DNA of 64,000 nt. Source: Dongia rigui. Lineage in GTDB: Bacteria; Pseudomonadota; Alphaproteobacteria; Dongiales; Dongiaceae. The translations under genes were made by a program, and so were the position numbers. Positions within the stretch are counted from its first letter, which is position 1. Every line of letters begins with the position of its first letter. The DNA lies in assembly GCF_034044635.1 (NCBI RefSeq), contig NZ_JAXCLX010000004.1:310001-374000 (forward strand), read 5' to 3'. Positions 1 to 64,000 of the stretch are shown in pieces. The notes beneath the pieces were generated by a model. That model ran no database searches. It was not told the origin of the DNA and saw only the letters and a program-made list of their open reading frames with translations.

Positions 1-1848
1 CATCCAGACGATCTCCGAACCGAAGGCCGGCAGCGTCAAGAAGTAGCTCAGCCGCTCACCAGCATGGTTGATCGCCGCCAACTCCACTTTGGCCGGCATG
101 TCGTAATTGAGATTGCCGCTGGCATTGGCCACATAGACGCCCGTCCGGAATCCGTCCCTGGTCCGGACACGGCCGATCAAGTTCGTCCGCCCCATGATGC
201 CGATCGACGGGTGCAGCCAATGCGGCAAGGTTGGAATATCCGCGCCGACATTGCGCCAGGATGACTGGAACTCGGTGAAATCCTGGTCGCCGGTCAGGCG
301 ATGGCGCACCGCCATGTCCGAGGTCGTGACCAGCCGTTGCGGCGCCAGACCGATCTTGAGATGGTCGGGGCAGACCAGTGCCGTCACCGCCTCAGATTTG
401 CGCGGATGCGCCCAATTGGCCATGACGTCGTCTAGATAGGCCGGACCGACAAAGTCCTTGTGATAGCGCATATCTCCGATATAGCCGCCGGTGCGATCAT
501 AGAAACGCAGCCAGTAGTCGTCGAACGGCGGGTTCGACGCATCGAAGTTGAACCCGAAGGCCAGCGCGTCGTTGACGGACGTGACCGGCAGGCAGCACGG
601 ATGGATCATGAAGCCCGCATTGATTGCCGTTTCGACAATGCGCTTTTCTTCCGGCGTGAAAAGGATGTCATCGCGGTTGTCGACGCCGACGCGGCAAAGA
701 TGGTTGGCAGCGATTGAACCGATCTTGCCCGGCTGCTGGGAGAAACCCTGATCCAGCGCGTACCAAAACGACGTCCCGTAACCGGCATAGGAGGCGGCAA
801 AATAACTGCGTTCCTTGGACGTGCCTGCGGGTCGCTTGAAATGCACTTCTTCAACCGGTCGCGTGCGCGATCGCTTCAGCGCCGATTTGTTGGCACCGAC
901 GCCGATTTTCACTTCGTCATCAGCACCCATGTCGAGATCGTAGTTCGGCACGGTCATGACCACTTCGCCGCTGCGCACCACGGAATCGATCAGGCGGAAT
1001 GGCTGCACCTTGTTCGGGTTCTTGAAGAACTGGTGGGAGCCGTGGATGATCGTGAAACTGTCTTTCCAGAACACATCACCACAGATGCGGAAGCGATAGT
1101 GGCGCCCGCGCGTCAGGAACGGGTGCGCCACGAAAACCTTCATGCAAACCGCTCCCTTGCGGTTCGGCATCAGCGCCTTGAGATTGAGGTTGACGGACTC
1201 GCTTGGTCCGAGAACGAGGTAGCTGCGCCGCGTTTCACCCTCGGCAATGATCTCGAAGCGAAATTGCAGCGGATCCTTGATGCCGAAGAATTCTTCGAAA
1301 TGATTGAATGCCAGGGCATCGACGTCTTCGATTTCCAAGGGAACCGCAGCCGTCCCGGCGCAGAATTCCCAGTTCTGCCCGACCCAATGCACCGGCGTCT
1401 TCGGCGCGTGCGCATGAGCAAGGCGCAGGCTGTAACGAAACTTGGTACCGACGTCGGCGCCACCCGTCACGACGGCATCACATGCCTTGATTGTCGCTGC
1501 ATTGACGGGCTTGGCGCCCTTGGGCTGATCGCCAACGATGTCGGTCGAGATCCAGAACGCCTCGATCCCAGCTGCCGCGGCCTTGAATGCCTCGTAGAAG
1601 GCGTGGTCACCGTGAACCGCCACGCGCCGAGCGCCATCGGCCCGCAACAGGTTCAGGACATCGGCAACGGACTGGCTCACCTTAGTCTTGGTGTCCGGCG
1701 CCGCAACCGGGGCGGTACCTGCCTTGAATTTTTTCTTCTTTCCCTTCGGCTTGGGAAGCAGCCAATCAAACAGCGCGGTAGCGCCCGATTTCTGCTCTTT
1801 GCCGGCCGAACCTTGCGTCGCCGACAACTCAATATCCGAGGTCTTCAT
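1..1848 (-). CDS. Unknown protein, 3' end beyond the window
   Basis: An uninterrupted minus-strand frame of 616 codons runs off the left edge, so the C-terminus is missing. I do not recognise the family. The start (MKTSDIELSA) is preceded on its own strand by AGGGAAG. Residues 1-50 are low-complexity and basic, with a lysine run near residue 37. Residues about 55-115 look like an alpha/beta fold (short hydrophobic strands, GDH and TGGADVG turns). The rest is rich in aromatic residues and Cys/His and contains no membrane helix or signal peptide. It is divergent from the acyl-AMP ligase of the sphingolipid locus across 211 bases. A capsule, glycan or lipid role would only be a guess from position. 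Confidence 0.75.
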   Translation of the reverse strand, partial: MKTSDIELSATQGSAGKEQKSGATALFDWLLPKPKGKKKKFKAGTAPVAAPDTKTKVSQSVADVLNLLRADGARRVAVHGDHAFYEAFKAAAAGIEAFWISTDIVGDQPKGAKPVNAATIKACDAVVTGGADVGTKFRYSLRLAHAHAPKTPVHWVGQNWEFCAGTAAVPLEIEDVDALAFNHFEEFFGIKDPLQFRFEIIAEGETRRSYLVLGPSESVNLNLKALMPNRKGAVCMKVFVAHPFLTRGRHYRFRICGDVFWKDSFTIIHGSHQFFKNPNKVQPFRLIDSVVRSGEVVMTVPNYDLDMGADDEVKIGVGANKSALKRSRTRPVEEVHFKRPAGTSKERSYFAASYAGYGTSFWYALDQGFSQQPGKIGSIAANHLCRVGVDNRDDILFTPEEKRIVETAINAGFMIHPCCLPVTSVNDALAFGFNFDASNPPFDDYWLRFYDRTGGYIGDMRYHKDFVGPAYLDDVMANWAHPRKSEAVTALVCPDHLKIGLAPQRLVTTSDMAVRHRLTGDQDFTEFQSSWRNVGADIPTLPHWLHPSIGIMGRTNLIGRVRTRDGFRTGVYVANASGNLNYDMPAKVELAAINHAGERLSYFLTLPAFGSEIVWM

Positions 1849-2059
1849 TAGGTAACTTCCCTAAAACTGACGCGCTCAATCCATGGTCTACATCGCGCGC
1901 CCAATGCGCAATGCCTTGTCCGAGGTCCGGACTTTTGCTATGGACCGCGAAATCCTAGTGGTCGCAACCCGTTCGCGCAATTCGCTGATCTGCGACCTAA
2001 GGTCCCACGAAACTTAGATTTATTCCAAGTCCGAGCCAGAAAAAAACAGCCCAGACCAG

Positions 2060-3799
2060 ATGACCTTGCAAGCGACACCGACCACGAATTCCAGTCTGAA
2101 GCATCGCCGCAGCAGTTTCGACACGCTGTGGGAAGCCTTGGATTATGCCGCTGGCGGCGCCACGGGGTTGAATTTCTACACGGCCAAGGGCGACCTTGCC
2201 ACTGTGCTGAGCTATGCCGAACTGCGCGACCGGGCGCGGGACATGGCGCAGCGACTCGCCGGCCTGGGCTTGGAGCGCGGCTCACGCATTGTGCTCATCG
2301 CGGACACCGATCCCGATTTCGTGGTTGCCTTCTTCGCCACGCAATATGCGGGATTGTTGCCCGTACCCGTTGCCATTCCGACCAGCCTCGGCGGCCGCGA
2401 GGCCTATGTCGCCCAATTGCGCCAGCAATTGTCGGGCTGCGATGCGAGCGTGGCACTGGGTCCGCCCTCATTGATGGGCTTTCTCACCGAGGCTGCCGAA
2501 GGCCTGCCGCATCTGCGCCTGGTCGGGACATTGGCTGATCTTGCAGCTATGCCGGCCAACACAGGCACACCGCGCCCGTTTGCTGCCGATGAGCCGAGCT
2601 ATCTGCAGTTTTCTTCCGGATCGACGCGCTTCCCGAAGGGGATCGAGATTCATCAGCGGGTTTTGATGGCCAATGCCTATGCCATCACCCACCATGGCCT
2701 CAACATCGTCGAAAGTGATCGCTGCACATCCTGGCTGCCCTTTTATCACGACATGGGCCTGGTGGGGTTCCTGCTGGTGCCGGCGACGGGCCAGGTTTCC
2801 GTCGATTACGTCGCCACGCGCGACTTTGCGCGCCGCCCGCTGACGTGGCTGAAGCTCATTTCAGAGAACCACAGCACGCTTTCCTATTCACCGACCTTCG
2901 GTTACGAGCTCTGCGTCAAGCGCATGCGCGGCGAGAGTGACTTTGCCGGTAACCTCTCGTCTTGGCGTGGCGCCGGCATCGGCGGCGACATGGTGCAGGA
3001 CGGCATCCTCCGCCGCTTCAGCGAGACCTTCTCGCCATTCGGCTTCCAGCATAAGGCGTTCGTGCCGAGCTACGGCATGGCAGAAACGACGCTGGCCATG
3101 AGCTTTGCGCCGCTCGACCGTGAATACCGCGTCGACCATATCGATCGCGCCGGCCTGGAAAATCAGGAAGCCAACCCCGTGGCCCCGGGCAAGTCCGCCC
3201 GCAGCCTGGTCGCCTGCGGGCCGGCCTTGGCACAGCATCGCTTCGAGGTGCGTGACGAGACGGGCAGCGCCTTGCCCGAACGCCGCATCGGCCGCATCTT
3301 CTTCCAGGGTCCCAGTGTCATGGCGGGCTATTTCCGCCAGCCGGAACTGACGGCCGAGGCGTTGAGCGCCGATGGCTGGCTGGATACCGGCGATCTTGGC
3401 TATCTCATCGACGGCGAGATCGTCATTACGGGCCGCGCCAAGGATCTCATCATCATCAACGGCCGCAACATCTGGCCGCAGGATCTCGAATGGACGGCGG
3501 AATCTCTGCCGGATCTGCGCCGGGGCGATGCCGCCGCCTTCTCCGTGCTGGGCGAGAACGATGAAGAGCAGGTCGTTGTCCTGATCCAGTGCCGCATCAG
3601 CGACCTTGCCGCCCGCACCAAGCTGAAACAGGACATTGCCGGCCTGCTGCAGCGCTCGATGGGTGTGGAGGCGCGCGTTGAATTGGTGCCGCCCAAAGGC
3701 CTGCCGCAGACTTCGTCCGGAAAACTCTCGCGCGCCAAGGCCAAGGCCAATTACCTCCAAGGTCTCTACGCGGACGCCGACCTTGGCATCAGCGCCTAA
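2060..3799 (+). CDS. aasR: Fatty acyl-AMP ligase / acyl-ACP synthetase
   Basis: A 579-residue ANL-superfamily adenylating enzyme. The P-loop-like motif is FSSGSTRFPKG (about residue 190), followed by SYGMAETT, the aspartate of DTGDLG, the hinge GRAKDLIIINGRNIWPQD and a C-terminal SGKLSRAKAK with the catalytic lysine. The N-terminal layout and hinge resemble fatty acyl-AMP ligases rather than acyl-CoA synthetases, so the acyl chain is probably handed to a carrier protein. An ACP and serine palmitoyltransferase follow 1.2 kb downstream, as in the Caulobacter ceramide locus, where a homologous synthetase (AasR) is thought to charge AcpR. It probably supplies acyl-ACP for long-chain-base formation. 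Substrate chain length cannot be read from the sequence. Confidence 0.85.
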   Translation: MTLQATPTTNSSLKHRRSSFDTLWEALDYAAGGATGLNFYTAKGDLATVLSYAELRDRARDMAQRLAGLGLERGSRIVLIADTDPDFVVAFFATQYAGLLPVPVAIPTSLGGREAYVAQLRQQLSGCDASVALGPPSLMGFLTEAAEGLPHLRLVGTLADLAAMPANTGTPRPFAADEPSYLQFSSGSTRFPKGIEIHQRVLMANAYAITHHGLNIVESDRCTSWLPFYHDMGLVGFLLVPATGQVSVDYVATRDFARRPLTWLKLISENHSTLSYSPTFGYELCVKRMRGESDFAGNLSSWRGAGIGGDMVQDGILRRFSETFSPFGFQHKAFVPSYGMAETTLAMSFAPLDREYRVDHIDRAGLENQEANPVAPGKSARSLVACGPALAQHRFEVRDETGSALPERRIGRIFFQGPSVMAGYFRQPELTAEALSADGWLDTGDLGYLIDGEIVITGRAKDLIIINGRNIWPQDLEWTAESLPDLRRGDAAAFSVLGENDEEQVVVLIQCRISDLAARTKLKQDIAGLLQRSMGVEARVELVPPKGLPQTSSGKLSRAKAKANYLQGLYADADLGISA

Positions 3800-3820
3800 T
3801 TCGCTGGCGATGGCGCGCTG

Positions 3821-4768
3821 ATGGCAGGGTTGGTTGTCGTCACCGGCGCCACCGGCTTCGTCGGCGCGGCGATCCTACGCCACCTGGCGCATCAGGGCTG
3901 GCGCATCCGCATCCTGACCCGGCGCATGCCGCAGGACGCGCTGATGCCGGACCATCCGATCGAGGTCGTCCTCGGCGACATGGGCGACCGCGCCAGCCTG
4001 GAACAATTGGTCCGTGGTGCCGATGCCATCGTGCATTGTGCCGGCCTGACCAAGGCGCTGACACCCATCGAATTCTTCGACGTCAACGAGGGCGGCACGG
4101 TCCGGCTGCTGGAAGCGGCCCAAAAGGCAGCGCCCCAGGCGCGCCTAGTCCATATCTCGTCATTGGCAGCGCGCGAGCCTGGGCTTTCGCCCTATGCCGC
4201 CAGCAAACGGGCGGGCGAAGACAAGCTGCCGGCGCTCGCTGGCGCCCGCGACTGGGTCGCGTTGCGACCGCCCGCAGTCTATGGCCCCGGCGATGTGGCG
4301 CTCCTGCCGCTCTTCAAGGCCGCGAAACTTGGCCTCCTCGCCTACCCAGCCAGCCCTGGCAGCCGTGCCTCGACACTGCACGTGGCCGACCTGGCTTCGG
4401 CGGTCGCCACGCTACTCTCGACCGAGGTCTGGTCCGAGCGCGTGATCGAACTCGATGACGAGCACCCCAACGGCCACGACTGGGCTGAAATTAACCATGC
4501 TCTTGGCGAATGCTTCGGAAATCGCCTCTGGGCCGTGCGCCTCCCCCGTCCCTGGATGACCGGCATCGCCGGTGCGGTGACCGTCGTATCGCGGTTGAGC
4601 GGAACCCCTCAAATCCTGTCTCTCGACAAGATTTCAGAGCTTTACCACCCCGATTGGGCCTCCTCCGGCGTGAGACTGAGCACACTCCTTCCTTGGCGGC
4701 CCACCTTTGCCTTGCGCGAGGGTTTCGCGGACACGCTCAAATGGTACCGCGCCGAGGCTCTTCTTTAA
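3821..4768 (+). CDS. cerR: NAD(P)-dependent epimerase-type SDR, probable ceramide reductase
   Basis: A 315-residue extended short-chain dehydrogenase. The nucleotide-binding GATGFVG is at residues 8-14 and the catalytic YAASK in the first half follows the HISSLAAREPG segment. It starts 21 bases after the acyl-AMP ligase and precedes the ACP-SPT pair. In Caulobacter the equivalent gene beside spt (CerR) reduces the 3-keto group of the long-chain base or of the N-acylated product, so the same step is inferred here. The Rossmann strand begins at residue 3, so no N-terminal signal peptide is visible. A moderately hydrophobic stretch near residues 248-262 could contact membrane. Confidence 0.8.
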   Translation: MAGLVVVTGATGFVGAAILRHLAHQGWRIRILTRRMPQDALMPDHPIEVVLGDMGDRASLEQLVRGADAIVHCAGLTKALTPIEFFDVNEGGTVRLLEAAQKAAPQARLVHISSLAAREPGLSPYAASKRAGEDKLPALAGARDWVALRPPAVYGPGDVALLPLFKAAKLGLLAYPASPGSRASTLHVADLASAVATLLSTEVWSERVIELDDEHPNGHDWAEINHALGECFGNRLWAVRLPRPWMTGIAGAVTVVSRLSGTPQILSLDKISELYHPDWASSGVRLSTLLPWRPTFALREGFADTLKWYRAEALL

Positions 4769-4805
4769 GACGAGATTCGTGGCCTAATCAGCTGGAATCG
4801 CTGAC

Positions 4806-4824
4806 TTGTTACATTCGGTAACAA
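4806..4824. promoter_or_regulatory. Inverted repeat upstream of the ACP-SPT genes
   Basis: TTGTTAC and GTAACAA form a perfect 7-base inverted repeat with a 5-base spacer (ATTCG). It lies in the 184-base gap between cerR and the ACP gene. The size and symmetry fit an operator for a dimeric regulator. No bound protein can be named from the sequence. Confidence 0.35.
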
Positions 4825-4952
4825 TTCGTCATTTAACTTTAGCCGCGAAATTTACGACAACCTCATCAGGCACACCGGCGTGAGTCGGTTTCCTGCCTAA
4901 ACGGTTCCCAACGTTAACAGATTCGACAACAAGAACAGATTGGTCCGGCATC

Positions 4953-5228
4953 GTGACGGCGAGTGCAGCGCAGCTTTCAAATTTTACTCTCGAGGTTGTC
5001 GTGGCGGATATCGCCACCGCGCTGGTGCCGTTCAAGAAGTCCGATATCGAGATCACCGCGGCGACGGATATCGCCCGTGACCTCAACATGGATTCGCTGG
5101 CGGTCATGGATTTGCTGATGGAACTCGAAGACAAATTCGACGTCTCCATCCCGCTCAACATGGTGCCAGAGATTGCCACGGTCGGGCAGCTTGCCCAGAC
5201 CGTGATTGATTCGAAGAAGGGGGCGTAA
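4953..5228 (+). CDS. acpR: Acyl carrier protein of the sphingolipid locus
   Basis: A 91-residue acidic four-helix carrier protein. Ser48 in the NMDSLAVMD motif is the expected 4'-phosphopantetheine site, preceded by the usual TDIARDL helix. It lies one base upstream of serine palmitoyltransferase, so the two are certainly cotranscribed. The dedicated ACP, separate from a fatty-acid-synthesis acpP context, suggests that SPT uses acyl-ACP rather than acyl-CoA, as proposed for Caulobacter AcpR. An internal ATG within the first residues could also be considered, but the full-length start keeps the whole first helix. Confidence 0.9.
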   Translation: MTASAAQLSNFTLEVVVADIATALVPFKKSDIEITAATDIARDLNMDSLAVMDLLMELEDKFDVSIPLNMVPEIATVGQLAQTVIDSKKGA

Positions 5229-5229
5229 G

Positions 5230-6450
5230 ATGGGGTTGATGGATCGTTTCAAGGCGCAGCGCGAGTTGCATGCCGCCGTCAAGACCTGCGGTGCCGATCC
5301 GTTCGGCGTGAAGATGGACAAGATCGTCTCCTCGACCGAGGCGATGATCGAAGGCCGCCGCACAATCCTCTGCGGTTCCAACAACTATCTCGGCTTCACC
5401 TTCGACGCCGACTGCATCGAGGCCGCCAAGAAGGCGCTTGAGACGAGTGGTACGGGTACCACCGGCTCGCGCATTGCCAACGGTTCGTACAACGACCATA
5501 AGGCGCTTGAGGCCGATCTCGCCGACTTCTACGGCAAGAAGCATTGCATGGTTTTCACCACCGGCTATCAGGCCAATCTCGGCGCCATCTCGACGCTCGC
5601 CGGTCCGGATGATTTTCTGATCATCGACGCCGACAGCCATGCCAGCATCTATGACGCCTGCAAGCTGGGTTCGGCGACCGTGATCCGCTTCAAGCACAAC
5701 GACCCGACCGATCTCGACAAGCGCCTCGCGCGCCTCGCCGATCAGCCCGGCAACAAGATCGTCGTTGTTGAAGGCATCTATTCGATGCTGGGCGACCACG
5801 CGCCGCTGAAGGAATTCGTCGCCGTCACCAAGAAGCACAATGCCTATATCCTGGTCGATGAGGCTCATTCGATGGGCGTCCTCGGCAAGACCGGCCAAGG
5901 CTTGGTCGAGCATGACGATGTGCTGGAAGAAGTCGACTTCATCACCGGTACCTTCTCGAAGAGCATGGGCGCTGTGGGTGGCTTCCTGGTTTCGAACATG
6001 GACGATTTCGACGTCCTGCGCGTTGCCTGCCGCCCCTACATGTTCACGGCTTCGCTGCCGCCCGCCACGATCGCCTCGGTGCGGACGTCGCTGGCAAAGC
6101 TTCGCGCCAACCCGGGTCTGATGGAAAAGCTGTGGCAGAACGTCGACACGCTTTATCACGGCGCTCAGAATGCCGGCTTCACCGTCGGCAAGCAGAAGGG
6201 GCCGGTGGTCGCCATTCACCTCACCGATCCGGCTCTCGCCGCCCGCGCCTGGCGCGCGCTCCTGCTGAATGGTGTCTACGTCAATTTGGCTTTGCCGCCG
6301 GCGACACCGTCGGGCACTGCCCTGCTCCGCTGCTCGGTTTCCGCCGCGCACAGCACCGAGCAGCTTGAGCGTGTCGTGTCGATCCTGGCCAATGTCGGCC
6401 GCGATCTGGGCCTGCTGAAGTCGCCCGCCCACGCGGTGGCCGCTGAATAA
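5230..6450 (+). CDS. spt: Serine palmitoyltransferase (alpha-oxoamine synthase)
   Basis: A 406-residue fold-type I PLP enzyme that condenses serine with an acyl thioester to 3-ketosphinganine, the first committed step of sphingolipid synthesis. Lys244 in TFSKSMGAVGG is the PLP lysine, His137 in DADSHASI stacks on the cofactor, and Asp210 is in DEAHSMG. The Gly-rich segment SGTGTTGSR is at residues 73-81. The ATG at 5230 lies one base after the ACP stop and has AAGGGGG as ribosome-binding site. Other members of the family (glycine C-acetyltransferase, AONS, ALA synthase) are possible on fold alone. The neighbouring ACP, acyl-AMP ligase and CerR make SPT by far the best choice. Confidence 0.92.
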   Translation: MGLMDRFKAQRELHAAVKTCGADPFGVKMDKIVSSTEAMIEGRRTILCGSNNYLGFTFDADCIEAAKKALETSGTGTTGSRIANGSYNDHKALEADLADFYGKKHCMVFTTGYQANLGAISTLAGPDDFLIIDADSHASIYDACKLGSATVIRFKHNDPTDLDKRLARLADQPGNKIVVVEGIYSMLGDHAPLKEFVAVTKKHNAYILVDEAHSMGVLGKTGQGLVEHDDVLEEVDFITGTFSKSMGAVGGFLVSNMDDFDVLRVACRPYMFTASLPPATIASVRTSLAKLRANPGLMEKLWQNVDTLYHGAQNAGFTVGKQKGPVVAIHLTDPALAARAWRALLLNGVYVNLALPPATPSGTALLRCSVSAAHSTEQLERVVSILANVGRDLGLLKSPAHAVAAE

Positions 6451-6484
6451 GTTTCTCGAGTAGGTAACCTAAGACCTGTCTCAT

Positions 6485-6514
6485 AGGGCCGATGCGAAAG
6501 CATCGGCCCTTTTC
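6485..6514. terminator. Terminator after spt
   Basis: A perfect 11-base stem (AGGGCCGATGC with GCATCGGCCCT) closed by a GAAA tetraloop and followed by TTTT. It lies between the convergent spt and the DinB-fold gene and could serve both directions. Confidence 0.9.
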
Positions 6515-6517
6515 TCG

Positions 6518-7093
6518 TCAGCGGCCATCTAGGCCGCGCCACACATCTTCCTCTGTCCAGCCGAGTGCCACCATATCGTCAGCGCGGAACTTGGCATCGC
6601 CTGCACAAAAGAATTCGTCCAGCTGCGGCGGCTTCACCGGGCTGCCGGCCAGCATCGCGTGGATCTGGCCGCGATGATGGATCTGGTGTTCGAAGAGATG
6701 CAGCAGAACCCGATCGGCACGGTCGAACTGTACATGTGATGCGCGGTGCATCCGAATCTCTGCGGCGAGCTTTTCGTCGTCGAGCCCGCTGCACAGCGCG
6801 ATCAGCCGGCGATCGACGCCCCGTTGCGCAGCATCAAAGTCCCCGAAGTTAGGAAACGGTATCTCATTCTCCCACGCCTTCGGTCCCAGCGTGCCGCCTT
6901 CCAAGGCATCGACATAAAACCAGTCGACGACAAGGATATGGTTATAGGTGGCAACGATCGACGGGAAGAAACTGGTACGCTCGGCGGTGAACTCGGCTGC
7001 CGAAAGCCCTTTGCACGCCTGCAGGAGGCGATGATTGGCCCAGGCATTGTTCCGCGCCATGGCCAAAAAATAGAGAGCTGCCCCAGTCGCCAT
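6518..7093 (-). CDS. DinB-fold (four-helix metal-binding) protein
   Basis: A 191-residue protein of the DinB/DUF664-like four-helix-bundle superfamily. An early NNAWANHRLL helix is followed by NHILVVDWFY (first metal histidine) and a late HQIHHRGQIHAML motif giving the usual His triad. The ATG at 7093 has GGAGGAAGG upstream; longer frames have no such site. Members are often thiol-dependent transferases or hydrolases, but the substrate cannot be predicted. It is the last gene of the minus-strand group containing the ceramide kinase and may be cotranscribed, 23 bases after the Tam41-like gene. Confidence 0.8.
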   Translation of the reverse strand: MATGAALYFLAMARNNAWANHRLLQACKGLSAAEFTAERTSFFPSIVATYNHILVVDWFYVDALEGGTLGPKAWENEIPFPNFGDFDAAQRGVDRRLIALCSGLDDEKLAAEIRMHRASHVQFDRADRVLLHLFEHQIHHRGQIHAMLAGSPVKPPQLDEFFCAGDAKFRADDMVALGWTEEDVWRGLDGR

Positions 7094-7116
7094 GCCTTCC
7101 TCCAATCCCGCTTGCA

Positions 7117-8028
7117 CTATCGAAACGCGCCCCGGCGATAAAGCTTCCACGCCAGGGCCGGTGCCGCCAGCAAGGGATGGCGCCGCTGCCAATCGCTGAC
7201 CGGCACGACGACGCCGGAATGACGCCGCACTTTCCACAACACATAGTCGACGGCACCGTCGAAGGTGAAGGCAGCCTTGATCAGGCGCAAGTAATTGAGC
7301 GTCTTTCCCAACAAACGACGCCCCTGCCAATTTGCCATCGCCGCTTCGCGCGAGATGCCGTTTGCCGCCCCTTCCGCCAACAGGAGGTTACCGATCGCGC
7401 GATACCGCTCTTCGTCGGCAGCAACGATCGCCAGCGCGCGGTCACTCTTCTCAGAGCGCAGCTCGGCCGCATAGGTGGCCTTGAAGCCCTCGCGCCAGAC
7501 CGTCAACGGCTCCCCCGCCGCAGATCCTTCAAGAAGCGGCGCTGCATTCCGGAACATCGTGCGGCATGCTTGCATCAAGGCGGTCGTCAGTGCCGCATCC
7601 GTGCCCGCATCGCGACACCAGATGAGGCGCGTGGGCTGGCAGAATCGCGCCCAGATCGAGACATTCTGCGCGGTCGGGGCACAAGCATCGGCAAATTGCC
7701 GCAATGATATGACGGCGTATTTCGCTCTCAGTTGCAGACCTTGCCACGGCAATTCGACGTAGAAGACATTTGGCGGCAGAAGGTCGTTGGCAAGAGCCAG
7801 CAGCCGCTTGTCATATGCCGCCCGGTAATCGTCGACGATGACGTAGAAGTCGAGCAGCGCATCACCCAGCAACTGGTCTGGCTGCCGCAGGCACGAACCA
7901 TAGAACAGGACCGCAATCGCCGCCGTGCCGTGCCGCGCCCGGCAATGCTCCGCCATGGCGCGCGCAGCCGCGGCAACCGGTGTGTGCAATTCGGCGCCGA
8001 TCAGCGCAGCGAGTGCAGTCGGTGCCAT
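7117..8028 (-). CDS. Tam41-like nucleotidyltransferase
   Basis: A 303-residue soluble protein. Near the N-terminus it has FYGSC (residues 42-46), then LLDFYVIVDD (residues 58-67, with Asp60, Asp66 and Asp67 as likely metal ligands), KYAVIS (103-108) and SIWARFCQPTRLIW. That series resembles the mitochondrial CDP-diacylglycerol synthase Tam41, which has GSG, DFI.AVDDP, KYGVIS and a W..LY..GRL.KP motif. It lies 22 bases after the lipid kinase gene and downstream of a CDP-alcohol phosphotransferase. A CTP-dependent activation of a phospholipid, for example ceramide 1-phosphate, is a reasonable hypothesis. It is not established by sequence. Confidence 0.7.
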   Translation of the reverse strand: MAPTALAALIGAELHTPVAAAARAMAEHCRARHGTAAIAVLFYGSCLRQPDQLLGDALLDFYVIVDDYRAAYDKRLLALANDLLPPNVFYVELPWQGLQLRAKYAVISLRQFADACAPTAQNVSIWARFCQPTRLIWCRDAGTDAALTTALMQACRTMFRNAAPLLEGSAAGEPLTVWREGFKATYAAELRSEKSDRALAIVAADEERYRAIGNLLLAEGAANGISREAAMANWQGRRLLGKTLNYLRLIKAAFTFDGAVDYVLWKVRRHSGVVVPVSDWQRRHPLLAAPALAWKLYRRGAFR

Positions 8029-8050
8029 GTGGCGCGCAGCCCCTTCTAGC

Positions 8051-9007
8051 TCAGAACCGGTGGAAACGCATGACCGGCCCGGCCGAGATCACGATGTGGC
8101 CGTCCGCCGGTGGTTGGAAACATTCGCCATCAATCATCAGCGGGCTCTTGATATCAAGCTCCAGCTTTTCCATGCGCCGGCTAAGATAGCCGGCCTCCGT
8201 CATCCAGGCCTTCGGCTTGCCGCGCAGGACCGAAAGTGCCGCGGCGGCAAAGCGACGTGGCGGCGAGTCAATCGTCGTCAACTGCAGGCGTCCCGGCCCC
8301 TCGCCCCAGAAAGGAGCCACACCCGGCAGGACCGAATTGAGCGTCGAACCGAGGAACATGAAGCAATCGCGACGCTCAGGTTTTCCGTCGATGGTGAGGC
8401 CCAGGCTCTCGCCGTGAAAGCCGGAGCGCGGACCGGGTCCGAACATCAGAATTTTCAAAATCGACCAGGCGATTCCAAGCTTGGCAGCAAAGACTTGTTT
8501 TGCGCCCAGCGAATGAATATCGCGGCGTACAAGCTGGGTGCCCTGATAGAAACCGACCCCACCGACCAGGAAACCACGTTCAATGACCCGCCCGTCGCCG
8601 AAATCGACCGACAGCACGGGGCGTTCCAGAACGTCACCCTCGCGGCCCGCCTCGACCTGCGCGACCAGTCGCTGAAGCCCCTCGGCAGGCAAACCTGGTT
8701 GCCCGACTTCATGGGCGATCACATTGGTCATCCCGGCCGAAAGCAGGCTGAGGCACGGTTGCTTGGCAAATGGGCTGTTGTTGAGCAGCGCGGATACGGT
8801 TGCAAGAACCGTCCCGTCGCCGCCGCTGATGACCAGATGGGTGACCCCAGCCGCCGCCATCTCAGCAAGGCAACCCGGCAATTCGTTGATGTGGTGGAAT
8901 GAGTGGTGCTTGACCTGCGGGTGCTCCGCCAGCAACTGGTGGATTTCACGCATCGACACCTTGTTGCGCTTGCTGTGGGCGTTGCTGATGACACCAATTC
9001 GTACCAT
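8051..9007 (-). CDS. cpgB: Diacylglycerol-kinase-family lipid kinase, probable ceramide kinase
   Basis: A 318-residue DAGK catalytic-domain protein. The nucleotide-binding SGGDGT motif is at residues 61-66, preceded by the basic HSKRNK turn (11-16). A GMTN motif and the C-terminal beta sandwich (IDGECF) are also present. In Caulobacter a bacterial ceramide kinase (CpgB) of this family lies in the sphingolipid locus. The same position between a CDP-alcohol phosphotransferase and a nucleotidyltransferase supports that function here. It starts 4 bases after the end of the upstream phosphotransferase gene. A diacylglycerol or sphingoid-base kinase cannot be excluded from the fold. Confidence 0.75.
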   Translation of the reverse strand: MVRIGVISNAHSKRNKVSMREIHQLLAEHPQVKHHSFHHINELPGCLAEMAAAGVTHLVISGGDGTVLATVSALLNNSPFAKQPCLSLLSAGMTNVIAHEVGQPGLPAEGLQRLVAQVEAGREGDVLERPVLSVDFGDGRVIERGFLVGGVGFYQGTQLVRRDIHSLGAKQVFAAKLGIAWSILKILMFGPGPRSGFHGESLGLTIDGKPERRDCFMFLGSTLNSVLPGVAPFWGEGPGRLQLTTIDSPPRRFAAAALSVLRGKPKAWMTEAGYLSRRMEKLELDIKSPLMIDGECFQPPADGHIVISAGPVMRFHRF

Positions 9008-9011
9008 CTCG

Positions 9012-10118
9012 TCACACGGCCTCGGTCAGCCACGACTGCAGCCTCTGGCCGCGCGCCCTGGCAACGAAGGCCTGGCAAATGCGCAGGCAATGGAAGACAA
9101 ACGAAAGAATGGTCCACCAGGCGACGACCTCGAATCCCAATGCCGGCGCCCCCAGGATGACCGCGATGCTCAAAATGATGAGGTTTGGGTTACGTCGCGC
9201 TGTTATCTGGCGAAAGGCGGAATCAAGCGGCCGCCAGATGTGCATCTCAATGCCGAACTGCCAGATGAAAAGCCCCTCCTGGCCGCGTCCCAGAATATAG
9301 CCGGCGATGATGACCCAGAAAGTCCAGGGAGCAACGGCCGCCGCCCCACCCAGGCCTTCATACCAGGCCCAATACCAGAAAGGCGGATGGACCAGATCGG
9401 TACCGTGGTCGAACACGTTGCCCCATTTGCTTGAGGTCAACGTGACGCGCGCCAGCTTGCCATCGACCGTGTCGAGAAAGCACATCGCCCAGGCCGCAAT
9501 GAGTCCTGTGCCAAACGCACCGATCCAAAAGGCCCAGGTGGCCAACAGCACGCAGATGAAACTCACCAGCGTGACCATATTGGGCGAAATGCCATAGCGT
9601 GCGCAGAAACGCGTCACATAAAGCGCAGGCACCGGCCAGACATGCTTGGTCACGACGTCGGTGACACCCTTGTACGATTCGAGATACATGCGGCGTTCGA
9701 TATCGCGCGCGGTCATCTCATCGAGGGCAAAGATATAGGGCGCCCCTTTGCGGCGGAGCGCCTTGTTGTAGTTGCTGGCCAGTCCCGCAGCGTCGAGACA
9801 CGGCAAACCGGCAGGAAGATCCTGGCGGCGACCGCTTTCAACAGCTGTCCTTGCCTGACCGAGTTGGGCACTGTCGGCGCAATGCACGGCCACGGGCCGA
9901 CCGCGACCGTCAATCAATGCCCGACCCGGCTGCTGGACAAGGGCCTTCACCAGGGCCTCGTCCAGAATGACGTCGGACCGAAAAACCAGCGGAGTTGAGT
10001 AGCCCCCCACCCGCGCCAGGGCGCGCTCCAGACGCGCTTTCGGCGTCAGCCCCCAGACGATCTCATTCGACTCGTGGACGAAGATTGGTAGCAATCCTCT
10101 ATCCGATTGAACTATCAT
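9012..10118 (-). CDS. CDP-alcohol phosphotransferase with N-terminal extension (copy 1)
   Basis: A 368-residue inner-membrane enzyme. The full CDP-alcohol phosphotransferase signature DxxDGxxAR-x8-GxxxDxxxD spans residues 216-241 (Asp216, Asp219, Asp237, Asp241). About six membrane helices run from residue 180 onwards. Residues 1-140 form a soluble extension; in other fused enzymes this position holds a nucleotidyltransferase, but I see no intact LxAGxGxR motif. It is first in the minus-strand group kinase / Tam41-like / DinB. A headgroup transfer onto ceramide or ceramide phosphate is inferred. It resembles the other copy at 13614-14825. Confidence 0.8.
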   Translation of the reverse strand: MIVQSDRGLLPIFVHESNEIVWGLTPKARLERALARVGGYSTPLVFRSDVILDEALVKALVQQPGRALIDGRGRPVAVHCADSAQLGQARTAVESGRRQDLPAGLPCLDAAGLASNYNKALRRKGAPYIFALDEMTARDIERRMYLESYKGVTDVVTKHVWPVPALYVTRFCARYGISPNMVTLVSFICVLLATWAFWIGAFGTGLIAAWAMCFLDTVDGKLARVTLTSSKWGNVFDHGTDLVHPPFWYWAWYEGLGGAAAVAPWTFWVIIAGYILGRGQEGLFIWQFGIEMHIWRPLDSAFRQITARRNPNLIILSIAVILGAPALGFEVVAWWTILSFVFHCLRICQAFVARARGQRLQSWLTEAV

Positions 10119-10301
10119 GATATTTTATCGTCTTTAGCGCCTGTGAGAGGCTTTGTTAGCGCCGATTGGGTAACGCCGTCTAGCCAAATCCGACGCTTCG
10201 ACACATTGCTGTTAGAAGCTTGACCAGACGAGATAATCGGCCCAGATAAGGCACCCGGAAAGGGCGGCCGGCCGACCAGCATATCCTGCAAGGAATACCC
10301 T
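10119..10301. promoter_or_regulatory. Divergent promoter region of the sphingolipid headgroup genes
   Basis: 183 bases between the minus-strand phosphotransferase/kinase group and the plus-strand phosphatase/LptFG-like group. It must carry promoters in both directions. GTTA and TAAC half-sites near 10155-10173 recall the inverted repeat upstream of the ACP gene, but the match is weak. Confidence 0.4.
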
Positions 10302-11270
10302 GTGACTGCCTATACCTTGGCACATTTCAGCGACCCCCATTTGGGTCCCCTGCCCGCCGCCGGGTGGCGTGAGTTGGCCAACAAGCGGCTTTCAGGATTC
10401 TTTTCCTGGACCCGCAACCGCGTGGATATCCACAAGCCGGAAGTCTTGAGACTGCTGGTCGAGGATTTGAAGCGTCACGCGCCCGACCATATCGCGATCA
10501 CTGGGGATCTGGTGAACATCTCGCTTCCGGCGGAATTCCGTGCCGCAGCGCGTTGGCTGCAAAGCGTCGGGACCGCGGACAAGGTCACGGTCATCCCCGG
10601 CAATCACGATGCCTACATCGATATGCCCTGGTCGGAATCACTGGCCCAATGGGCGCCCTACATGGCTGGCGAACGTGACGGCGTCGACCATGCATCCGAG
10701 CCTCAATCCAGCAGCGATTTCCCCTTCGTCCGACACCTTGGCGAAATCGCCCTGATCGGGACATCGACGGCGGTGCCGATGCCACCCTTCATTGCCGCAG
10801 GCCGCCTGGGATCAGCGCAATTGGATCGCCTGCGCCGGCAATTGCTGGCCCTTGGACAGCGCGGCCTCTTTCGCGTTGTTCTCATCCATCATCCGCCCTT
10901 TGGCGGCGGCGCCTATAAGCGCAAATCGTTGTTGGACGCCAAGGATTTTCAGGCGGTCATCGCAGAAGCCGGTGCAGAACTGGTGCTGCATGGCCACACC
11001 CACGTTTCCGGACTAGGCAGGATCCACACGGCGAAGGGACCAATTCCTGTCATCGGCGTGCCGTCCGCCTCGGCCGTCGCCGCAGGCCACAAAGACGCCT
11101 CTCGCTATCACCTCTACCGAGTCAGCAGGCAGGCCGATTCCTGGCGGCTCGACGTCGACATCCGTGGCCTCAACGCGGCCCAGAATGCCTTCGCGGCGCA
11201 AGGCAGTATGTCAATGGCGATTCCCTTGTTAGTATCGCCCAATGTCCCGGTAGCCGGAGCGGCCGCCTGA
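10302..11270 (+). CDS. Calcineurin-like metallophosphoesterase
   Basis: A 322-residue metallophosphatase with all the usual metal-binding blocks in order: SDPHLG near the N-terminus (Asp11, His13), TGDLVN, PGNHD, IHHPP and HGHTH. No signal peptide or membrane segment is seen, so it is cytoplasmic. It starts a plus-strand operon with the LptF/LptG-like permeases (43-base gap). Such enzymes include cyclic-nucleotide phosphodiesterases and the lipid A pyrophosphatase LpxH. In this context removal of a phosphate, or cleavage of a pyrophosphate in a lipid headgroup intermediate, is plausible but unproven. Confidence 0.85.
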   Translation: MTAYTLAHFSDPHLGPLPAAGWRELANKRLSGFFSWTRNRVDIHKPEVLRLLVEDLKRHAPDHIAITGDLVNISLPAEFRAAARWLQSVGTADKVTVIPGNHDAYIDMPWSESLAQWAPYMAGERDGVDHASEPQSSSDFPFVRHLGEIALIGTSTAVPMPPFIAAGRLGSAQLDRLRRQLLALGQRGLFRVVLIHHPPFGGGAYKRKSLLDAKDFQAVIAEAGAELVLHGHTHVSGLGRIHTAKGPIPVIGVPSASAVAAGHKDASRYHLYRVSRQADSWRLDVDIRGLNAAQNAFAAQGSMSMAIPLLVSPNVPVAGAAA

Positions 11271-11313
11271 TGTATACCCGCGCCGCGATTTGGCTTGAGG
11301 CAGCAGCGTTTTC

Positions 11314-12522
11314 ATGAAGTTTCTGCGCATCGACATTTATATTTTGAAACGGGTCGCATTGCCCCTGCTGGCGACCGTTGGGATCGCCATGGCGGCCCTG
11401 CTCCTCGAGCGCCTGATCCGCTTGCTCGACCTTTTCGCCAACCGCGGCGGACCGCTCAACATCGTTCTCAAGATGCTGGCCAATCTGGTACCGCATTATC
11501 TCGGCATAGCCGTTCCAGCAGCCCTTTTTGTTGGCGTGCTCTATGCCAGCATGCGCCTCTCCTCGGACAGCGAACTCGACGCCATGCGCGCGAGCGGCCT
11601 CTCGCTTCGGCGCTTGCTGATGCCGATTCTGGCCCTTTCAGTCGTGCTGGCGATCGTCAGTGCCTATCTCATCGGCTTTCTGCAGCCCTATACCCGGTTT
11701 GCCTATCGCGCTCTGGTTCACCTGGTCGTCGAAACGGCTTGGGACTCAGCCATCGAGCGCGGTGCCTTTTTCAGCGGGTTTGGTGGCAAGACGATCCTGA
11801 TCGGCGACATTTCCGAAGGCGGCAGCAAGCTCTCGCAGATATTCGTCAAGGAAGTGGACGAGAACGGCCAGGATCTGGTTACCACGGCAGAAAGCGGTCA
11901 GCTGGAGCGCAATGCAGACCTCTCTCTCGTCCTCACCTTGCACAATGGCGTCCGCACCGAAACCACGCCAGGTACGAATCAATCCAAGGCCGTGGTCTTT
12001 ACCGAACTCGAACTGCCGATGGACACCGTGGCCCCCGAGCCTTTTAGAAATCGCGGCGAGCGGGAAAGCGAGCTCGATTTCTTCGAGCTCATTCACGCCT
12101 ATTTCAATACCCCGACCGGCCTTCACATCGAAGACATCAAGGGCGAATTGAACAGCCGGCTGGTGAGAACATTATCGATCATCTTCCTGCCGCTGCTGGC
12201 TATGCCAATCGGTGTTTCTTCCCGCCGCACCTCCAAGGGCGTCCGCATGCTGGTCGGTATCCTGTTCCTGGTCGCATATTTCCAGATTCTGCAGTTCGGC
12301 CGGGATGCCGTCGGCAGCGGCATAACCGGGTCTGCCATTGCGTTGTGGCTGCCATTCGTGGTCTTCGGCTGTGTCAGCACGTGGCTGTTCTATCTCGCCA
12401 ATTCCCGCCCAGGCGCCGATCCCCTGGCGCATGTCTTTGAATCGATTTCCGACGGCTCCGGCTGGATCTGGAATCGCGTGCAAAGGATCATGCCGCGTCG
12501 TTCGCAAGGGGCGGCGGAATGA
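11314..12522 (+). CDS. LptF-like YjgP/YjgQ-family permease
   Basis: A 402-residue protein with the LptF/LptG layout. Three N-terminal helices (from residue 14) are followed by a periplasmic beta domain of about 150 residues and three C-terminal helices. The conserved SSDSELDAMRASGLS coupling segment is at about residues 88-102. It overlaps the next gene by 4 bases (ATGA). In LPS transport LptFG work with the ATPase LptB and with LptC, LptA and LptD. None of those lies here, and the pair is embedded among sphingolipid genes. Either this is the cell's only LptFG, or it is a paralogue for ceramide lipids. Confidence 0.85.
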   Translation: MKFLRIDIYILKRVALPLLATVGIAMAALLLERLIRLLDLFANRGGPLNIVLKMLANLVPHYLGIAVPAALFVGVLYASMRLSSDSELDAMRASGLSLRRLLMPILALSVVLAIVSAYLIGFLQPYTRFAYRALVHLVVETAWDSAIERGAFFSGFGGKTILIGDISEGGSKLSQIFVKEVDENGQDLVTTAESGQLERNADLSLVLTLHNGVRTETTPGTNQSKAVVFTELELPMDTVAPEPFRNRGERESELDFFELIHAYFNTPTGLHIEDIKGELNSRLVRTLSIIFLPLLAMPIGVSSRRTSKGVRMLVGILFLVAYFQILQFGRDAVGSGITGSAIALWLPFVVFGCVSTWLFYLANSRPGADPLAHVFESISDGSGWIWNRVQRIMPRRSQGAAE

Positions 12523-13610
12523 ACACGTTTGCCCGCTACGTCCTCAAGAGCTTTCTGTGGCAGTTTCTCCTGCTTCTGACGGGCTTCACAGCTTTGCTGC
12601 AGCTGTTTGATCTACTCAACAACAGCGCCGACATCCTTGAAGACCATATGGGCCAGATGAGTGCCGTGTTCGAATATGCGGCGCTGCGCTTGCCGGAGAT
12701 CATGTCGTTCCTCGTTCCCTTTGCCGTCCTCATGGCCGCCCTCGTGACCCTCGGCAAGATGGAGCGGGACAACGAGATCATGGCCTACAAGGCTGCGGGC
12801 GCGCCCTATTTCACGGTGCTATGGGCCTTCCTGCCAGCCGTTGGAATCGTGGCGATCCTCCATTTCTTCCTGGCGGATCGCATTGTGCCGCTGTCGATTC
12901 AAGCGCTGATACAACAGGACCTGTCGGTCGAACGCACCAAGTCGAAGAACGAGGCGAAGGACGAGCCCCTCTTCGTGCAGGAAGGTAAGTCGGTCGTGGA
13001 GGCTGGCGCCGTCGGCCAGGACGGTACCGTGCTCAGTCACCTGCGCATTTACGAGCGCGCCGACAGTGGCAAGATCATTCGGCAGGTCTTCGCCAACGAT
13101 GCCCGCTATGACGCCGCCGCCGGTCTGTGGCATCTAAGTGATGTCTGGACGACAGTGGTTCCCGAAGGTGACGCGGCGCAAACCAAGCACACCCAGAACT
13201 GGGATTGGCAGACGCAGCTGACACCGGCCGAATTTTCGGACCTGGTCGAAAAGCCTCAGGCGATGACCCTGGGGAAGATCTGGGGTTTCATCTCGTCCAC
13301 ACAAGTCGGGGTGCGGCCGACTTATTTCTACGAAACCTGGCTGCAAAAACGCATCGCGCTGCCGGTCAGTTCGATCCTGATGATCCTCCTCGCCGCACCT
13401 GTCGCCCATTCCCTGCATCGGCGCGAACGCGGCCTCGCCATGGGCATGACGGTCGGTTTCGGTCTGGGTTTCCTCTATTTCCTCACCGACGGCCTCGTCC
13501 TGTCGCTGGGTGAATCTGGTGCCGTTCCGCCGTTCCTGGCGGCATGGCTGCCGATCCTTTTGTTCGCCGCCATTGGCGGCGCCTGGCTCATCAAGCAAGA
13601 AGGCTATTGA
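12519..13610 (+). CDS. LptG-like YjgP/YjgQ-family permease
   Basis: A 363-residue partner of the preceding protein. N-terminal helices begin at residue 8. The coupling segment MERDNEIMAYKAAGAP, at about residues 85-100, would contact an LptB-type ATPase. A periplasmic beta domain follows, then three C-terminal helices. It starts in ATGA overlap with the LptF-like gene and ends 3 bases before the second CDP-alcohol phosphotransferase, so translation of the set is tightly linked. That linkage to lipid headgroup enzymes, with no LPS genes nearby, argues for a role in moving the sphingolipid out of the inner membrane. Confidence 0.85.
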   Translation: MNTFARYVLKSFLWQFLLLLTGFTALLQLFDLLNNSADILEDHMGQMSAVFEYAALRLPEIMSFLVPFAVLMAALVTLGKMERDNEIMAYKAAGAPYFTVLWAFLPAVGIVAILHFFLADRIVPLSIQALIQQDLSVERTKSKNEAKDEPLFVQEGKSVVEAGAVGQDGTVLSHLRIYERADSGKIIRQVFANDARYDAAAGLWHLSDVWTTVVPEGDAAQTKHTQNWDWQTQLTPAEFSDLVEKPQAMTLGKIWGFISSTQVGVRPTYFYETWLQKRIALPVSSILMILLAAPVAHSLHRRERGLAMGMTVGFGLGFLYFLTDGLVLSLGESGAVPPFLAAWLPILLFAAIGGAWLIKQEGY

Positions 13611-13613
13611 GCC

Positions 13614-14825
13614 ATGAAATTGTGGATCGACGCCGGGCGCAGCAGCGCCGAGCGCGTCTTTGGCATGGACCTGATCGAGCGCCATCTCAAAGCTGTGCGG
13701 CATCAAAAGATCGACCTCAGCGAAGTCATCATCGATGTGGGCGCCGGACCAGTTCCGGACTGGGTCGCCGAGCCACGCCTGGCATGCCCCGTGCGCGTTG
13801 TTACTGGCGAGGGTACCTGCGGTGACCGCCTGCGCGCCGCGTTGGCGGCAAACGAACCGCTGCTGGCAACCGACGCCGCGAGCCTCGCGGATGGCCGGCT
13901 CTACCGCTATCTGGCCGACCGGTCTGGCAGTTGCGCCGTACGCGCCAACAAAGCGACCATCGCGCGGATCGAACCGGTGGACGCATCGCGCATCCTCGTG
14001 GCGCCGACCCTTGATGCGGTCACAGCCCCCCTCACCGAAATCCGGCAAGACGACTTCCCCGCCTTCGTTGCCAAGTTGCGCCGCTCTCTGCCCTTTTACT
14101 TGTTCTCGGTGACCAATGCCGCCGAGCGGAACAGCGTCGAGAGGTTCCTATTCTGGTCGAACTACAAGGGCTCGACCGATTTCTTCACGAAGTACGTTTA
14201 TCCGCCGCTGGTCTGGGCCATGGTGCCACCCTTGGCGCGGGCGCGTATCCATCCCAACACGGTTACCATCGTCAGCATCATCCTCACCGTCCTCGCCGTA
14301 CCGCTCTTTGCGACCGGCCATTTCTGGTGGGGGTTTGCCTGCGCCTATGGCATGAGCGTACTGGATTCAGTCGACGGCAAGCTGGCGCGGCTGACCTTCA
14401 CGGATTCGGCCATCGGCAACGTTCTCGACCATGGCCTCGATATCGTTCATCCGCCGTTCTGGTATTTCGGCTGGGCCATCGGGCTGCTGGGCGGGTGGGC
14501 CGCCGCCGATTTGAGCCAGCCACTTTGGCAGGCAGCCTGGGTCATGCTCGCGCTCTACATCCTCGACCGGCTCATTCTCGCGGTCTACCGCGCCAAGTTT
14601 AAGCGCGGCCTGCACACCCACGCCGCCATGGACGCCATTGTCCGGACCTTCATTTCCCGCCGAAACATCAATTTGCCGCTTTTTACTGTGGCTTATGCGG
14701 TGGGATGGGGGCTCGAGGCGTTCTATTTCATCGTTCTGTGGCAGGCGCTTACCTGCCTTTACCATGGCGGCAGAACGATCTGGATCCTCGCAACCTTCCA
14801 CCCGGCACCGGCCGAACCGGTTTGA
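13614..14825 (+). CDS. CDP-alcohol phosphotransferase with N-terminal extension (copy 2)
   Basis: A 403-residue enzyme. The signature DxxDGxxAR-x8-GxxxDxxxD is at residues 251-276 (Asp251, Asp254, Asp272, Asp276), and several membrane helices lie from about residue 195 to the end. Residues 1-165 are soluble and include a weak nucleotidyltransferase-like start (WIDAGRSSAERVFG, residues 4-17) that lacks the usual glycine-rich loop. It follows the LptG-like gene by 3 bases. With copy 1 at 9012-10118 it could add successive phosphoglycerate units or use a different donor. Caulobacter makes ceramide mono- and diphosphoglycerate, which would need two such steps. Confidence 0.8.
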   Translation: MKLWIDAGRSSAERVFGMDLIERHLKAVRHQKIDLSEVIIDVGAGPVPDWVAEPRLACPVRVVTGEGTCGDRLRAALAANEPLLATDAASLADGRLYRYLADRSGSCAVRANKATIARIEPVDASRILVAPTLDAVTAPLTEIRQDDFPAFVAKLRRSLPFYLFSVTNAAERNSVERFLFWSNYKGSTDFFTKYVYPPLVWAMVPPLARARIHPNTVTIVSIILTVLAVPLFATGHFWWGFACAYGMSVLDSVDGKLARLTFTDSAIGNVLDHGLDIVHPPFWYFGWAIGLLGGWAAADLSQPLWQAAWVMLALYILDRLILAVYRAKFKRGLHTHAAMDAIVRTFISRRNINLPLFTVAYAVGWGLEAFYFIVLWQALTCLYHGGRTIWILATFHPAPAEPV

Positions 14826-14917
14826 TGCCGCGGCCAAGGCGCGCACGGCCATCGTTTGCTTGCCCTAAAACCTTGATCCAACTAGATTACCGCCCAGCTA
14901 CACCCCAGCCAAAATTG

Positions 14918-15715
14918 ATGAGCGAGTCGACCGCCATGCTTCGTTTCGGCTTCTGGAAGAACCGGACCCATAATCTTGATCGCATGAATCTCGCGGACCT
15001 CGTGCGCGCTTTTGCAACCTATCCCTCCGTCCATGCCTATCTCGGCGTGGCTGCAGTGAGCTTCTATTTCGTGTGGCACTGGTACGAAAGCCCGCTGCCG
15101 TTGTTGGCCGCCATCGGCCTCACAATTCTGATCTATCCGCTGGTCTGGTACGTGCTTCACCGCTGGGTGCTCCACAGCCAGTTTCTCTACAAATCGCCGC
15201 TGACCGCCAAGGTGTGGAAGCGGATCCATTTCGACCATCACCAGGATCCGCATAACCTCGTTGTATTGTTCGGCGCGCTCTACACGACGCTGCCGACAAT
15301 CGCCCTCGTTACCATGCCGATCGGCTACGCCGTCGGCGGCCTTGCCGGTGCCGCAATGGCTTTTGCCAGTGGCTTGCTCACCACCTGCTTCTACGAGTTC
15401 TGCCACTGCGTGCAGCATCTCAACACAACGCCAAAGAATCCCTTCTTGAAGCGCATCAAGCAGCAGCATTTGTGGCACCACTTCCACAATGAGCAGGGCA
15501 ATTACGGCATTACCAATTTCTTTTGGGACAAACTCGGCAAGACCTACTACGCCAAGGCGAGCGCGATGCCGCGGAGCCCAACAGTCCACAACATCGGCTA
15601 CACCGCCGAAATGGCAGAGCGCTATCCCTGGGTGGCGCAGTTATCGAACGACACCCGCGGCGACAACAATCCGCGCCGCTTCCGCAGCGGGTCGACGAAC
15701 AACCCGGCGGAATAA
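14918..15715 (+). CDS. Fatty acid hydroxylase / sterol desaturase family protein
   Basis: A 265-residue membrane di-iron enzyme with the eight-histidine pattern of the family: HRWVLHS, HFDHHQDPHN, HCVQHLN and HLWHHFHNE. Two hydrophobic segments lie before the first motif and two between the second and third. In eukaryotes this family hydroxylates sphingolipid long-chain bases or N-acyl chains. Here the gene lies 34 bases upstream of the ceramide synthase, so hydroxylation of ceramide is the natural inference. The ATG at 14918 (MSEST) is preferred; a later one at 14936 is possible. The position hydroxylated cannot be predicted. Confidence 0.82.
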   Translation: MSESTAMLRFGFWKNRTHNLDRMNLADLVRAFATYPSVHAYLGVAAVSFYFVWHWYESPLPLLAAIGLTILIYPLVWYVLHRWVLHSQFLYKSPLTAKVWKRIHFDHHQDPHNLVVLFGALYTTLPTIALVTMPIGYAVGGLAGAAMAFASGLLTTCFYEFCHCVQHLNTTPKNPFLKRIKQQHLWHHFHNEQGNYGITNFFWDKLGKTYYAKASAMPRSPTVHNIGYTAEMAERYPWVAQLSNDTRGDNNPRRFRSGSTNNPAE

Positions 15716-15749
15716 CGCGTTCCAGAATCATAGATGAAAGCGACAGACC

Positions 15750-16886
15750 ATGGCTGCGATCGAGGTCGTTCCGGTCACCGATAAGGCTGGGCTGAAGGCG
15801 TTCATCGCACTGCCAAAACGGCTCTATTCCGGCAGCAAAGGCTATGTCGCGCCGCTCGACATGGAGCGGGCTGAGGTCCTTTCGCCGACCAAGAACCCCT
15901 ATTTCACCCATGCCAAGGCGCAGCTGTTTATCGCCAAGCGCGACGGCAAGGTTGTCGGCCGCGTGTCGGCGCAAATCTGCCAATTGGAACAGAAGCTGCG
16001 CCCCGGTACCGGCCATTTCGGCTGGATCGATGCCGAGGATGACCCGGCGATCTACCAGGCACTCGTCGACGCTGCAGCGGCCTGGCTGCGCCAACAGGGT
16101 TCGACCCGCATGGTCGGTCCCTTGAGCTTCTGCACCAATGAAGAGACCGGCCTATTGGTGGACGGTTTCGACAGCCTGCCCATGTTGATGATGCCCTATC
16201 ACGCACCTTACGCAGGGCGGCATGTTGAGGCCGCTGGTTTTGCCAAGCTCAAGGACGTCGTCGCCTACGATCTCGACAAGACCGCCTACAAGCCGGTCGG
16301 CTCGTCGCGGATGCTGGAAAAGCTGCAGGCGGACGGCACTATCCGCATGCGTGGCCTCGATATGAAGAACTACACCCGCGATCTCGGCATTATCCTCGAC
16401 ATCTTCAACGATGCCTGGGCCGATAATTGGGGCATGATCCCCTTCACGGCGGACGAGATCGCTGCAGCGGCCAAATCGATGAAGCCGCTCATCGACCCCA
16501 ATCTGGTCGTCATCGCCGAAGTTAAAGGCGAAGCCGCCGGCATGTTGGTTTGTCTCCCCAACCTCATGGAGGCGATCCGCGATTTCGACGGCAGCCTGTT
16601 GCCGTTCAATGTCCTCAAACTGCTGTGGCGCCTGAAGGCTAACAAGCTGAAGACCAGCCGCATTCCCTTGATGGGCATTCGCCGCAAGCACCACGGCTCC
16701 GTGCTGGGAGCCACTTTGCTGCCGCTGATGTTCGATCGCCTGAAAGCGCCGTTCCTGAAGCGTGGCCTTGAACGCGTCGAAATGTCCTGGATTCTCGAAG
16801 ACAATATGCCGATGCGCCGCGTCATCGAAGGTGTCGGTGGCAAGGTCTACAAGACCTACCGCATCTACGAGAAATCATTGGCCTGA
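15750..16886 (+). CDS. bcerS: GNAT-type bacterial ceramide synthase
   Basis: A 378-residue protein that closely fits the bacterial ceramide synthase described in Caulobacter, a GNAT-fold N-acyltransferase unrelated to eukaryotic ceramide synthases. It opens with FIALPKRLYSG and DMERAEVLSP, has a first GNAT-like half (AQLFIAKRDGKVVGRVSAQI, about residues 55-74), then PLSFCTNEETGLLVDGFD and a second half (residues 200-375) with DIFNDAWADNWGMIPF. No signal peptide or clear membrane helix is present, consistent with a cytoplasmic enzyme. It would N-acylate the SPT product. It sits between the hydroxylase and the nucleotidyltransferase with tight spacing (6 bases to the next gene). Confidence 0.85.
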   Translation: MAAIEVVPVTDKAGLKAFIALPKRLYSGSKGYVAPLDMERAEVLSPTKNPYFTHAKAQLFIAKRDGKVVGRVSAQICQLEQKLRPGTGHFGWIDAEDDPAIYQALVDAAAAWLRQQGSTRMVGPLSFCTNEETGLLVDGFDSLPMLMMPYHAPYAGRHVEAAGFAKLKDVVAYDLDKTAYKPVGSSRMLEKLQADGTIRMRGLDMKNYTRDLGIILDIFNDAWADNWGMIPFTADEIAAAAKSMKPLIDPNLVVIAEVKGEAAGMLVCLPNLMEAIRDFDGSLLPFNVLKLLWRLKANKLKTSRIPLMGIRRKHHGSVLGATLLPLMFDRLKAPFLKRGLERVEMSWILEDNMPMRRVIEGVGGKVYKTYRIYEKSLA

Positions 16887-16892
16887 ACGGCC

Positions 16893-17693
16893 ATGTCGCC
16901 AGCGCCCTTCAACGCCCTGATCCTGGCCGGCAATCGTCGCGAAGGCGACAGCGTCGCCGTGCTGGCTGGCGTCACCCACAAGGCGTTGGCACCGATCAAC
17001 GGCGTGCCGATGCTGCTGCGCCTCTATCGCACCTTGCGTTCCGTCGAGGGCGTCGCCGACATCCATGTCTGCATCGATGACGGCGCCCTGCTGGATACGG
17101 TGCCGGAACTGGCGGCCGCGCGCGCCAGCGGCGCCATTAAGGTGGTGGCACCCGAAGCCAGCCCCGCAGCCAGCCTCGGTGCCGCACTCGACATCATTGG
17201 CTTGCAGCATCCGCTCCTCACAACCACTGCCGACCATCCGCTTTTGACGGCGGCCATGGTCTCCCACATGCTGAAAAATGCGCCGGCCGATGCGGAACTG
17301 GCGGTCGGTCTCGCCGAGGCGGAGACGGTGACGGCGGTCTATCCCGAAGCCATTCGGACATTCTATCGCTTCAAAGGCCGACGCTTCAGCGGCTGCAACC
17401 TGTTTCTCGCGCGCGACAGCAATGCCCGCAAGGTCGCCAGCTATTGGCAGCGCATGGAGCGGCATCGGAAGAAACCCTGGCGGCTGGTCCTGGAAGTGGG
17501 GCCATTGGCGCTGCTGCGGATGGCCGTTGGTCGGCTCAGCCTAGACGATGCCTTTCAGCATGTCTCGCGCTTGACTGGCGCCCGCATTCGTCCGGTCCTG
17601 ATGCCCTTCGCCGAGGCGCCGATCGATGTCGACAAGCCCGCCGATTTCGAACTGGTCACCGAAATTCTCCGCCGCCGCGAAGGCGCCGCCTAA
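16893..17693 (+). CDS. cpgD: MobA/GT-A-like nucleotidyltransferase, possible phosphoglycerate cytidylyltransferase
   Basis: A 266-residue single-domain nucleotidyltransferase. The N-terminal ALILAGNRREGD resembles the LxAGxGxR loop, Lys30 is in THKALAPINGVPML, and the metal-binding aspartate is Asp114 in TTADHPLL. Another acidic site, PIDVDKPADFEL, lies near the end. Caulobacter CpgD is a nucleotidyltransferase that makes CDP-glycerate for ceramide phosphoglycerate. A homologue directly behind the ceramide synthase, in a locus with CDP-alcohol phosphotransferases, fits that role well. CTP versus another nucleotide, and glycerate versus another phosphorylated acceptor, cannot be told from the sequence. 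Confidence 0.68.
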   Translation: MSPAPFNALILAGNRREGDSVAVLAGVTHKALAPINGVPMLLRLYRTLRSVEGVADIHVCIDDGALLDTVPELAAARASGAIKVVAPEASPAASLGAALDIIGLQHPLLTTTADHPLLTAAMVSHMLKNAPADAELAVGLAEAETVTAVYPEAIRTFYRFKGRRFSGCNLFLARDSNARKVASYWQRMERHRKKPWRLVLEVGPLALLRMAVGRLSLDDAFQHVSRLTGARIRPVLMPFAEAPIDVDKPADFELVTEILRRREGAA

Positions 17694-17824
17694 CCCTGGC
17701 ATCCGCCGTCACTGGCACAGGGAATTCGCCCTGCCTGCCCCCTTGGCTTCCGCCGCGCCGGCAGACTAGGATTGTCGCAAATGGACCTGTGAAATCAGGC
17801 CTGCCGAATCGATGGAGAGGCGAC

Positions 17825-19135
17825 ATGCAGTACACCGCAAATACGCTCGAAAACCACTGGATGCCCTTCACGTCGAACCGCGACTTCAAGGCCGAGCCGC
17901 GCCTGATGGTCAAGGCCCAGGGCATGCATTACTGGAACCACAAGGGCGAGAAGCTGATCGACGCTTCGTCGGGCCTGTTCTGCTGCGCTGCCGGCCATGG
18001 CCGCACGGAGATCATCGACGCCGTCCATGCCTCGATGAAGGAGATCGACTACACGCCGCATTTCCAGGTCGGGCATCCCTCCTCCTTCGAACTGGCGCAG
18101 AAAGTCGCCAAGATTACCCCGGGTGACCTAGACTACGTCTTCTTTTGCAATTCCGGCTCAGAAGCGGTCGAAACGGCGATCAAGATCGCGCTCGCCTATC
18201 ACGTCGCCAAAGGTGAAGGGCAGCGCACCCGGTTTGTCAGCCGCGAGCGCGCCTATCATGGCGTCAATATCGGCGGCGTTTCACTCTCAGGCATGGTCCG
18301 CAATCGCGAGACGTTCGGCGCCGTCATGCCGGGTGTCGCACACCTGCGGCACACCTGGCAGCCGGAGGCACGTTTCACCCGCGGCCAGCCTGAAAATGGC
18401 GCCGATCTCGCCAATGACCTGCAGCGCTTCATCGACCTCTATGGCCCGAAGTCCATCGCTGCCTGTTTCGTCGAGCCGATTGCGGGGTCGACCGGCGTTC
18501 TCATTCCGCCCAAAGGCTATCTCGAGCGCCTGCGCGAGATCTGCGACAAGAACGGCATCCTGCTGGTGTTCGATGAGGTCATCTGCGGCTTCGGTCGCAC
18601 CGGCAAGGCCTTCGCGGCACAAAGCTTCGGCGTGACGCCTGACATCATCACCATGGCCAAGGCGCTTACCAATGGTGCGTTGCCAATGGGTGCGGTGGCG
18701 GTCAGCGAGAAGATCTATCACACCGTCACCAGTTCGGCGCTGGACGGCGCGGTCGAGTTCTTCCACGGATACACCTATTCGGCCCACCCCGCAGCCTGTG
18801 CCGCCGGCATCGCCGCCCTCGACGTCTACGAGAAGGAAGGCCTGTTCGAGCGCGCGGCCGAAATGTCGCCCTACTTCCTCGATCGCATGTACTCGCTGCA
18901 GAGTGTCAAGGCCGTTACCGACATTCGCGGCTACGGCATGCTGTGCGGCATCGATCTGGCACCGGCAGCGCGCCCCGGTCTGCGCGGCTTCGATGCGACC
19001 AAGCGGCTGTTTGCTAAGGGCCTGCATATCAAGTTCACGGGCGATGCCGGCATTTGCGCCCCGGCACTGGTCGCCACAAAGGCCGATATCGATGAAATTT
19101 GGCGTATCTTCAAGGAAGTCTTCAGCGAATACTGA
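17825..19135 (+). CDS. Omega-amino acid (beta-alanine):pyruvate aminotransferase
   Basis: A 436-residue class III PLP aminotransferase. The opening HWMPFTSNRDFK is characteristic of beta-alanine:pyruvate aminotransferases. NSGSEAVETAIK, FDEVICGFGRTGK and the PLP lysine in TMAKALTNGALPMG follow. The ATG at 17825 has GGAGAGG upstream; a longer open frame to 17444 overlaps the previous gene and is rejected. It converts beta-alanine or related omega-amino acids with pyruvate to the semialdehyde and alanine. Because a sulfite-dehydrogenase-type operon starts 34 bases downstream, taurine is a possible alternative amino donor, but no sulfoacetaldehyde acetyltransferase is in the window. Confidence 0.85.
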   Translation: MQYTANTLENHWMPFTSNRDFKAEPRLMVKAQGMHYWNHKGEKLIDASSGLFCCAAGHGRTEIIDAVHASMKEIDYTPHFQVGHPSSFELAQKVAKITPGDLDYVFFCNSGSEAVETAIKIALAYHVAKGEGQRTRFVSRERAYHGVNIGGVSLSGMVRNRETFGAVMPGVAHLRHTWQPEARFTRGQPENGADLANDLQRFIDLYGPKSIAACFVEPIAGSTGVLIPPKGYLERLREICDKNGILLVFDEVICGFGRTGKAFAAQSFGVTPDIITMAKALTNGALPMGAVAVSEKIYHTVTSSALDGAVEFFHGYTYSAHPAACAAGIAALDVYEKEGLFERAAEMSPYFLDRMYSLQSVKAVTDIRGYGMLCGIDLAPAARPGLRGFDATKRLFAKGLHIKFTGDAGICAPALVATKADIDEIWRIFKEVFSEY

Positions 19136-19169
19136 TGCCCATCACACCAGCTAGGTCACAGATCACCCA

Positions 19170-22082
19170 ATGACCAAGCCACGCTTTCTGGCCGAGAAGA
19201 TCGACGCGCCCGCACCTCGTGCCGGCGAACAGGTCATTGATTATTCGATACCTGCCGATGACGAGGTGAAGACAACCACATGTTACATGTGCGCCTGCCG
19301 CTGTGGCATCAAGGTGCACCTCAAGGACGGCCAGATTCGCTATATCGAGGGCAACCGCGACCATCCGGTGAACAAGGGCGTGCTGTGCGCCAAGGGCTCG
19401 GCCGGCATCATGACCCAGCAGTCGCCAGCCAAGCTCACCAAGCCGCTGAAACGTGTGGGTGAACGTGGCGCCGGCGAATTTGTCGAGATCGAATGGGAGG
19501 AAGCTCTTGCCATTGCGACCGACAGGCTGGCGAAGATTCGGGCGACCGATCCCAAGAGGCTCGCCTTCTTCACGGGGCGCGATCAGAGCCAGGCGCTCAC
19601 CGGCTGGTGGGCGTCGAAATTCGGCACGCCGAATTTTGCCGCCCATGGCGGTTTCTGTTCGGTCAACATGGCGGCGGCCGGCCTCTATTCCCTGGGTGGC
19701 GCCTTCTGGGAATTCGGTGAGCCGGATTGGGAGCGCACGAAGTATTTCCTCATGTTCGGCGTGGCCGAAGACCATGACAGCAATCCGATCAAAATCGGCC
19801 TTGGACAGCTGAAAAGCCGGCCCTCCGACAACCCGGCCAAATTCGTCTCGGTCAATCCGATCCGCACGGGCTATTCCGCAATCGCCGATGAATGGCTCGG
19901 CATCAAGCCCGGTACCGACGGCCTCTTCGTTCTGTCGCTCATTCATGAGCTGCTCCGGAACGACAAAATCGACCTCGATTTCCTGGTGCGCTACACGAAC
20001 GCGCCGTGGCTGGTCATCAACGCGCCGGACACGGAAGAACACGGCCTTATCTATCGCAACCAGGAAGGCGATCCGCTTTGCCTGGATCGCAATACCGGCA
20101 CATTTGTCGACGCGATGCAGCCCGGTATTCGTCCACATCTGGTTGGCCCCGTCAGCTTGCCCGATGGGCGCCCTGCCCGCACGGTCCTCGACCTGCTGGT
20201 CTCGCGCTATCTCGATGATGCCTATGCGCCGGATCGCGTCGCACCGCAGATCGGCATCCCGGCCGAGACCATCCGGCGCATTGCCGCCGAACTGGCGGAC
20301 GTTGCCTTCGAACAGACAATCGAAATCAAGACGCCTTGGACCGATTGGGCCGGCCGCCGCCATGAGAGCTTCATCGGCCGGCCGGTTTCCATGCACGCGA
20401 TGCGCGGCGTCTCGGCGCATTCCAATGGCTTTCAGACGTGTCGCGCCATCCATGTCTTGCAGATGCTGCTGGGCAGCATCGACTGCCCCGGTGGCTGGCG
20501 CTACAAGCCGCCCTTCCCCAAGGTACCTGGATCCGGCCCCACGCCCTCGCCCATGGTCGGCCCCAACCAGCCGCTCACCGGCATGCCGCTCGGCTTCCCC
20601 CAGGGGCCAAAGGATCTGCTGGTCGACACCCTCGGCCAACCGCTCCGCATCGACAAGGCCTATTCCTGGGAGGCGCCTCTGGCCCTCCACGGGTTGATGC
20701 ACATGGTCATTCACAATGCCTGGAAGGGCGATCCCTACACGATCGATACGCTCTTCCTCTATATGGCCAACATGGCCTGGAACTCGTCGATGAACACGGC
20801 GGGTACCATGGACATGTTGAAGGACAAGAACCCGGCGACGGGCGAGTACCGCATCCCCTTCATCATCTACAGCGATGCGTATTATTCCGAGACGGTCGCC
20901 TTCGCCGATCTGGTCCTCCCTGACACCACCTATCTTGAGCGCTGGGACTGCATTTCGCTGCTCGATCGCCCGATCAGCCACGCCGACGCGGCCGGGGACG
21001 CCATTCGGCAACCGATCATCAAGCCAGATCGCGACGTGCGGGCATTCCAGGACGTCTTACTCGACTTGGGCACAAGGCTGAAATTGCCTGGCATGGTGAG
21101 CGAGGATGGCAGCGCGCTCTATCCGGGGGGCTTGCGCGACTACATCCTGAAGCATGAACGCAAGCCCGGTATCGGCATGTTGAGTGGCTTCCGCGGCGAC
21201 GGCACGGAGGAAGGGCGCGGGAAGCCGAACCCCGACCAGCTCGATCGCTACATTGCCAATGGCTGCTTCCACAAGATGGTCATCCCGGAGAATGCGCGCT
21301 TCAACCGCTTTGGCAATCTCGATTACCTGAAATGGGCGACCGCGCGCGGCCTGATCGACAATCCGGACCCGATGGTCCTGCAGCTCTATTCCGAGCCGAT
21401 GCGGCGTTTCCAGCTCGCCGCCGAAGGCTTCGGCGACCGGCAGCCGGCCAATGAGCATGATGCCGCCCGCATTCGCGCCTTCGCCGATCCGCTGCCGATC
21501 TGGTACCCGCCCTTTGGCGAAGCTGAAACGGATGACGGTTTCCCGCTGCACGCGCTGACGCAGCGGCCGATGCATATGTACCATTCCTGGGGTACGCAGA
21601 ATGTGTGGCTGCGCCAGTTGCAGGCACGCAACCCGCTCTTCGTGCATCACACAACGGCGGCTGAGCTCGATTTGACGGATGGCGATTGGGTCTGGATCGA
21701 AAGCGCCCATGGCAAGGTGAAGGCCGAAGTCAAACTAATGGATGGCGTGCACCCGGGCACGGTCTGGACCTGGAACGCCATCGGCAAGCGCAAGGGCGCC
21801 TGGAATCTTGTGCCGCAAGCACCGGAGGCTAAATCCGGCTTCCTGCTCAACCATGTCATCAGTGAGTTGCTGCCACCGCGCGAGGACGGTTATCGATATA
21901 CGAATTCGGACCCGATCACCGGCCAGGCGGCCTGGTTCGATCTCAAGATCAAGCTGAGGAAATGTTCGGTCGAAGAATTCGGTATGACGGAGCCGAGCTT
22001 TGCGGCGCAGCCGCAACGCGGCCCGACCCCGGAACGGACCGTTCGCTATGGCGCCCCTCTTAAGAAGGGGGCTGCGGAATGA
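19170..22082 (+). CDS. soeA: Molybdopterin oxidoreductase catalytic subunit, SoeA-like
   Basis: A 970-residue DMSO-reductase-family enzyme. The N-terminal [4Fe-4S] ligands are Cys38, Cys41, Cys45 and Cys73. The likely Mo ligand is Cys163 in HGGFCSVN, and the molybdopterin-binding C-terminal domain ends around residue 960. No twin-arginine signal is present, so the enzyme faces the cytoplasm, which matches SoeA of the cytoplasmic sulfite:quinone oxidoreductase and not periplasmic polysulfide or thiosulfate reductases. An iron-sulfur subunit and a membrane anchor follow in the SoeABC order. Sulfite as substrate is inferred from architecture and size; other oxyanion or sulfur substrates are possible. 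Confidence 0.75.
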   Translation: MTKPRFLAEKIDAPAPRAGEQVIDYSIPADDEVKTTTCYMCACRCGIKVHLKDGQIRYIEGNRDHPVNKGVLCAKGSAGIMTQQSPAKLTKPLKRVGERGAGEFVEIEWEEALAIATDRLAKIRATDPKRLAFFTGRDQSQALTGWWASKFGTPNFAAHGGFCSVNMAAAGLYSLGGAFWEFGEPDWERTKYFLMFGVAEDHDSNPIKIGLGQLKSRPSDNPAKFVSVNPIRTGYSAIADEWLGIKPGTDGLFVLSLIHELLRNDKIDLDFLVRYTNAPWLVINAPDTEEHGLIYRNQEGDPLCLDRNTGTFVDAMQPGIRPHLVGPVSLPDGRPARTVLDLLVSRYLDDAYAPDRVAPQIGIPAETIRRIAAELADVAFEQTIEIKTPWTDWAGRRHESFIGRPVSMHAMRGVSAHSNGFQTCRAIHVLQMLLGSIDCPGGWRYKPPFPKVPGSGPTPSPMVGPNQPLTGMPLGFPQGPKDLLVDTLGQPLRIDKAYSWEAPLALHGLMHMVIHNAWKGDPYTIDTLFLYMANMAWNSSMNTAGTMDMLKDKNPATGEYRIPFIIYSDAYYSETVAFADLVLPDTTYLERWDCISLLDRPISHADAAGDAIRQPIIKPDRDVRAFQDVLLDLGTRLKLPGMVSEDGSALYPGGLRDYILKHERKPGIGMLSGFRGDGTEEGRGKPNPDQLDRYIANGCFHKMVIPENARFNRFGNLDYLKWATARGLIDNPDPMVLQLYSEPMRRFQLAAEGFGDRQPANEHDAARIRAFADPLPIWYPPFGEAETDDGFPLHALTQRPMHMYHSWGTQNVWLRQLQARNPLFVHHTTAAELDLTDGDWVWIESAHGKVKAEVKLMDGVHPGTVWTWNAIGKRKGAWNLVPQAPEAKSGFLLNHVISELLPPREDGYRYTNSDPITGQAAWFDLKIKLRKCSVEEFGMTEPSFAAQPQRGPTPERTVRYGAPLKKGAAE

Positions 22083-22837
22083 CCTCCCTCCCCGCTGAAC
22101 CGGCCACACGACGCCTGGGGCTGGTCATCGATCTCGATATCTGTGTCGGGTGCCATGCCTGCGCCGTCAACTGCAAGGAATGGAACGCCGGCGGCCACAT
22201 GGCGCCGTTGACCGATTTCGATGCGTTTGGGGAAAAGCCGAGCGGCGTCTGGTTCAACCGTATCCACACCTTCGAAGCCGGCGAAGGTGCCGACGGCCGC
22301 ACGGTGCATTTCCCAAAATCCTGTCTGCATTGCGAGAAGCCGGATTGCGTGACGGTCTGCCCGACCGGCGCTTCCTTCAAGCGCGCGGAAGACGGCATCG
22401 TGCTGGTGAACGAGGATTTCTGCATCGGCTGCAAGCTTTGCTCCTGGGCCTGTCCCTATGGCGCGCGCGAGTTCGACGAAGACGTCGGGGTGATGAAGAA
22501 GTGCACGCTCTGCATCGATCGCATCTATAACGAAACGCTCGACGCCGTGGAGCGCGTCCCCGTTTGCGTCTCCACCTGTCCGGTCGGTGCCCGGCATTTC
22601 GGCGATCTCGGCGATCCCGCCTCCAGCGTCTCCCAATTGGTGGCAGAGCGCGAGGGCTACGACCTGATGCCCGAGATGGGCTATCGCCCCACCAACAAGT
22701 ATCTGCCGCCGCGGCCGCGAAAGGTCGGCACCGCGGCGTCTGCGGGGACGTCCTGCGCCACCACGCCGGCAACGGAACAGTCTGATCTCTCGACCCATCC
22801 CTTCCTGCGCTGGGTCGACCGGCTGCTGACGCGCTGA
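22079..22837 (+). CDS. soeB: Four-cluster iron-sulfur subunit, SoeB-like
   Basis: A 252-residue ferredoxin-type electron-transfer subunit. Four cysteine groups are visible: CVGCHACAVNC, CLHCEKPDCVTVC, CIGCKLCSWAC and CTLC...CVSTC, as expected for four [4Fe-4S] clusters. The start overlaps the soeA stop (ATGA). It would carry electrons between the molybdenum subunit and the membrane anchor. The last 50 residues are an Ala/Thr-rich tail of unknown role. Confidence 0.85.
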   Translation: MTSLPAEPATRRLGLVIDLDICVGCHACAVNCKEWNAGGHMAPLTDFDAFGEKPSGVWFNRIHTFEAGEGADGRTVHFPKSCLHCEKPDCVTVCPTGASFKRAEDGIVLVNEDFCIGCKLCSWACPYGAREFDEDVGVMKKCTLCIDRIYNETLDAVERVPVCVSTCPVGARHFGDLGDPASSVSQLVAEREGYDLMPEMGYRPTNKYLPPRPRKVGTAASAGTSCATTPATEQSDLSTHPFLRWVDRLLTR

Positions 22838-22843
22838 GGCCGC

Positions 22844-23779
22844 ATGTATCCAGCCTATTCCGTCATCTTCTTCACCAGCGCTTCCGGCGCTGGCTACGCG
22901 TTGCTGGCTCTCCTCAACCTGCTGGCGTTGTTTGGCCTCCTGCCGGCTGAAAGATGGCTGGGCCTCACCGGCTTCCTTGTCGGACTGATTGCCGTTACCG
23001 CCGGCCTCCTCTCCTCCACCTATCATCTCGGCCGCCCAGAGCGCGCCTGGCGGGCCTTTTCGCAATGGCGCTCGTCCTGGCTGTCGCGCGAGGGCGTCCT
23101 CGCCGTGGTGACCTTTGCCCCGGCCGGCATCACGGCCTTGGGCTGGGTCTTTTGGGAGCAGATCTGGTGGTTCCCGGCGATTATCTTGATCGCCTGCACG
23201 GTGGCCACGATCTGTGCGACGGCCATGATCTATGCCAGCTTGAAGACGATCCGGCGCTGGAACAATGGCTGGACCTTGCCCGGCTATCTCGGCATGGGCC
23301 TGGCCAGCGGCAGCCTGTGGCTCTGCCTGCTATGCGCCTTGTTCGGACTCGAAACGCGCCTCCCCAGCCTGCTTGCCATCGCCATGGTCGCCATTGCTGC
23401 CGGGATCAAGCTCGGCTACTGGCGTTTCGTCGATGGCGATATCGGGGCATCTACGGCGGGATCTGCAACCGGCCTCGGTCGGTTCGGCAAGGTGCGACTC
23501 TTTGCGGCTCCGCATACGGAGGAGAACTATCTCCTCAAGGAAATGGGCTTCAAGGTTGCCCGCAAGCATGCGCAAAAGCTGCGGCGGATTGCATCGCGTG
23601 GCGCCTTCGCCGTTCCGCTGATCGCGGTCCTGCTGGCCTTGGCTGTTCCGACTGCCGGTCCGTGGCTGATGGTCGTCGCCGTGTTGGCGAATGCGATCGG
23701 CACCGTCACCGAACGTTGGCTTTTCTTTGCCGAAGCGCGCCATGTCGTGACGCTCTATTACGGAGCCGACGCCGCCTAG
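22844..23779 (+). CDS. soeC: DmsC/NrfD-type membrane anchor, SoeC-like
   Basis: A 311-residue integral membrane protein with about eight hydrophobic segments, starting 6 bases after soeB. It belongs to the DmsC group of quinone-reactive anchors and would link the SoeAB electron chain to the quinone pool. The stop overlaps the convergent pleD gene by 4 bases, so no room for a terminator exists between them. Confidence 0.82.
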   Translation: MYPAYSVIFFTSASGAGYALLALLNLLALFGLLPAERWLGLTGFLVGLIAVTAGLLSSTYHLGRPERAWRAFSQWRSSWLSREGVLAVVTFAPAGITALGWVFWEQIWWFPAIILIACTVATICATAMIYASLKTIRRWNNGWTLPGYLGMGLASGSLWLCLLCALFGLETRLPSLLAIAMVAIAAGIKLGYWRFVDGDIGASTAGSATGLGRFGKVRLFAAPHTEENYLLKEMGFKVARKHAQKLRRIASRGAFAVPLIAVLLALAVPTAGPWLMVVAVLANAIGTVTERWLFFAEARHVVTLYYGADAA

Positions 23780-25158
23780 AGCAGTGCGCTGGGGTCAGCG
23801 ATCACTTGGTTGCGGCCGTTCTGCTTGGCCCGGTAGAGCGCCGCATCGGCGATTTTCAACAGTTCCTCGCCGGGAATGACCTTGGTCGTCGCGGCAAGTC
23901 CGATCGACACGGTCACCGACAATTCGCTGTTCGGCGCCCCATCCACCTTCATCGGCGTATCCGAGACTCGCCGGCAGAGACGCTCGGCGACCTTGAGTGC
24001 CGATTGGCCATCCGTGTCAGGCAGCAGGCAGACGAATTCCTCGCCGCCGGTACGCGCCACCATGTCGAAGTTGCGCATCGCGGCAGTTGCCCGCTGAGCA
24101 AACTGCTTCAGCACCTCGTCGCCGGCGGCATGGCCATAGCTGTCATTCACGTTCTTGAAGCGATCGAGATCGCAGACCAGAACACTCAGCGCCTTGCCAC
24201 TGTCCTTCACCCGGTCCATCAGGCCTTCAAGATGACGCATCGCATAGCGCCGGTTGTAAAGCCCGGTGAGGCTATCCGTCAGCGCCAGCGACAGGCTGCG
24301 CTCGTAATTGGCGCGCAGGCGGTCCTGGTAGCGGCGCCGCCGCACCTGGATGCGCACGCGCGCCAACAACTCGTTGGGATCGATCGGCTTCATCAGATAA
24401 TCGCTGGCGCCGATATCGAGGCCCTTGATGAGCCGCGGCATGTCGAATTCCTCGACGATGAGGAGGATCGGAACCTGCCGCGTTTCTTCCTGCGATCTGA
24501 GATGCGAGCACAGGCGCAGGCCATCTTCGCCACCCACCTGGATATTGGTGATGATGAGGTCGAAGCGTTTGCTCGCCGCCAGTTCCTGTGCCTTGGCGAG
24601 GCTGTCGGTCACTTCGACATTGTCCTCGTCCTTGGCGAGTACCTGGACCACGCGCTGGGCGGCCGGCGCAAAGCTCTCGACCAGGAGGACCGAGGCCTTC
24701 CGATCTTCATTCACCTCGGGCTCATTGGAACCCAGCAGATCGAACTGGCCGGACGTCTGCTCGCGCATACGCCATTCGTCCATGATCATCTTGAGACGAA
24801 CAAGCGAGCGGACACGGGCAAAGAGCGCCAGATCATTGACCGGCTTGGTCAGGAAGTCGTCGGCCCCGGCCTCCAACCCGCGCACCCGGTCGCTGGGGTC
24901 GCTGAGGGCCGTCACCATCACGACGGGCAGGAAATGCGTCTTCGGGTTGGCGCGAATGCGCGCGCAGACCTCAAAGCCATCCATTTCCGGCATCATGACG
25001 TCGAGCAGGACGATATCAGGTATTTGCTTGTCGATGAGTTCGAGCGCTTCTTTGCCGCTCGCGGCACTGACAACTTCGAAATATTCGGCTGCCAACTTTG
25101 CTTCAAGCAAGCGGACATTCGCCGGAATGTCGTCGACGACCAGAATGCGAGCGGACAT
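23776..25158 (-). CDS. pleD: PleD-like response regulator (REC-REC-GGDEF)
   Basis: A 460-residue diguanylate cyclase with two receiver domains. REC1 (residues 4-118) has the phosphoacceptor Asp in LLDVMMPEMDG. REC2 (about 152-270) lacks the usual Asp, having TNIQVGGEDG, as in adaptor receivers. The GGDEF domain (290-455) carries RTGGEEFVCLLP, and the upstream RNFD five residues earlier is an intact product-inhibition I-site. It therefore probably makes cyclic di-GMP upon phosphorylation. It follows divK by 17 bases, the same order as the Caulobacter divK-pleD operon that controls polar development. Confidence 0.92.
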   Translation of the reverse strand: MSARILVVDDIPANVRLLEAKLAAEYFEVVSAASGKEALELIDKQIPDIVLLDVMMPEMDGFEVCARIRANPKTHFLPVVMVTALSDPSDRVRGLEAGADDFLTKPVNDLALFARVRSLVRLKMIMDEWRMREQTSGQFDLLGSNEPEVNEDRKASVLLVESFAPAAQRVVQVLAKDEDNVEVTDSLAKAQELAASKRFDLIITNIQVGGEDGLRLCSHLRSQEETRQVPILLIVEEFDMPRLIKGLDIGASDYLMKPIDPNELLARVRIQVRRRRYQDRLRANYERSLSLALTDSLTGLYNRRYAMRHLEGLMDRVKDSGKALSVLVCDLDRFKNVNDSYGHAAGDEVLKQFAQRATAAMRNFDMVARTGGEEFVCLLPDTDGQSALKVAERLCRRVSDTPMKVDGAPNSELSVTVSIGLAATTKVIPGEELLKIADAALYRAKQNGRNQVIADPSALL

Positions 25159-25175
25159 TTAATCAGCCAGCCGCG

Positions 25176-25583
25176 TTATTGCAGGAAACGATCGACGGTC
25201 TCCAGAAACTGGACGACGGAAATCGGCTTGGCGATATAGGCCTCGCACCCACCCTCGCGGATCTTCTCCTCATCACCCTTCATGGCGAAGGCCGTGACGG
25301 CGATGATCGGAATCGCGCGCAGGTTGTCGTCTTCCTTGATCCACTTGGTGACTTCCAGGCCCGAGACCTCGGGCAATTGGATATCCATCAGAATCAGGTC
25401 GGGCTTGTGCTGGCGCGCCAGTTTCAATGCGTCCATGCCATCCTTGGTCTGCAGGATGTTGTAACCCTGCGCCTGGATGAGATCGTGGAAAAGCTTCATA
25501 TTGAGTTCGTTGTCCTCGACGATCAGGATCGTCTTCGACGCCGCCTTCTTGCGCTTTTCTTCGGACGTTAGCTGGTCTGCCAT
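25176..25583 (-). CDS. divK: Single-domain response regulator DivK
   Basis: A 135-residue receiver-only protein. [14 protein letters not shown], the phosphoacceptor in [14 protein letters not shown], Thr in [11 protein letters not shown] and Lys in YIAKPIS complete the active site. The ATG at 25583 has TGGGAGG upstream; a longer frame from 25619 lacks support. In Caulobacter DivK relays signals from DivJ/PleC to CckA and CtrA. Adjacent pleD supports this assignment. An N-terminal basic extension of about 15 residues is unlike the very short Caulobacter protein. Confidence 0.88.
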
Positions 25584-25761
25584 AAAACCTCCCACCGGCC
25601 CAGACACCGGCACCCCCACACCGACTCCATTAAGTCGGCATAAATGTCACTCGACCCTATTCCCGCCGACTTTTCAATGCCATATTAGTAAATCTTCGAC
25701 GAAAATTCCAAGGTGAATCCGATCGTCGTTAAGAATTGCGGCACGTCCTGGGAGCGCGGCA

Positions 25762-27081
25762 GTGTCCGGCCTTTGTCGCGAATGCGAAACATTTTTTCCC
25801 ACCCCCCACATTCCTGAGGGGGGTGCTGCAGGCCACAAATCCGGCCAGGACGCCGCAACGCCCCGCGCGCGCTGCCCCCGCTGCCGCTCGCCGCGTGTCA
25901 TCGTTCACGCCGAGCTGGAACAACTGAGCATCGGCCATGTCGATTGCGATGCCTTCTACGCGGCGGTTGAAAAGCGGGACCGGCCCGACTTGCGCGATCG
26001 GCCCGTGATCATTGGCGGCGGCCATCGCGGTGTCGTTTCGACGGCCTGCTATATCGCCCGCCTGAGTGGCGTCCGGTCGGCCATGCCTATGTTCACAGCC
26101 CGGAAATTATGCCCCGATGCGGTCGTTCTGCCGCCCGACATGGGAAAATACCGCCGCGTGGCCGGGGAGATCCGGCAATTGATGAATGCGCTGACACCGT
26201 TGGTCGAGCCGGTTTCGATCGACGAGGCCTTTCTGGACCTCTCCGGAACAGCCGCTCTGCACAAGATGAGCCCGGCCCAATCCCTCAACCACCTGACCCG
26301 CCAGATCGAGACACAGATCGGGGTCACCGTGTCGGTGGGTCTCAGCCACAACAAGTTCCTGGCAAAGCTGGCATCGGACCTCGACAAGCCGCGCGGGTTT
26401 TCGCTGATCGGACAGGCCGAAACGGCCTCGTTCCTGGCATCCCGCTCCGTCGGCATGATCTGGGGCGTGGGCAAGGTCATGCGCGAGCAGCTGGCGGGCG
26501 ACGGCATCACCACCATGGGCCAGGTCCAGCAGATGGCGCTCGAGGACCTGGCCCGCCGCTATGGCCAGATGGGCAGTCATATATGGCACCTGGCGCGCGG
26601 CCTTGACCGCCGTCGTGTCGAGCCGGACAGCGCCACCAAGAGCATCTCGGCGGAGACGACCTTCGACATCGACATCGCTGACGCCGAAGCCTTGTCGGCC
26701 GAGTTGTGGCCGCTTTGCGAAAAGGTCGCATATCGCCTGAAATCAGCGGGCCTCGCCGGGCAGGTCGTCCATCTTAAGCTGAAGACCGCTGGCTTCCGCC
26801 TGATCACACGGCAAACCCGGCTGTCGGCACCGTCGCAGCTTGCCGAAACGCTCTATCGCGCCGGACAAGCCCTGTTGCAAAAGGAAGCGACCGGCGATTG
26901 GTACCGACTGATCGGGATCGGCATGGACGCCTTGCAGGACGCGCAGGATGCCGATCCGATCGACCTTGGCGACCCGGATGCCCTGCGCCGCCGCAAGGTC
27001 GAGGAAGCCATGGACAGCGTCCGCGCCAAGCTGGGGCAGGATGCCATCATCAAGGGCCGCAGCTTGAAGCCGACCAAGTAG
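25762..27081 (+). CDS. dinB: DNA polymerase IV with N-terminal zinc-ribbon-like extension
   Basis: A 439-residue Y-family translesion polymerase. The palm begins with HVDCDAFYAAVEKRD (metal Asp), then VSTACYIARLSGVRSAMP and the catalytic SIDEAFLDLSG. Helix-hairpin-helix and little-finger domains follow. Residues 1-55 contain CREC and CPRC pairs, a likely zinc ribbon that is common in alphaproteobacterial DinB. An 8-base perfect stem (25800-25825) lies within this first part. The gene is divergent from divK and convergent with eipB. No beta-clamp motif was assigned with certainty at the C-terminus. Confidence 0.9.
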   Translation: MSGLCRECETFFPTPHIPEGGAAGHKSGQDAATPRARCPRCRSPRVIVHAELEQLSIGHVDCDAFYAAVEKRDRPDLRDRPVIIGGGHRGVVSTACYIARLSGVRSAMPMFTARKLCPDAVVLPPDMGKYRRVAGEIRQLMNALTPLVEPVSIDEAFLDLSGTAALHKMSPAQSLNHLTRQIETQIGVTVSVGLSHNKFLAKLASDLDKPRGFSLIGQAETASFLASRSVGMIWGVGKVMREQLAGDGITTMGQVQQMALEDLARRYGQMGSHIWHLARGLDRRRVEPDSATKSISAETTFDIDIADAEALSAELWPLCEKVAYRLKSAGLAGQVVHLKLKTAGFRLITRQTRLSAPSQLAETLYRAGQALLQKEATGDWYRLIGIGMDALQDAQDADPIDLGDPDALRRRKVEEAMDSVRAKLGQDAIIKGRSLKPTK

Positions 27082-27087
27082 AGCGGC

Positions 27088-27888
27088 TCAGCAGCTTTCC
27101 GGCGCCAGCGGCGTCAGTTCGTCTATGATCGCATGAACCTTGAGATCGCCGAGGGTAAAGGTCAGGCTGCCGACGACGCCGTTGCTGAAAAGGCGCATGC
27201 TCTGTTCCGTGTCGGGCACGCCCTCGGCCGAGTTGCCGATGTAAAAGGCCAGTGCCGCGGGAAAGGACCGCATGCCGTCGAGCTCGCGAAAGGCTTTGCC
27301 GGGCGATTTCCAGTTCAGGCTGCCCTGGCCCAGCGCCGTCCCGACCTCGACCGCCGCATTGCCGATCGACCCGTCAAACAAGTTGGCAAGCACATAGGCT
27401 TCGCCTGCCGCATCGCCCTTGATCAGCGCCTCCGTATGCTGCACCGGGAAGAGCGTCCCTTCGGGCAGCGTGAACTCAGCCTGCTGTGGCAAATCCGCGA
27501 CAACTTTTGCCGGACCGCTGGCGGTTTCGCGCCGCGCCTCTCCGCGCCGGCGCGCTGTTTCCTGATCGTCCGACAGTTCGCGCGTGAAATAGCGATAGCG
27601 CGTGCCGTCCTTGGCCTCCCAGCTGACCTGGCTCCAGCCAAGGCGATGAATCTGCCCGTCCTCCCCAGCCAGGGCGATCTCGGCTTTCAGATCCATGGCC
27701 CAGCCGTCGCAGACGTCCTTGATCTCGAAAGTCATCAGACCACTGCCACCGGTCATGGAACTGCCTGTCCCGAGATCTAGGGAATAGACCACCCTGTGGG
27801 GCAACAGATCGGCCTGGGCCGGCAATGCCACAACAAGGGCGATCGCCCAGACCAACCCAAACCCAGACAATTTGCGCCGGATCGACAA
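27088..27888 (-). CDS. eipB: Periplasmic envelope-integrity protein, EipB/DUF1849 family
   Basis: A 266-residue exported protein with a Sec signal peptide (hydrophobic residues 9-24, cleavage near AQA-D). After it comes LPHRVVYSLDLG, typical of DUF1849. Two cysteines are conserved: one in DVCDGWAM near residue 59 and the last residue Cys266. In Brucella EipB this pair forms a disulfide and the protein folds as a beta spiral needed for cell-envelope stability. The length is usual. It is convergent with dinB, with 6 bases between the stop codons. Confidence 0.82.
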   Translation of the reverse strand: MSIRRKLSGFGLVWAIALVVALPAQADLLPHRVVYSLDLGTGSSMTGGSGLMTFEIKDVCDGWAMDLKAEIALAGEDGQIHRLGWSQVSWEAKDGTRYRYFTRELSDDQETARRRGEARRETASGPAKVVADLPQQAEFTLPEGTLFPVQHTEALIKGDAAGEAYVLANLFDGSIGNAAVEVGTALGQGSLNWKSPGKAFRELDGMRSFPAALAFYIGNSAEGVPDTEQSMRLFSNGVVGSLTFTLGDLKVHAIIDELTPLAPESC

Positions 27889-28044
27889 AATCTTCGCCCT
27901 TTCCTGTCGTTCAGGAGGCAGTTAAAGCCGTTCCTGACAAGTATGGCATGTGCTTGTTTTGCATGATAGACGGCACCAAACAACGCCTTAACGGTCCTGG
28001 ATGATCCGCCGTATGGGCCTAACCTGAGATTTTAGGGGAAACTG

Positions 28045-29010
28045 ATGACCGCCCGGCCCAAACTGCTGATCACACGCCGCCTGCCCGATGCCGTGACCAA
28101 GCGCGTATCCGCCCATTACGAGGTCGAGCTCAATGCCGACGACCATGTCATGTCGGCGGACGAGCTGCTGACGCGCGCCCAGGGCAAGGACGCGCTGCTG
28201 GTCACGCCGGTCGACAAGATCACGCCGGAACTGGTGGAAAAGCTGCCGGCCTCGATCAAGATGATTGCCACCTTCTCGGTCGGCTTCGAGCATATCAACG
28301 TGCCGGCCCTGAAGGCCAAGGGCATCAAGGCGTCGAACACCCCGGACGTCTTGACCGATGCGACGGCCGACATTGCGCTCCTCCTCCTGCTCGGTGCCGC
28401 GCGTCGCGCTTATGAGGGTGAGCGCGCCGTGCGCGAGGGCACCTGGAAGTCCTGGTCGACCGTCTACATGCTGGGCGTTCATGCCACGGGCAAGCGCCTG
28501 GGCATCTTCGGCATGGGCCGCATCGGCCAGGCCGTCGCCAAGCGCGCCCGCGCCTTCGACATGACCATCCACTACTACAACCGCAGCCGCCTGGCCCCTG
28601 AGCTCGAGCAGGGCGCCATCTATCACAAGACGGCCGAAGACATGCTGCCGCATTGCGACTTCCTGTCCATCAACGCCCCGGGCGGGCCTGAAACGCAGCA
28701 TTGGCTCAATGCCGACCGGATCGCGAAGATGCCGGACGGCGCCATCGTCGTGAACACCGCCCGCGGTGGCCTGGTCGACGATACGGCGCTCATCGCTGCG
28801 CTGAAATCCGGCAAGCTGTTCGCGGCTGGTTTGGATGTGTTCGAGAACGAGCCCAACCTCAACCCGGCCTATCGCGAATTGTCGAACGTCTTCCTGCTGC
28901 CGCATCTTGGCAGCGCCACGATCGACACGCGCAATGCCATGGGCTTCAAGGCACTCGACAACCTCGACGCCTTCTTCGCCGGCCGGGCCCTTATCGACCC
29001 GATCGCCTGA
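28045..29010 (+). CDS. D-isomer-specific 2-hydroxyacid dehydrogenase (glyoxylate/hydroxypyruvate reductase type)
   Basis: A 321-residue NAD(P)-dependent dehydrogenase. The nucleotide-binding GIFGMGRIG is mid-protein and the catalytic residues sit in NTARGGLVDD (Arg), FENEPNL (Glu) and LPHLGSATIDTR (His). The family reduces glyoxylate, hydroxypyruvate or other 2-oxoacids. The MTARPKLLITRRLP start has AGGGGAA upstream. It stands alone between its own 5' region and a strong terminator, so context does not narrow the substrate. Confidence 0.85.
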   Translation: MTARPKLLITRRLPDAVTKRVSAHYEVELNADDHVMSADELLTRAQGKDALLVTPVDKITPELVEKLPASIKMIATFSVGFEHINVPALKAKGIKASNTPDVLTDATADIALLLLLGAARRAYEGERAVREGTWKSWSTVYMLGVHATGKRLGIFGMGRIGQAVAKRARAFDMTIHYYNRSRLAPELEQGAIYHKTAEDMLPHCDFLSINAPGGPETQHWLNADRIAKMPDGAIVVNTARGGLVDDTALIAALKSGKLFAAGLDVFENEPNLNPAYRELSNVFLLPHLGSATIDTRNAMGFKALDNLDAFFAGRALIDPIA

Positions 29011-29031
29011 CGCGCATTCTATCTCGGTGAC

Positions 29032-29063
29032 AAAACGCCCTGCATTAAGCAGGGCGTTTTTAT
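29032..29063. terminator. Bidirectional terminator
   Basis: AAAACGCCCTGC and GCAGGGCGTTTT form a perfect 12-base stem around a 5-base loop, with T runs on both sides. It separates the 2-hydroxyacid dehydrogenase from the convergent ppx gene. Confidence 0.92.
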
Positions 29064-29073
29064 TTGCGCGACA

Positions 29074-30579
29074 TCAAACGATGGCGACGGCCAGGCCAAA
29101 GGCGCGGCCGACGGCATCCAGGCGGCGCTGAATGGCTTCGCCGAACAAGGCGCCCCCGTCTTCGGGCAAATGCAATTCCAGCCGGTCGTTGCGCTTTTCG
29201 ATCGAGGTCAGATTCAGCATATGCTCGGTACCGGCGGAAAGCGCATAGGCGAGCCGCAGCGCATTGCCGACCCGCCCGGCAAATGCCTTGTCGCCCTCTT
29301 CCAATAAGCCCGTATAGGGCTGCGTATAAGACGCATCCTGGCTGCCGCCATAGCGCGCGGCGATAATCAGCGCCAGGACGATGCGCTCGGGATGTGTGAT
29401 ACCCGCAACTGGCAGACGCAAGACACGCAAGAAGGCATGTTCGGCGCGGTAGTCCGGATGCTCGCGCCAGGCGATGTCCGACAGCAGGCACGCCGCCTCC
29501 CGCAACCGGGCGCGTGCCTTGCCTTCCGAGCGGAACAAGGGCGCCAGCCAATCATCAAGGAGATCACTGACCGATCCGAACCGGCCATCAGAACCGCCCA
29601 TCTCGGCACAACCGACGAGCAGCGGATCACCCTGCTGGGCGCCGGCGTCCAGCGTGCTGAACAGATAACCCTCGCGCAATCCATAGGCCGAATAGAGCAC
29701 GCATTCGGGCTTCACGGCCTTGATCAGGCGTTCCAGCACAAGCGCACCATAGGGCAGCGTTTCGAGCCGCCGCCGCGACATGCCGACGATGTTGGCAAGC
29801 GACTTCTTGCCGAGATGCGCCAGCACATTGGCCAGTTCTTCGCTTTGGCGCCGCGTCATCCGGTACTCGTGAATGACATGCAGCGGATAATCGATCTGCT
29901 CCATGTGGATGCGGGCCAACGAGCGCCAAGCGCCACCGACTGGATAAAGCGTCTTGCCTTTGACTTCGGACAACCAGCCGAGCTTTTCCAATTGCCGGTC
30001 GATCAGGCGCTGTGCTTCATCGATATTGCCGTTGGTTGCCTCGACCAGGCGCAGTGGCCCCAAGGGCAACGTCACCTGCTCGCGAATCTTGCCTTGCTCC
30101 AGGCGCACCAATTCCAGGCTGCCGCCACCAAGGTCGCCCATCAGGCCATCGGCGTCAGGAATGCCTGCCAGCACGCCCATGGCCGACAGCTTGGCTTCAT
30201 CCTCGCCACTGACGATCTGGACTTTCCGGCCCGTCTCCTTCTCGATCTGCTGTGCAAATGACTTCCCGTCCTTCGCATCCCGCACCGCGGCCGTCGCCAG
30301 CAACACGACCGAATCGACGCCCATGGCTTCGGCCATGTTGACGAAGCGGCGGATGTTGACGATCGCTGCCTGCGTGCCATCGGGATTGAGCAACCCGTGG
30401 CGCTCAAGGCCCTTGCCCAATCCCGGCTGCGCCTTCTCATTGAAGACGGGCACCGGGCAACGCGAACGCTTATCAAAAACAACCAGACGCAGCGAGTTGG
30501 AGCCGATATCGATAACAGCAACACGCCCGGACTTGGTCGCCCGGGCGGTTGCGGTTGCCTTACGGAGAGATGCTGTCAC
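29074..30579 (-). CDS. ppx: Ppx/GppA exopolyphosphatase
   Basis: A 501-residue ASKHA-fold phosphatase. The N-terminal phosphate-binding [17 protein letters not shown] is near residue 22 and [13 protein letters not shown] near residue 148. A C-terminal all-helical domain similar to HD-type extensions follows residue 310 ([16 protein letters not shown]). It would degrade polyphosphate or pppGpp. It overlaps the end of ppk by 4 bases, so synthesis and breakdown of polyphosphate are in one operon. Confidence 0.9.
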
Positions 30580-32774
30580 TTATCGGCCTTCGGCAAATCC
30601 AGTTTCGAAATTTTCTTCTGCTTCTTCAGCGCCGACCCCCGGCCAGAGAGGCTTGGGTTGGTCATGAAATAGGTATGCGCGCTGAACCCGACAACGCCAT
30701 CGGCCGGCGCAAGCCGATGATAGACGCCCTCGGAATCGAGCTCCCAGCTTTGCAGATTGTCCTTCAGATTCGCCATCATGATCTGATCGAGGATCTGTTG
30801 GTGCACCGTCGGGTTCTCGATCGGCACCATGATTTCCAATCGTCGATCCATGTTGCGCGGCATCCAGTCTGCTGACGAGATGAAGAGCTTGGCGTGGCGC
30901 GACGGCAGGGCATGCCCATTACCAAAACACATGATGCGCGAATGTTCCAGGAACCGCCCGATGATGCTCTTGACCCGGATATTCTCGGATAGACCTTTGA
31001 CGCCGGGCCGCAGGCAGCAGATGCCGCGGATGATGAGCATCACCTTGACGCCCGCCTGGCTTGCCCGATAGAGGGCGTCGATGAGGCCGCCATCGACGAG
31101 CGAATTGAGCTTTACCCAGATGACACCGGTCCGCCCCGCCTTGGCATGTTCGATCTCGTCATCGATCAATTTCAGAATCGTCGTGCGCAGCGTTGTCGGC
31201 GCAAAGGCGACTTTCTCGGTCGATTGCGGCCGCGCGTAGCCGGTCATGTAGTTGAACAGCCGCGCGGCATCGTGGCAAAGCCCCGGATCGCTGGTGAAGA
31301 AGCTGAGGTCGGTATAGATCTTTGCCGTGATCGGATGATAGTTGCCGGTGCCGAAATGCACATAGGTCTTCAGCGTATTGCCTTCACGCCGCATGACCAT
31401 CGACACCTTGGCATGCGTTTTCAACGCGACAAAACCATAGACGACCTGCACGCCGGCACGCTCCAGATCTCGTGCCCAGCGGATATTGGCCGCCTCGTCG
31501 AAACGCGCTTTGAGTTCCACCAGCGCGGTAACCGATTTACCGGCTTCCGCCGCCTCGATCAGCGCCTTCACGATGGGGCTGTCATCGCTGGTCCGGTACA
31601 ATGTCTGCTTGATCGCCACCACATTGGGATCGCGTGCTGCCTGCAGGATGAACTGCACGACCACGTCGAAACTCTCATAGGGGTGATGAACGACGATGTC
31701 CTTGGTGCGAATGGCCGCGAAACAGTCGCCCCCCATCTCCCGGATGCGTTCGGGAAAGCGCGGGTTGAAGGGCTGGAATTTGAGATCAGGCCGGTCGCCG
31801 ATGATCAGCTGCGATACCGCCGCCAGACCGATGAGGCCATCCAGCACGAACACATCCTCGCGGTCGACATCGAGTTCGTCGATGACGAAGGACAGCAGGT
31901 CCTCCGGCATTTCGGCATTGACCTTGAGGCGGATCACCAGGCCACGCCGCCGGCGTTTCAGCGCCGATTCATAGTGGCGGACAAGATCTTCCGCTTCTTC
32001 CAACACCTCGATTTCGCTGTCGCGGATGAGGCGGAAATAGCCCTTGCTGATGACTTCAAAGCCCGGGAACAGCCTGTCGAGATAGAGCCCAACGACTGAT
32101 TCCAGCGTCAGGAAGCGGACATTGTAGGGGTCGCGACCCGGCAGGCGGACGAAGCGGGGCAGCAGATTGGGCAGCATGATCAGCGCCCGCATCGGCTTGC
32201 CGTCACTGATCTGGCGCAGTTCGAGCACAACGGAAAAGCCCAGATTGGGAATGAACGGAAATGGATGGGCCGGGTCGACCGCCATGGGCGTCAGCACCGG
32301 AAAAATCTGGTCCATGAAATGGTTGTCCAACCACTCCATTTCAGCGCCCGTCACCTCCGACGGCTCGACGACGGCAATGCCGTTCTCGCGGAGTTCTTCG
32401 CGCAGTTTGCGCCAATGCAGCTGCTGGGTCCGCATCAATTCGCCAGAGCGCTGGTTAATCGCTGCCAGCTGCTGGATCGGGGTCAGTCCGTCGGCGGAAA
32501 TGACATTGACATGCGCCCGCTCCTGCCCGCGCAAGCCGGCAACGCGCACCATGTAGAATTCGTCGAGGTTGTTGGCCGAAATGGAAACGAAACGAACGCG
32601 CTCGAGCAGCGGGTGGGCCTTGTTGCCCGCCTCCTGCAGCACGCGCTCATTGAAGGCCAGCCAGGAGAGTTCTCGGTTGATGAAGCGATTCAACGCATCC
32701 GGTTGATATTTCGGCTCGACCAATTGTGCATCGTCCACGGGAGGGCTTCCTGTACTTGTCCGGTCCTGTTCCAT
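30576..32774 (-). CDS. ppk1: Polyphosphate kinase 1
   Basis: A 732-residue PPK1 that makes polyphosphate from ATP. The N-domain begins at [16 protein letters not shown]. The autophosphorylated histidine is in [10 protein letters not shown], and the second catalytic histidine is in [14 protein letters not shown]-like halves lie around residues 330-710. The ATG at 32774 (MEQDRT) is preferred. An upstream in-frame start would add 25 residues of basic, non-conserved sequence. Translation is coupled to ppx downstream. Confidence 0.92.
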
Positions 32775-32902
32775 ACCGCCACCCGCCCCAACGGCCCTGA
32801 AAAACCGCCGCTGGCGTCGGATGGCCACCTCGCCTACAGTATAGAACACTCGTTTGGTGGTTGGTATTCCTTATAAATCAATTACTTCAATTTGATGACA
32901 GA

Positions 32903-33427
32903 ATGAAGACATTGATCCTCATGCGGCACGCAAAATCCGCCTGGGACGCCGGTGACATCGCCGATCATGACCGCCCCTTGTCGGATCGCGGCCGTGCGAC
33001 AGCACCCCTCATGGGCCGGTGGCTGCACGAGCAGAAGATCGCCCCCGATCTGGTCATGAGCTCCACCGCCTTGCGCGCCACGGAGACGCTGGACCTGCTG
33101 CGCCCCTATCTTCCGGCCACGGTGCCGATCGAGAAGGCTGATTGCCTCTATATGGCCCTGCCGCGAGAGATGCTCGCCGCCCTGGCGAAAGTCAACGATG
33201 CAAAGGTTTCAACTATCCTGCTCATTGGCCACAATCCTGGAATCGGCAGTCTTGCACACTGGCTGTCCACGCGAGGTGAGCTGAAATACCTCGACCGCAT
33301 GCAAGACAAGTTTCCGACCGGCGCCGTTGCCGTGATCGATTTTGACATCAGCAGCTGGCGTGAGCTGGATGACCAGCAAGGGCGCCTTCGCACCTTCAAA
33401 ACCCCGAAAGACCTGGCGAAGGATTAG
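32903..33427 (+). CDS. SixA-like phosphohistidine phosphatase
   Basis: A 174-residue histidine-phosphatase-fold protein. The catalytic RHAK motif is at residues 8-11 (LILMRHAKSAWDAG) and the second histidine lies in LLIGHNPGIGSL. Short size and lack of a signal fit SixA, which dephosphorylates phosphohistidine in HPr/HPt-type proteins. It is divergent from ppk across 128 bases and overlaps the convergent CYTH-CHAD gene by 4 bases. Its placement between polyphosphate genes raises the possibility of a link to phosphohistidine or phosphate metabolism, but that is only positional. Confidence 0.85.
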   Translation: MKTLILMRHAKSAWDAGDIADHDRPLSDRGRATAPLMGRWLHEQKIAPDLVMSSTALRATETLDLLRPYLPATVPIEKADCLYMALPREMLAALAKVNDAKVSTILLIGHNPGIGSLAHWLSTRGELKYLDRMQDKFPTGAVAVIDFDISSWRELDDQQGRLRTFKTPKDLAKD

Positions 33428-34983
33428 TCCCCGCGCCAGAACTTCTTCTGGGCGCGGAAGGTCTCCCAGGTCTCCTGAAAGCCGCCGAGATCTTGTGCGA
33501 TCCTGTGCGAATGCCAGCCAAGCACGATGCCCTCCAATTGCCCCGTCTCCTGCAATGACAGGGCCCGCTGCTGACCCAGCTTGCCAATCAAATCGACCAG
33601 CAGATGCCGCCCGACAACGGCATCATTGAGCGAACCCAGGTGATCCTGGATGGCACCCAGATGCAGCAGATATTTCTCGGTTCGCTTGCTCCGATAGAGC
33701 GAGGCAAAGACCTGCGCGCCATAGCGCATTTTCTTGCCCAGCAGGCGCAGGCGATGCAGATCGACTTCCGATAGCGTCGCATGCGCCGCGCCGAGACGAA
33801 CCAGGCGCTTATGCGCGCGGCCAAGCCAGGCATCGGCGAAATCACGCACCGGAATATCGAGGCCTGACGCGCCTTCGGCATTCTGCGTCCGCCAGCCGCC
33901 GGTCAGTAGCTGCCGATAGATCTGCAGCAGCATCACCGCATAACGCGGATTTTCCAGTGCCAGATGAGCCTGATGCCGCGCCTCTGCCCGCGCCGCCTCC
34001 GCCGTCTCGAGCAAGGCACCGATCAGGCCATGGCCGCGCAGGCGCTGCTGCATCGGCACAAGCGTGTCGGCGATCAGAACGTCGAGATCGCGCGCCGGAC
34101 CGAACTGCCGCTGCAACCAACGCAGATCGATCGACATCGTGGCATGGGCGCCATCGTCAATCAGCTCGCGGAAAGCGCCGATGCCGGCACGGAAACGGCG
34201 AATGGCGACGCGAAACTGGTGGATCGCCTCATCGTCCTCGGATTGGTCGATGGCGGCTTCATTGGCGCGCAGCTGCTCCAGGCAATTGCGGGCCAGTGCG
34301 GCAAAGGCATCGGCCGCCGTGGCCTTGTGCGGCAGCGCCATCGGCGCCCCACGGACGGGCACGGCTTGCGTTCCCGCGACAAGCGCATAACCGCGTGCTG
34401 CCTTGGTGCTGAGGCCGAGGCGCGCCGGCAGATCCTCGACCAGCCTCTCGGCACAGGTGAACAGCTCGGCCGGATCACCCGCCTTCAGTTCAAGCTCGAT
34501 CTCACCGATCGGCACGCGCGCGGCGCGGGCGTTGATCGACCCCCGGTCGAAGGCCACTTCGATCTCGCTGTCGCCCCGCTTGATCAGCCAGGCCGACCGT
34601 TCGAAGCGCGTCGTGAACAGGGGCCGGATATTGTCGAAGATCCGTTCCTTCTCGAAGCGGCGGCGCAGTTTCTGATCAGCGATCGCCTCGATCTGCGGTC
34701 GCGCTGCCTTTATCTCGGCATCGAACTCGATATAGGATTGGAGACCATCGACGGTGTCGCCCGGGACTTTCAAAGTCTGGATGCGTCGCTTGCCGATCCG
34801 CCGGATGCGCAATGCCATGCCGTGGCGCTTCAGCCAGCCGTCCGGCGTGTCAAAATAAGTCGTCTCAAGTTCCTGCGACTGCGCGGCCTTTGCGGCACCG
34901 ATCAGGCGCCGCAGGGCGGTAGGCCGCAGCCCATCACCACCGTCCGGCAAAGACAGCTTCAGTTCTAGTTCCCGGTTCTTCAT
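33424..34983 (-). CDS. CYTH and CHAD domain protein
   Basis: A 519-residue two-domain protein. The CYTH domain (residues 1-205) starts with the ELELKLSLP triphosphate-tunnel motif and contains the expected charged strands (ELELKAGD). The CHAD domain (about 225-510) has histidine/arginine-rich helices such as HQFRVAIRRFRAG and HRLRLLGKKMRY. CHAD domains bind inorganic polyphosphate, and CYTH domains hydrolyse triphosphates. Its proximity to ppk-ppx supports a role in the polyphosphate module. The ATG at 34983 (MKNRELELK) is used; an alternative TTG lies 9 bases upstream. Confidence 0.9.
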   Translation of the reverse strand: MKNRELELKLSLPDGGDGLRPTALRRLIGAAKAAQSQELETTYFDTPDGWLKRHGMALRIRRIGKRRIQTLKVPGDTVDGLQSYIEFDAEIKAARPQIEAIADQKLRRRFEKERIFDNIRPLFTTRFERSAWLIKRGDSEIEVAFDRGSINARAARVPIGEIELELKAGDPAELFTCAERLVEDLPARLGLSTKAARGYALVAGTQAVPVRGAPMALPHKATAADAFAALARNCLEQLRANEAAIDQSEDDEAIHQFRVAIRRFRAGIGAFRELIDDGAHATMSIDLRWLQRQFGPARDLDVLIADTLVPMQQRLRGHGLIGALLETAEAARAEARHQAHLALENPRYAVMLLQIYRQLLTGGWRTQNAEGASGLDIPVRDFADAWLGRAHKRLVRLGAAHATLSEVDLHRLRLLGKKMRYGAQVFASLYRSKRTEKYLLHLGAIQDHLGSLNDAVVGRHLLVDLIGKLGQQRALSLQETGQLEGIVLGWHSHRIAQDLGGFQETWETFRAQKKFWRGD

Positions 34984-35192
34984 GGTCCCCAACCGTGTCC
35001 GGCGCGATCCTAATCAGGGTCTAAGCGGATAAAAAATGACGGTTTGATGACAATTTACCCATTTCAAGTCAAAAAAGACCCATGCCTTCACAACTTCGTG
35101 AGAAGCGGGCATTCCCCTTCTGGCCGTGCTGCAATCGGCCTAGGTTTTGTCTTCCACACAGCCATCACTCTGGAATCGGAGGGAAAAGCCAC

Positions 35193-35633
35193 ATGATGCG
35201 TAAGAAGCTGATGATCGGGGCCGCGGCAGTCGCCGTCGTCTTGGGAGGGATCGTCGCCCAAGTCGCCGCTGAATCGCCCCGTGAGGACGCGATGAAGGCA
35301 TTGGGCAAGAACATGAAGGTGATCAAGGAGCTGATCAGCGCCAACGGCAATGCGGCCGACGCGGCCGCTCCAGCTCAGAAGATCGCCGAGATCGCCGCAA
35401 AAATCCCCGACCTGTTCCCGCAGGGTTCCGACACGCCCGATGACGCTGCCAAGGCCGAGATCTGGCAGAACTGGGACGATTTCGTCGCCAAGGCAAAATC
35501 GCTGCAGGACGAAGCCACGATGCTGGCATCGGCTGCCGGCGGCGGCGACCTTGCAACCGTCGGGGCCCAGTTTGAAAAAGTAGGCGGCACCTGCGGCGCG
35601 TGCCACAAGCAATACCGCGAAAAGACCAACTGA
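35193..35633 (+). CDS. Cytochrome c'-type protein
   Basis: A 146-residue exported c-type cytochrome. The signal peptide has a hydrophobic core at residues 7-24 ending AAE. A four-helix-bundle-like sequence follows and the heme motif CGACHKQYREK is at the very C-terminus, as in cytochromes c'. Such proteins bind NO or CO or act in electron transfer. The start has CGGAGGG upstream, and an in-frame extension of 37 residues before it lacks a signal. It is convergent with the diheme cytochrome gene. Confidence 0.88.
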   Translation: MMRKKLMIGAAAVAVVLGGIVAQVAAESPREDAMKALGKNMKVIKELISANGNAADAAAPAQKIAEIAAKIPDLFPQGSDTPDDAAKAEIWQNWDDFVAKAKSLQDEATMLASAAGGGDLATVGAQFEKVGGTCGACHKQYREKTN

Positions 35634-35655
35634 TTTCGATCGGCTTGGCCTGAAC

Positions 35656-35692
35656 GAAAAACGGCGGCCCGCTCAGCGTGGCCGCCGTTCTC
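35656..35692. terminator. Terminator between two cytochrome genes
   Basis: ACGGCGGCC pairs with GGCCGCCGT around a 10-base loop, with GAAAAA before and TTCT after. It can end transcription from both sides. Confidence 0.8.
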
Positions 35693-36588
35693 TATTTCAA
35701 ACTGCCGAGATATTCGGCGATGGCGTGAATATCGGCATCCGGCAGCTTGGCGACATTCTGCTGGACCGCCCCCATGCCGCCTTTGGCGAGCCCCTCATAG
35801 AAGCCTTCTTCGCCTTCCTTGAGTGCGCTCGCCAGCTCATCCACGTCCTTGTATTTCTTGCGCCCCAGCAGATCGCGCAGATTGGGCACCTGTCCCTTTC
35901 CTTCCGGGTGCGGGCCGCCGGCGAAGGCATGGGTCTGGTCCATGACCATCATCGCGTTGCGCGGCGTATGGCATTCGGCACAATGGCCCGGCCCGTTGAC
36001 CAGATAGGCACCGCGATTCCAGCTGGGCGATTGTGCGGCATCCGTTTCGATCGCCGGCAATACGGCAAGCTTCTTCCACAGGCCGATGCCGCGGCGCAGG
36101 AACCAGGGGAACGGGATGTCATCTTCCTTCCGCACCGCGCTGACGGGTGCCAGAGTCATCAGATAGGCCCGAATATCCAGCACATCCTCGGCCTTCATGC
36201 GGCCATAGGAAATATAGGGAAAGGCCGGAATGTAATGCGTGTTTGCAGGCGAGACACCGTGCTGAACGGCATCGATGAAGTTTGCCTCCGTCCAGTTGCC
36301 GATGCCCGTTTCCTTGTCCGGCGTGATGTTGGGCGGATAGAGCGTGCCGATCGGCGTCACCAGGGGCGCGCCGCCCGACGGCAGAGACATGTCGGCGCCA
36401 CTGCCTTCCGCCGGCCGGTGGCAGGAAATGCAACCGCCGATATGATAGAGCAACTCGCCATTGGCGAGGTTGACGGTATGTGTCGGCAAGGTGGCGCCAT
36501 CGACATGCTCCGTCGATGAAGCGAAAAACAGGCCGATGGCGACAATGGCGATGACCGGGAGGACGACGCCGGCAAGCAGCTTCTTCAT
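35692..36588 (-). CDS. Diheme cytochrome c
   Basis: A 298-residue protein with an N-terminal signal anchor (residues 5-24) and two heme-binding motifs, CISCH (residues 53-57) and CAECH (about 204-208). Each is followed by a cytochrome c fold of roughly 100 residues. Phrases such as NITPDKETGIGNWT resemble the membrane cytochrome subunits of alcohol, aldehyde and gluconate dehydrogenases, which have three hemes; only two are present here. It likely passes electrons in the periplasm. No dehydrogenase partner is adjacent. Confidence 0.88.
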   Translation of the reverse strand: MKKLLAGVVLPVIAIVAIGLFFASSTEHVDGATLPTHTVNLANGELLYHIGGCISCHRPAEGSGADMSLPSGGAPLVTPIGTLYPPNITPDKETGIGNWTEANFIDAVQHGVSPANTHYIPAFPYISYGRMKAEDVLDIRAYLMTLAPVSAVRKEDDIPFPWFLRRGIGLWKKLAVLPAIETDAAQSPSWNRGAYLVNGPGHCAECHTPRNAMMVMDQTHAFAGGPHPEGKGQVPNLRDLLGRKKYKDVDELASALKEGEEGFYEGLAKGGMGAVQQNVAKLPDADIHAIAEYLGSLK

Positions 36589-36710
36589 CTGGTGCCTATG
36601 AAACCTGGGTGTTCAGCAAGACTTGCAGCTTTATTAGGACCCGTCCAGGACGGACCCGATGCCGACTTCCTAACAGTATCAGCTGTCAGCTTTCTGTCTT
36701 TCCAATATTC

Positions 36711-37625
36711 CTATCCGTCGACCTCTACCCAGGGCTGACGCTCGGCAAAATGCTCGGCCATCAGATCCACAAAGACGCGCACCTTGGGCGACAGATGCCG
36801 GTTCTGCGGATAGACCACGTGCAGCGACACCGCGTCGGTGGGATAGTCCTTCAGCAACCGCTTCACCCTGCCCTTGGCCAGCGGCTCGCCGATCGAAAAG
36901 ATCGGCAGCAGGGCAATGCCGTGGCCGGCCAGCAACGGCTCCATCAGCATCATGCCATGATTGCTCTGGATTGACCCCGCGACACGGATCAGCTTGCGCC
37001 CCAGGGGTGTCTTGAAGGCCCAGTCATAGGGCGCCGGCGACTGGGTGTAGATCAGGCAATTGTGCTCCTTCAGATCTTCGGGCCGTTTCGGCTCGCCGAA
37101 TTTCTTGATGTATTTGGGCGATGCACAGACATAGCGCGGGATCGTGCACAGGCGCCGGGCAATGAGGCTCGAATCCGGCAGTTCCGTGCGAATGCGGATC
37201 GCGGCGTCGAAGCCTTCTTCGATGAGGTCGACGAAGCGGTCACTCGCTTCGATCGAGAGCCGCAGCTTGGGGTAGCGTGCGGCCAAATCGTTGATGGTCG
37301 CCGCCAGCTGCGGCACGCTGATCGCATTGGGGACGCTGAGGCGCAAGGAGCCCGTGGGCTCCGCCTGCAGGTGCCTCACTTCCGCTTCGGCCGCCTCGAA
37401 CTCGTCGAGCAGCCGTATGGCGCGCTCGAAATAGGCATGACCGACTTCCGTTACCGACAGGCGCCTTGTCGTGCGATGGATGAGTGTGGCACCGAGATGC
37501 GCCTCCAATTCACCGACCTGTTTGGAAACCGCCGCCTTGCTGAGATTGAGGCCGCGCGCCGCCGCCGTGAAGCTGCCCAATTCCACGACCCGGCGAAAGG
37601 TCCGCATCGCCGCCAATTGATCCAT
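36711..37625 (-). CDS. LysR-family transcriptional regulator
   Basis: A 304-residue LysR regulator. The winged helix-turn-helix is at residues 1-60 (MRTFRRVVELGSFTAAARGLNLSKAAVSKQ) and the substrate-binding domain from about 90 to 295. It is divergent from wrbA across 133 bases, which is the classic arrangement for a LysR regulator and its target, so redox control of wrbA is a fair guess. The effector is unknown. Confidence 0.88.
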   Translation of the reverse strand: MDQLAAMRTFRRVVELGSFTAAARGLNLSKAAVSKQVGELEAHLGATLIHRTTRRLSVTEVGHAYFERAIRLLDEFEAAEAEVRHLQAEPTGSLRLSVPNAISVPQLAATINDLAARYPKLRLSIEASDRFVDLIEEGFDAAIRIRTELPDSSLIARRLCTIPRYVCASPKYIKKFGEPKRPEDLKEHNCLIYTQSPAPYDWAFKTPLGRKLIRVAGSIQSNHGMMLMEPLLAGHGIALLPIFSIGEPLAKGRVKRLLKDYPTDAVSLHVVYPQNRHLSPKVRVFVDLMAEHFAERQPWVEVDG

Positions 37626-37758
37626 CGTCCCACCGATTGTCAGCTAAAAGTGAACGATCTTATCACAGGCGTGGGAATTGTCGCGGGCGTCTGACGCGCC
37701 CAACATGCCGACGTGCCGACTCTCCCGTGCTCAAATCCCCCTTTAATGTGAGGCTTTC

Positions 37759-38355
37759 ATGACCAAGGTTCTCGTTCTCTATTATTCAACCTACGGCCAT
37801 ATCGAGAAGATGGCGGAAGCCGTCGCCGAAGGTGCCCGCAAGGGCGGCGCCGACGTTGCGGTGAAGCGTGTGCCGGAACTCGTGCCGGATGACGTTGCCA
37901 AGGCCAGCCACTTCAAGCTCGACCAGAAAGCGCCGATCGCCACGGTCGACGAACTGCCGGAATATGACGCGATCATCATCGGCGCCCCGACCCGCTTCGG
38001 CGCCGCGGCCTCGCAGATGCGCAACTTCCTCGACCAGACGGGCGGCCTCTGGGCCAAGGGTGCCCTGATTGGCAAGGTCGGCAGCGTCTTCACCTCGTCG
38101 GCCACACAGCATGGCGGCCAGGAATCGACCATTCTTTCGGTTCACACCACACTGCTCCACCACGGCCTGGTCGTGGTCGGCCTGCCCTATTCCTGCGCTG
38201 CGCAGATGGGCCTCGATGAAATCAAAGGCGGCTCGCCCTATGGCGCCAGCACGATCGCTGGTGGCGATGGCAGCCGCCAGCCGTCCGAGCAGGAACTCGG
38301 CATGGCGCGCTTCCAGGGCGAACACGTCGCCAAGATCGCTGCTAAGCTGAAGTAA
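37759..38355 (+). CDS. wrbA: NAD(P)H:quinone oxidoreductase WrbA
   Basis: A 198-residue flavodoxin-fold protein. [18 protein letters not shown] is the FMN phosphate-binding loop, followed by [24 protein letters not shown] and TQHGGQE, all conserved in WrbA. It performs two-electron reduction of quinones, protecting from redox cycling. It is divergent from a LysR regulator and ends at a strong terminator. Confidence 0.93.
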
Positions 38356-38376
38356 GACGCCACCAATACGGCTAAG

Positions 38377-38407
38377 AAACGGCGCCGGATAATCCGGCGC
38401 CGTTTTT
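38377..38407. terminator. Terminator after wrbA
   Basis: A GC-rich stem (AACGGCGCCGG with CCGGCGCCGTT) over a short AT loop, followed by TTTTTG. It is palindromic and may also stop transcription of the small minus-strand gene at 38416. Confidence 0.92.
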
Positions 38408-38415
38408 GTTTCCGC

Positions 38416-38709
38416 TCAGTTGATTGCCGCGCGCCGACGGGCTTTCACCAGTTGCGCCAGCCGCTCGCGCGGGTATTGCGCGACCGTTTCCACCAGCTTC
38501 ATCAGCGGCGCCGAAACGCGCATGCTGTGGTCGGCCACTTGCTGCTTCATCACGATGCGCGCGGCGATCGCCGGGTCGAGCCCGCTCGGCAGGCCCATCA
38601 CCCAGGCCAGCAGCTTCAGTTGTACAGGTTCGTGCGTCACCGCATCGAGCGCCAGCAACGACGCGTTGAGTTGGGTGTCATCAAAAGAAAAGTCGGTAGC
38701 GAGAGTCAT
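38416..38709 (-). CDS. Small unknown protein behind a cobalamin riboswitch
   Basis: A 97-residue soluble, helix-rich protein without signal peptide, membrane helix or cysteine. I do not recognise its family. A predicted acidic/hydrophobic N-terminal half (LLALDAVTHEPVQLKLLAW) is followed by a basic C-terminus (VKARRRAAIN). The ATG at 38709 has GAGGTGG upstream; longer readings would start inside the riboswitch. A 12-codon open frame from 38744 ends in ATGA overlap with this start. It is the only gene between the riboswitch and the wrbA terminator, so it is probably its sole target and may act in B12 or cobalt physiology. Confidence 0.65.
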   Translation of the reverse strand: MTLATDFSFDDTQLNASLLALDAVTHEPVQLKLLAWVMGLPSGLDPAIAARIVMKQQVADHSMRVSAPLMKLVETVAQYPRERLAQLVKARRRAAIN

Positions 38710-38759
38710 CGACCACCTCTGCCAGGCCCGCCGCCCGGTCGCATGAGTTTCAACAGGTG

Positions 38760-38912
38760 ATGGCAGGTCTCCTGGCTTGCGGTTCGCTGCTTCTCGGCCG
38801 GCCTTCCCGGAATGTCGAGGCATTCCAGTGGCATTGTTGGCAGGAAGCTCACCGCTCACAGTTGCGGGGGCAGCCGCGGTATCGCACCGCGTTCCCTATT
38901 AATCACCGGCTC
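38760..38912 (-). ncRNA. Cobalamin riboswitch
   Basis: Read on the minus strand, the full set of conserved B12-riboswitch blocks appears in order: AATAGGGAA, GGTG, GCTGCCCCCGCAACTGTGAGC, the B12 box GCCACTGG ... GGGAAGGC, and the closing AGCCAGGAGACCTGCC. The RBS of the 97-residue protein lies about 45 bases beyond the 3' end, so translation-level control is likely. No terminator hairpin with a T run is visible in between. Confidence 0.95.
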
Positions 38913-39084
38913 GGCATCAAGGATGCTGAACACGATGAACCATCGCTGCCGAAGCTAGTGCAGGATGCCTTGAAAGGCAAAGGGCACGAAGGTCGCAGCG
39001 CCGGTTCCTATCCATTCGTTCAGGAAGCGACGCATTTTATCCTCTGCTTGACATGCCCTGGCATATCGGCGATATCGGCGGTGG

Positions 39085-39126
39085 GCCACGCTCCCCCAAC
39101 GGAGTGCTTCGTTCTGGAAGGAACGC
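39085..39126 (+). promoter_or_regulatory. serC leader with sequestered ribosome-binding site
   Basis: CGTTC (39110-39114) and GAACG (39121-39125) form a hairpin whose loop and 3' arm hold the GGAAGGA Shine-Dalgarno. An upstream imperfect stem (CACGCTCC with GGAGTG, about 39088-39106) precedes it. Layout and sequence (GGAGTGCTTCGTTCTGGAAGG) resemble the serC RNA motif reported upstream of serC in alphaproteobacteria. Classification is from memory of that motif. Confidence 0.6.
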
Positions 39127-40317
39127 ATGATGACAAGACCGCTCCAGCGGCCGATTCGGCCGCAATTCTCGTCCGGACCCTGCGCCAAGCGCCCCGGCTG
39201 GACCCCCGCTCTCCTCGACAATCAGAATATCAAGACGGCGACGCACGGTCGTTCGCATCGCTCGAAGGCCGGCAAGGACAAGCTCGTCGCCGTGATCGAG
39301 CAGTCAAAGCGCATCCTCGGCATTCCCGCAGACTATCGGCTCGGCATTGTGCCGGCCTCGGATACCGGCGCCGTCGAGATGGCGCTGTGGTCGCTTCTCG
39401 GTCCCAATCCCATCACGGTTCTCGCCTTCGAAAGCTTCAGCGAGGAATGGGCCGGCGACATCATCAACGAGCTTCATTTGCCGACCAAGCTCCGGCGCGC
39501 CGATTACGGCGCCCTGCCGGATCTTGCGGCGATTGACCCGGCCGATGACATCGTCTTTGCCTGGAACGGCACGACGTCCGGCGTGCGCATGCCGCATGCC
39601 GATTGGATCGCCGACAATCGGACCGGTCTTACCATCTGCGATGCGACATCGGCCGTCTTCGCCATGGACCTGCCCTGGCACAAGCTCGATGTCGTCACCT
39701 GGTCCTGGCAGAAAGTGCTGGGCGGTGAAGGCGGGCACGGCATGTTGGCCCTGTCACCCAGGGCCGTCGCACGCCTGCAATCGCACAAGCCCGCCTGGCC
39801 CCTGCCAAAGATCTTCCGCCTCACCAAGGGCGGCAAGCTGATCGAAGGCATCTTCAAAGGCGAGACCATCAATACGCCATCGATGCTATGCGTCGACGAT
39901 CAATTGGATGCCCTGGCCTGGGCGGAGGATATCGGCGGATTGCCGGGCCTGATCGCGCGCAGCGAAGCCAATGCCAAGGCGATCGCGGACTGGGTCGCAA
40001 AGTCTGATTGGGCAGGCTTCCTGGCGCAGCATGCAGCGACGCGGTCCTGCACCAGCGTCTGCCTCAAGATCACAGACAGCTGGTTCACGGCCCATGACAA
40101 GGACGGCCAGCAGGCCATTGCCAAGGACGTTGTCGGCCTGCTGGAAAAGGAAGGAGTCGCCCTCGACATCGGCGCCTATCGCGACGCGCCGCCGGGCCTG
40201 CGCATCTGGTGCGGCGCCACCGTCGACCGCAGCGACGTCGAAGCCCTGCTGCCCTGGCTCGACTGGGCTTACGCGACCGTCAAACAGAATGCGACCCCGC
40301 TCGCCAAGGAAGCTTGA
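39127..40317 (+). CDS. serC: Phosphoserine aminotransferase
   Basis: A 396-residue fold-type I PLP enzyme of the alphaproteobacterial SerC type. The N-terminal [12 protein letters not shown], the [13 protein letters not shown] region and the PLP lysine in [16 protein letters not shown] are seen. It converts 3-phosphohydroxypyruvate and glutamate to phosphoserine, the second step of serine synthesis. serA follows after 2 bases. Two tandem ATGs (39127 and 39130) are available; the second has better spacing from GGAAGGA. Serine made here is also the SPT substrate for sphingolipids. Confidence 0.95.
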
Positions 40318-40319
40318 TC

Positions 40320-41900
40320 ATGCCCAAAGTTTTGATCTCCGATGAACTGTCACCCGCCGCCGTCCAGATCTTCAAGGAACGCGGCATCGAAGTGGTCGAA
40401 AAGACCGGCATGAAGCCGAAGGAACTGGCCGAGATGATCGGCGCGTTCGACGGCTTGGCTCTGCGGTCAGCCAGCAAGGTGACGGCCGATGTGCTGGCCG
40501 CCGCCAAGAATCTCAAAGTCGTCGGGCGTGCCGGCATCGGTGTCGACAATATCGACGTCAAGGCGGCGACCGCGCGCGGCATCTGTGTCATGAACACGCC
40601 GTTCGGCAATAACATCACCACCGCCGAGCACTCGGTGGCAATGATGATGGCGCTCGCCCGCCACATCCCGGAAGCTAATAGCTCGACCCATGCCGGGAAA
40701 TGGGAAAAGTCCCGTTTCGTCGGCGTCGAGCTTTACGCCAAGACACTGGGGCTCGTCGGCTGCGGCAATATCGGCTCCATCGTCGCCGACCGGGCGCAGG
40801 GGTTGAAGATGAAGGTGATCGCCTATGATCCCTTCCTGTCGCCCGAGCGCGCCATCGATCTCGGTGTCGAGAAGGTCGATCTCGACACGTTGCTGGCGCG
40901 CGCCGATTTCATCTCGCTGCATACGCCCTTGACCGATCAGACCCGTAATCTGATCGACAAGGCAGCGCTCGCGAAGTGCAAGGCGGGTGTCCGTATCGTC
41001 AATTGCGCGCGTGGCGGGCTGGTGGTCGAGGAGGATCTGAAAGCCGCCCTCGACAGCGGTCATGTCGCTGGTGCGGCCCTTGACGTGTTCCCGACGGAAC
41101 CCGCCACGCAGAACATTCTCTTTGGCCATCCCAATGTGGTTTGCACGCCGCATCTTGGGGCGTCCTCGACCGAGGCACAGCTCAATGTCGCCATCCAGGT
41201 GGCCGAGCAGATGTCCGACTTCCTGCTGCATGGCGCCGTCACCAACGCCCTCAACATGCCCTCGGTGACGGTCGAGGAAGCGCCCAAGCTCAGGCCCTAT
41301 ATGAAGCTCGCCGACCAGCTGGGTGCCTTTGCCGGCCAGGCGACGGAAACCGGCATCTTGAAAGTGATCGTCGAATATGAGGGCCAGGTTGCGGCGCTCA
41401 ATACGCGTCCCCTCACAGCGCTGATGTTGCAAGGGCTGCTGAAGCCGCAGCTTTCCGACAGCGTCAACATGGTCAACGCGCCCCTTGTCGCCAAGGAGCG
41501 CAACATTGACCTTACCGAGGTCAAGCATGATCGCGAAGGCGATTACCACACCCTCATCCGCCTCACGGTTCAATCCGAGCGCTGGTCGCGCTCGATCGCT
41601 GGCACGCTCTTTGCCGATCAACGCCCCCGTGTGGTCGAGATCAAGGGCATCAAGATCGATGCCGAGCTTGGGCCCCACATGCTTTATGTCACCAATGACG
41701 ACAAACCGGGCTTCATCGGCAAGCTTGGGACGCTCCTCGGTGACAACGGCATCAACATCGCGACCTTTGCTCTGGGCCGCTCCGCCCCCGGCAAGGACGC
41801 GATCGCTTTGGTTGAAATCGATGGCCCCATTCCCGGCCCGTTGCTGAAGCAGGTCCAGGATCTGGCGCAGGTGCAGCAGGCCAAACACCTCGTCTTCTGA
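40320..41900 (+). CDS. serA: D-3-phosphoglycerate dehydrogenase
   Basis: A 526-residue long-form PGDH. The catalytic and NAD domains carry GLVGCGNIGSIVADRA, NCARGGLVVEEDL (Arg), FPTEPATQ (Glu) and TPHLGASSTEAQ (His). An intervening ASB domain (about 320-450) and a C-terminal ACT domain (YVTNDDKPGFIGKLGTLLG onwards) are present. The ACT domain usually mediates feedback inhibition by serine. It is cotranscribed with serC under the structured leader. Confidence 0.95.
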   Translation: MPKVLISDELSPAAVQIFKERGIEVVEKTGMKPKELAEMIGAFDGLALRSASKVTADVLAAAKNLKVVGRAGIGVDNIDVKAATARGICVMNTPFGNNITTAEHSVAMMMALARHIPEANSSTHAGKWEKSRFVGVELYAKTLGLVGCGNIGSIVADRAQGLKMKVIAYDPFLSPERAIDLGVEKVDLDTLLARADFISLHTPLTDQTRNLIDKAALAKCKAGVRIVNCARGGLVVEEDLKAALDSGHVAGAALDVFPTEPATQNILFGHPNVVCTPHLGASSTEAQLNVAIQVAEQMSDFLLHGAVTNALNMPSVTVEEAPKLRPYMKLADQLGAFAGQATETGILKVIVEYEGQVAALNTRPLTALMLQGLLKPQLSDSVNMVNAPLVAKERNIDLTEVKHDREGDYHTLIRLTVQSERWSRSIAGTLFADQRPRVVEIKGIKIDAELGPHMLYVTNDDKPGFIGKLGTLLGDNGINIATFALGRSAPGKDAIALVEIDGPIPGPLLKQVQDLAQVQQAKHLVF

Positions 41901-41930
41901 GACGAAAGCCGTTTTTTAACAAGTGGTTGG

Positions 41931-41955
41931 CAGGACCGATCGCAGCTCGGTCCTG
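41931..41955. terminator. Hairpin downstream of serA
   Basis: CAGGACCGA pairs perfectly with TCGGTCCTG around a 7-base loop. There is no T run after it. It is preceded by a T6 run at 41911-41916. It may be a weak or factor-assisted terminator. Confidence 0.45.
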
Positions 41956-42089
41956 TCACCTCCACTCTTGCGGTTAACCTATTATTATGATTTGATCCGC
42001 GATTGAGAGGTTCTGCCGGAATCGGGGGCTTGCGCCGTGGCGCGCGGGTTGTTGTCCGGCCACAAGCGTCACTTAAAAGGGGTAGTCTT

Positions 42090-42434
42090 ATGAAGATCAT
42101 TATGTTGCCCGTCGTCCTCGGCGCGCTCGCTCTGACGGCCTGCGCTGTGAAGCCGCAATACGAGCTTAACCAGCAGGTTTCCGGCCTTTGCGGCCATGCC
42201 GAAACCGCGATGGGCACGCTGGCTTCCGCCGAATCGTCGATCGCCGGCGAAGCCTACAAGAACAGTGAGACTGTGGCCGTTGATCCGGCCGTCGCCGATC
42301 TGCTCGGCGGCGACTATCCGGAAATCGCCGAAGCTGGTGGCAGCGCCCCGACCAGGGATTACTGGCGCCATGTCGAACTGCGCTGGAACGATTATGACGC
42401 CGCCTGCATTGGCGCCCGCGCACCGAAGCCGTAA
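42090..42434 (+). CDS. Small lipoprotein of unknown function
   Basis: A 114-residue protein with a type II signal peptide (MKIIMLPVVLGALALTAC) and the lipobox LTAC, cysteine at residue 18. The mature part is mostly acidic with two further cysteines (GLCGHAE and DAACIG), a candidate disulfide. The start has AAAGGGG upstream. No family recognised. It is a monocistronic unit with its own strong terminator. Confidence 0.8.
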   Translation: MKIIMLPVVLGALALTACAVKPQYELNQQVSGLCGHAETAMGTLASAESSIAGEAYKNSETVAVDPAVADLLGGDYPEIAEAGGSAPTRDYWRHVELRWNDYDAACIGARAPKP

Positions 42435-42454
42435 TCGACGTCATCCTTCCGAGA

Positions 42455-42487
42455 AAGCCGCCGCCGGCCTAGCCGCGGCGGCTTTTT
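42455..42487 (+). terminator. Terminator after the lipoprotein gene
   Basis: AAGCCGCCGC and GCGGCGGCTT form a 10-base stem around a 10-base loop, followed by TTTTTT. Confidence 0.93.
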
Positions 42488-42643
42488 TATTGGTCGTCTA
42501 ACACCACTGATTTATGTCAAATTTTTCCAGTATCCCATTGATATAGCTGTTATATTTCTGTTCGACCCTTCATCTGGACGGGCACTGGTGTTATCTTTAT
42601 GGGATCGAATCCGTCGCTCCCGACCGACCCCAAGGAGCTGCAG

Positions 42644-43663
42644 ATGCAGGACCGGAAACTTGTTCTGATCGCCGGGCGCAACGCCGTCCTGGCACAGGAA
42701 CTTCACGAGATGATCTGGCCTGCGGGGTTCGAAACCCGCATGCTGACCGGGCATGAGCTCGGCATTCTGGATATCGAACGGCTGCGCCGGAACCTCGAAA
42801 ACCTGTCGCCGGTGCTGATCATCAACACGATCGGCTATGCCTCGCCCGATGGCGCCGAGCAGCACCGCACCCTGATCCAGGCCCGCAGCCATTGGTCGGT
42901 CGGCGACCTTGCTGAAGTCGCCGGCGCCCTCGACATTCCCCTCCTGCATCTCTCGTCGGATCAGGTCTTCGCCGGCGACAAGTTCGCCGCCTATCTGGAA
43001 ACCGACACCCCCGACGCGATCAGCGTCTTCGGCCAGGCACAGGCGGCCGGCGAGGCCGAGGTGGCTGCCCATTGCCGCCATTTTGCTATTCTGCGGACCG
43101 GCTGGCTGTTCGGTGCCAAGGGGCACAACATGCTGAAGACCATGCTGTCGCTGGGGCGACGCGGCGGTCGGGTCCATGTGCCCAATGACCACATCGCCGG
43201 TCCGACCCCCGTGCGCGAGCTGTGCGGCGCGATGCGTCGCATTGGGATCGCCCTCATCAACCGCGAGTTCGAGAACGGCACGACGCTGCATTTCACCGGA
43301 GCCCCGGTCGCCACCTGGTTTGAGTTCGCAGCCCACGCGCTGCGCCGGGCGGCACCTTACCAGGCCGCACCCGAATTGATCCCGATAACGCCCAACCGTT
43401 TCGGCGTGACCGGGGCTGCTGCCCGCCGCACCGAGTTGGATTGCAGCCGCACCCGGCACCTCCTGCAGTTGGAACAGCCGGACTGGCACAGGGCCCTCGA
43501 CGATTGCGTCGAGGAAATCTGCCTCGCCGAGCAGCGCAATGTCGATGTTTCCGCGCAGTATCAGCTCGACCCGCTGCCTTACCGGCCCATGGCGCCGGAA
43601 GACCGGCGGCGCGGGACGCTGCCCTATGGTGTTCGGATGGACCGCCGCCAGGCCGGCCGCTGA
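42644..43663 (+). CDS. RmlD-like extended SDR with degenerate active site
   Basis: A 339-residue protein of the dTDP-4-dehydrorhamnose reductase family. SSDQVFAG (residues 104-111) matches the STDYVFDG block, and LRTGWLFGAKGHNMLKTML and HFTGAPVATWFEFA follow the family pattern. The nucleotide loop is GRNAVLA instead of GxxGxxG, and the catalytic YxxxK is replaced by Phe129 and Gln133 (FGQAQ). It may have lost NAD(P)H-dependent reductase chemistry. AAGGAGCTGCAG precedes the ATG at 42644; a start at 42599 is less likely. No rhamnose genes are adjacent. Confidence 0.8.
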   Translation: MQDRKLVLIAGRNAVLAQELHEMIWPAGFETRMLTGHELGILDIERLRRNLENLSPVLIINTIGYASPDGAEQHRTLIQARSHWSVGDLAEVAGALDIPLLHLSSDQVFAGDKFAAYLETDTPDAISVFGQAQAAGEAEVAAHCRHFAILRTGWLFGAKGHNMLKTMLSLGRRGGRVHVPNDHIAGPTPVRELCGAMRRIGIALINREFENGTTLHFTGAPVATWFEFAAHALRRAAPYQAAPELIPITPNRFGVTGAAARRTELDCSRTRHLLQLEQPDWHRALDDCVEEICLAEQRNVDVSAQYQLDPLPYRPMAPEDRRRGTLPYGVRMDRRQAGR

Positions 43664-43689
43664 ACCAGCAGCCGGCCCGTTGGTAGATC

Positions 43690-44523
43690 CTACTCCGCGG
43701 CCTTCGGGAAGGCCGGCAGCTTCTTGATGTCGCCAGCGTCATGCTGCACGACAAGCGTCGCCTTCAGCGATTTTGCCATGCGCGCCAAGCGATCCATCGA
43801 CGCCAGGGACTGGGCGCGATCCGTGTTGAAGGGCGGCACGCCCTCATTCTTTAACTGCTCCTCGAAATGAACGATATCGCCGCTCAGCAGCACCGGACCT
43901 GTCTTGGCGAGCTTCACCAGCAGGGCATAGCTGCCCGGCGTATGACCGGGCATCGTCAGCATCGTGACCGAACCGTCGCCGAAGACATCCTTGTCGCCGC
44001 TGACCGGTTCGACGGCCCCACCATCCTTCAACCAGGGCTTCAGCAGATCCGGCACGGCACCGAAGGGCAGCGGCTCGCTCTTCATCGCCTCAAGATCGAG
44101 CTTGCCCATCAGCAGCTTCGCCTTCGGAAAATCGGCTGCCTGTCCGATATGGTCGAAATGGTAGTGGCTGATCCCCACCACCGAGATCGCTTCCAGCTTC
44201 ACGCCGATCTTCTCCAGTTGCTGCGGCACCGTGGCGGCCAGCGTCGGCTGCATGGGTGCCGCCGCATCGAGCGGCGCATTGAGCAGACCGGCCGGGAGGC
44301 CCGTGTCCCAGATCATGTAATCCTTGTCATGCTGGATCACATAACAGCTGTCGGTCAGCGTCCGCTGCTTCCCCGCATATTGATAGGTGTCCGAGAAGGA
44401 ACTGAGGTCCTTCACCTTGATGGTGCCGCAATCCAGACGCCACAGCTTGACCTCGGCGGCACTGGCGGCTTGCGCCGCCGCCAAGGTACCGGCGAGGGCC
44501 AATAGGAACGATATCAGTTTCAT
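43690..44523 (-). CDS. Exported MBL-fold hydrolase, N-acyl homoserine lactonase-like
   Basis: A 277-residue metallo-beta-lactamase-fold protein with a signal peptide (residues 1-22, AAQAASAA). The zinc site SHYHFDH, then PGHTPGSY, LSGDIVHF and a late VVQHD histidine are complete. The overall pattern is that of AttM/AiiA-type lactonases, but periplasmic location suggests a broader lactone or ester substrate. GGAGAGA precedes the ATG. It is divergent from an AraC regulator that may control it. Confidence 0.82.
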   Translation of the reverse strand: MKLISFLLALAGTLAAAQAASAAEVKLWRLDCGTIKVKDLSSFSDTYQYAGKQRTLTDSCYVIQHDKDYMIWDTGLPAGLLNAPLDAAAPMQPTLAATVPQQLEKIGVKLEAISVVGISHYHFDHIGQAADFPKAKLLMGKLDLEAMKSEPLPFGAVPDLLKPWLKDGGAVEPVSGDKDVFGDGSVTMLTMPGHTPGSYALLVKLAKTGPVLLSGDIVHFEEQLKNEGVPPFNTDRAQSLASMDRLARMAKSLKATLVVQHDAGDIKKLPAFPKAAE

Positions 44524-44661
44524 AAGTCTCTCCATCTGCTCTGAAGTGACCGTATCTTGACCTGGCCGTTCCCCGCTCATGCGCCGGAACCGCCCTCAAC
44601 TGCGCCCGAAACGCTCACTTCACATTTGCAGTGGGAACGGTCCCGACCCTAGGATGGCGCC

Positions 44662-45543
44662 ATGAACATCCAGACTCCACAAGACACCTTGCGCCGATCG
44701 CTGCTGGACCGGTTGCGCCCGCTCGCCGACGCGCCGGGTCGCGAACGCAAGATTCACGGTCAGACCTTCATCAGCAGCCAGCTCTTCACTTATTGCGCCT
44801 TCGCCACCGAGCGCGTGGCGAAATTCAGGGTCGAGCACGCCATCATCGGCATCGTGCTCAGCGGGACCAAGGAATTCTGGATCGGCAATACCGGCCAGCG
44901 TTTCACGACCGGCCAGGTCTTCGTCCTGCCCACCGGCGCCGAGTTGGACGTGGTCAACATCCCCGACGATCGGCGCGGCCTCTATGAAGCGCTGGTGGTC
45001 GAGGTCAGGCATGTGCCGCCTGCCCTCGCGCTGCCGCCGGAAAGGCCGCGCGGCCCTGCCGCCCATATGGGTCAGGCAGTGACACTGACGGCGGAACTGG
45101 TCGATGCCCTGGTGCATGCCGCCGTCACGCTGTCGACGTCCGATCATGCCAAGGCACTCGCCGACCATCGCATGGCCGAAGTGCTGATGCTGCTCCGCAA
45201 TGATCCGGCCGCCAAGTGCCTGTTCGATCTGCCACTGCGGGACCGGATTGCCTGGTTGGTGGCGACCGAGCCGGCGCATCCCTGGACCGCCGAGGCGCTT
45301 GGAACCCGGCTCGGCATGGGTGCCTCGACCCTGCGCCGCCGCCTCACGCATGACGGCACCTCCTTGCGCGCCGTCCTGGCCGAGGCGCGGATGCAGGTTG
45401 CCCGCAATCTGCTGGCACGCGGCGAAGCCAATGTGACTGCGGCGGCCGAGGCTGCCGGCTACACGTCGCGCTCACATTTCATCCGGCGCTATCGCAGCGT
45501 CTACGGGACAATGCCCAGCGATCACCTGGCACGACGCGCCTGA
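44662..45543 (+). CDS. AraC-family transcriptional regulator
   Basis: A 293-residue regulator. The C-terminal AraC DNA-binding domain (about 195-290) has both helix-turn-helix motifs, TAEALGTRLGMGASTLRRRL and VTAAAEAAGYTSRSHFIRRY. The N-terminal 110 residues form a cupin-like sensor (GIVLSGTKEFWIGN). It is divergent from the exported MBL hydrolase, its likely target, across 138 bases. Confidence 0.88.
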   Translation: MNIQTPQDTLRRSLLDRLRPLADAPGRERKIHGQTFISSQLFTYCAFATERVAKFRVEHAIIGIVLSGTKEFWIGNTGQRFTTGQVFVLPTGAELDVVNIPDDRRGLYEALVVEVRHVPPALALPPERPRGPAAHMGQAVTLTAELVDALVHAAVTLSTSDHAKALADHRMAEVLMLLRNDPAAKCLFDLPLRDRIAWLVATEPAHPWTAEALGTRLGMGASTLRRRLTHDGTSLRAVLAEARMQVARNLLARGEANVTAAAEAAGYTSRSHFIRRYRSVYGTMPSDHLARRA

Positions 45544-45547
45544 AAAA

Positions 45548-45577
45548 AAGGCCGGCTCTTCCGAGCCGGCCTTCTCT
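45548..45577. terminator. Terminator between AraC gene and fhs
   Basis: AAGGCCGGCTC and GAGCCGGCCTT form a perfect 11-base stem over a TTCC loop, with A7 before and TTCT after. It serves the two convergent genes. Confidence 0.9.
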
Positions 45578-45597
45578 CAGACACATCGACCCGTCGC

Positions 45598-47277
45598 TTA
45601 GAAAAGGCCTTCCACTTCCAGCTTGTCGTTGAGGCGGATGTGGTTTGCCGACGGGACGCGCGGCAGGCCCGGCATGGTCATGATCTCGCCGCAGACGACG
45701 ACGATGAACTCGGCACCGGCCGACAGACGGATCTCGCGCACGGGCACAACGTGGTTCGACGGCGCACCCTTGAGGTTCGGGTCGGTCGAGAAGCTGTACT
45801 GGGTCTTGGCCATGCACACCGGATAGTGACCAAAGCCCATCTTCTCGAACTCGGCGAAGCGATCGCGCACGGCCTTGTCGGCGATGATGCCCTGGGCGCC
45901 ATAAAGCGTCTGGGCGATCGTGCGGGTCTTGTCCCACAGGGACATGTCGTCCGGGTAGAGCGGCTTGAAATTGCTGCCGCCATCGGCAAGCTTCACCACG
46001 GCGTGGGCCAGCTTCTCGGTGCCTTCCGAACCAAGCGCCCAGTGGTTGCACTCGATCGCTTCCGAGCCCAGCTCGGCGCAGAGCTGGCGCACGGCGTCGA
46101 GCTCGGCATCGGTGTCGGCGATGAAGCGGTTGATCGCCACCACGGCCGGCACGCCGAACTTCTTCACGTTCTCGATGTGACGGGCAAGGTTCTCGCCACC
46201 CTTCTTCACGGCAGCGACGTTCTCCTTGCCGAGGTCTTCTTTCGCCACACCGCCATGCATCTTCAAGGCACGAACGGTGGCAACGATGACCGCCGCGGCC
46301 GGCTTCAGCCCGGCCTTGCGGCATTTGATGTCGAAGAACTTCTCGGCACCGAGATCGGCACCGAAGCCGGCTTCCGTCACCACATAGTCGGCAAGCTTCA
46401 GCGCGGTCGTCGTGGCGATGACCGAGTTGCAGCCATGGGCGATGTTGGCGAACGGGCCGCCATGGATAAAGGCCGGGTTGTTTTCCAGCGTCTGCACCAG
46501 GTTCGGCGCAATCGCGTCCTTGAGGAGCACGGTCATGGCGCCATCGGCCTTGAGGTCGCGTGCATAGATCGGCTTCTTGTCGCGGGTATAGCCGACGATG
46601 ATGTTGCCAAGGCGCTTGGTGAGGTCCGTGAGGTCGGTCGACAGGCAGAAGATCGCCATGACTTCCGAAGCAACCGTGATGTCGAAGCCGTCTTCACGCG
46701 GGAAGCCGTTGGAAACGCCACCCAGCGAATTGGTGATCTGGCGCAGGGCGCGGTCGTTCATGTCCATGACGCGGCGCCACGTGACACGGCGCGTGTCGAA
46801 GCCCAGCTCGTTGCCCCAGTAAATGTGGTTGTCGATGAGGGCCGAGAGCAGGTTGTGCGCCGAACCGATGGCGTGGAAGTCACCGGTGAAATGCAGGTTG
46901 ATGTCTTCCATCGGCACGACCTGGGCATAACCGCCACCAGCCGCGCCACCCTTCACGCCGAAGCACGGGCCAAGCGACGGTTCGCGCAGGCAGATGATCG
47001 CCTTCTTGCCGATGCGGTTGAGGCCGTCACCGAGGCCCACCGTCGTCGTGGTCTTGCCTTCGCCGGCCGGGGTCGGGTTGATCGCGGTGACCAGGATCAG
47101 CTTGCCGTCCTTTTGGCCCTTCAGCGACTTGATGTAATCCATCGAGATCTTGGCCTTGGTATGGCCGAAGGGCAGCAGATGCTCTTCCTTGATCCCCAGC
47201 TTGCCCGCGACTTCGCGGATCGGCTTCATTTTAGCTTCGCGGGCGATTTCGATATCGCTGCCGACCTTTTTCGACAT
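45598..47277 (-). CDS. fhs: Formate--tetrahydrofolate ligase
   Basis: A 559-residue enzyme. The ATP-binding loop [18 protein letters not shown] is near residue 70, then [36 protein letters not shown]-type conserved blocks follow. It activates formate to 10-formyl-THF in one-carbon metabolism. The ATG at 47277 (MSKKVGSD) has AGGGGAA upstream. A longer frame to 47337 is not supported. The gene stands alone, with its promoter in the 217-base gap upstream. The product length is normal. Confidence 0.97.
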
Positions 47278-47494
47278 GCAGATTCCCCTATGGATCAAGA
47301 CGTTTACTCGGCGACCACCCGCCCCACCTTGGGCCATCGGCAGTCGTGATGGGCGCCAGACTAGGGCCGATTCCGGGACCCCATCTGCCTAACGGCGACC
47401 GATTTTTGTCGATTTCGCGCCGCCGTCAATGTCGCGATGGCGTCATTTTCTCATTCATCCGGGCCCGAATTCTCATTCCGGCCCGGTATTTAGG

Positions 47495-48364
47495 TCAATG
47501 CCGCTCCAGCGGGCGGGTGAGGCAGGTTGGCCCACCCTCGCCCGGGACCGAAATGGCGTCGGCGTCGATGACATGGACCTTGCAGCCCGCCGCCTCCATG
47601 CGCGCCTTGGTCTCCGGATTGCCCTTCACCATCACCACCTCGCGCGGGGCGATGGCCAGCACGTTGCAGCCCATCGAGGCGAACTCGCTGTCCGGCACCT
47701 CGACCAGCTTCTGCCCGCGCGCCAGCAGCCATTCGCGGAACGGGATCGGCATCAAGGGCGAATAGACCAGTTGCAGATCCTTGTCCAAGGGCGAGATCAC
47801 CGACATCAAATGGAAGACGTCGCTCTGCCCCTTGTAATGCGGCATGATCGCCACTTCCACATGCACATCCGGCCCCACCAGCGCCTTGAACTGGCGGATG
47901 CCTTCGTCATTGGTGCGATAGGTGCGGCCGATGGCGACGGTCTTTTCGTCAAGCCAGATGAGATCGCCGCCTTCCAGCCTTCCCTCACCCTGGATGGCGC
48001 CGATCACCGGGATCTGCGTCTCGGCAAAGAACGTGCCATGGATCGCCGGCTCCCCCATGCGCTGCTTCTTGCCCATATTGGCGAGGATGACACCCTTGGG
48101 GCACACCGCTGCCGCATCGCGCACATAAAGCGCGTCCATGGTCAGCTCCTTGGCGGGCGGCAGATAGAGGATATCGGCGCCGACGCTTCTGATGATGTCG
48201 GCAAAATGCTGATGCTCCGCCACCGCCTTCGCCATCTCCGGACGCGTGTGGTAGTTGAGATCCTTCCACTCCGCATCGATCTTCGCGTCACCCACAAAGG
48301 CCTCGGCCGGCCGCCGCATGGCGACCCGCTTCAAGCGCCCAAATTCATTGATACCCGTCAGCAT
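47495..48364 (-). CDS. DDAH / arginine deiminase-family hydrolase
   Basis: A 289-residue guanidino-modifying enzyme. LEGGDLIW carries the substrate-binding acid, DVFHLMSVIS the catalytic histidine, and the nucleophile is the late Cys in GPTCLTRPL. The size fits dimethylarginine dimethylaminohydrolase (DDAH), which splits methylated arginines to citrulline and methylamines. Arginine deiminases or amidinotransferases are alternatives. It follows the polyamine-type ABC operon and the DMSP-lyase-like cupin by 88 bases in the same direction and may be cotranscribed. Confidence 0.85.
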   Translation of the reverse strand: MLTGINEFGRLKRVAMRRPAEAFVGDAKIDAEWKDLNYHTRPEMAKAVAEHQHFADIIRSVGADILYLPPAKELTMDALYVRDAAAVCPKGVILANMGKKQRMGEPAIHGTFFAETQIPVIGAIQGEGRLEGGDLIWLDEKTVAIGRTYRTNDEGIRQFKALVGPDVHVEVAIMPHYKGQSDVFHLMSVISPLDKDLQLVYSPLMPIPFREWLLARGQKLVEVPDSEFASMGCNVLAIAPREVVMVKGNPETKARMEAAGCKVHVIDADAISVPGEGGPTCLTRPLERH

Positions 48365-48452
48365 GGCTGCTCATCCTATCGGCAAAAACTGGCAATTGGC
48401 AGAACTGGCCGCATAGGACGCAAGCCACGGCGGAACGTCAAGCCCTGAGGGC

Positions 48453-49061
48453 TCAGACCCGGTCCGTCACCCACAGGCTCCAGATTGCCAACAGCGGCCG
48501 GTCATGAGAGCGCATGGCATGCATGATGTCGGACCTGTTGTAGACATAGCCGCCGATGCCGGGCGTCACCCAGTTGTCATCGTCGCCCTGCATCCAATCG
48601 CCCGCCGACAAGGCCACATAGATTTCCTGCGGCGGATGATGATGATCGGGATAGCGGATATGCGGCGCCATCAAACTGACCCCGATCCAGATATCGTCCC
48701 GCTTCTCCAGCCCATCCGGCCCGATGATCGTTGCATTGGCGTGGCCGTCATAGAACGGCGCGTCGCCCGGCTTCGCCGTCCAGCGGCGTTCCCAGTTCAA
48801 TTGCGGCTCGATGGCGGCAAAAGCGTCGGCAAGGGCAGCAACGGCGCCACCCTTCGCGCGGGCCGTCTGCACGGCACCGGCGATGTGATCGCAGACCGGC
48901 AATCGGTTGGGCTTTCGCGGCGCTTGCTGGGCATCGATCCGCAAGCCTTCGCCGATCTGCCGCGCCACGCGCATGGGCTCGCCCTCCAGCGGCAGGCTGG
49001 CCATGATCGCCGCCTGGGACCGGTCAAGAAATACCTGAAGGTCGCCAGGGCGTTGCGCCAT
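48453..49061 (-). CDS. DMSP-lyase-like cupin protein
   Basis: A 202-residue cupin. The metal-binding PDHHHPPQEIYVALSAGDW and the second motif GYVYNRSDIMHAMRS with PLLAIWSLW match the dimethylsulfoniopropionate lyase DddQ/DddL family, including the conserved EIY tyrosine. The ATG at 49061 is 11 bases after the ABC-ATPase stop, so it is the next gene of that operon. No DMSP transporter or other ddd gene is present, so its substrate may be a different methylated or amine compound. The N-terminal 80 residues are helical. Confidence 0.75.
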   Translation of the reverse strand: MAQRPGDLQVFLDRSQAAIMASLPLEGEPMRVARQIGEGLRIDAQQAPRKPNRLPVCDHIAGAVQTARAKGGAVAALADAFAAIEPQLNWERRWTAKPGDAPFYDGHANATIIGPDGLEKRDDIWIGVSLMAPHIRYPDHHHPPQEIYVALSAGDWMQGDDDNWVTPGIGGYVYNRSDIMHAMRSHDRPLLAIWSLWVTDRV

Positions 49062-49072
49062 ATGCACTCTTC

Positions 49073-50125
49073 CTATCGCTGCAGCAGAACGACGTCGCTT
49101 CTGGCTGCATACAACGCGACATCGCGGCCCGGCGTCAAGCAGGCCGAAACGGGCGCGCGCAGGATGAGATCGACGCTGCCGATGCGGCAATGGCACCGGC
49201 AATGCGTGCCCTGGAACGACAGCTCTTCAATTCGGCCATGGCCCAGGCTAATGCTGTCCGGCGTCGGTGCCAGCACCAATTGCTCGGGTCGAAGCGCCAC
49301 ATGAACGGCGGCGCCAGTAGCGGCATCCCCTGGAACGACCAGAGCACCCAAGGCCGTCTCGATCTTCAGGTCGCGACCGACGGCCTCGACCACCCGGCCA
49401 CCCAGCACATTGCTTTCGCCCATGAACTTGGCGGCAAACAGGCTGGCAGGTTTCAGATACACCCGGTCCGGCGGCCCCATATCCTCGATGCGGCCCTTGT
49501 TCACCACCACAATCCGGTCGGCGATCGACATCGCCTCCTCCTGGTCGTGCGTCACATGGACGAACGTGGCGCCGGAGCGGCGCTGCAGGCGCACCAGTTC
49601 CTCCTGCATCTGCCGCCGAAGCGCGAGATCGAGGGCGCCGAGCGGCTCGTCGAGCAGCAGTACTTTGGGCTCAACGGCCATCGCTCGGGCCAAGGCCACA
49701 CGCTGCCGCTGACCGCCGGACAATTGATGCACACCGCGATTGCCGAAGCCCTCCAGCCCTACCAGCTTCAGCATCTCGGCCGCTTTCGTCAGCCGCTCGG
49801 CCTTCGCCACCTGGCGCATGCGCAGGCCAAAGGCGACATTGTTGGCAAGGCTCATATGCGGAAACAAGGCGTAGTCCTGAAAGACCGTCGCCGTCGGTCG
49901 CTTGGCCGGCGGCAGGTCGGTCACTTCCTCGCCATCGATGAAGACATGGCCGGCACTCGGATTGGCAAAACCGCCGATCATGTTGAGCAAGGTTGTCTTG
50001 CCACTGCCGGACGGGCCCAGCAGCACCACGAATTCGCCGGCCTTCATGGCCAGATCCAGCGTCTCCACCACGGTGACACCTTCATAGACCTTGCTCACCT
50101 GGCGCAGTTCAACGCGGTCAGACAT
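49073..50125 (-). CDS. potA: Spermidine/putrescine-type ABC transporter ATPase
   Basis: A 350-residue ABC ATPase. Walker A GPSGSGKTT, Q-loop FQDYALFPH, signature LSGGQRQRV, Walker B VLLLDEPLGALD and the switch VTHDQEEA are intact. A C-terminal TOBE domain (about 265-345) as in PotA follows. The ATG at 50125 overlaps the previous permease gene by 8 bases. It powers import by the PotBC-like permeases. Confidence 0.92.
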   Translation of the reverse strand: MSDRVELRQVSKVYEGVTVVETLDLAMKAGEFVVLLGPSGSGKTTLLNMIGGFANPSAGHVFIDGEEVTDLPPAKRPTATVFQDYALFPHMSLANNVAFGLRMRQVAKAERLTKAAEMLKLVGLEGFGNRGVHQLSGGQRQRVALARAMAVEPKVLLLDEPLGALDLALRRQMQEELVRLQRRSGATFVHVTHDQEEAMSIADRIVVVNKGRIEDMGPPDRVYLKPASLFAAKFMGESNVLGGRVVEAVGRDLKIETALGALVVPGDAATGAAVHVALRPEQLVLAPTPDSISLGHGRIEELSFQGTHCRCHCRIGSVDLILRAPVSACLTPGRDVALYAARSDVVLLQR

Positions 50126-50906
50126 TGGTTCTCCTCGAACGCCACAGCAGGAATTCGACCACGCCGACGGCAAGAATGGAAATGACGAAGACCAGCGTGC
50201 CGGTGGCATTGAGCTCCGGCGACAGCCCCGATTTCAGCATGCTCCAGATCACGACCGGCAGGGTCACGTCGAAGCGGCTGAGCAAAAAGGCGATGACAAA
50301 CTCGTCCCAGGACAGGGTCGCGGCGATGAAAAACGCCGCCAGCAAACCGGGCCACATCATCGGCACCGTGACCAGCAGGATGACCTGCCAATCCTTGGCA
50401 CCGAGATCATAGGCCGCACGTTCGATATTGGCCTGATGCTCTCCCAGTTGAGCGTAAAGAATGGCGAAGGTCAGCGGCAGGTTGATCACCACATGCCCGA
50501 TCCCGATCGCCCACAGCGACTTCGCGATACCCAGATAGTTGAAGGTGATCTGCAGCCCCATGCCGATGATGAGGTATGAGACCGTGATCGGCGCCATGAG
50601 CAGGAACTGATAAAAGCCGGACAGTTGCCGTTTCTGTCGCGCCAAGGCATAGGCCGCGAGGAAGCCGAGGATCGTTGCCAGCAAGGCCGAGCCGAGGCCG
50701 ACCAGCAGCGAGTTTGTGAGGCCATCCGTGATCTTGCGGTTGGCCAGCACCTTCGCCCACCATTTGAGGCTGGGGCCGTCGAAGGGCGGCACTGGCGCGA
50801 GGCCGCCTTGGAACGAGAACTGGATCAGCACCAGCACCGGCAGAAAGATGAACAGCAGCATCAGGGCGAAATAGGCCCAAGGTGCGATCCGTCCGAGCGC
50901 TCTCAT
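50118..50906 (-). CDS. potC: ABC transporter permease, PotC-like
   Basis: A 262-residue inner-membrane protein with six predicted helices. The EAA-type ATPase-contact loop is ERAAYDLGAKDWQVILLVTVP. It starts one base after the PotB-like stop. Sequence order and size match PotC of polyamine importers. Confidence 0.9.
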   Translation of the reverse strand: MRALGRIAPWAYFALMLLFIFLPVLVLIQFSFQGGLAPVPPFDGPSLKWWAKVLANRKITDGLTNSLLVGLGSALLATILGFLAAYALARQKRQLSGFYQFLLMAPITVSYLIIGMGLQITFNYLGIAKSLWAIGIGHVVINLPLTFAILYAQLGEHQANIERAAYDLGAKDWQVILLVTVPMMWPGLLAAFFIAATLSWDEFVIAFLLSRFDVTLPVVIWSMLKSGLSPELNATGTLVFVISILAVGVVEFLLWRSRRTNV

Positions 50907-50907
50907 C

Positions 50908-51765
50908 TCAGACCCGCTCCATCTTCAGGCGCTTGGCAAAGAGCAGGAAGGCCGCGGTGATGACCAGCATCAGGATCATGGAGAGGGCCGAGGCGAGCGG
51001 GAAATCCGCCTGCCTGCCGATCTGCAGCATCACTGCCTGCGGCAGCAGCATTTCCTTCGAGCCGCCCAGTATCTGCGGGGTGATGTAATCGCCGATGGCG
51101 AGGACGAAGGTGAGAAAGGCGCCGACCGAGACGCCGGGCAGGCTCAGCGGCAGCGTGACGTGCCAGAAAACCTGCCATCCATTGGCACCGAGATCGGCTG
51201 CGGCCTTCCGGTAGCTGTCCTTGATCTGCACCAGATTGGCGTAGATCGTCAGGGTCAACAGCATGGCGAAGAAATGGACGAAACCCAGCACGGTCGCAAA
51301 GCGGCTATTGCCCATGCCGACCGGCGTATCGAGAATACCAGACCACAATAGAAACTGATTGATGATGCCGTTCTCCGACAGCACCAGCAGCCAGCTATAG
51401 GACCGCACGACATAGGACGTCCAGAACGGCAGCACCGTCAGCACCAGCGCAAAGCGCTGCCACTGCGTCGGCACCTTGTAGGCAAGGATATAGGCCAGCG
51501 GATAGGCCACGATCACCGAGACGAGCGTGGTGATCACTGTCACCTCGATCGAATTCCACAACGCACCGACGAATGTACCGTCCGCCCGCGTCAGGAACGC
51601 ACGGTAATTGTCGAGCGTCCAGGTCAGTTCGATCTTGCCGTCGATACGCGCCGAAAAGCTCATCACCAGCATGGCGATGAGTGGCAGCACGAAGAACAGA
51701 ATTGTCCAGGCGAGAGCCGGGGCATGGCCCCAGCTCTTCAGGCCCGGCAGTTTGGTCTTAGGCAC
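50908..51765 (-). CDS. potB: ABC transporter permease, PotB-like
   Basis: A 285-residue inner-membrane protein with six helices and the coupling loop RKAAADLGANGWQVFWHVTLP. A GTG start at 51765, overlapping the binding-protein gene by 8 bases, keeps the first helix (ALAWTILFFVLPLIAMLVM). Longer in-frame reading is out of phase with conserved sequence and lies inside the binding-protein gene. It pairs with PotC. Confidence 0.85.
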   Translation of the reverse strand: MPKTKLPGLKSWGHAPALAWTILFFVLPLIAMLVMSFSARIDGKIELTWTLDNYRAFLTRADGTFVGALWNSIEVTVITTLVSVIVAYPLAYILAYKVPTQWQRFALVLTVLPFWTSYVVRSYSWLLVLSENGIINQFLLWSGILDTPVGMGNSRFATVLGFVHFFAMLLTLTIYANLVQIKDSYRKAAADLGANGWQVFWHVTLPLSLPGVSVGAFLTFVLAIGDYITPQILGGSKEMLLPQAVMLQIGRQADFPLASALSMILMLVITAAFLLFAKRLKMERV

Positions 51766-52846
51766 CGAGCACTTCCGTCCAGACTTCCTGCATCGCTGCA
51801 TCCAGTTCGGCGTCGCCGAAGAAATACGGATAGGATTTGGCGATGAATTCCGGCTGCTGGTCCCAGCGCAGGCGCTTCTTCTGCGCGTCGTCCAAATTGG
51901 CCTTGGAATTCGACGGCATGGCCCAATAGCAGTCGGCGGTTGCCAGGCGTCCCTGACCTTCCGGCGAGACGATGTATTTGACGAATTCGACCGCGAGATC
52001 CTTTTTGGTCGACTCCTTGAAGATGCCGATCGACTGCGACCAGCGCACGCCACCTTCATTGGGCAGCACCCAGTCAAGCTCCGGCTTGTCGGCCATCAAC
52101 CCAGCCACGGCAAACTCGCCGCCACCGACGATGATGTCGGCCGAACCCGTCACCAAGGCGTTCTGCGTCGTCGGAACATCGCCCACCAGCGAGGACAGCT
52201 TCTTCATCTCAACGAGCTTTTCCTTGATGGCCGGCAGATGCATCTTGGTGATTTCCTGCGGCTTGATGCCAAGGGCAATCGCCACCATTTCCATCGTCGG
52301 GATGTAGTAATCATAGATGGCGATGCGGCCGGCATATTTCGGGTCCCACATCACCTTGGCCTGGCGGGCCTCTTCCTGGCTGACCTTCGTGTTGTTGAAG
52401 GCGATGGTGTTGTAGCCGAACTTCTCCGGCACGGCATAGAGTTTGCCGTCCTTGTAGTGGGAATCCGGCTGTTTCAACTCGGGGAAGATATCGGCCCAGG
52501 GCATTTCCGCGTCCGGCAGCTCACCGAGATATCCCTTCGCCACCGCGCTCATGATATCGCCGGTATCGGCAACGAAGACGTCCCAGTCGCCCGGCTGCGA
52601 TTGCTCAAGGATGCTATAGGCGACACCCGGCAGGTCATATTCCTTGGTGTTGATCTTGATGCCGTGCTTCTCCGCAAAGGGATCGAGCAGGGCCGCACTC
52701 GTATGGTCGCACCAGACCAGCAGGTTGAGTTCATCCGCCGCGCGTGCGCCTTTCGGCATGAATGAGAGCGATGCGAGTGCGCCGGCACCGGCCTGCAAGG
52801 CGCGGCGCCGCGAAATCATGTGTCGACCCATGGAACTGATCATCAT
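51758..52846 (-). CDS. potD: Spermidine/putrescine-type substrate-binding protein
   Basis: A 362-residue periplasmic binding protein of the PotD/PotF group. The signal has a twin-arginine-like SRRRALQAG followed by a hydrophobic run and GARAADE cleavage. The mature part has LLVWCDHTSAALLDPFAEKHG at its start and PEKFGYNTIAFNN in the cleft region. Polyamine, putrescine or a guanidino compound could be the ligand. Two adjacent ATGs follow GAGGGAG. It is divergent from a TetR regulator across 54 bases. Confidence 0.9.
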   Translation of the reverse strand: MMISSMGRHMISRRRALQAGAGALASLSFMPKGARAADELNLLVWCDHTSAALLDPFAEKHGIKINTKEYDLPGVAYSILEQSQPGDWDVFVADTGDIMSAVAKGYLGELPDAEMPWADIFPELKQPDSHYKDGKLYAVPEKFGYNTIAFNNTKVSQEEARQAKVMWDPKYAGRIAIYDYYIPTMEMVAIALGIKPQEITKMHLPAIKEKLVEMKKLSSLVGDVPTTQNALVTGSADIIVGGGEFAVAGLMADKPELDWVLPNEGGVRWSQSIGIFKESTKKDLAVEFVKYIVSPEGQGRLATADCYWAMPSNSKANLDDAQKKRLRWDQQPEFIAKSYPYFFGDAELDAAMQEVWTEVLGA

Positions 52847-52900
52847 CCGTCTCCCTCAAAAGAACAAAGCCTGCCGTTTTTCTTATTGCGAAAAAAGTGA

Positions 52901-53584
52901 ATGAACTTCAAAATAAAGTCAATTCAGATTCTGGACGGCATGATGACGGGTCTACGCGAAAGACAAAAAGCCGGCCGCCGCCGCGATATCCTCGCCGCCG
53001 CCAGCCAGTTGTTCCGCAAGGACGGCTTTGCCGACACCTCGGTCGAAGCCATCGCGGCCCTTGCCGAGGTCGGTACCGGCACGGTCTACAACTACTTCTC
53101 GTCGAAGGGCGATCTCCTTATGGCGCTCGTCGCCCTCGATGGCGAACAGGCGCGCGCCAAGGGCCAGCGTTACATCGCCCGCAACCATGACGACACCCTG
53201 GAAGCGATCTTCGGCCTCCTGTCGATGTATGTCGACCATGCTCTCATCCACCTCACCCGCGAGCTTTGGCGCAATGCCATGGCGACGGCCCTCACCCAGG
53301 CGGATTCCCCCTTCGGCATCAGCTATGCCGAAAACGACCGGTTGATGGCGGCACAAGTCGGCGAACTGGTCACGGCCCTGAAGCAATCCGGCAAGGTGCG
53401 TGGCGACATCAATGCCGAGGCTGCAGGCGCCGCCCTCTTCATCATCGTCAACGGCCTCTTCATGCAATTCGTGGCGCAGGATAAGATGGCGAAATCGACC
53501 CTGAGCGCTCGCTTGCGCGACCAGGTGACCGTTTTTGTCGGCGGGCTGGCCGCTAGCACGCTGCAGCAAAGAAAGCGGGCCTGA
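52901..53584 (+). CDS. TetR-family transcriptional regulator
   Basis: A 227-residue regulator. The N-terminal helix-turn-helix contains RRRDILAAASQLFRKDGF and EVGTGTVYNYFSSKGDLLMALV. The C-terminal ligand domain is helical. It is divergent from the ABC operon, which it probably represses, and its stop is one base from the next gene. The start could instead be the ATG at 52940, which sits just before the conserved part. Confidence 0.85.
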   Translation: MNFKIKSIQILDGMMTGLRERQKAGRRRDILAAASQLFRKDGFADTSVEAIAALAEVGTGTVYNYFSSKGDLLMALVALDGEQARAKGQRYIARNHDDTLEAIFGLLSMYVDHALIHLTRELWRNAMATALTQADSPFGISYAENDRLMAAQVGELVTALKQSGKVRGDINAEAAGAALFIIVNGLFMQFVAQDKMAKSTLSARLRDQVTVFVGGLAASTLQQRKRA

Positions 53585-53585
53585 C

Positions 53586-54320
53586 GTGAAGATCGCAACG
53601 CCTGAAACCTGGTACCAGACCCAGCACCTCGGCAACGGGATCACCTGGATCTACGAGCCCTTCATCAAGGAATACTACCGCTGCAATATCTGGCATGTCC
53701 GCGGCCGCGACCGGGATCTGCTGATCGATTCCGGCATGGGTGTGGTGTCCTTGCGCGAACAAATCGCGCAGCTTGCGGAACGCCCTATTCTTGCGGTGGC
53801 TTCGCACACGCATTTCGACCATATCGGCACGCATCACGAATTCGCCGACCGCGCCGTCCATCCGGCCGAAGCCGATATCCTGGCGCAGCCCACGCGCGCG
53901 AATACCGCCGCCGACTATTACGTCGCTGACGATTCCATTTTCACCGCTTTGCCACCCGGCGATTGGCACGCATTGAAATATGAAGTCAAAGCCGCACCCG
54001 CCCAGACATTGCTGGAGGAAGGCAGCATCGTCGATACCGGCGACCGGTCATTCGAGGTGTTTCACCTGCCCGGCCATTCCGACGGTTCGATTGCGCTTTA
54101 TGAGCGGGCGACTGAGACGCTCTTCTCAGGCGATGTCATCTATGACGGCGAACTCGCTTATGACGCCGACAACGCGGCCGAGATGCGCCAATACGTGGCC
54201 AGCATGAAGCGTCTCCTCGATCTCCCGGTCCGCGTTGTCCATGGCGGCCATTATCCGAGCTTCGGCCAGGAGCGCATGCGGTCTATCGCACAAGACTTTC
54301 TGGCGACGTTCGACAGATAG
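53586..54320 (+). CDS. MBL-fold metallo-hydrolase
   Basis: A 244-residue metallo-beta-lactamase-fold enzyme. The zinc motif SHTHFDHIGTHHEF, then LPGHSDGSIAL, FSGDVIYDG and a late HGGHYPSF give all ligands. It lacks a signal peptide. A GTG start one base after the TetR stop couples translation with the regulator. A glyoxalase-II-like or lactonase role is possible. Its operon with TetR next to the polyamine transporter suggests a related substrate. Confidence 0.82.
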   Translation: MKIATPETWYQTQHLGNGITWIYEPFIKEYYRCNIWHVRGRDRDLLIDSGMGVVSLREQIAQLAERPILAVASHTHFDHIGTHHEFADRAVHPAEADILAQPTRANTAADYYVADDSIFTALPPGDWHALKYEVKAAPAQTLLEEGSIVDTGDRSFEVFHLPGHSDGSIALYERATETLFSGDVIYDGELAYDADNAAEMRQYVASMKRLLDLPVRVVHGGHYPSFGQERMRSIAQDFLATFDR

Positions 54321-54334
54321 CCCCCTCTCCCCAT

Positions 54335-54471
54335 CCCTCCCCCATGGCCGACGCATGTCGGCATCCGCCGACTGTGGGGGGAGGGAGTTCGAGCGAGCAT
54401 GCTTCAATGACTGCGTTCAGCCTGGCTGGAGTTCCCTCTCCCCTACGTGGGAGAGGGTTAGGGAGAGGGGG
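54335..54471. repeat. Cluster of palindromic repeats
   Basis: Three inverted repeats lie between two convergent genes: CCCTCCCCCA with TGGGGGGAGGG (54335-54385), the inner GCCGAC-gcat-GTCGGC (54347-54362), and CCCTCTCCC-ctacgt-GGGAGAGGG (54434-54457), with a further GGGAGAGGG copy just after. They resemble extragenic palindromes common in proteobacterial genomes and may also act as terminators. Confidence 0.7.
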
Positions 54472-54490
54472 TGGTTCGGTCGGGTGCGGT

Positions 54491-55675
54491 TTAAGCCACC
54501 TTCTCCATCAGCTTGCGCGTGAAGCCGGCGATGCGGTTGCAGGCTTCGGTGAGGCTGATTTCGTCGATGGCGAAGGAAATGCGGACGTGACCTTCAGCAC
54601 TCGGGCCAAAAGCTGTGGCGTCCAGCGTCGCAACGCCGGTTGCCTTGAACAGCGCCCAGGAAAATTCATGTCCGCTCATGCCGGTTCCGCGCACGTCGGC
54701 CATCATGAACATGCCGGCGGCCGGGCTGCGGCAGACGATGCCGGGCAGCTGGCTCAACGCCTTGACCGCCAAGTCGCGGCGATGGCGATAGATCTCGCGC
54801 ATCTCGGCCACTTCCGGCACGTCCTGCTCCAATGCCATAGCCGACGCGTTCTGAATGAAAGGCGGCAGGCCATAGAGATTGGCAAGGCCCAGATTGCCGC
54901 AATGATCGATCAGCGCCTTGGGGCCGACGACCCAGCCGAAACGCCAGCCGGTCATGGCATGGGATTTCGACAGGCTGCTCACCGTGGCCGTCCGCTCCGC
55001 CATGCCAGGCAAGCCGCAGATGCTGACATGCTCGCCGTCGAAGATCAGCGTCGAATAGACCTCATCGGCCACGACCCACAGATCGTGTTTCTGCGCCAGC
55101 GCCGCAATGCCATCGAGTTCGCCGCGGTTGAGCGTGACACCGGTCGGGTTGCTGGGGCTGGCGAAAAAGATTGCCCGGGTCCGGGGCGTGATCGCCTTGG
55201 CAAGATCGTTGATATCGAGGCGGAAATTGTTGGCGGCCTTCAGCGGCACGCGCACCAGCTTGGCGCCACTCGCCTGGATGGTCGCCTCATAGGTGACATA
55301 CATCGGCTCCAGCACAATGGCCTCGTCGCCCGGATCGAGGATCGTCATGGCGACAGCAAAGAGGCCGCTTTGGCAGCCCGACATGATGGCGACATTGTCG
55401 ATCGTGACCGGCTGGCCGGTCGTGCGGCTGTGCTGATTGGCGACGGCGGTGCGCGCCCGCGGCAGGCCCAGGATGTCGGCGTAATGCGTATCGCCGGCGC
55501 GCAGCAGGCGAATGGCTTCTTCCGTGATCGCCTTGGGCGTATCCAGATCCGGATCGCCGATCGAGAGGATGATCACATCCTTCCCCGCACGCTTCTGGGT
55601 CAATGCCTCGACATGAAGGTCCCAGGCGGCAGCACCTTCGCCGGCAACGCGATCGGTCAGTTGGGAATAGCGCAT
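54491..55675 (-). CDS. AruH-like arginine:pyruvate transaminase
   Basis: A 394-residue class I aminotransferase. Length and motifs, MRYSQLTDRVAGEGAAAWD, SIGDPDLDTP, NTHYAD-like DTHYADI, EPMYVTYEA and the PLP lysine in SLSKSHAMTGWR, fit Pseudomonas AruH as I remember it. AruH converts arginine and pyruvate to 2-ketoarginine and alanine. The ATG at 55675 is used; a longer frame to 55813 has no conserved residues. Divergence from a guanidinobutyrase gene, another enzyme of the same arginine transaminase route, strengthens this call. Other amino acid substrates are possible. Confidence 0.75.
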   Translation of the reverse strand: MRYSQLTDRVAGEGAAAWDLHVEALTQKRAGKDVIILSIGDPDLDTPKAITEEAIRLLRAGDTHYADILGLPRARTAVANQHSRTTGQPVTIDNVAIMSGCQSGLFAVAMTILDPGDEAIVLEPMYVTYEATIQASGAKLVRVPLKAANNFRLDINDLAKAITPRTRAIFFASPSNPTGVTLNRGELDGIAALAQKHDLWVVADEVYSTLIFDGEHVSICGLPGMAERTATVSSLSKSHAMTGWRFGWVVGPKALIDHCGNLGLANLYGLPPFIQNASAMALEQDVPEVAEMREIYRHRRDLAVKALSQLPGIVCRSPAAGMFMMADVRGTGMSGHEFSWALFKATGVATLDATAFGPSAEGHVRISFAIDEISLTEACNRIAGFTRKLMEKVA

Positions 55676-55832
55676 GATCAAACCCCGACAGTGGCGGCAC
55701 GTTGTGTTTTTTGTGCCCGTTGCTTTCGCACAAGGAGTAGAGTCCGCGCCAAACACGGTCAAGTCGTGTGTTTTCAAGCAGTTGAAAGGCAATCTCGCCG
55801 CATGAAAGCGCATGCTAGAGTGAGTTCAACGA

Positions 55833-55866
55833 CGGCGTTTCGCCATGCTCTTCGGCGTTTCGCCAT
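55833..55866. repeat. Tandem palindromic operator-like repeats
   Basis: CGGCGTTTCGCCAT occurs twice, at 55833-55846 and 55853-55866, exactly 20 bases apart, i.e. on the same DNA face. Each copy contains the inverted repeat GGCG-TTT-CGCC. They lie 27 bases upstream of the guanidinobutyrase start and look like a paired regulator site. Confidence 0.5.
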
Positions 55867-55892
55867 TTGCTACGACAAATGAGGTCAGGGTC

Positions 55893-56861
55893 ATGAACAA
55901 GGTTCCGCAGGAGAAAGTCTTCCACCAGCCGCTCGGCGGCAATCAGATGCCGCGCTTCGGCGGCCATGCCAGCATGATGCGCCTGCCGACCAGGACGAGT
56001 GCGGCCGGCCTCGACGCGGCCTTTGTCGGCGTGCCGTTCGACATCGGCACATCCAACCGCTCCGGCACGCGTTTTGGGCCGCGCCAGATCCGCGCCGAAT
56101 CCTGCCTCATTCGCCCCTACAACATGGCGACGCGCGCGGCACCGTTCGATTCACTCAGCGTTGCCGATATCGGCGATGTCGCCATCAACACCTTCAATCT
56201 CGAAAAGAGCGTCGCCATCGTCGAGGCGGCCTATGACGAGATCCTCAGCCATAACTGCATCCCGCTCACGATGGGCGGCGACCACACCATCGCCCTCCCC
56301 ATCCTGCGCGCGTTGAAGAAGAAATATGGACCCGTCGGCATGGTTCATGTCGATGCCCATGCCGACGTCAACGACACCATGTTCGGCGAGAAGATCGCCC
56401 ATGGCACGCCCTTCCGCCGCGCGGTCGAGGAAGGCTTGCTCGACGGCAAGCGCGTGGCGCAGATCGGCCTCCGCGCCACTGGCTATTCGGCCGAGGATTT
56501 CGACTGGCCCCGTTCCCAGGGCTTCCGCGTCGTCCAGGCCGAGGAATGCTGGTACAAGTCGCTGGCGCCCCTGATGGCGGAAATCCGCGAACAGCTGGGC
56601 AAGGGCCCGGTCTATTTGAGCTTCGATATCGACGGCCTCGACCCCTCCTCGGCACCCGGCACAGGCACGCCGGAAGTGGGTGGCCTCACCACCATCCAGG
56701 GGCTGGAGATCATCCGCGGCTGCCGCGGCCTCGATCTGGTGGGCTGCGACCTCGTCGAAGTTTCGCCGCCATATGATCCCAGCGGTAACACCTCGCTGCT
56801 CGCCGCGAACCTGCTCTATGAAATGCTCTGCGTCCTGCCCGGCGTCAAATACCGGGCGTGA
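55893..56861 (+). CDS. gbuA: Guanidinobutyrase (ureohydrolase family)
   Basis: A 322-residue binuclear Mn ureohydrolase. Metal ligands are in GGDHTIALP, VDAHADVND and SFDIDGLDP. The N-terminal QPLGGNQMPRFGG and IRPYNMATRAAPFDSL segments closely resemble Pseudomonas GbuA, which cuts 4-guanidinobutyrate to 4-aminobutyrate and urea; agmatinase is the main alternative. The ATG at 55893 has AGGTCAGGG upstream. It is divergent from the AruH-like gene. No urease is in the window. Confidence 0.85.
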   Translation: MNKVPQEKVFHQPLGGNQMPRFGGHASMMRLPTRTSAAGLDAAFVGVPFDIGTSNRSGTRFGPRQIRAESCLIRPYNMATRAAPFDSLSVADIGDVAINTFNLEKSVAIVEAAYDEILSHNCIPLTMGGDHTIALPILRALKKKYGPVGMVHVDAHADVNDTMFGEKIAHGTPFRRAVEEGLLDGKRVAQIGLRATGYSAEDFDWPRSQGFRVVQAEECWYKSLAPLMAEIREQLGKGPVYLSFDIDGLDPSSAPGTGTPEVGGLTTIQGLEIIRGCRGLDLVGCDLVEVSPPYDPSGNTSLLAANLLYEMLCVLPGVKYRA

Positions 56862-56863
56862 TC

Positions 56864-56896
56864 GAAAAAAGGCCGGGCACCAGCCCGGCCTTTTCC
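56864..56896. terminator. Bidirectional terminator after gbuA
   Basis: AAGGCCGGGC pairs with GCCCGGCCTT over a short ACCA loop, flanked by A6 and T4. It separates the convergent gbuA and cytochrome genes. Confidence 0.92.
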
Positions 56897-56899
56897 CGT

Positions 56900-57388
56900 T
56901 CACGGCATCTTCACCGTCATATAGGGCGCGGTTGCTTTTTCCTGGGCGCCGAAAGGCCCAGGCACCTGATGCTCGACCGGCTTCAGGCTGCGCAGATAGG
57001 CGACCAGCGACGCGGCATCCTCCTTGGTGATGTGCCCATAGGACATCCACGGCATGGCCGGCGCCAATTGCCGGCCATCGGGACGCAGGCCGGTGGTGAA
57101 GGCAGCGATGATTTCCGCATCGCTCCAGGCACCGAGGCCCGTCTTCTTGTCCGGCGTCAAATTGGCCGGATAGAACACGCCGAGCCCCGGCACTTCAAAG
57201 CCGATATCCGAACCCGCGAGCGGCGTCTCCACATTCGGCTTTGGCGTGAAGGCGCCGGTGTTATGGCAGCCGCCGCAATCCATGATGCTGGCGAGATAGG
57301 CACCGCGTGCCACTTGGTCATCGGCTGTGGCAGTGTTTGTGAAGGCGGCCAGGATCGACACGGCCGCGACGGCAAAACCGACTTTCAT
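56900..57388 (-). CDS. Monoheme cytochrome c
   Basis: A 162-residue exported cytochrome with a signal peptide (residues 1-22, TATADD) and one heme motif CGGCH (residues 38-42). LTPDKKTGLGAWSD and MPWMSYGHITKED, the latter likely carrying the axial Met, resemble single domains of the diheme cytochrome at 35692-36588. It probably carries electrons in the periplasm. No oxidoreductase partner is adjacent. Confidence 0.88.
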   Translation of the reverse strand: MKVGFAVAAVSILAAFTNTATADDQVARGAYLASIMDCGGCHNTGAFTPKPNVETPLAGSDIGFEVPGLGVFYPANLTPDKKTGLGAWSDAEIIAAFTTGLRPDGRQLAPAMPWMSYGHITKEDAASLVAYLRSLKPVEHQVPGPFGAQEKATAPYMTVKMP

Positions 57389-57630
57389 AACGTTCTCCTG
57401 AATGACGATGCAGCGGGGGCGCGCGGCCCGGCGCTGAATGGCGCCTTCCTTAGGTCATCGTCCTTCCCCAACATACTTAAGAGTTTGCTAACAAGGCGCC
57501 CGCTGCTCTTAGGCTTCTTTAGCATCGGCGGCTGAACATCCGTAAAATTCCCAGCGATTATGGAGCCTTAACCTCCCCTTCATCATTTATATGACTAATG
57601 AGCGGCAATGACAGAGGAGGAAAATTCTTC

Positions 57631-59646
57631 ATGCTCGGCCGCTTTCTCGCCAGCTTCAGCATTGCCAGCCGCATCGGTGCCGGCTTCGGAATTCTGCTCC
57701 TGCTTCTGGGCGGCATATCGGCCTACAGCGTCATTGCCGCCGATGGCACCGAGGACAGCGTCAACCGCTATGCCGAGATTTCCAATGCCACCTTGGGTGC
57801 ACAGCAGATCGCGCGCGATGTGGCCCTGCTGCGCAATGCCGTCATGACCTATGCCAGGGATGGATCGACGGCGGCCGCCGACGACACCCACGCCATTCTG
57901 ACGCGCTTGACCGATGGCCTCACCCAACAGGCCATGACGGCGACTGACGCCAGGAAGGAGCCCCTCGCCCGTATGCAGGAAGTTGTCAGCGCCTATGGCG
58001 CCGATTTCGAAAAATCGATCGCTTTGCGAAGCATCCGGGACAAGCTCATTGCCGAGCAACTGACTCCCGTGGGCACCGCTGCTGCCAAGGCCATGACCGA
58101 TCTGGTTGGCAGCGCCATGGGCGAAAGCAATTTCGAAGGTGCGGCCCTGGCCGGCATCGCCCAGGATGCGCTGATGTCGGCGCGCCTTGCGGCCACACGT
58201 TATCTCGCCGAACTCGATCCGAAGCTCATCGCCACGGCCAAGCAATACGTCACTAAATTCACCACCAGCATCGCCAAGATGCAGAAGAAACTGACGACGC
58301 CACAGCAGCGCATGGCCGCCCAGGACATCACCATGACGATGTTCAAATACGGCCAGGCATTGCAGTCACTGGTGAAGACGGCAGGTGACACCCATCAACT
58401 CATCGACGTTGATATGCCAAAGAAGGATGCCGAGATCGCTGCCCTCGCCGACCAGATCCGCGATGCACAGACAGCCGAACTCCAGGCGATCAAGACGGCG
58501 ACGGAGCGCACCATGGCCAGGACGCGCAACATCACCATCGCGATCGCCATCGCCGGCCTCGCCTTGGGCGGGATCGGTGCCTGGCTGATCGGCCGCTCGA
58601 TTTCGACGCCCATCCGCCTCATGACGGCGACGATGAATGAGCTGGCGAGCGGCCGGCTGGAGACGGAGATACCAGCGCAGACCAACCGCGACGAGATCGG
58701 CGATATGGCCCGCACCGTGCTTGTCTTCAAAGATGCCCTGCAGGCACAACGCGACGCCGATGCAGCCGCCAGAATCGATGCCGACACCAAGCTGAAACGC
58801 GCCCAGGCGCTGGAAAGCCTGATCGCCGGCTTCGAGGGCAAGGTCGGCGAGCTCGCCGACTCATTGTCGACCGCCTCCGGCGCCCTGCAGAGCTCAGCAC
58901 AATCCATGACCGAAACAGCCGATCGCACCAACCGCCAATCGACCGTGGTGGCGACCGCCGCCGATCAGGCAACGGCCAATGTGCAAACCGTCGCCGCCGC
59001 CACGGAAGAACTCAGCGCCTCCATTTCCGAGATTGGCCGCCAGGTCGCGCAATCGACCGGCATCGCTGAAAAGGCGGTTGGCCAAGCACAGCACACCAAT
59101 CAGCAGGTCCGCAATCTTGCCACCGCGGCCCAGGCGATCGGCGACGTGGTGGGTCTTATCAGCGAGATTGCGGCGCAGACCAATCTGCTGGCACTCAATG
59201 CCACCATCGAGGCGGCGCGCGCCGGTGAAGCCGGCCGCGGCTTCGCCGTCGTCGCTTCCGAGGTGAAGAACCTTGCCGGTCAGACAGCCAAGGCGACCGA
59301 GGATATCGGCGCCAAGATCACCGAGATCCAGCAGGCCACGGAGAATTCGGTTGGCGCCATCGCTGGTATCGCGTCAGTGATCGAGGAAATGAGCCGCATC
59401 GCCACCGCCATCGCCAGCGCGGTCGAGGAGCAGACCGCCGCCACGGCCGAGATCGCCCGCAATGTCCAGCAGGCGAGCCAGGGTACCACCGAAGTCTCGG
59501 TCAACATCACCGAGGTCACGGCAGCGGCCGGCGATACCGGTCGCGCCGCTGGCGAAGTGCTGGGAGCGGCCGTCGAACTCGGCGGCAAGTCCAATGTGCT
59601 CAATGAAGAAGTGCGCCGCTTCATCGGAGATGTCCGCACGCTCTGA
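57631..59646 (+). CDS. Methyl-accepting chemotaxis protein (copy 1)
   Basis: A 671-residue chemoreceptor. It has an N-terminal membrane helix (residues 15-38), a periplasmic helical sensor of about 250 residues, a second helix (about 303-320), HAMP ([10 protein letters not shown] onwards) and a signalling domain with the hairpin tip [31 protein letters not shown]. The sensor contains Helical Bimodular-like spacing but no family was assigned. The ATG at 57631 has AGAGGAGG upstream. Ligand unknown. Confidence 0.92.
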
Positions 59647-59655
59647 ACGCGCACG

Positions 59656-59689
59656 AAAAAGGGCCGCGATCGCTCGCGGCCCTTCCCCG
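59656..59689. terminator. Terminator after chemoreceptor 1
   Basis: AGGGCCGCGA pairs with TCGCGGCCCT around TCGC, flanked by A5 on one side and TTCC on the other, between convergent genes. Confidence 0.88.
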
Positions 59690-59709
59690 ATCAATTCGTC
59701 AAGGACGCC

Positions 59710-60177
59710 TTAGACGCCCGGGCGCAGCGAGATCTGAGCGACACCGGCGGCAACATTGACGCCGACGCTGCCCGTGACACTCACCGGCTGCAGGGCGATC
59801 TGGCTATTGCCGCCACCCACCAGGACATTGGCACCAAGGCCGAGGCCAGCCGCCACATCGGCCGTGGCGCCGCCGTATTCACCGGCCAGCGCACCCGGCG
59901 CGACATTGCCCGGGGCAAAGACGACCCAGATCATATGCGCTTCCTTGGTGAAGCCGATATCGACACCATACTTGTTGATCTCGCCATTATAGACTTCGGC
60001 CGAACCGTCGGCGCGGGTGAAGACGCAGGACATCGTCTTCGACGAACCGAAGATGAAACCCATCCCGCCTGCCACGTTGCAGCTCAGCGAACCGACATTC
60101 ACGCCACCGGCGGAAAAGGCCGGGACAGCGGACATCATCAGCGCCGCGGCCGCGGCGATCAGGCTACCAAATTTCAT
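59710..60177 (-). CDS. Exported DUF992 protein
   Basis: A 155-residue secreted protein with a signal peptide (residues 1-22, VPAFSA). The conserved VGSLSCNVAGGMGFIFGSSKTMSC, EVYNGEINKYGVDIGF and GEYGGATADVAAGLGLGANVLVGG blocks identify DUF992. The two cysteines early in the mature chain probably form a disulfide. The function of this family is unknown. GGGAGC precedes the ATG at 60177; a longer frame exists but breaks the signal peptide. Confidence 0.88.
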   Translation of the reverse strand: MKFGSLIAAAAALMMSAVPAFSAGGVNVGSLSCNVAGGMGFIFGSSKTMSCVFTRADGSAEVYNGEINKYGVDIGFTKEAHMIWVVFAPGNVAPGALAGEYGGATADVAAGLGLGANVLVGGGNSQIALQPVSVTGSVGVNVAAGVAQISLRPGV

Positions 60178-60390
60178 TTTGAAGCTCCCATCTTTTGGAA
60201 ATGTGCTCCGTCGCCCGTCCGCGGCGGTGGAGGGAATGTAGCACCGCCGGCCGCAAACGCCAGAAGCGATACGCGCATAGGCTGTGATGCCCCTCACAAA
60301 GCCCTTATTTCAGCGACTTTATGCCGGCCTGGACAGAAAAGCCTATTCTGTGAACACTTCCACGACCATTCCTTAACGGCCGCCAAGATC

Positions 60391-61329
60391 TTGCAGAAAC
60401 GCCACCTTCCACCGCTCAATGCCCTCCGCACGTTCGAGGCGGCAGCGCGCCATCTGCATATGGGCCGCGCCGCGGACGAACTCGGCGTGACCCATGGCGC
60501 GGTTTCAAAGCAGATCGTCAATCTCGAAGATCAGCTGGGCTTTGCGCTGTTCCAACGGCAGGGCAATCGCCTGGCCTTGACCGATCAGGGAACGCGGCTT
60601 TTGAAGGCGTCGACCACCGCCTTCGATCAACTCGGCTATGCCATTGCCCGGCTGGAAGGCGAAATGATCGCCGGCGAGCTTCGCGTCTCGGTCCCGTCGG
60701 CCTTTGCCGAGAAGTGGCTGATCCCGCGCCTCGCCAAATTCACCGAGACGGCGCCCGGCCTCAAGCTCTCTCTCCTGGCCGCCAATGCCAGTTACGACCC
60801 GGCCAGCGAAGGACGCCTGGGCGATACCGTCGATCTAGCTGTCCGCTTCGGCGAGCCGGTGTGGCAGGACGGCACCGCCAGCCTCCTCTCCCATGTCGGC
60901 TCTTTCCCCGTCTGCGCGCCGCGCCTCCTGGCCGATGGTCCGGGGCTTGGCGCGCCGGCGGACATCCTGCGGCACACGCTGCTGCTGGACGACCCACAGG
61001 GCGCCAATTGGCGCCGCTGGCTGGCCCGTGCCGGCCTGCCCCAAGCCGAGCCTGCCCGGACGATCTATTTCCAGGATTTCAACCTGCTATTGGCCGCCGC
61101 CAAACAGGGGCTGGGGCTGTGTCTCGCCGACCAGATCACGGCTGGCGAGGATCTGGCCCGCGGCCAGTTGCTGCGGCCTTTCCGCCAGTCCATAGAACAT
61201 CTCGGCGCCTATTTCATCGTGCTGCCGGCATTGGTCACGCCGGCCGCCCGTGCCTTTGCCGATTGGCTCGAAGCCGAAATGCAGATGGGGCAGGAATGGC
61301 CCGCCCAGCAGCCTGACCCAGACTCCTAA
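60391..61329 (+). CDS. GcvA-like LysR-family regulator
   Basis: A 312-residue LysR regulator with LPPLNALRTFEAAARHLHMGRAADELGVTHGAVSKQI typical of the GcvA subgroup and a C-terminal effector domain (residues 90-295). The conserved N-terminus starts at LQKRHLPPLNAL, and no ATG is available there. A TTG at 60391 is the best start, although a good ribosome-binding site is not evident. The target is unknown; DUF992 is divergent. Confidence 0.78.
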   Translation: MQKRHLPPLNALRTFEAAARHLHMGRAADELGVTHGAVSKQIVNLEDQLGFALFQRQGNRLALTDQGTRLLKASTTAFDQLGYAIARLEGEMIAGELRVSVPSAFAEKWLIPRLAKFTETAPGLKLSLLAANASYDPASEGRLGDTVDLAVRFGEPVWQDGTASLLSHVGSFPVCAPRLLADGPGLGAPADILRHTLLLDDPQGANWRRWLARAGLPQAEPARTIYFQDFNLLLAAAKQGLGLCLADQITAGEDLARGQLLRPFRQSIEHLGAYFIVLPALVTPAARAFADWLEAEMQMGQEWPAQQPDPDS

Positions 61330-61419
61330 TTGTCATATAAATAGCTGTTCCTTAACCGAATCCTTACCTGCACCTGTTATGGCCTTTCTCAGTCAGGGGA
61401 AACCCCAGGGAGCAGGACA

Positions 61420-63096
61420 ATGAACCTGAAGAACATCACCATCTCGGCCAAAGTGATCATGCTCGTGGTCCTTCTGGCATCGCTTTCTGCCGTCATTGCC
61501 TTCACCGGCTGGTACGGCATGACCCGCATGGGCAAGACCCTCCAGGATGTCGGCACCGTCGAATCTGCAGCCCGCGAGGCGATGGATCTTCGCCTCGACA
61601 TCATCGCCATCAGCCGCATGACCTATCAGCTGGCGCAGGCGCCGGAAAAGGCCGCCGATTTCGCCAAGGAAACGGATCGCCGCACGACGGAGATGCTGGC
61701 GCGTTTCGACGTCTTGGCCGCCGCGGCTGACGACCAACAGAAGAGCCAACTCGATGCCATCAAAGGCGTCCTCGCCCCTTATTTCGACAAGATCCGCAAT
61801 CTGGTCGACGTGGCGTCAAAGGGTGGCGACAAGGCTGCCATTGATGCTGCCTTGGCCGATGGCTTGAAGGCCCAGAAGACCGTTACCGACACGGTCAAGG
61901 TCTACAGCACCTATTCTGCCGAACGCATGAAGACCATGCGCGACGGCGCCCTCGCCCTTTCAAGCAATGCGCAGTGGGTGCAGATCGCGGTCGCCTTGGG
62001 CGGCATCGTCCTCGGCCTCCTCATCGGCTATGTCGTTGCCAATCGCGGCATCGTCCGCCCGATCCGCAGTGTCACCGATGCGCTTCAGCGCCTCGCCAAT
62101 GGTGATCTCAACATCCACGTGGTCGGCACCGATCGCCGCGACGAAGTGGGCGACATCGCCCGCACCATGGCGACCTTCAAGGAAAATGCCGAGGCCCGCG
62201 CAAGACTGGCGGTCGAGGAAGAGCGTCAGCAGCGCGAGAAAATCGCCCAAGGCGAGCGGGTCGCCCGCCTGATCCAAACGTTCGAGCAACAGGCGACGCA
62301 GGTTCTGGGGGTCATCAACGGCTCGGCCTCGACCCTTAACCAGACGGCCGACACGCTCTCGCGCGCTTCGGATGAAACATCGCACCAGACCTCGGCCGTC
62401 GCCGCGGCATCCGAAGAGGCGACGCGCAATGTCCAGCTGGTCGCAGCGGCGACCGAGGAAATGACGGCCTCCATCCGCGAAATCGCCCAGCAGATGACCA
62501 ATGCCCGGTCGGTCGCCAACGACGCCGCGACACGCGCTCAGGAAGCGCGCAACATGGTCCGCCAGCTGGAAGAATCCGGTACCAAGATCGGTGACGTCAT
62601 CGGCCTCATCAACGATATCGCCAGCCAGACCAACCTCCTGGCGCTCAACGCCACGATCGAGGCGGCGCGGGCCGGCGAAGCCGGCCGCGGTTTTGCTGTC
62701 GTGGCGACCGAGGTTAAATCCCTCGCCACCCAGACCGGGACCGCGACCGACGATATCCGCGCCCAGGTTGAAGGCATGCGCGGCAGCATTGCCACGGCGA
62801 CCGATGTGATCACCGAGATTGCGACGGTCATCGACCGCCTTAATGAAATGGCAACGGCCGTCGCCGGCACCATCGAGCAGCAAACCGCCGCCACGCAGGA
62901 AATCGGGCGGAACGCCACGGAAGCAGCCATGGGCACCCAGGAAGTGGCCAAGTCGATCGGCCATGTGTCGGTCGCGGCCGCCACGACGGCCGACGGCGCC
63001 GGCAAGGTCCTTGGCGCCGCCAATGGTCTCACCCAGCAGACCGACACCCTCCAACGCAGCATCGTCGACTTCATCAACGGGGTTCGCGCTGCCTAA
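61420..63096 (+). CDS. Methyl-accepting chemotaxis protein (copy 2)
   Basis: A 558-residue chemoreceptor with helices at residues 10-30 and about 185-207, a 150-residue periplasmic sensor, a HAMP domain ([11 protein letters not shown]) and a signalling domain with [31 protein letters not shown] at the tip. It starts after a CAGGGAG site. The sensor differs from copy 1, so it should detect a different ligand. The two lie within 4 kb, with the LysR and DUF992 genes between. Confidence 0.93.
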
Positions 63097-63132
63097 GGCC
63101 CAGCTGATTGTCACACTGTGAGAAATAGTGGA

Positions 63133-63171
63133 CCATGCCCGGAACAGAAGTCCCTGGGGTTCCGGGCATGG
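63133..63171. repeat. Long perfect hairpin before the amidinotransferase gene
   Basis: CCATGCCCGGAAC (63133-63145) and GTTCCGGGCATGG (63159-63171) form a perfect 13-base stem around a 13-base loop. No T run follows, so it is not a standard terminator. It may be a leader structure or an extragenic palindrome. Confidence 0.7.
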
Positions 63172-63214
63172 CGCTGCTACCCTGCTCCATCTTCTTTCGA
63201 AAATGGGGAACATC

Positions 63215-64000
63215 ATGGCCGACCGTCAGACTTCACCGCAGAATTCACCGCTCCGGGGCCGCGTCATCGGTGGCGGCACGCCGCTGATGAAGAAGTGGAA
63301 CCTCGCCTCCGAATCCGGCGCCCTCAAAGACGTGCTGCTCGGGCCGGCCGAGGGCTTCCGCTGGATGGGGCTGGAGAACGCGGCCTGGTCGTCGCTCGTC
63401 CGCGATACGATGCGCAAGGGCTACAAGTTCGACAAGCAGCTCGCCATGCGCCAGCACCGCGAGATGGTCAACGCCTATGAGGATGCCGGGGTCAATTGCC
63501 ATTTCCTGCCCCTCGACGAGCATAACCCCTACCAGGTCTATGCCCGCGACTCCTCCTTCATGACACCCTATGGCGCGGTCATCTGCCAGATGGCCAATCC
63601 GCGCCGCCGCGGCGAATACGCCTCCTGCCTGCGCTTCTACCTCGAAAACGATATCCCGGTTTACGACATGGTGAGCTCGGGCAATTTCGAAGGCGGCGAC
63701 TTCAACATCATCGCCGACAAGACCGCACTCATCGGCTACACCGATCATCGTTCGGAAGAGATTTCGGCGCGCCAGATTTCGGAATGGATGCGCGATGAAG
63801 GCTGGGAAATCAAATTTGCGCCGATCGACCAGTTCTATGTCCATATCGATCTGATGGTCTGCATGCTGAACGAGCATGTGGCCGCGGTCTGCCTCGAAAC
63901 GACCGAGGACGATATCATCGACTTCCTGAAACAGAAGAAGATCGAGATCATCCCCGCGACCTTCAAAGAAACCATGGCCCTGGGCTGCAATGTCGTGGCG
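63215..64000 (+). CDS. Amidinotransferase / arginine deiminase-family protein, partial
   Basis: The first 262 codons of a protein that continues past the right edge. ARDSSFMTPYGA, SSGNFEGGDFN and YVHIDLMVCML hold the substrate-binding and catalytic Asp/His of the pentein (guanidino-modifying) fold. The catalytic cysteine would lie beyond the window, since the sequence stops at ALGCNVVA. L-arginine amidinotransferase, arginine dihydrolase/deiminase and related activities cannot be told apart here. It fits the guanidino theme of the preceding 16 kb. The ATG at 63215 follows ATGGGGAAC, a poor ribosome-binding site. Confidence 0.82.
   Translation, partial: MADRQTSPQNSPLRGRVIGGGTPLMKKWNLASESGALKDVLLGPAEGFRWMGLENAAWSSLVRDTMRKGYKFDKQLAMRQHREMVNAYEDAGVNCHFLPLDEHNPYQVYARDSSFMTPYGAVICQMANPRRRGEYASCLRFYLENDIPVYDMVSSGNFEGGDFNIIADKTALIGYTDHRSEEISARQISEWMRDEGWEIKFAPIDQFYVHIDLMVCMLNEHVAAVCLETTEDDIIDFLKQKKIEIIPATFKETMALGCNVVA

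What the first reader, a model, noticed from the sequence alone, without database searches (positions are those of the whole stretch)
2060..17693. Apparently complete anionic sphingolipid (ceramide-phosphoglycerate type) locus with its own export candidates
The sequence shows acyl-AMP ligase, CerR-type SDR, ACP, SPT, a DAGK-family kinase, a GNAT ceramide synthase and a nucleotidyltransferase. It also shows two CDP-alcohol phosphotransferases, a Tam41-like protein, a di-iron hydroxylase, a metallophosphatase and a permease pair in 15.6 kb. In Caulobacter the related genes make ceramide and ceramide (di)phosphoglycerate. The combination with permeases and a hydroxylase in one locus suggests synthesis, tailoring and export as one unit.
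Basis: partly seen in the sequence, partly recalled or inferred. Interest (0 to 1): 0.85.

Follow-up and report, generated by a model that had tools for sequence, protein, structure and literature searches.

The report
Sphingolipid cluster owning the LPS exporter
This bacterium (genus Dongia) appears to make no lipopolysaccharide, and its only copy of the membrane pump pair that normally exports lipopolysaccharide sits inside a gene cluster for a charged sphingolipid, which suggests that the sphingolipid has taken over both the place of lipopolysaccharide and its transport machine.

Summary
Window 2060-17693 holds a Caulobacter-type phosphosphingolipid cluster: AasR, CerR, AcpR, Spt, Tam41-fold CpgC, kinase CpgB, two CDP-alcohol phosphotransferases, metallophosphatase, LptF/LptG, Scs7-like hydroxylase, CerS and CpgD. 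That kind of cluster is published. The genome around it is the news. The 99.75% complete Dongia genome has one LptF and one LptG, both here, and no LpxC or LpxB, yet keeps LptA, B, C and D. Of 289 class genomes, 34 have CpgC: all 14 with LpxC carry two LptFG pairs; of 20 without, 18 carry one pair, one three copies, one (82% complete) none. LptF and LptG trees split 100/100: LpxC-less genomes keep only the sphingolipid-linked clade. In 14 of 21 such genomes pepA adjoins lptD with lptF1-lptG1 gone. Two LptG positions that touch lipid A phosphate and core in enterobacteria lost their charge in this clade. Best reading: the Lpt bridge passed from LPS to an anionic sphingolipid. No lipid was measured.

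The parts
2060..3799 (+). AasR-type fatty acyl-AMP/ACP ligase
   Evidence: PF00501; NF006624 fatty acyl-AMP ligase 807 bits, above cut-off 600
3821..4768 (+). CerR-type SDR, ketosphinganine/ketoceramide reductase candidate
   Evidence: PF01370, YxxxK motif; place in the aasR-cerR-acpR-spt block
4953..5228 (+). AcpR, dedicated acyl carrier protein
   Evidence: PF00550, DSL motif
5230..6450 (+). Serine palmitoyltransferase Spt
   Evidence: NF047599 660 bits, above cut-off 500; PLP lysine motif TFSK. Start chosen by eye
6518..7093 (-). DinB-family protein, probably unrelated passenger
   Evidence: PF05163; found in 6 of 144 loci compared, all Dongia or a close relative. Start chosen by eye
7117..8028 (-). 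CpgC-like, Tam41-fold cytidylyltransferase; proposed CDP-ceramide synthase
   Evidence: AlphaFold2 pLDDT 89.8; Foldseek best hits Tam41 7ecd, 6ig4, 6ig2; 23 invariant columns in an alignment of 34 sequences
8051..9007 (-). CpgB-like ceramide kinase
   Evidence: PF00781, GGDG at residue 62
9012..10118 (-). CpgA-like CDP-alcohol phosphotransferase (DIPPS-like)
   Evidence: PF01066; catalytic motif intact
10302..11270 (+). Metallophosphatase, in the place of CC_1158
   Evidence: PF00149 with its metal motifs; no solved relative at E 0.001
11314..12522 (+). LptF2, only LptF of the genome
   Evidence: PF03739, TIGR04407; single copy; clade 2 of the LptF tree
12519..13610 (+). LptG2, only LptG of the genome
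   Evidence: PF03739, TIGR04408; single copy; clade 2 of the LptG tree
13614..14825 (+). CdpX, second CDP-alcohol phosphotransferase with an N-terminal cytidylyltransferase-like domain
   Evidence: PF01066; model pLDDT 91.6; best PDB match IPCT-DIPPS 4mnd E 4.8e-11; in 14 of 144 loci compared
14918..15715 (+). Scs7/FA2H-like fatty acid hydroxylase, proposed N-acyl hydroxylase of ceramide
   Evidence: PF04116; PDB best hit yeast SCS7 E 1.9e-11; four His boxes. Start chosen by homologue length; the ORF opens at 14705
15750..16886 (+). CerS, bacterial GNAT-type ceramide synthase
   Evidence: weak PF00583; homologues in 37 of 60 genomes searched and in 82 of 144 loci compared
16893..17693 (+). CpgD-like CTP:phosphoglycerate cytidylyltransferase
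   Evidence: PF12804; R15, K30 and D114 kept in 31 of 31 sequences aligned

Best explanation
The locus makes a hydroxylated anionic ceramide phospholipid of the ceramide-(di)phosphoglycerate kind, and its LptF2/LptG2 form the inner-membrane pump that moves this lipid across the envelope with the genome's LptB, LptC, LptA and LptD. It does so in place of LPS, which the organism no longer makes. Steps: AasR loads AcpR; Spt condenses acyl-AcpR with serine; CerS N-acylates and CerR reduces; the Scs7-like enzyme hydroxylates the N-acyl chain (inferred from fold family and place); CpgB phosphorylates ceramide; CpgC activates ceramide-1-phosphate with CTP to CDP-ceramide (inferred from the Tam41 fold); one DIPPS-like enzyme (CpgA or CdpX) joins CDP-ceramide to a glycerate acceptor; CpgD makes CDP-glycerate; the other DIPPS-like enzyme adds it; the phosphatase trims. 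LptB2F2G2C then extracts the lipid into LptA and LptD (inferred from retention, linkage, phylogeny and residue changes). None of these steps was shown here in this organism; the enzyme roles follow Caulobacter work and family membership.
For: One LptFG pair in the genome, inside this cluster. No LpxC and no LpxB here or in the three other genomes of the genus sampled. LptD present; KdsD/KpsF, lptC, lptA and lptB adjacent and intact. Copy number: 14 of 14 CpgC+ LpxC+ genomes have at least 4 LptF/G domains, 18 of 20 CpgC+ LpxC- have exactly 2; among CpgC- LpxC+ genomes 2 of 229 reach 4 (read off, where at most six candidates per genome were scored; Fisher p 6e-21). LptF and LptG trees: every pair of an LpxC-less genome put in groups with the sphingolipid-linked pairs, 100/100 (split kept with two more genomes). 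Of 35 genomes without LpxC and LpxB, LptFG is kept in 19 of 21 with CerS and 2 of 14 without (p 8e-6). pepA adjoins lptD without lptF1G1 in 14 of 21 LpxC-less genomes examined. In family f66, two LPS-less genomes with ceramide genes but no CpgC have no LptFG, LptC or LptD, while their family member with CpgC keeps all three. Residues: the positions of enterobacterial LptG K40 and K41 are basic in 18 and 19 of 20 LptG1, but in 1 and 3 of 35 LptG2; the position of LptF K30 is basic in 0 of 21 LptF1 and 33 of 33 LptF2.
Against: No lipid data. Absence of LPS rests on LpxC and LpxB only; LpxA, LpxD, LpxH/I, LpxK and WaaA were not searched. A KdsD/KpsF homologue is kept, so Kdo may still be made for something. 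G012 and G145 are LPS-less with LptFG and CerS but no CpgC match, so the cargo there need not be a phosphoglycerate lipid. G058 and G275 lack LpxC but have LpxB matches (105 and 31 bits, over the cut-off of 22.6 but far below the 255-352 bits of most others). G166 and G224 keep LptFG without LpxC, LpxB or CerS (230 and 450 contigs). G244 has a third LptFG-like gene, divergent and nearer to LptF1 (25% identity), and its pair is not on the contig of its CpgC. Seven of 21 genomes show no pepA in the stretch fetched around lptD, so nothing can be said of their slot. The 14 CerS-less genomes include G071, which has CpgC but is 82% complete and may just miss genes. Genomes share ancestry, so p values overstate independence, and transfer of whole clusters could mimic repeated loss. 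The residue picture is mixed: LptG K34 and K62 and LptF K317 and K322 are rarely or never basic in either clade, LptG R136 falls in a gap, LptF R263 is basic in half of each, and LptG2 has more basic residues at R133 (15 of 35 against 0 of 20).
Confidence: 0.75

Rival explanations
1. The cluster makes CPG-type lipid as read, but LptF2/LptG2 carry some other envelope lipid (a glycosphingolipid, hopanoid or polyisoprenoid-linked glycan), and the sphingolipid reaches the outer membrane by another route.
For: G012 and G145 keep a clade-2 LptG (the only one of their pair put in the tree) beside CerS without a CpgC match, so the pair is not strictly tied to phosphoglycerate genes. Two ABC exporters, a third CDP-alcohol phosphotransferase and an Elm1-family protein lie about 3-11 kb left of the cluster.
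Against: In 13 of the 14 LpxC+ CpgC+ genomes a clade-2 pair lies in one stretch with CpgC, CerS or the metallophosphatase (labels, gene orders); the fourteenth (G227) is on a short contig. Two f66 genomes with ceramide genes but no CpgC have no LptFG, LptC or LptD found.
Confidence: 0.15
2. Dongia still makes an unusual lipid A through replaced or unrecognised Lpx enzymes, and LptF2/LptG2 have simply become its LPS permeases.
For: KdsD/KpsF, LptA, LptB, LptC and LptD are all kept. Nine LpxC- genomes elsewhere in the class do have a strong LpxB, so a missing LpxC alone does not prove absence of lipid A.
Against: LpxC and LpxB are both missing in all four sampled genomes of the genus (99.75-100% complete); the same double absence recurs in 18 CpgC+ genomes of 11 families, these four included. 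LptG2 lost basic residues at the core and 4'-phosphate contact.
Confidence: 0.07
3. An ordinary Caulobacter-like cluster with duplicated LptF/LptG, nothing beyond a new member.
For: Gene set and block order match the published C. crescentus description closely (PMC11324152).
Against: Here the pair is not a duplicate: no other LptF/LptG was found, and the slot beside lptD is empty.
Confidence: 0.03

Closest known systems
C. crescentus phosphosphingolipid cluster CC_1168-CC_1152 (CCNA_01210 and neighbours)
   Same: aasR-cerR-acpR-spt, cpgC-cpgB-cpgA, phosphoesterase, LptF2-LptG2, CerS and CpgD in like order, as described in PMC11324152 (sections 4, 8 part 1, 9, 13 and passages read)
   Different: By that paper, Caulobacter also has LptC2, a potential flippase and CC_1153 in the cluster, and the pair is a second copy beside LPS. 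Here: one LptC in the genome, away from the cluster (its second hit is the LptA gene); no LpxC or LpxB; CdpX and an Scs7-like hydroxylase are inside. The paper's hydroxylase is a DesA-type gene elsewhere (CC_0202).
Sphingomonas, naturally without lipid A
   Same: LPS-less Alphaproteobacteria with sphingolipids in the outer membrane (PMC10964400 whole text; PMC11324152 introduction)
   Different: Known for glycosphingolipids and for Sphingomonadales; PMC7179689 (passages seen) calls sphingolipids in Alphaproteobacteria apparently restricted to that order. Dongia and Aquibaculum are Rhodospirillales in the NCBI taxonomy.
LptB2FG LPS transporter
   Same: LptF and LptG score above the curated cut-offs TIGR04407 and TIGR04408
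   Different: Separate clade; no LpxC or LpxB in the genome; changed cargo-contact residues
Tam41 CDP-DAG synthase
   Same: Fold
   Different: 12-13% identity; substrate proposed to be ceramide-1-phosphate
IPCT-DIPPS of Archaeoglobus
   Same: Architecture of CdpX: cytidylyltransferase-like domain plus CDP-alcohol phosphotransferase
   Different: 13% identity; the N-terminal domain looks degenerate (judged by eye)

Membership tests
Caulobacter-type CPG phosphosphingolipid cluster | Five ceramide genes aasR, cerR, acpR, spt, cerS | tested here: met
Caulobacter-type CPG phosphosphingolipid cluster | Headgroup genes: Tam41-like CpgC, kinase CpgB, CDP-alcohol transferase CpgA, cytidylyltransferase CpgD | tested here: met
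   One-to-one orthology with C. crescentus proteins was not tested by sequence: none was fetched
Caulobacter-type CPG phosphosphingolipid cluster | CC_1153 (CofC-like nucleotidyltransferase), needed for CPG2 in Caulobacter | tested here: inconclusive
   No separate gene of that kind seen in the cluster; the N-terminal domain of CdpX is cytidylyltransferase-like. The rest of the genome was not searched for it
Caulobacter-type CPG phosphosphingolipid cluster | Product: ceramide phosphoglycerate and diphosphoglycerate | not testable with these tools
   needs lipidomics
LptF/LptG permease pair | LptF and LptG score above family cut-offs and sit as a pair | tested here: met
LptF/LptG permease pair | Cargo is LPS | tested here: inconclusive
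   Points against: no LpxC and no LpxB in the genome. Indirect; LpxA, LpxD and LpxK not searched, no lipid measured
Tam41 | Tam41 fold with CTP-type nucleotidyltransferase core | tested here: met
   invariant YGS and D60 in 34 sequences
Tam41 | CDP-diacylglycerol synthase activity | not testable with these tools
   no assay; different lipid proposed
CDP-alcohol phosphotransferase (DIPPS-like) | D-x2-DG-x2-AR-x8-G-x3-D-x3-D | tested here: met
   CpgA and CdpX
Scs7/FA2H fatty acid hydroxylase | FA_hydroxylase domain with His boxes, nearest solved relative Scs7 | tested here: met
   position of hydroxylation not testable
Serine palmitoyltransferase | NCBIfam equivalog NF047599 above cut-off | tested here: met
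   660 bits against 500

The most novel reading that the evidence does not exclude
The whole Lpt bridge has changed cargo. In Dongia and in members of nine other alphaproteobacterial families, LPS synthesis (LpxC and LpxB) and the LPS-type permeases LptF1/LptG1 are gone, the latter often missing cleanly from between pepA and lptD, while the sphingolipid-cluster permeases LptF2/LptG2 with the old LptC, LptD and presumably LptA and LptB now build an outer leaflet of anionic sphingolipid. The two permease clades are then cargo-specific adaptors for one shared bridge.
Probability: 0.7. Interest if true: 0.87.

Novelty: new variant of a known kind. Interest (0 to 1): 0.74.

Why it matters
PMC11324152 (2024) states that it is not known how sphingolipids get from the inner to the outer membrane, and proposes the second LptC/F/G set without testing it. 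Naturally LPS-less genomes that keep only that kind of LptF/LptG are a natural experiment which points to the answer. They name cultivated organisms (Dongia mobilis, Aquibaculum arenosum) in which the pump can be tested without LPS in the way. They also show that curated models name these genes 'LPS export' in a genome with no LpxC or LpxB, and suggest that LPS-less, sphingolipid-based outer membranes are more widespread than Sphingomonadales.

Tried and rejected
Hydroxylase as an oddity of this locus: rejected; homologues lie in 48 of the 144 loci compared (some genomes fetched twice), next to CerS in 45 of the 48. LptF/LptG as a recent duplicate: rejected by copy count and tree. CdpX as the C. 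crescentus CC_1153: judged unlikely, since the paper's list of proteins with membrane-helix plots leaves CC_1153 out and CdpX has long helices in its model; not settled, no Caulobacter sequence was fetched. DinB as part of the pathway: rejected, 6 of 144 loci, all Dongia or a close relative. All LpxC- genomes as LPS-less: rejected after LpxB matched in 11 of 46; the strict set is 35. Chemotaxonomic support (2-hydroxy without 3-hydroxy fatty acids in Dongia): searched, nothing usable held. Papers on natural loss of LptF/G or of LPS in these groups: none found among the titles and abstracts listed, apart from the mention of Sphingomonas in PMC10964400 and PMC11324152; one search listed 15 of 65 papers; the library is partial. 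Zik et al. 2022 (PMC9393093) is not held and is known to me only through other papers. VIA-align was not available. Right flank (aminotransferase, molybdopterin oxidoreductase) judged unrelated.


Full report
WHAT IS THERE. The window lies at G000:C4:310001-374000 of a 4.66 Mb genome, 99.75% complete. The genus is Dongia: G165 is called same genus by the tool, and its locus is 100% identical over 35 ORFs to D. mobilis CGMCC 1.7660. Three blocks make up the finding. Forward, 2060-6450: AasR, CerR, AcpR, Spt. Reverse, 10118-7117: CpgA, CpgB, CpgC, followed by a DinB gene. Forward, 10302-17693: metallophosphatase, LptF, LptG, CdpX, hydroxylase, CerS, CpgD. L041, L043, L045 and D. deserti L047 keep this order, the DinB gene apart, which was not found in L045 and L047.

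WHAT EACH PART IS. Spt and AasR pass curated cut-offs. CpgC has no Pfam or NCBIfam hit, but its model (pLDDT 89.8) matches Tam41 with CTP first (E 1.2e-7, TM 0.52). A profile search of solved sequences gave only a weak nucleotidyltransferase hit (E 0.026). CpgB carries GGDG, the motif noted for the Caulobacter ceramide kinase (PMC10331486, passages). CpgA and CdpX keep the CDP-alcohol transferase motif; CdpX (pLDDT 91.6) matches the fused archaeal IPCT-DIPPS first. CpgD keeps R15, K30 and D114 in 31 of 31 aligned sequences; PMC12275187 (parts 1 and 2 of 4 read) names R16, K26 and D112 as conserved active residues, and I take these to correspond, without a direct alignment. The hydroxylase's only significant solved relative is yeast SCS7, a ceramide fatty acid hydroxylase.

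KNOWN AND NEW. The cluster is of the kind described for C. crescentus CC_1168-CC_1152 (PMC11324152; sections 4, 8 part 1, 9, 13 and passages read). That paper reports second copies of LptC, LptF and LptG there, proposes them for sphingolipid transport, did not test it, and says the transport route is unknown. It also suggests an NDP-activated ceramide made by CC_1161 and an unknown enzyme that would join it to glycerate. A 2026 preprint (PMC13228409, passages) still calls the CpgC mechanism unidentified. The Tam41 fold and the second DIPPS-like enzyme CdpX fit those gaps; this is inference.

THE GENOME CONTEXT. LptF/LptG occurs once each in the genome, in this cluster. LpxC is absent, LpxB is absent, and both are absent in the three other genomes of the genus sampled. 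LptD is present. KdsD/KpsF, LptC, LptA and LptB lie in a row (the LptC name rests). LptC has two hits; the second lies in the LptA gene next to it.

THE COMPARATIVE TEST. In 289 genomes drawn from the class, CpgC matches in 34 and LpxC in 243. LpxC is missing in 20 of 34 CpgC+ and 26 of 255 CpgC- genomes (Fisher p 6e-10). Among the 34, 13 of 14 with LpxC have four LptF/G domains and the other (G027) five, with fragments; of the 20 without, 18 have two, G071 (82% complete) none, G244 three. Among CpgC- LpxC+ genomes 2 of 229 have four (G022, G246, where at most six candidates per genome were scored). Of the 46 LpxC- genomes, 11 have an LpxB match (two of them, G058 and G275, much lower than most), leaving 35 without both. 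Of those 35, 21 have CerS and 19 of these keep LptFG and LptD; 14 lack CerS (G071 among them) and 2 keep LptFG, 3 LptD. Restricted to genomes at least 90% complete: 19 of 21 against 1 of 7. The 18 CpgC+ genomes in the strict set fall in 11 families; the 17 of them with LptFG in 10.

PHYLOGENY. LptF domains (54) and LptG domains (55) each split in two with 100/100 support. One side holds all domains from LpxC-less genomes and all sphingolipid-linked ones from LPS-bearing genomes. The other holds the unlinked domains of the same LPS-bearing genomes and those of seven CpgC- genomes. One pair I had left unassigned (G227, short contig) falls on the sphingolipid side. Of G012 and G145 only LptG was put in, and the third copy of G244 was left out. 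Rows of LpxC-less genomes are spread over their side: at least 3 (LptF) and 4 (LptG) label changes are forced by strongly supported branches. Adding LptF of G028 (family f29) and LptF and LptG of G203 (f93), which fall on the LPS side, kept the split in quick trees.

THE EMPTY SLOT. In 12 of 12 LPS-bearing CpgC+ genomes examined (two others were not fetched), lptF1-lptG1 is followed by lptD or surA, and pepA was found before it in 8. In 14 of 21 LpxC-less genomes examined (12 of 19 in the strict set) pepA stands directly before lptD, with no lptF/lptG between; in the other seven no pepA was found in the stretch. In family f93 both states occur: G203 has LpxC and the full slot, G093 lacks LpxC and has the empty slot.

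A NATURAL CONTROL. G066 and G280 (family f66) lack LpxC and LpxB and have AasR, CerR, AcpR, Spt, phosphatase and CerS in a row, but they are not among the CpgC matches, and no CpgA, CpgB, CpgC, CpgD or LptFG match lies in the 20 kb fetched. They have no LptFG, LptD or LptC (G280 is one of the two unmatched genomes that one search does not list by name). Their family member G186 has CpgC, CpgA and CdpX and keeps LptFG, LptD and LptC. Here retention follows the headgroup genes, not ceramide alone. G012 and G145 are the counter-case: LptFG and CerS, no CpgC match.

RESIDUES. PMC6744409 (passages) gives LptG K40 as contacting the 4'-phosphate and K41 the inner core of LPS; that the numbers fit the PDB chains used here was checked by letter. 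Those positions are basic in 18 and 19 of 20 LptG1 and in 1 and 3 of 35 LptG2. The LptF K30 position is basic in 0 of 21 LptF1 and 33 of 33 LptF2; in Acinetobacter LptF, R30 contacts an LPS phosphate and R30A gave no viable cells (PMC10794137, passages; that K30 and R30 are the same position is my reading). Not all sites agree: LptG K34 is acidic in most of both clades, K62, LptF K317 and K322 are seldom basic in either, and R133 is basic in 15 of 35 LptG2 and 0 of 20 LptG1. The LptF R292 column differs too (1 of 21 against 32 of 33), possibly through an alignment shift.

LIMITS. Nothing here measures a lipid. Only LpxC and LpxB stand for LPS synthesis. Genomes are related, so counts are not independent trials. 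Orthology with Caulobacter proteins is by domain and order as the paper describes them, since no Caulobacter sequence was fetched. LptA and LptB were looked at in the own genome only.

VERDICT. Its larger meaning is that it holds the only Lpt permeases of an organism that appears to have given up LPS.

Noticed in passing
L185 (G000:C4:296001-312000), left of the window: A third CDP-alcohol phosphotransferase (6198-7493, +; 48% identical to CdpX) follows an Elm1-family protein (4936-6108); two ABC exporters (9673-11511 +, 11460-13163 -) lie between them and the cluster. Possible flippase, or a second phosphodiester-linked surface molecule.
   Followed up: partly
L186:3900-7386 (G000:C1): A KdsD/KpsF homologue heads the lptC-lptA-lptB row in a genome without LpxC and LpxB; what uses Kdo, if it is made, is open.
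   Followed up: partly
G062, G134 (also G019, G151): LpxB and LptFG present but no LpxC match; G062 and G134 are 99-100% complete. Divergent or replaced LpxC?
   Followed up: no
L055, L071 (Nitrospirales MAGs NPIRA04, NPIRA01): Sphingolipid headgroup cluster with hydroxylase, CerS, CpgD, CpgC, CpgB and two CpgA-like genes outside Proteobacteria; LptF/G matches there are only about 20% identical.
   Followed up: no
L224, L225 (G066, G280): Ceramide gene row in LPS-less genomes without LptFG, LptC or LptD found; how their ceramide reaches the outer membrane is open.
   Followed up: partly
G026:C1:771349-773568, G158:C1:1479504-1481729, G186:C12:98372-100663, G275:C2:576599-578845: LptF and LptG share one open frame of about 760-795 residues in some genomes, in both clades, perhaps a fused permease.
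   Followed up: no
window 17828-23779: Class III aminotransferase, kept next to cpgD in L041, L042, L043 and L045, then a molybdopterin oxidoreductase with Fe-S and DmsC/NrfD-type subunits; look unrelated.
   Followed up: no
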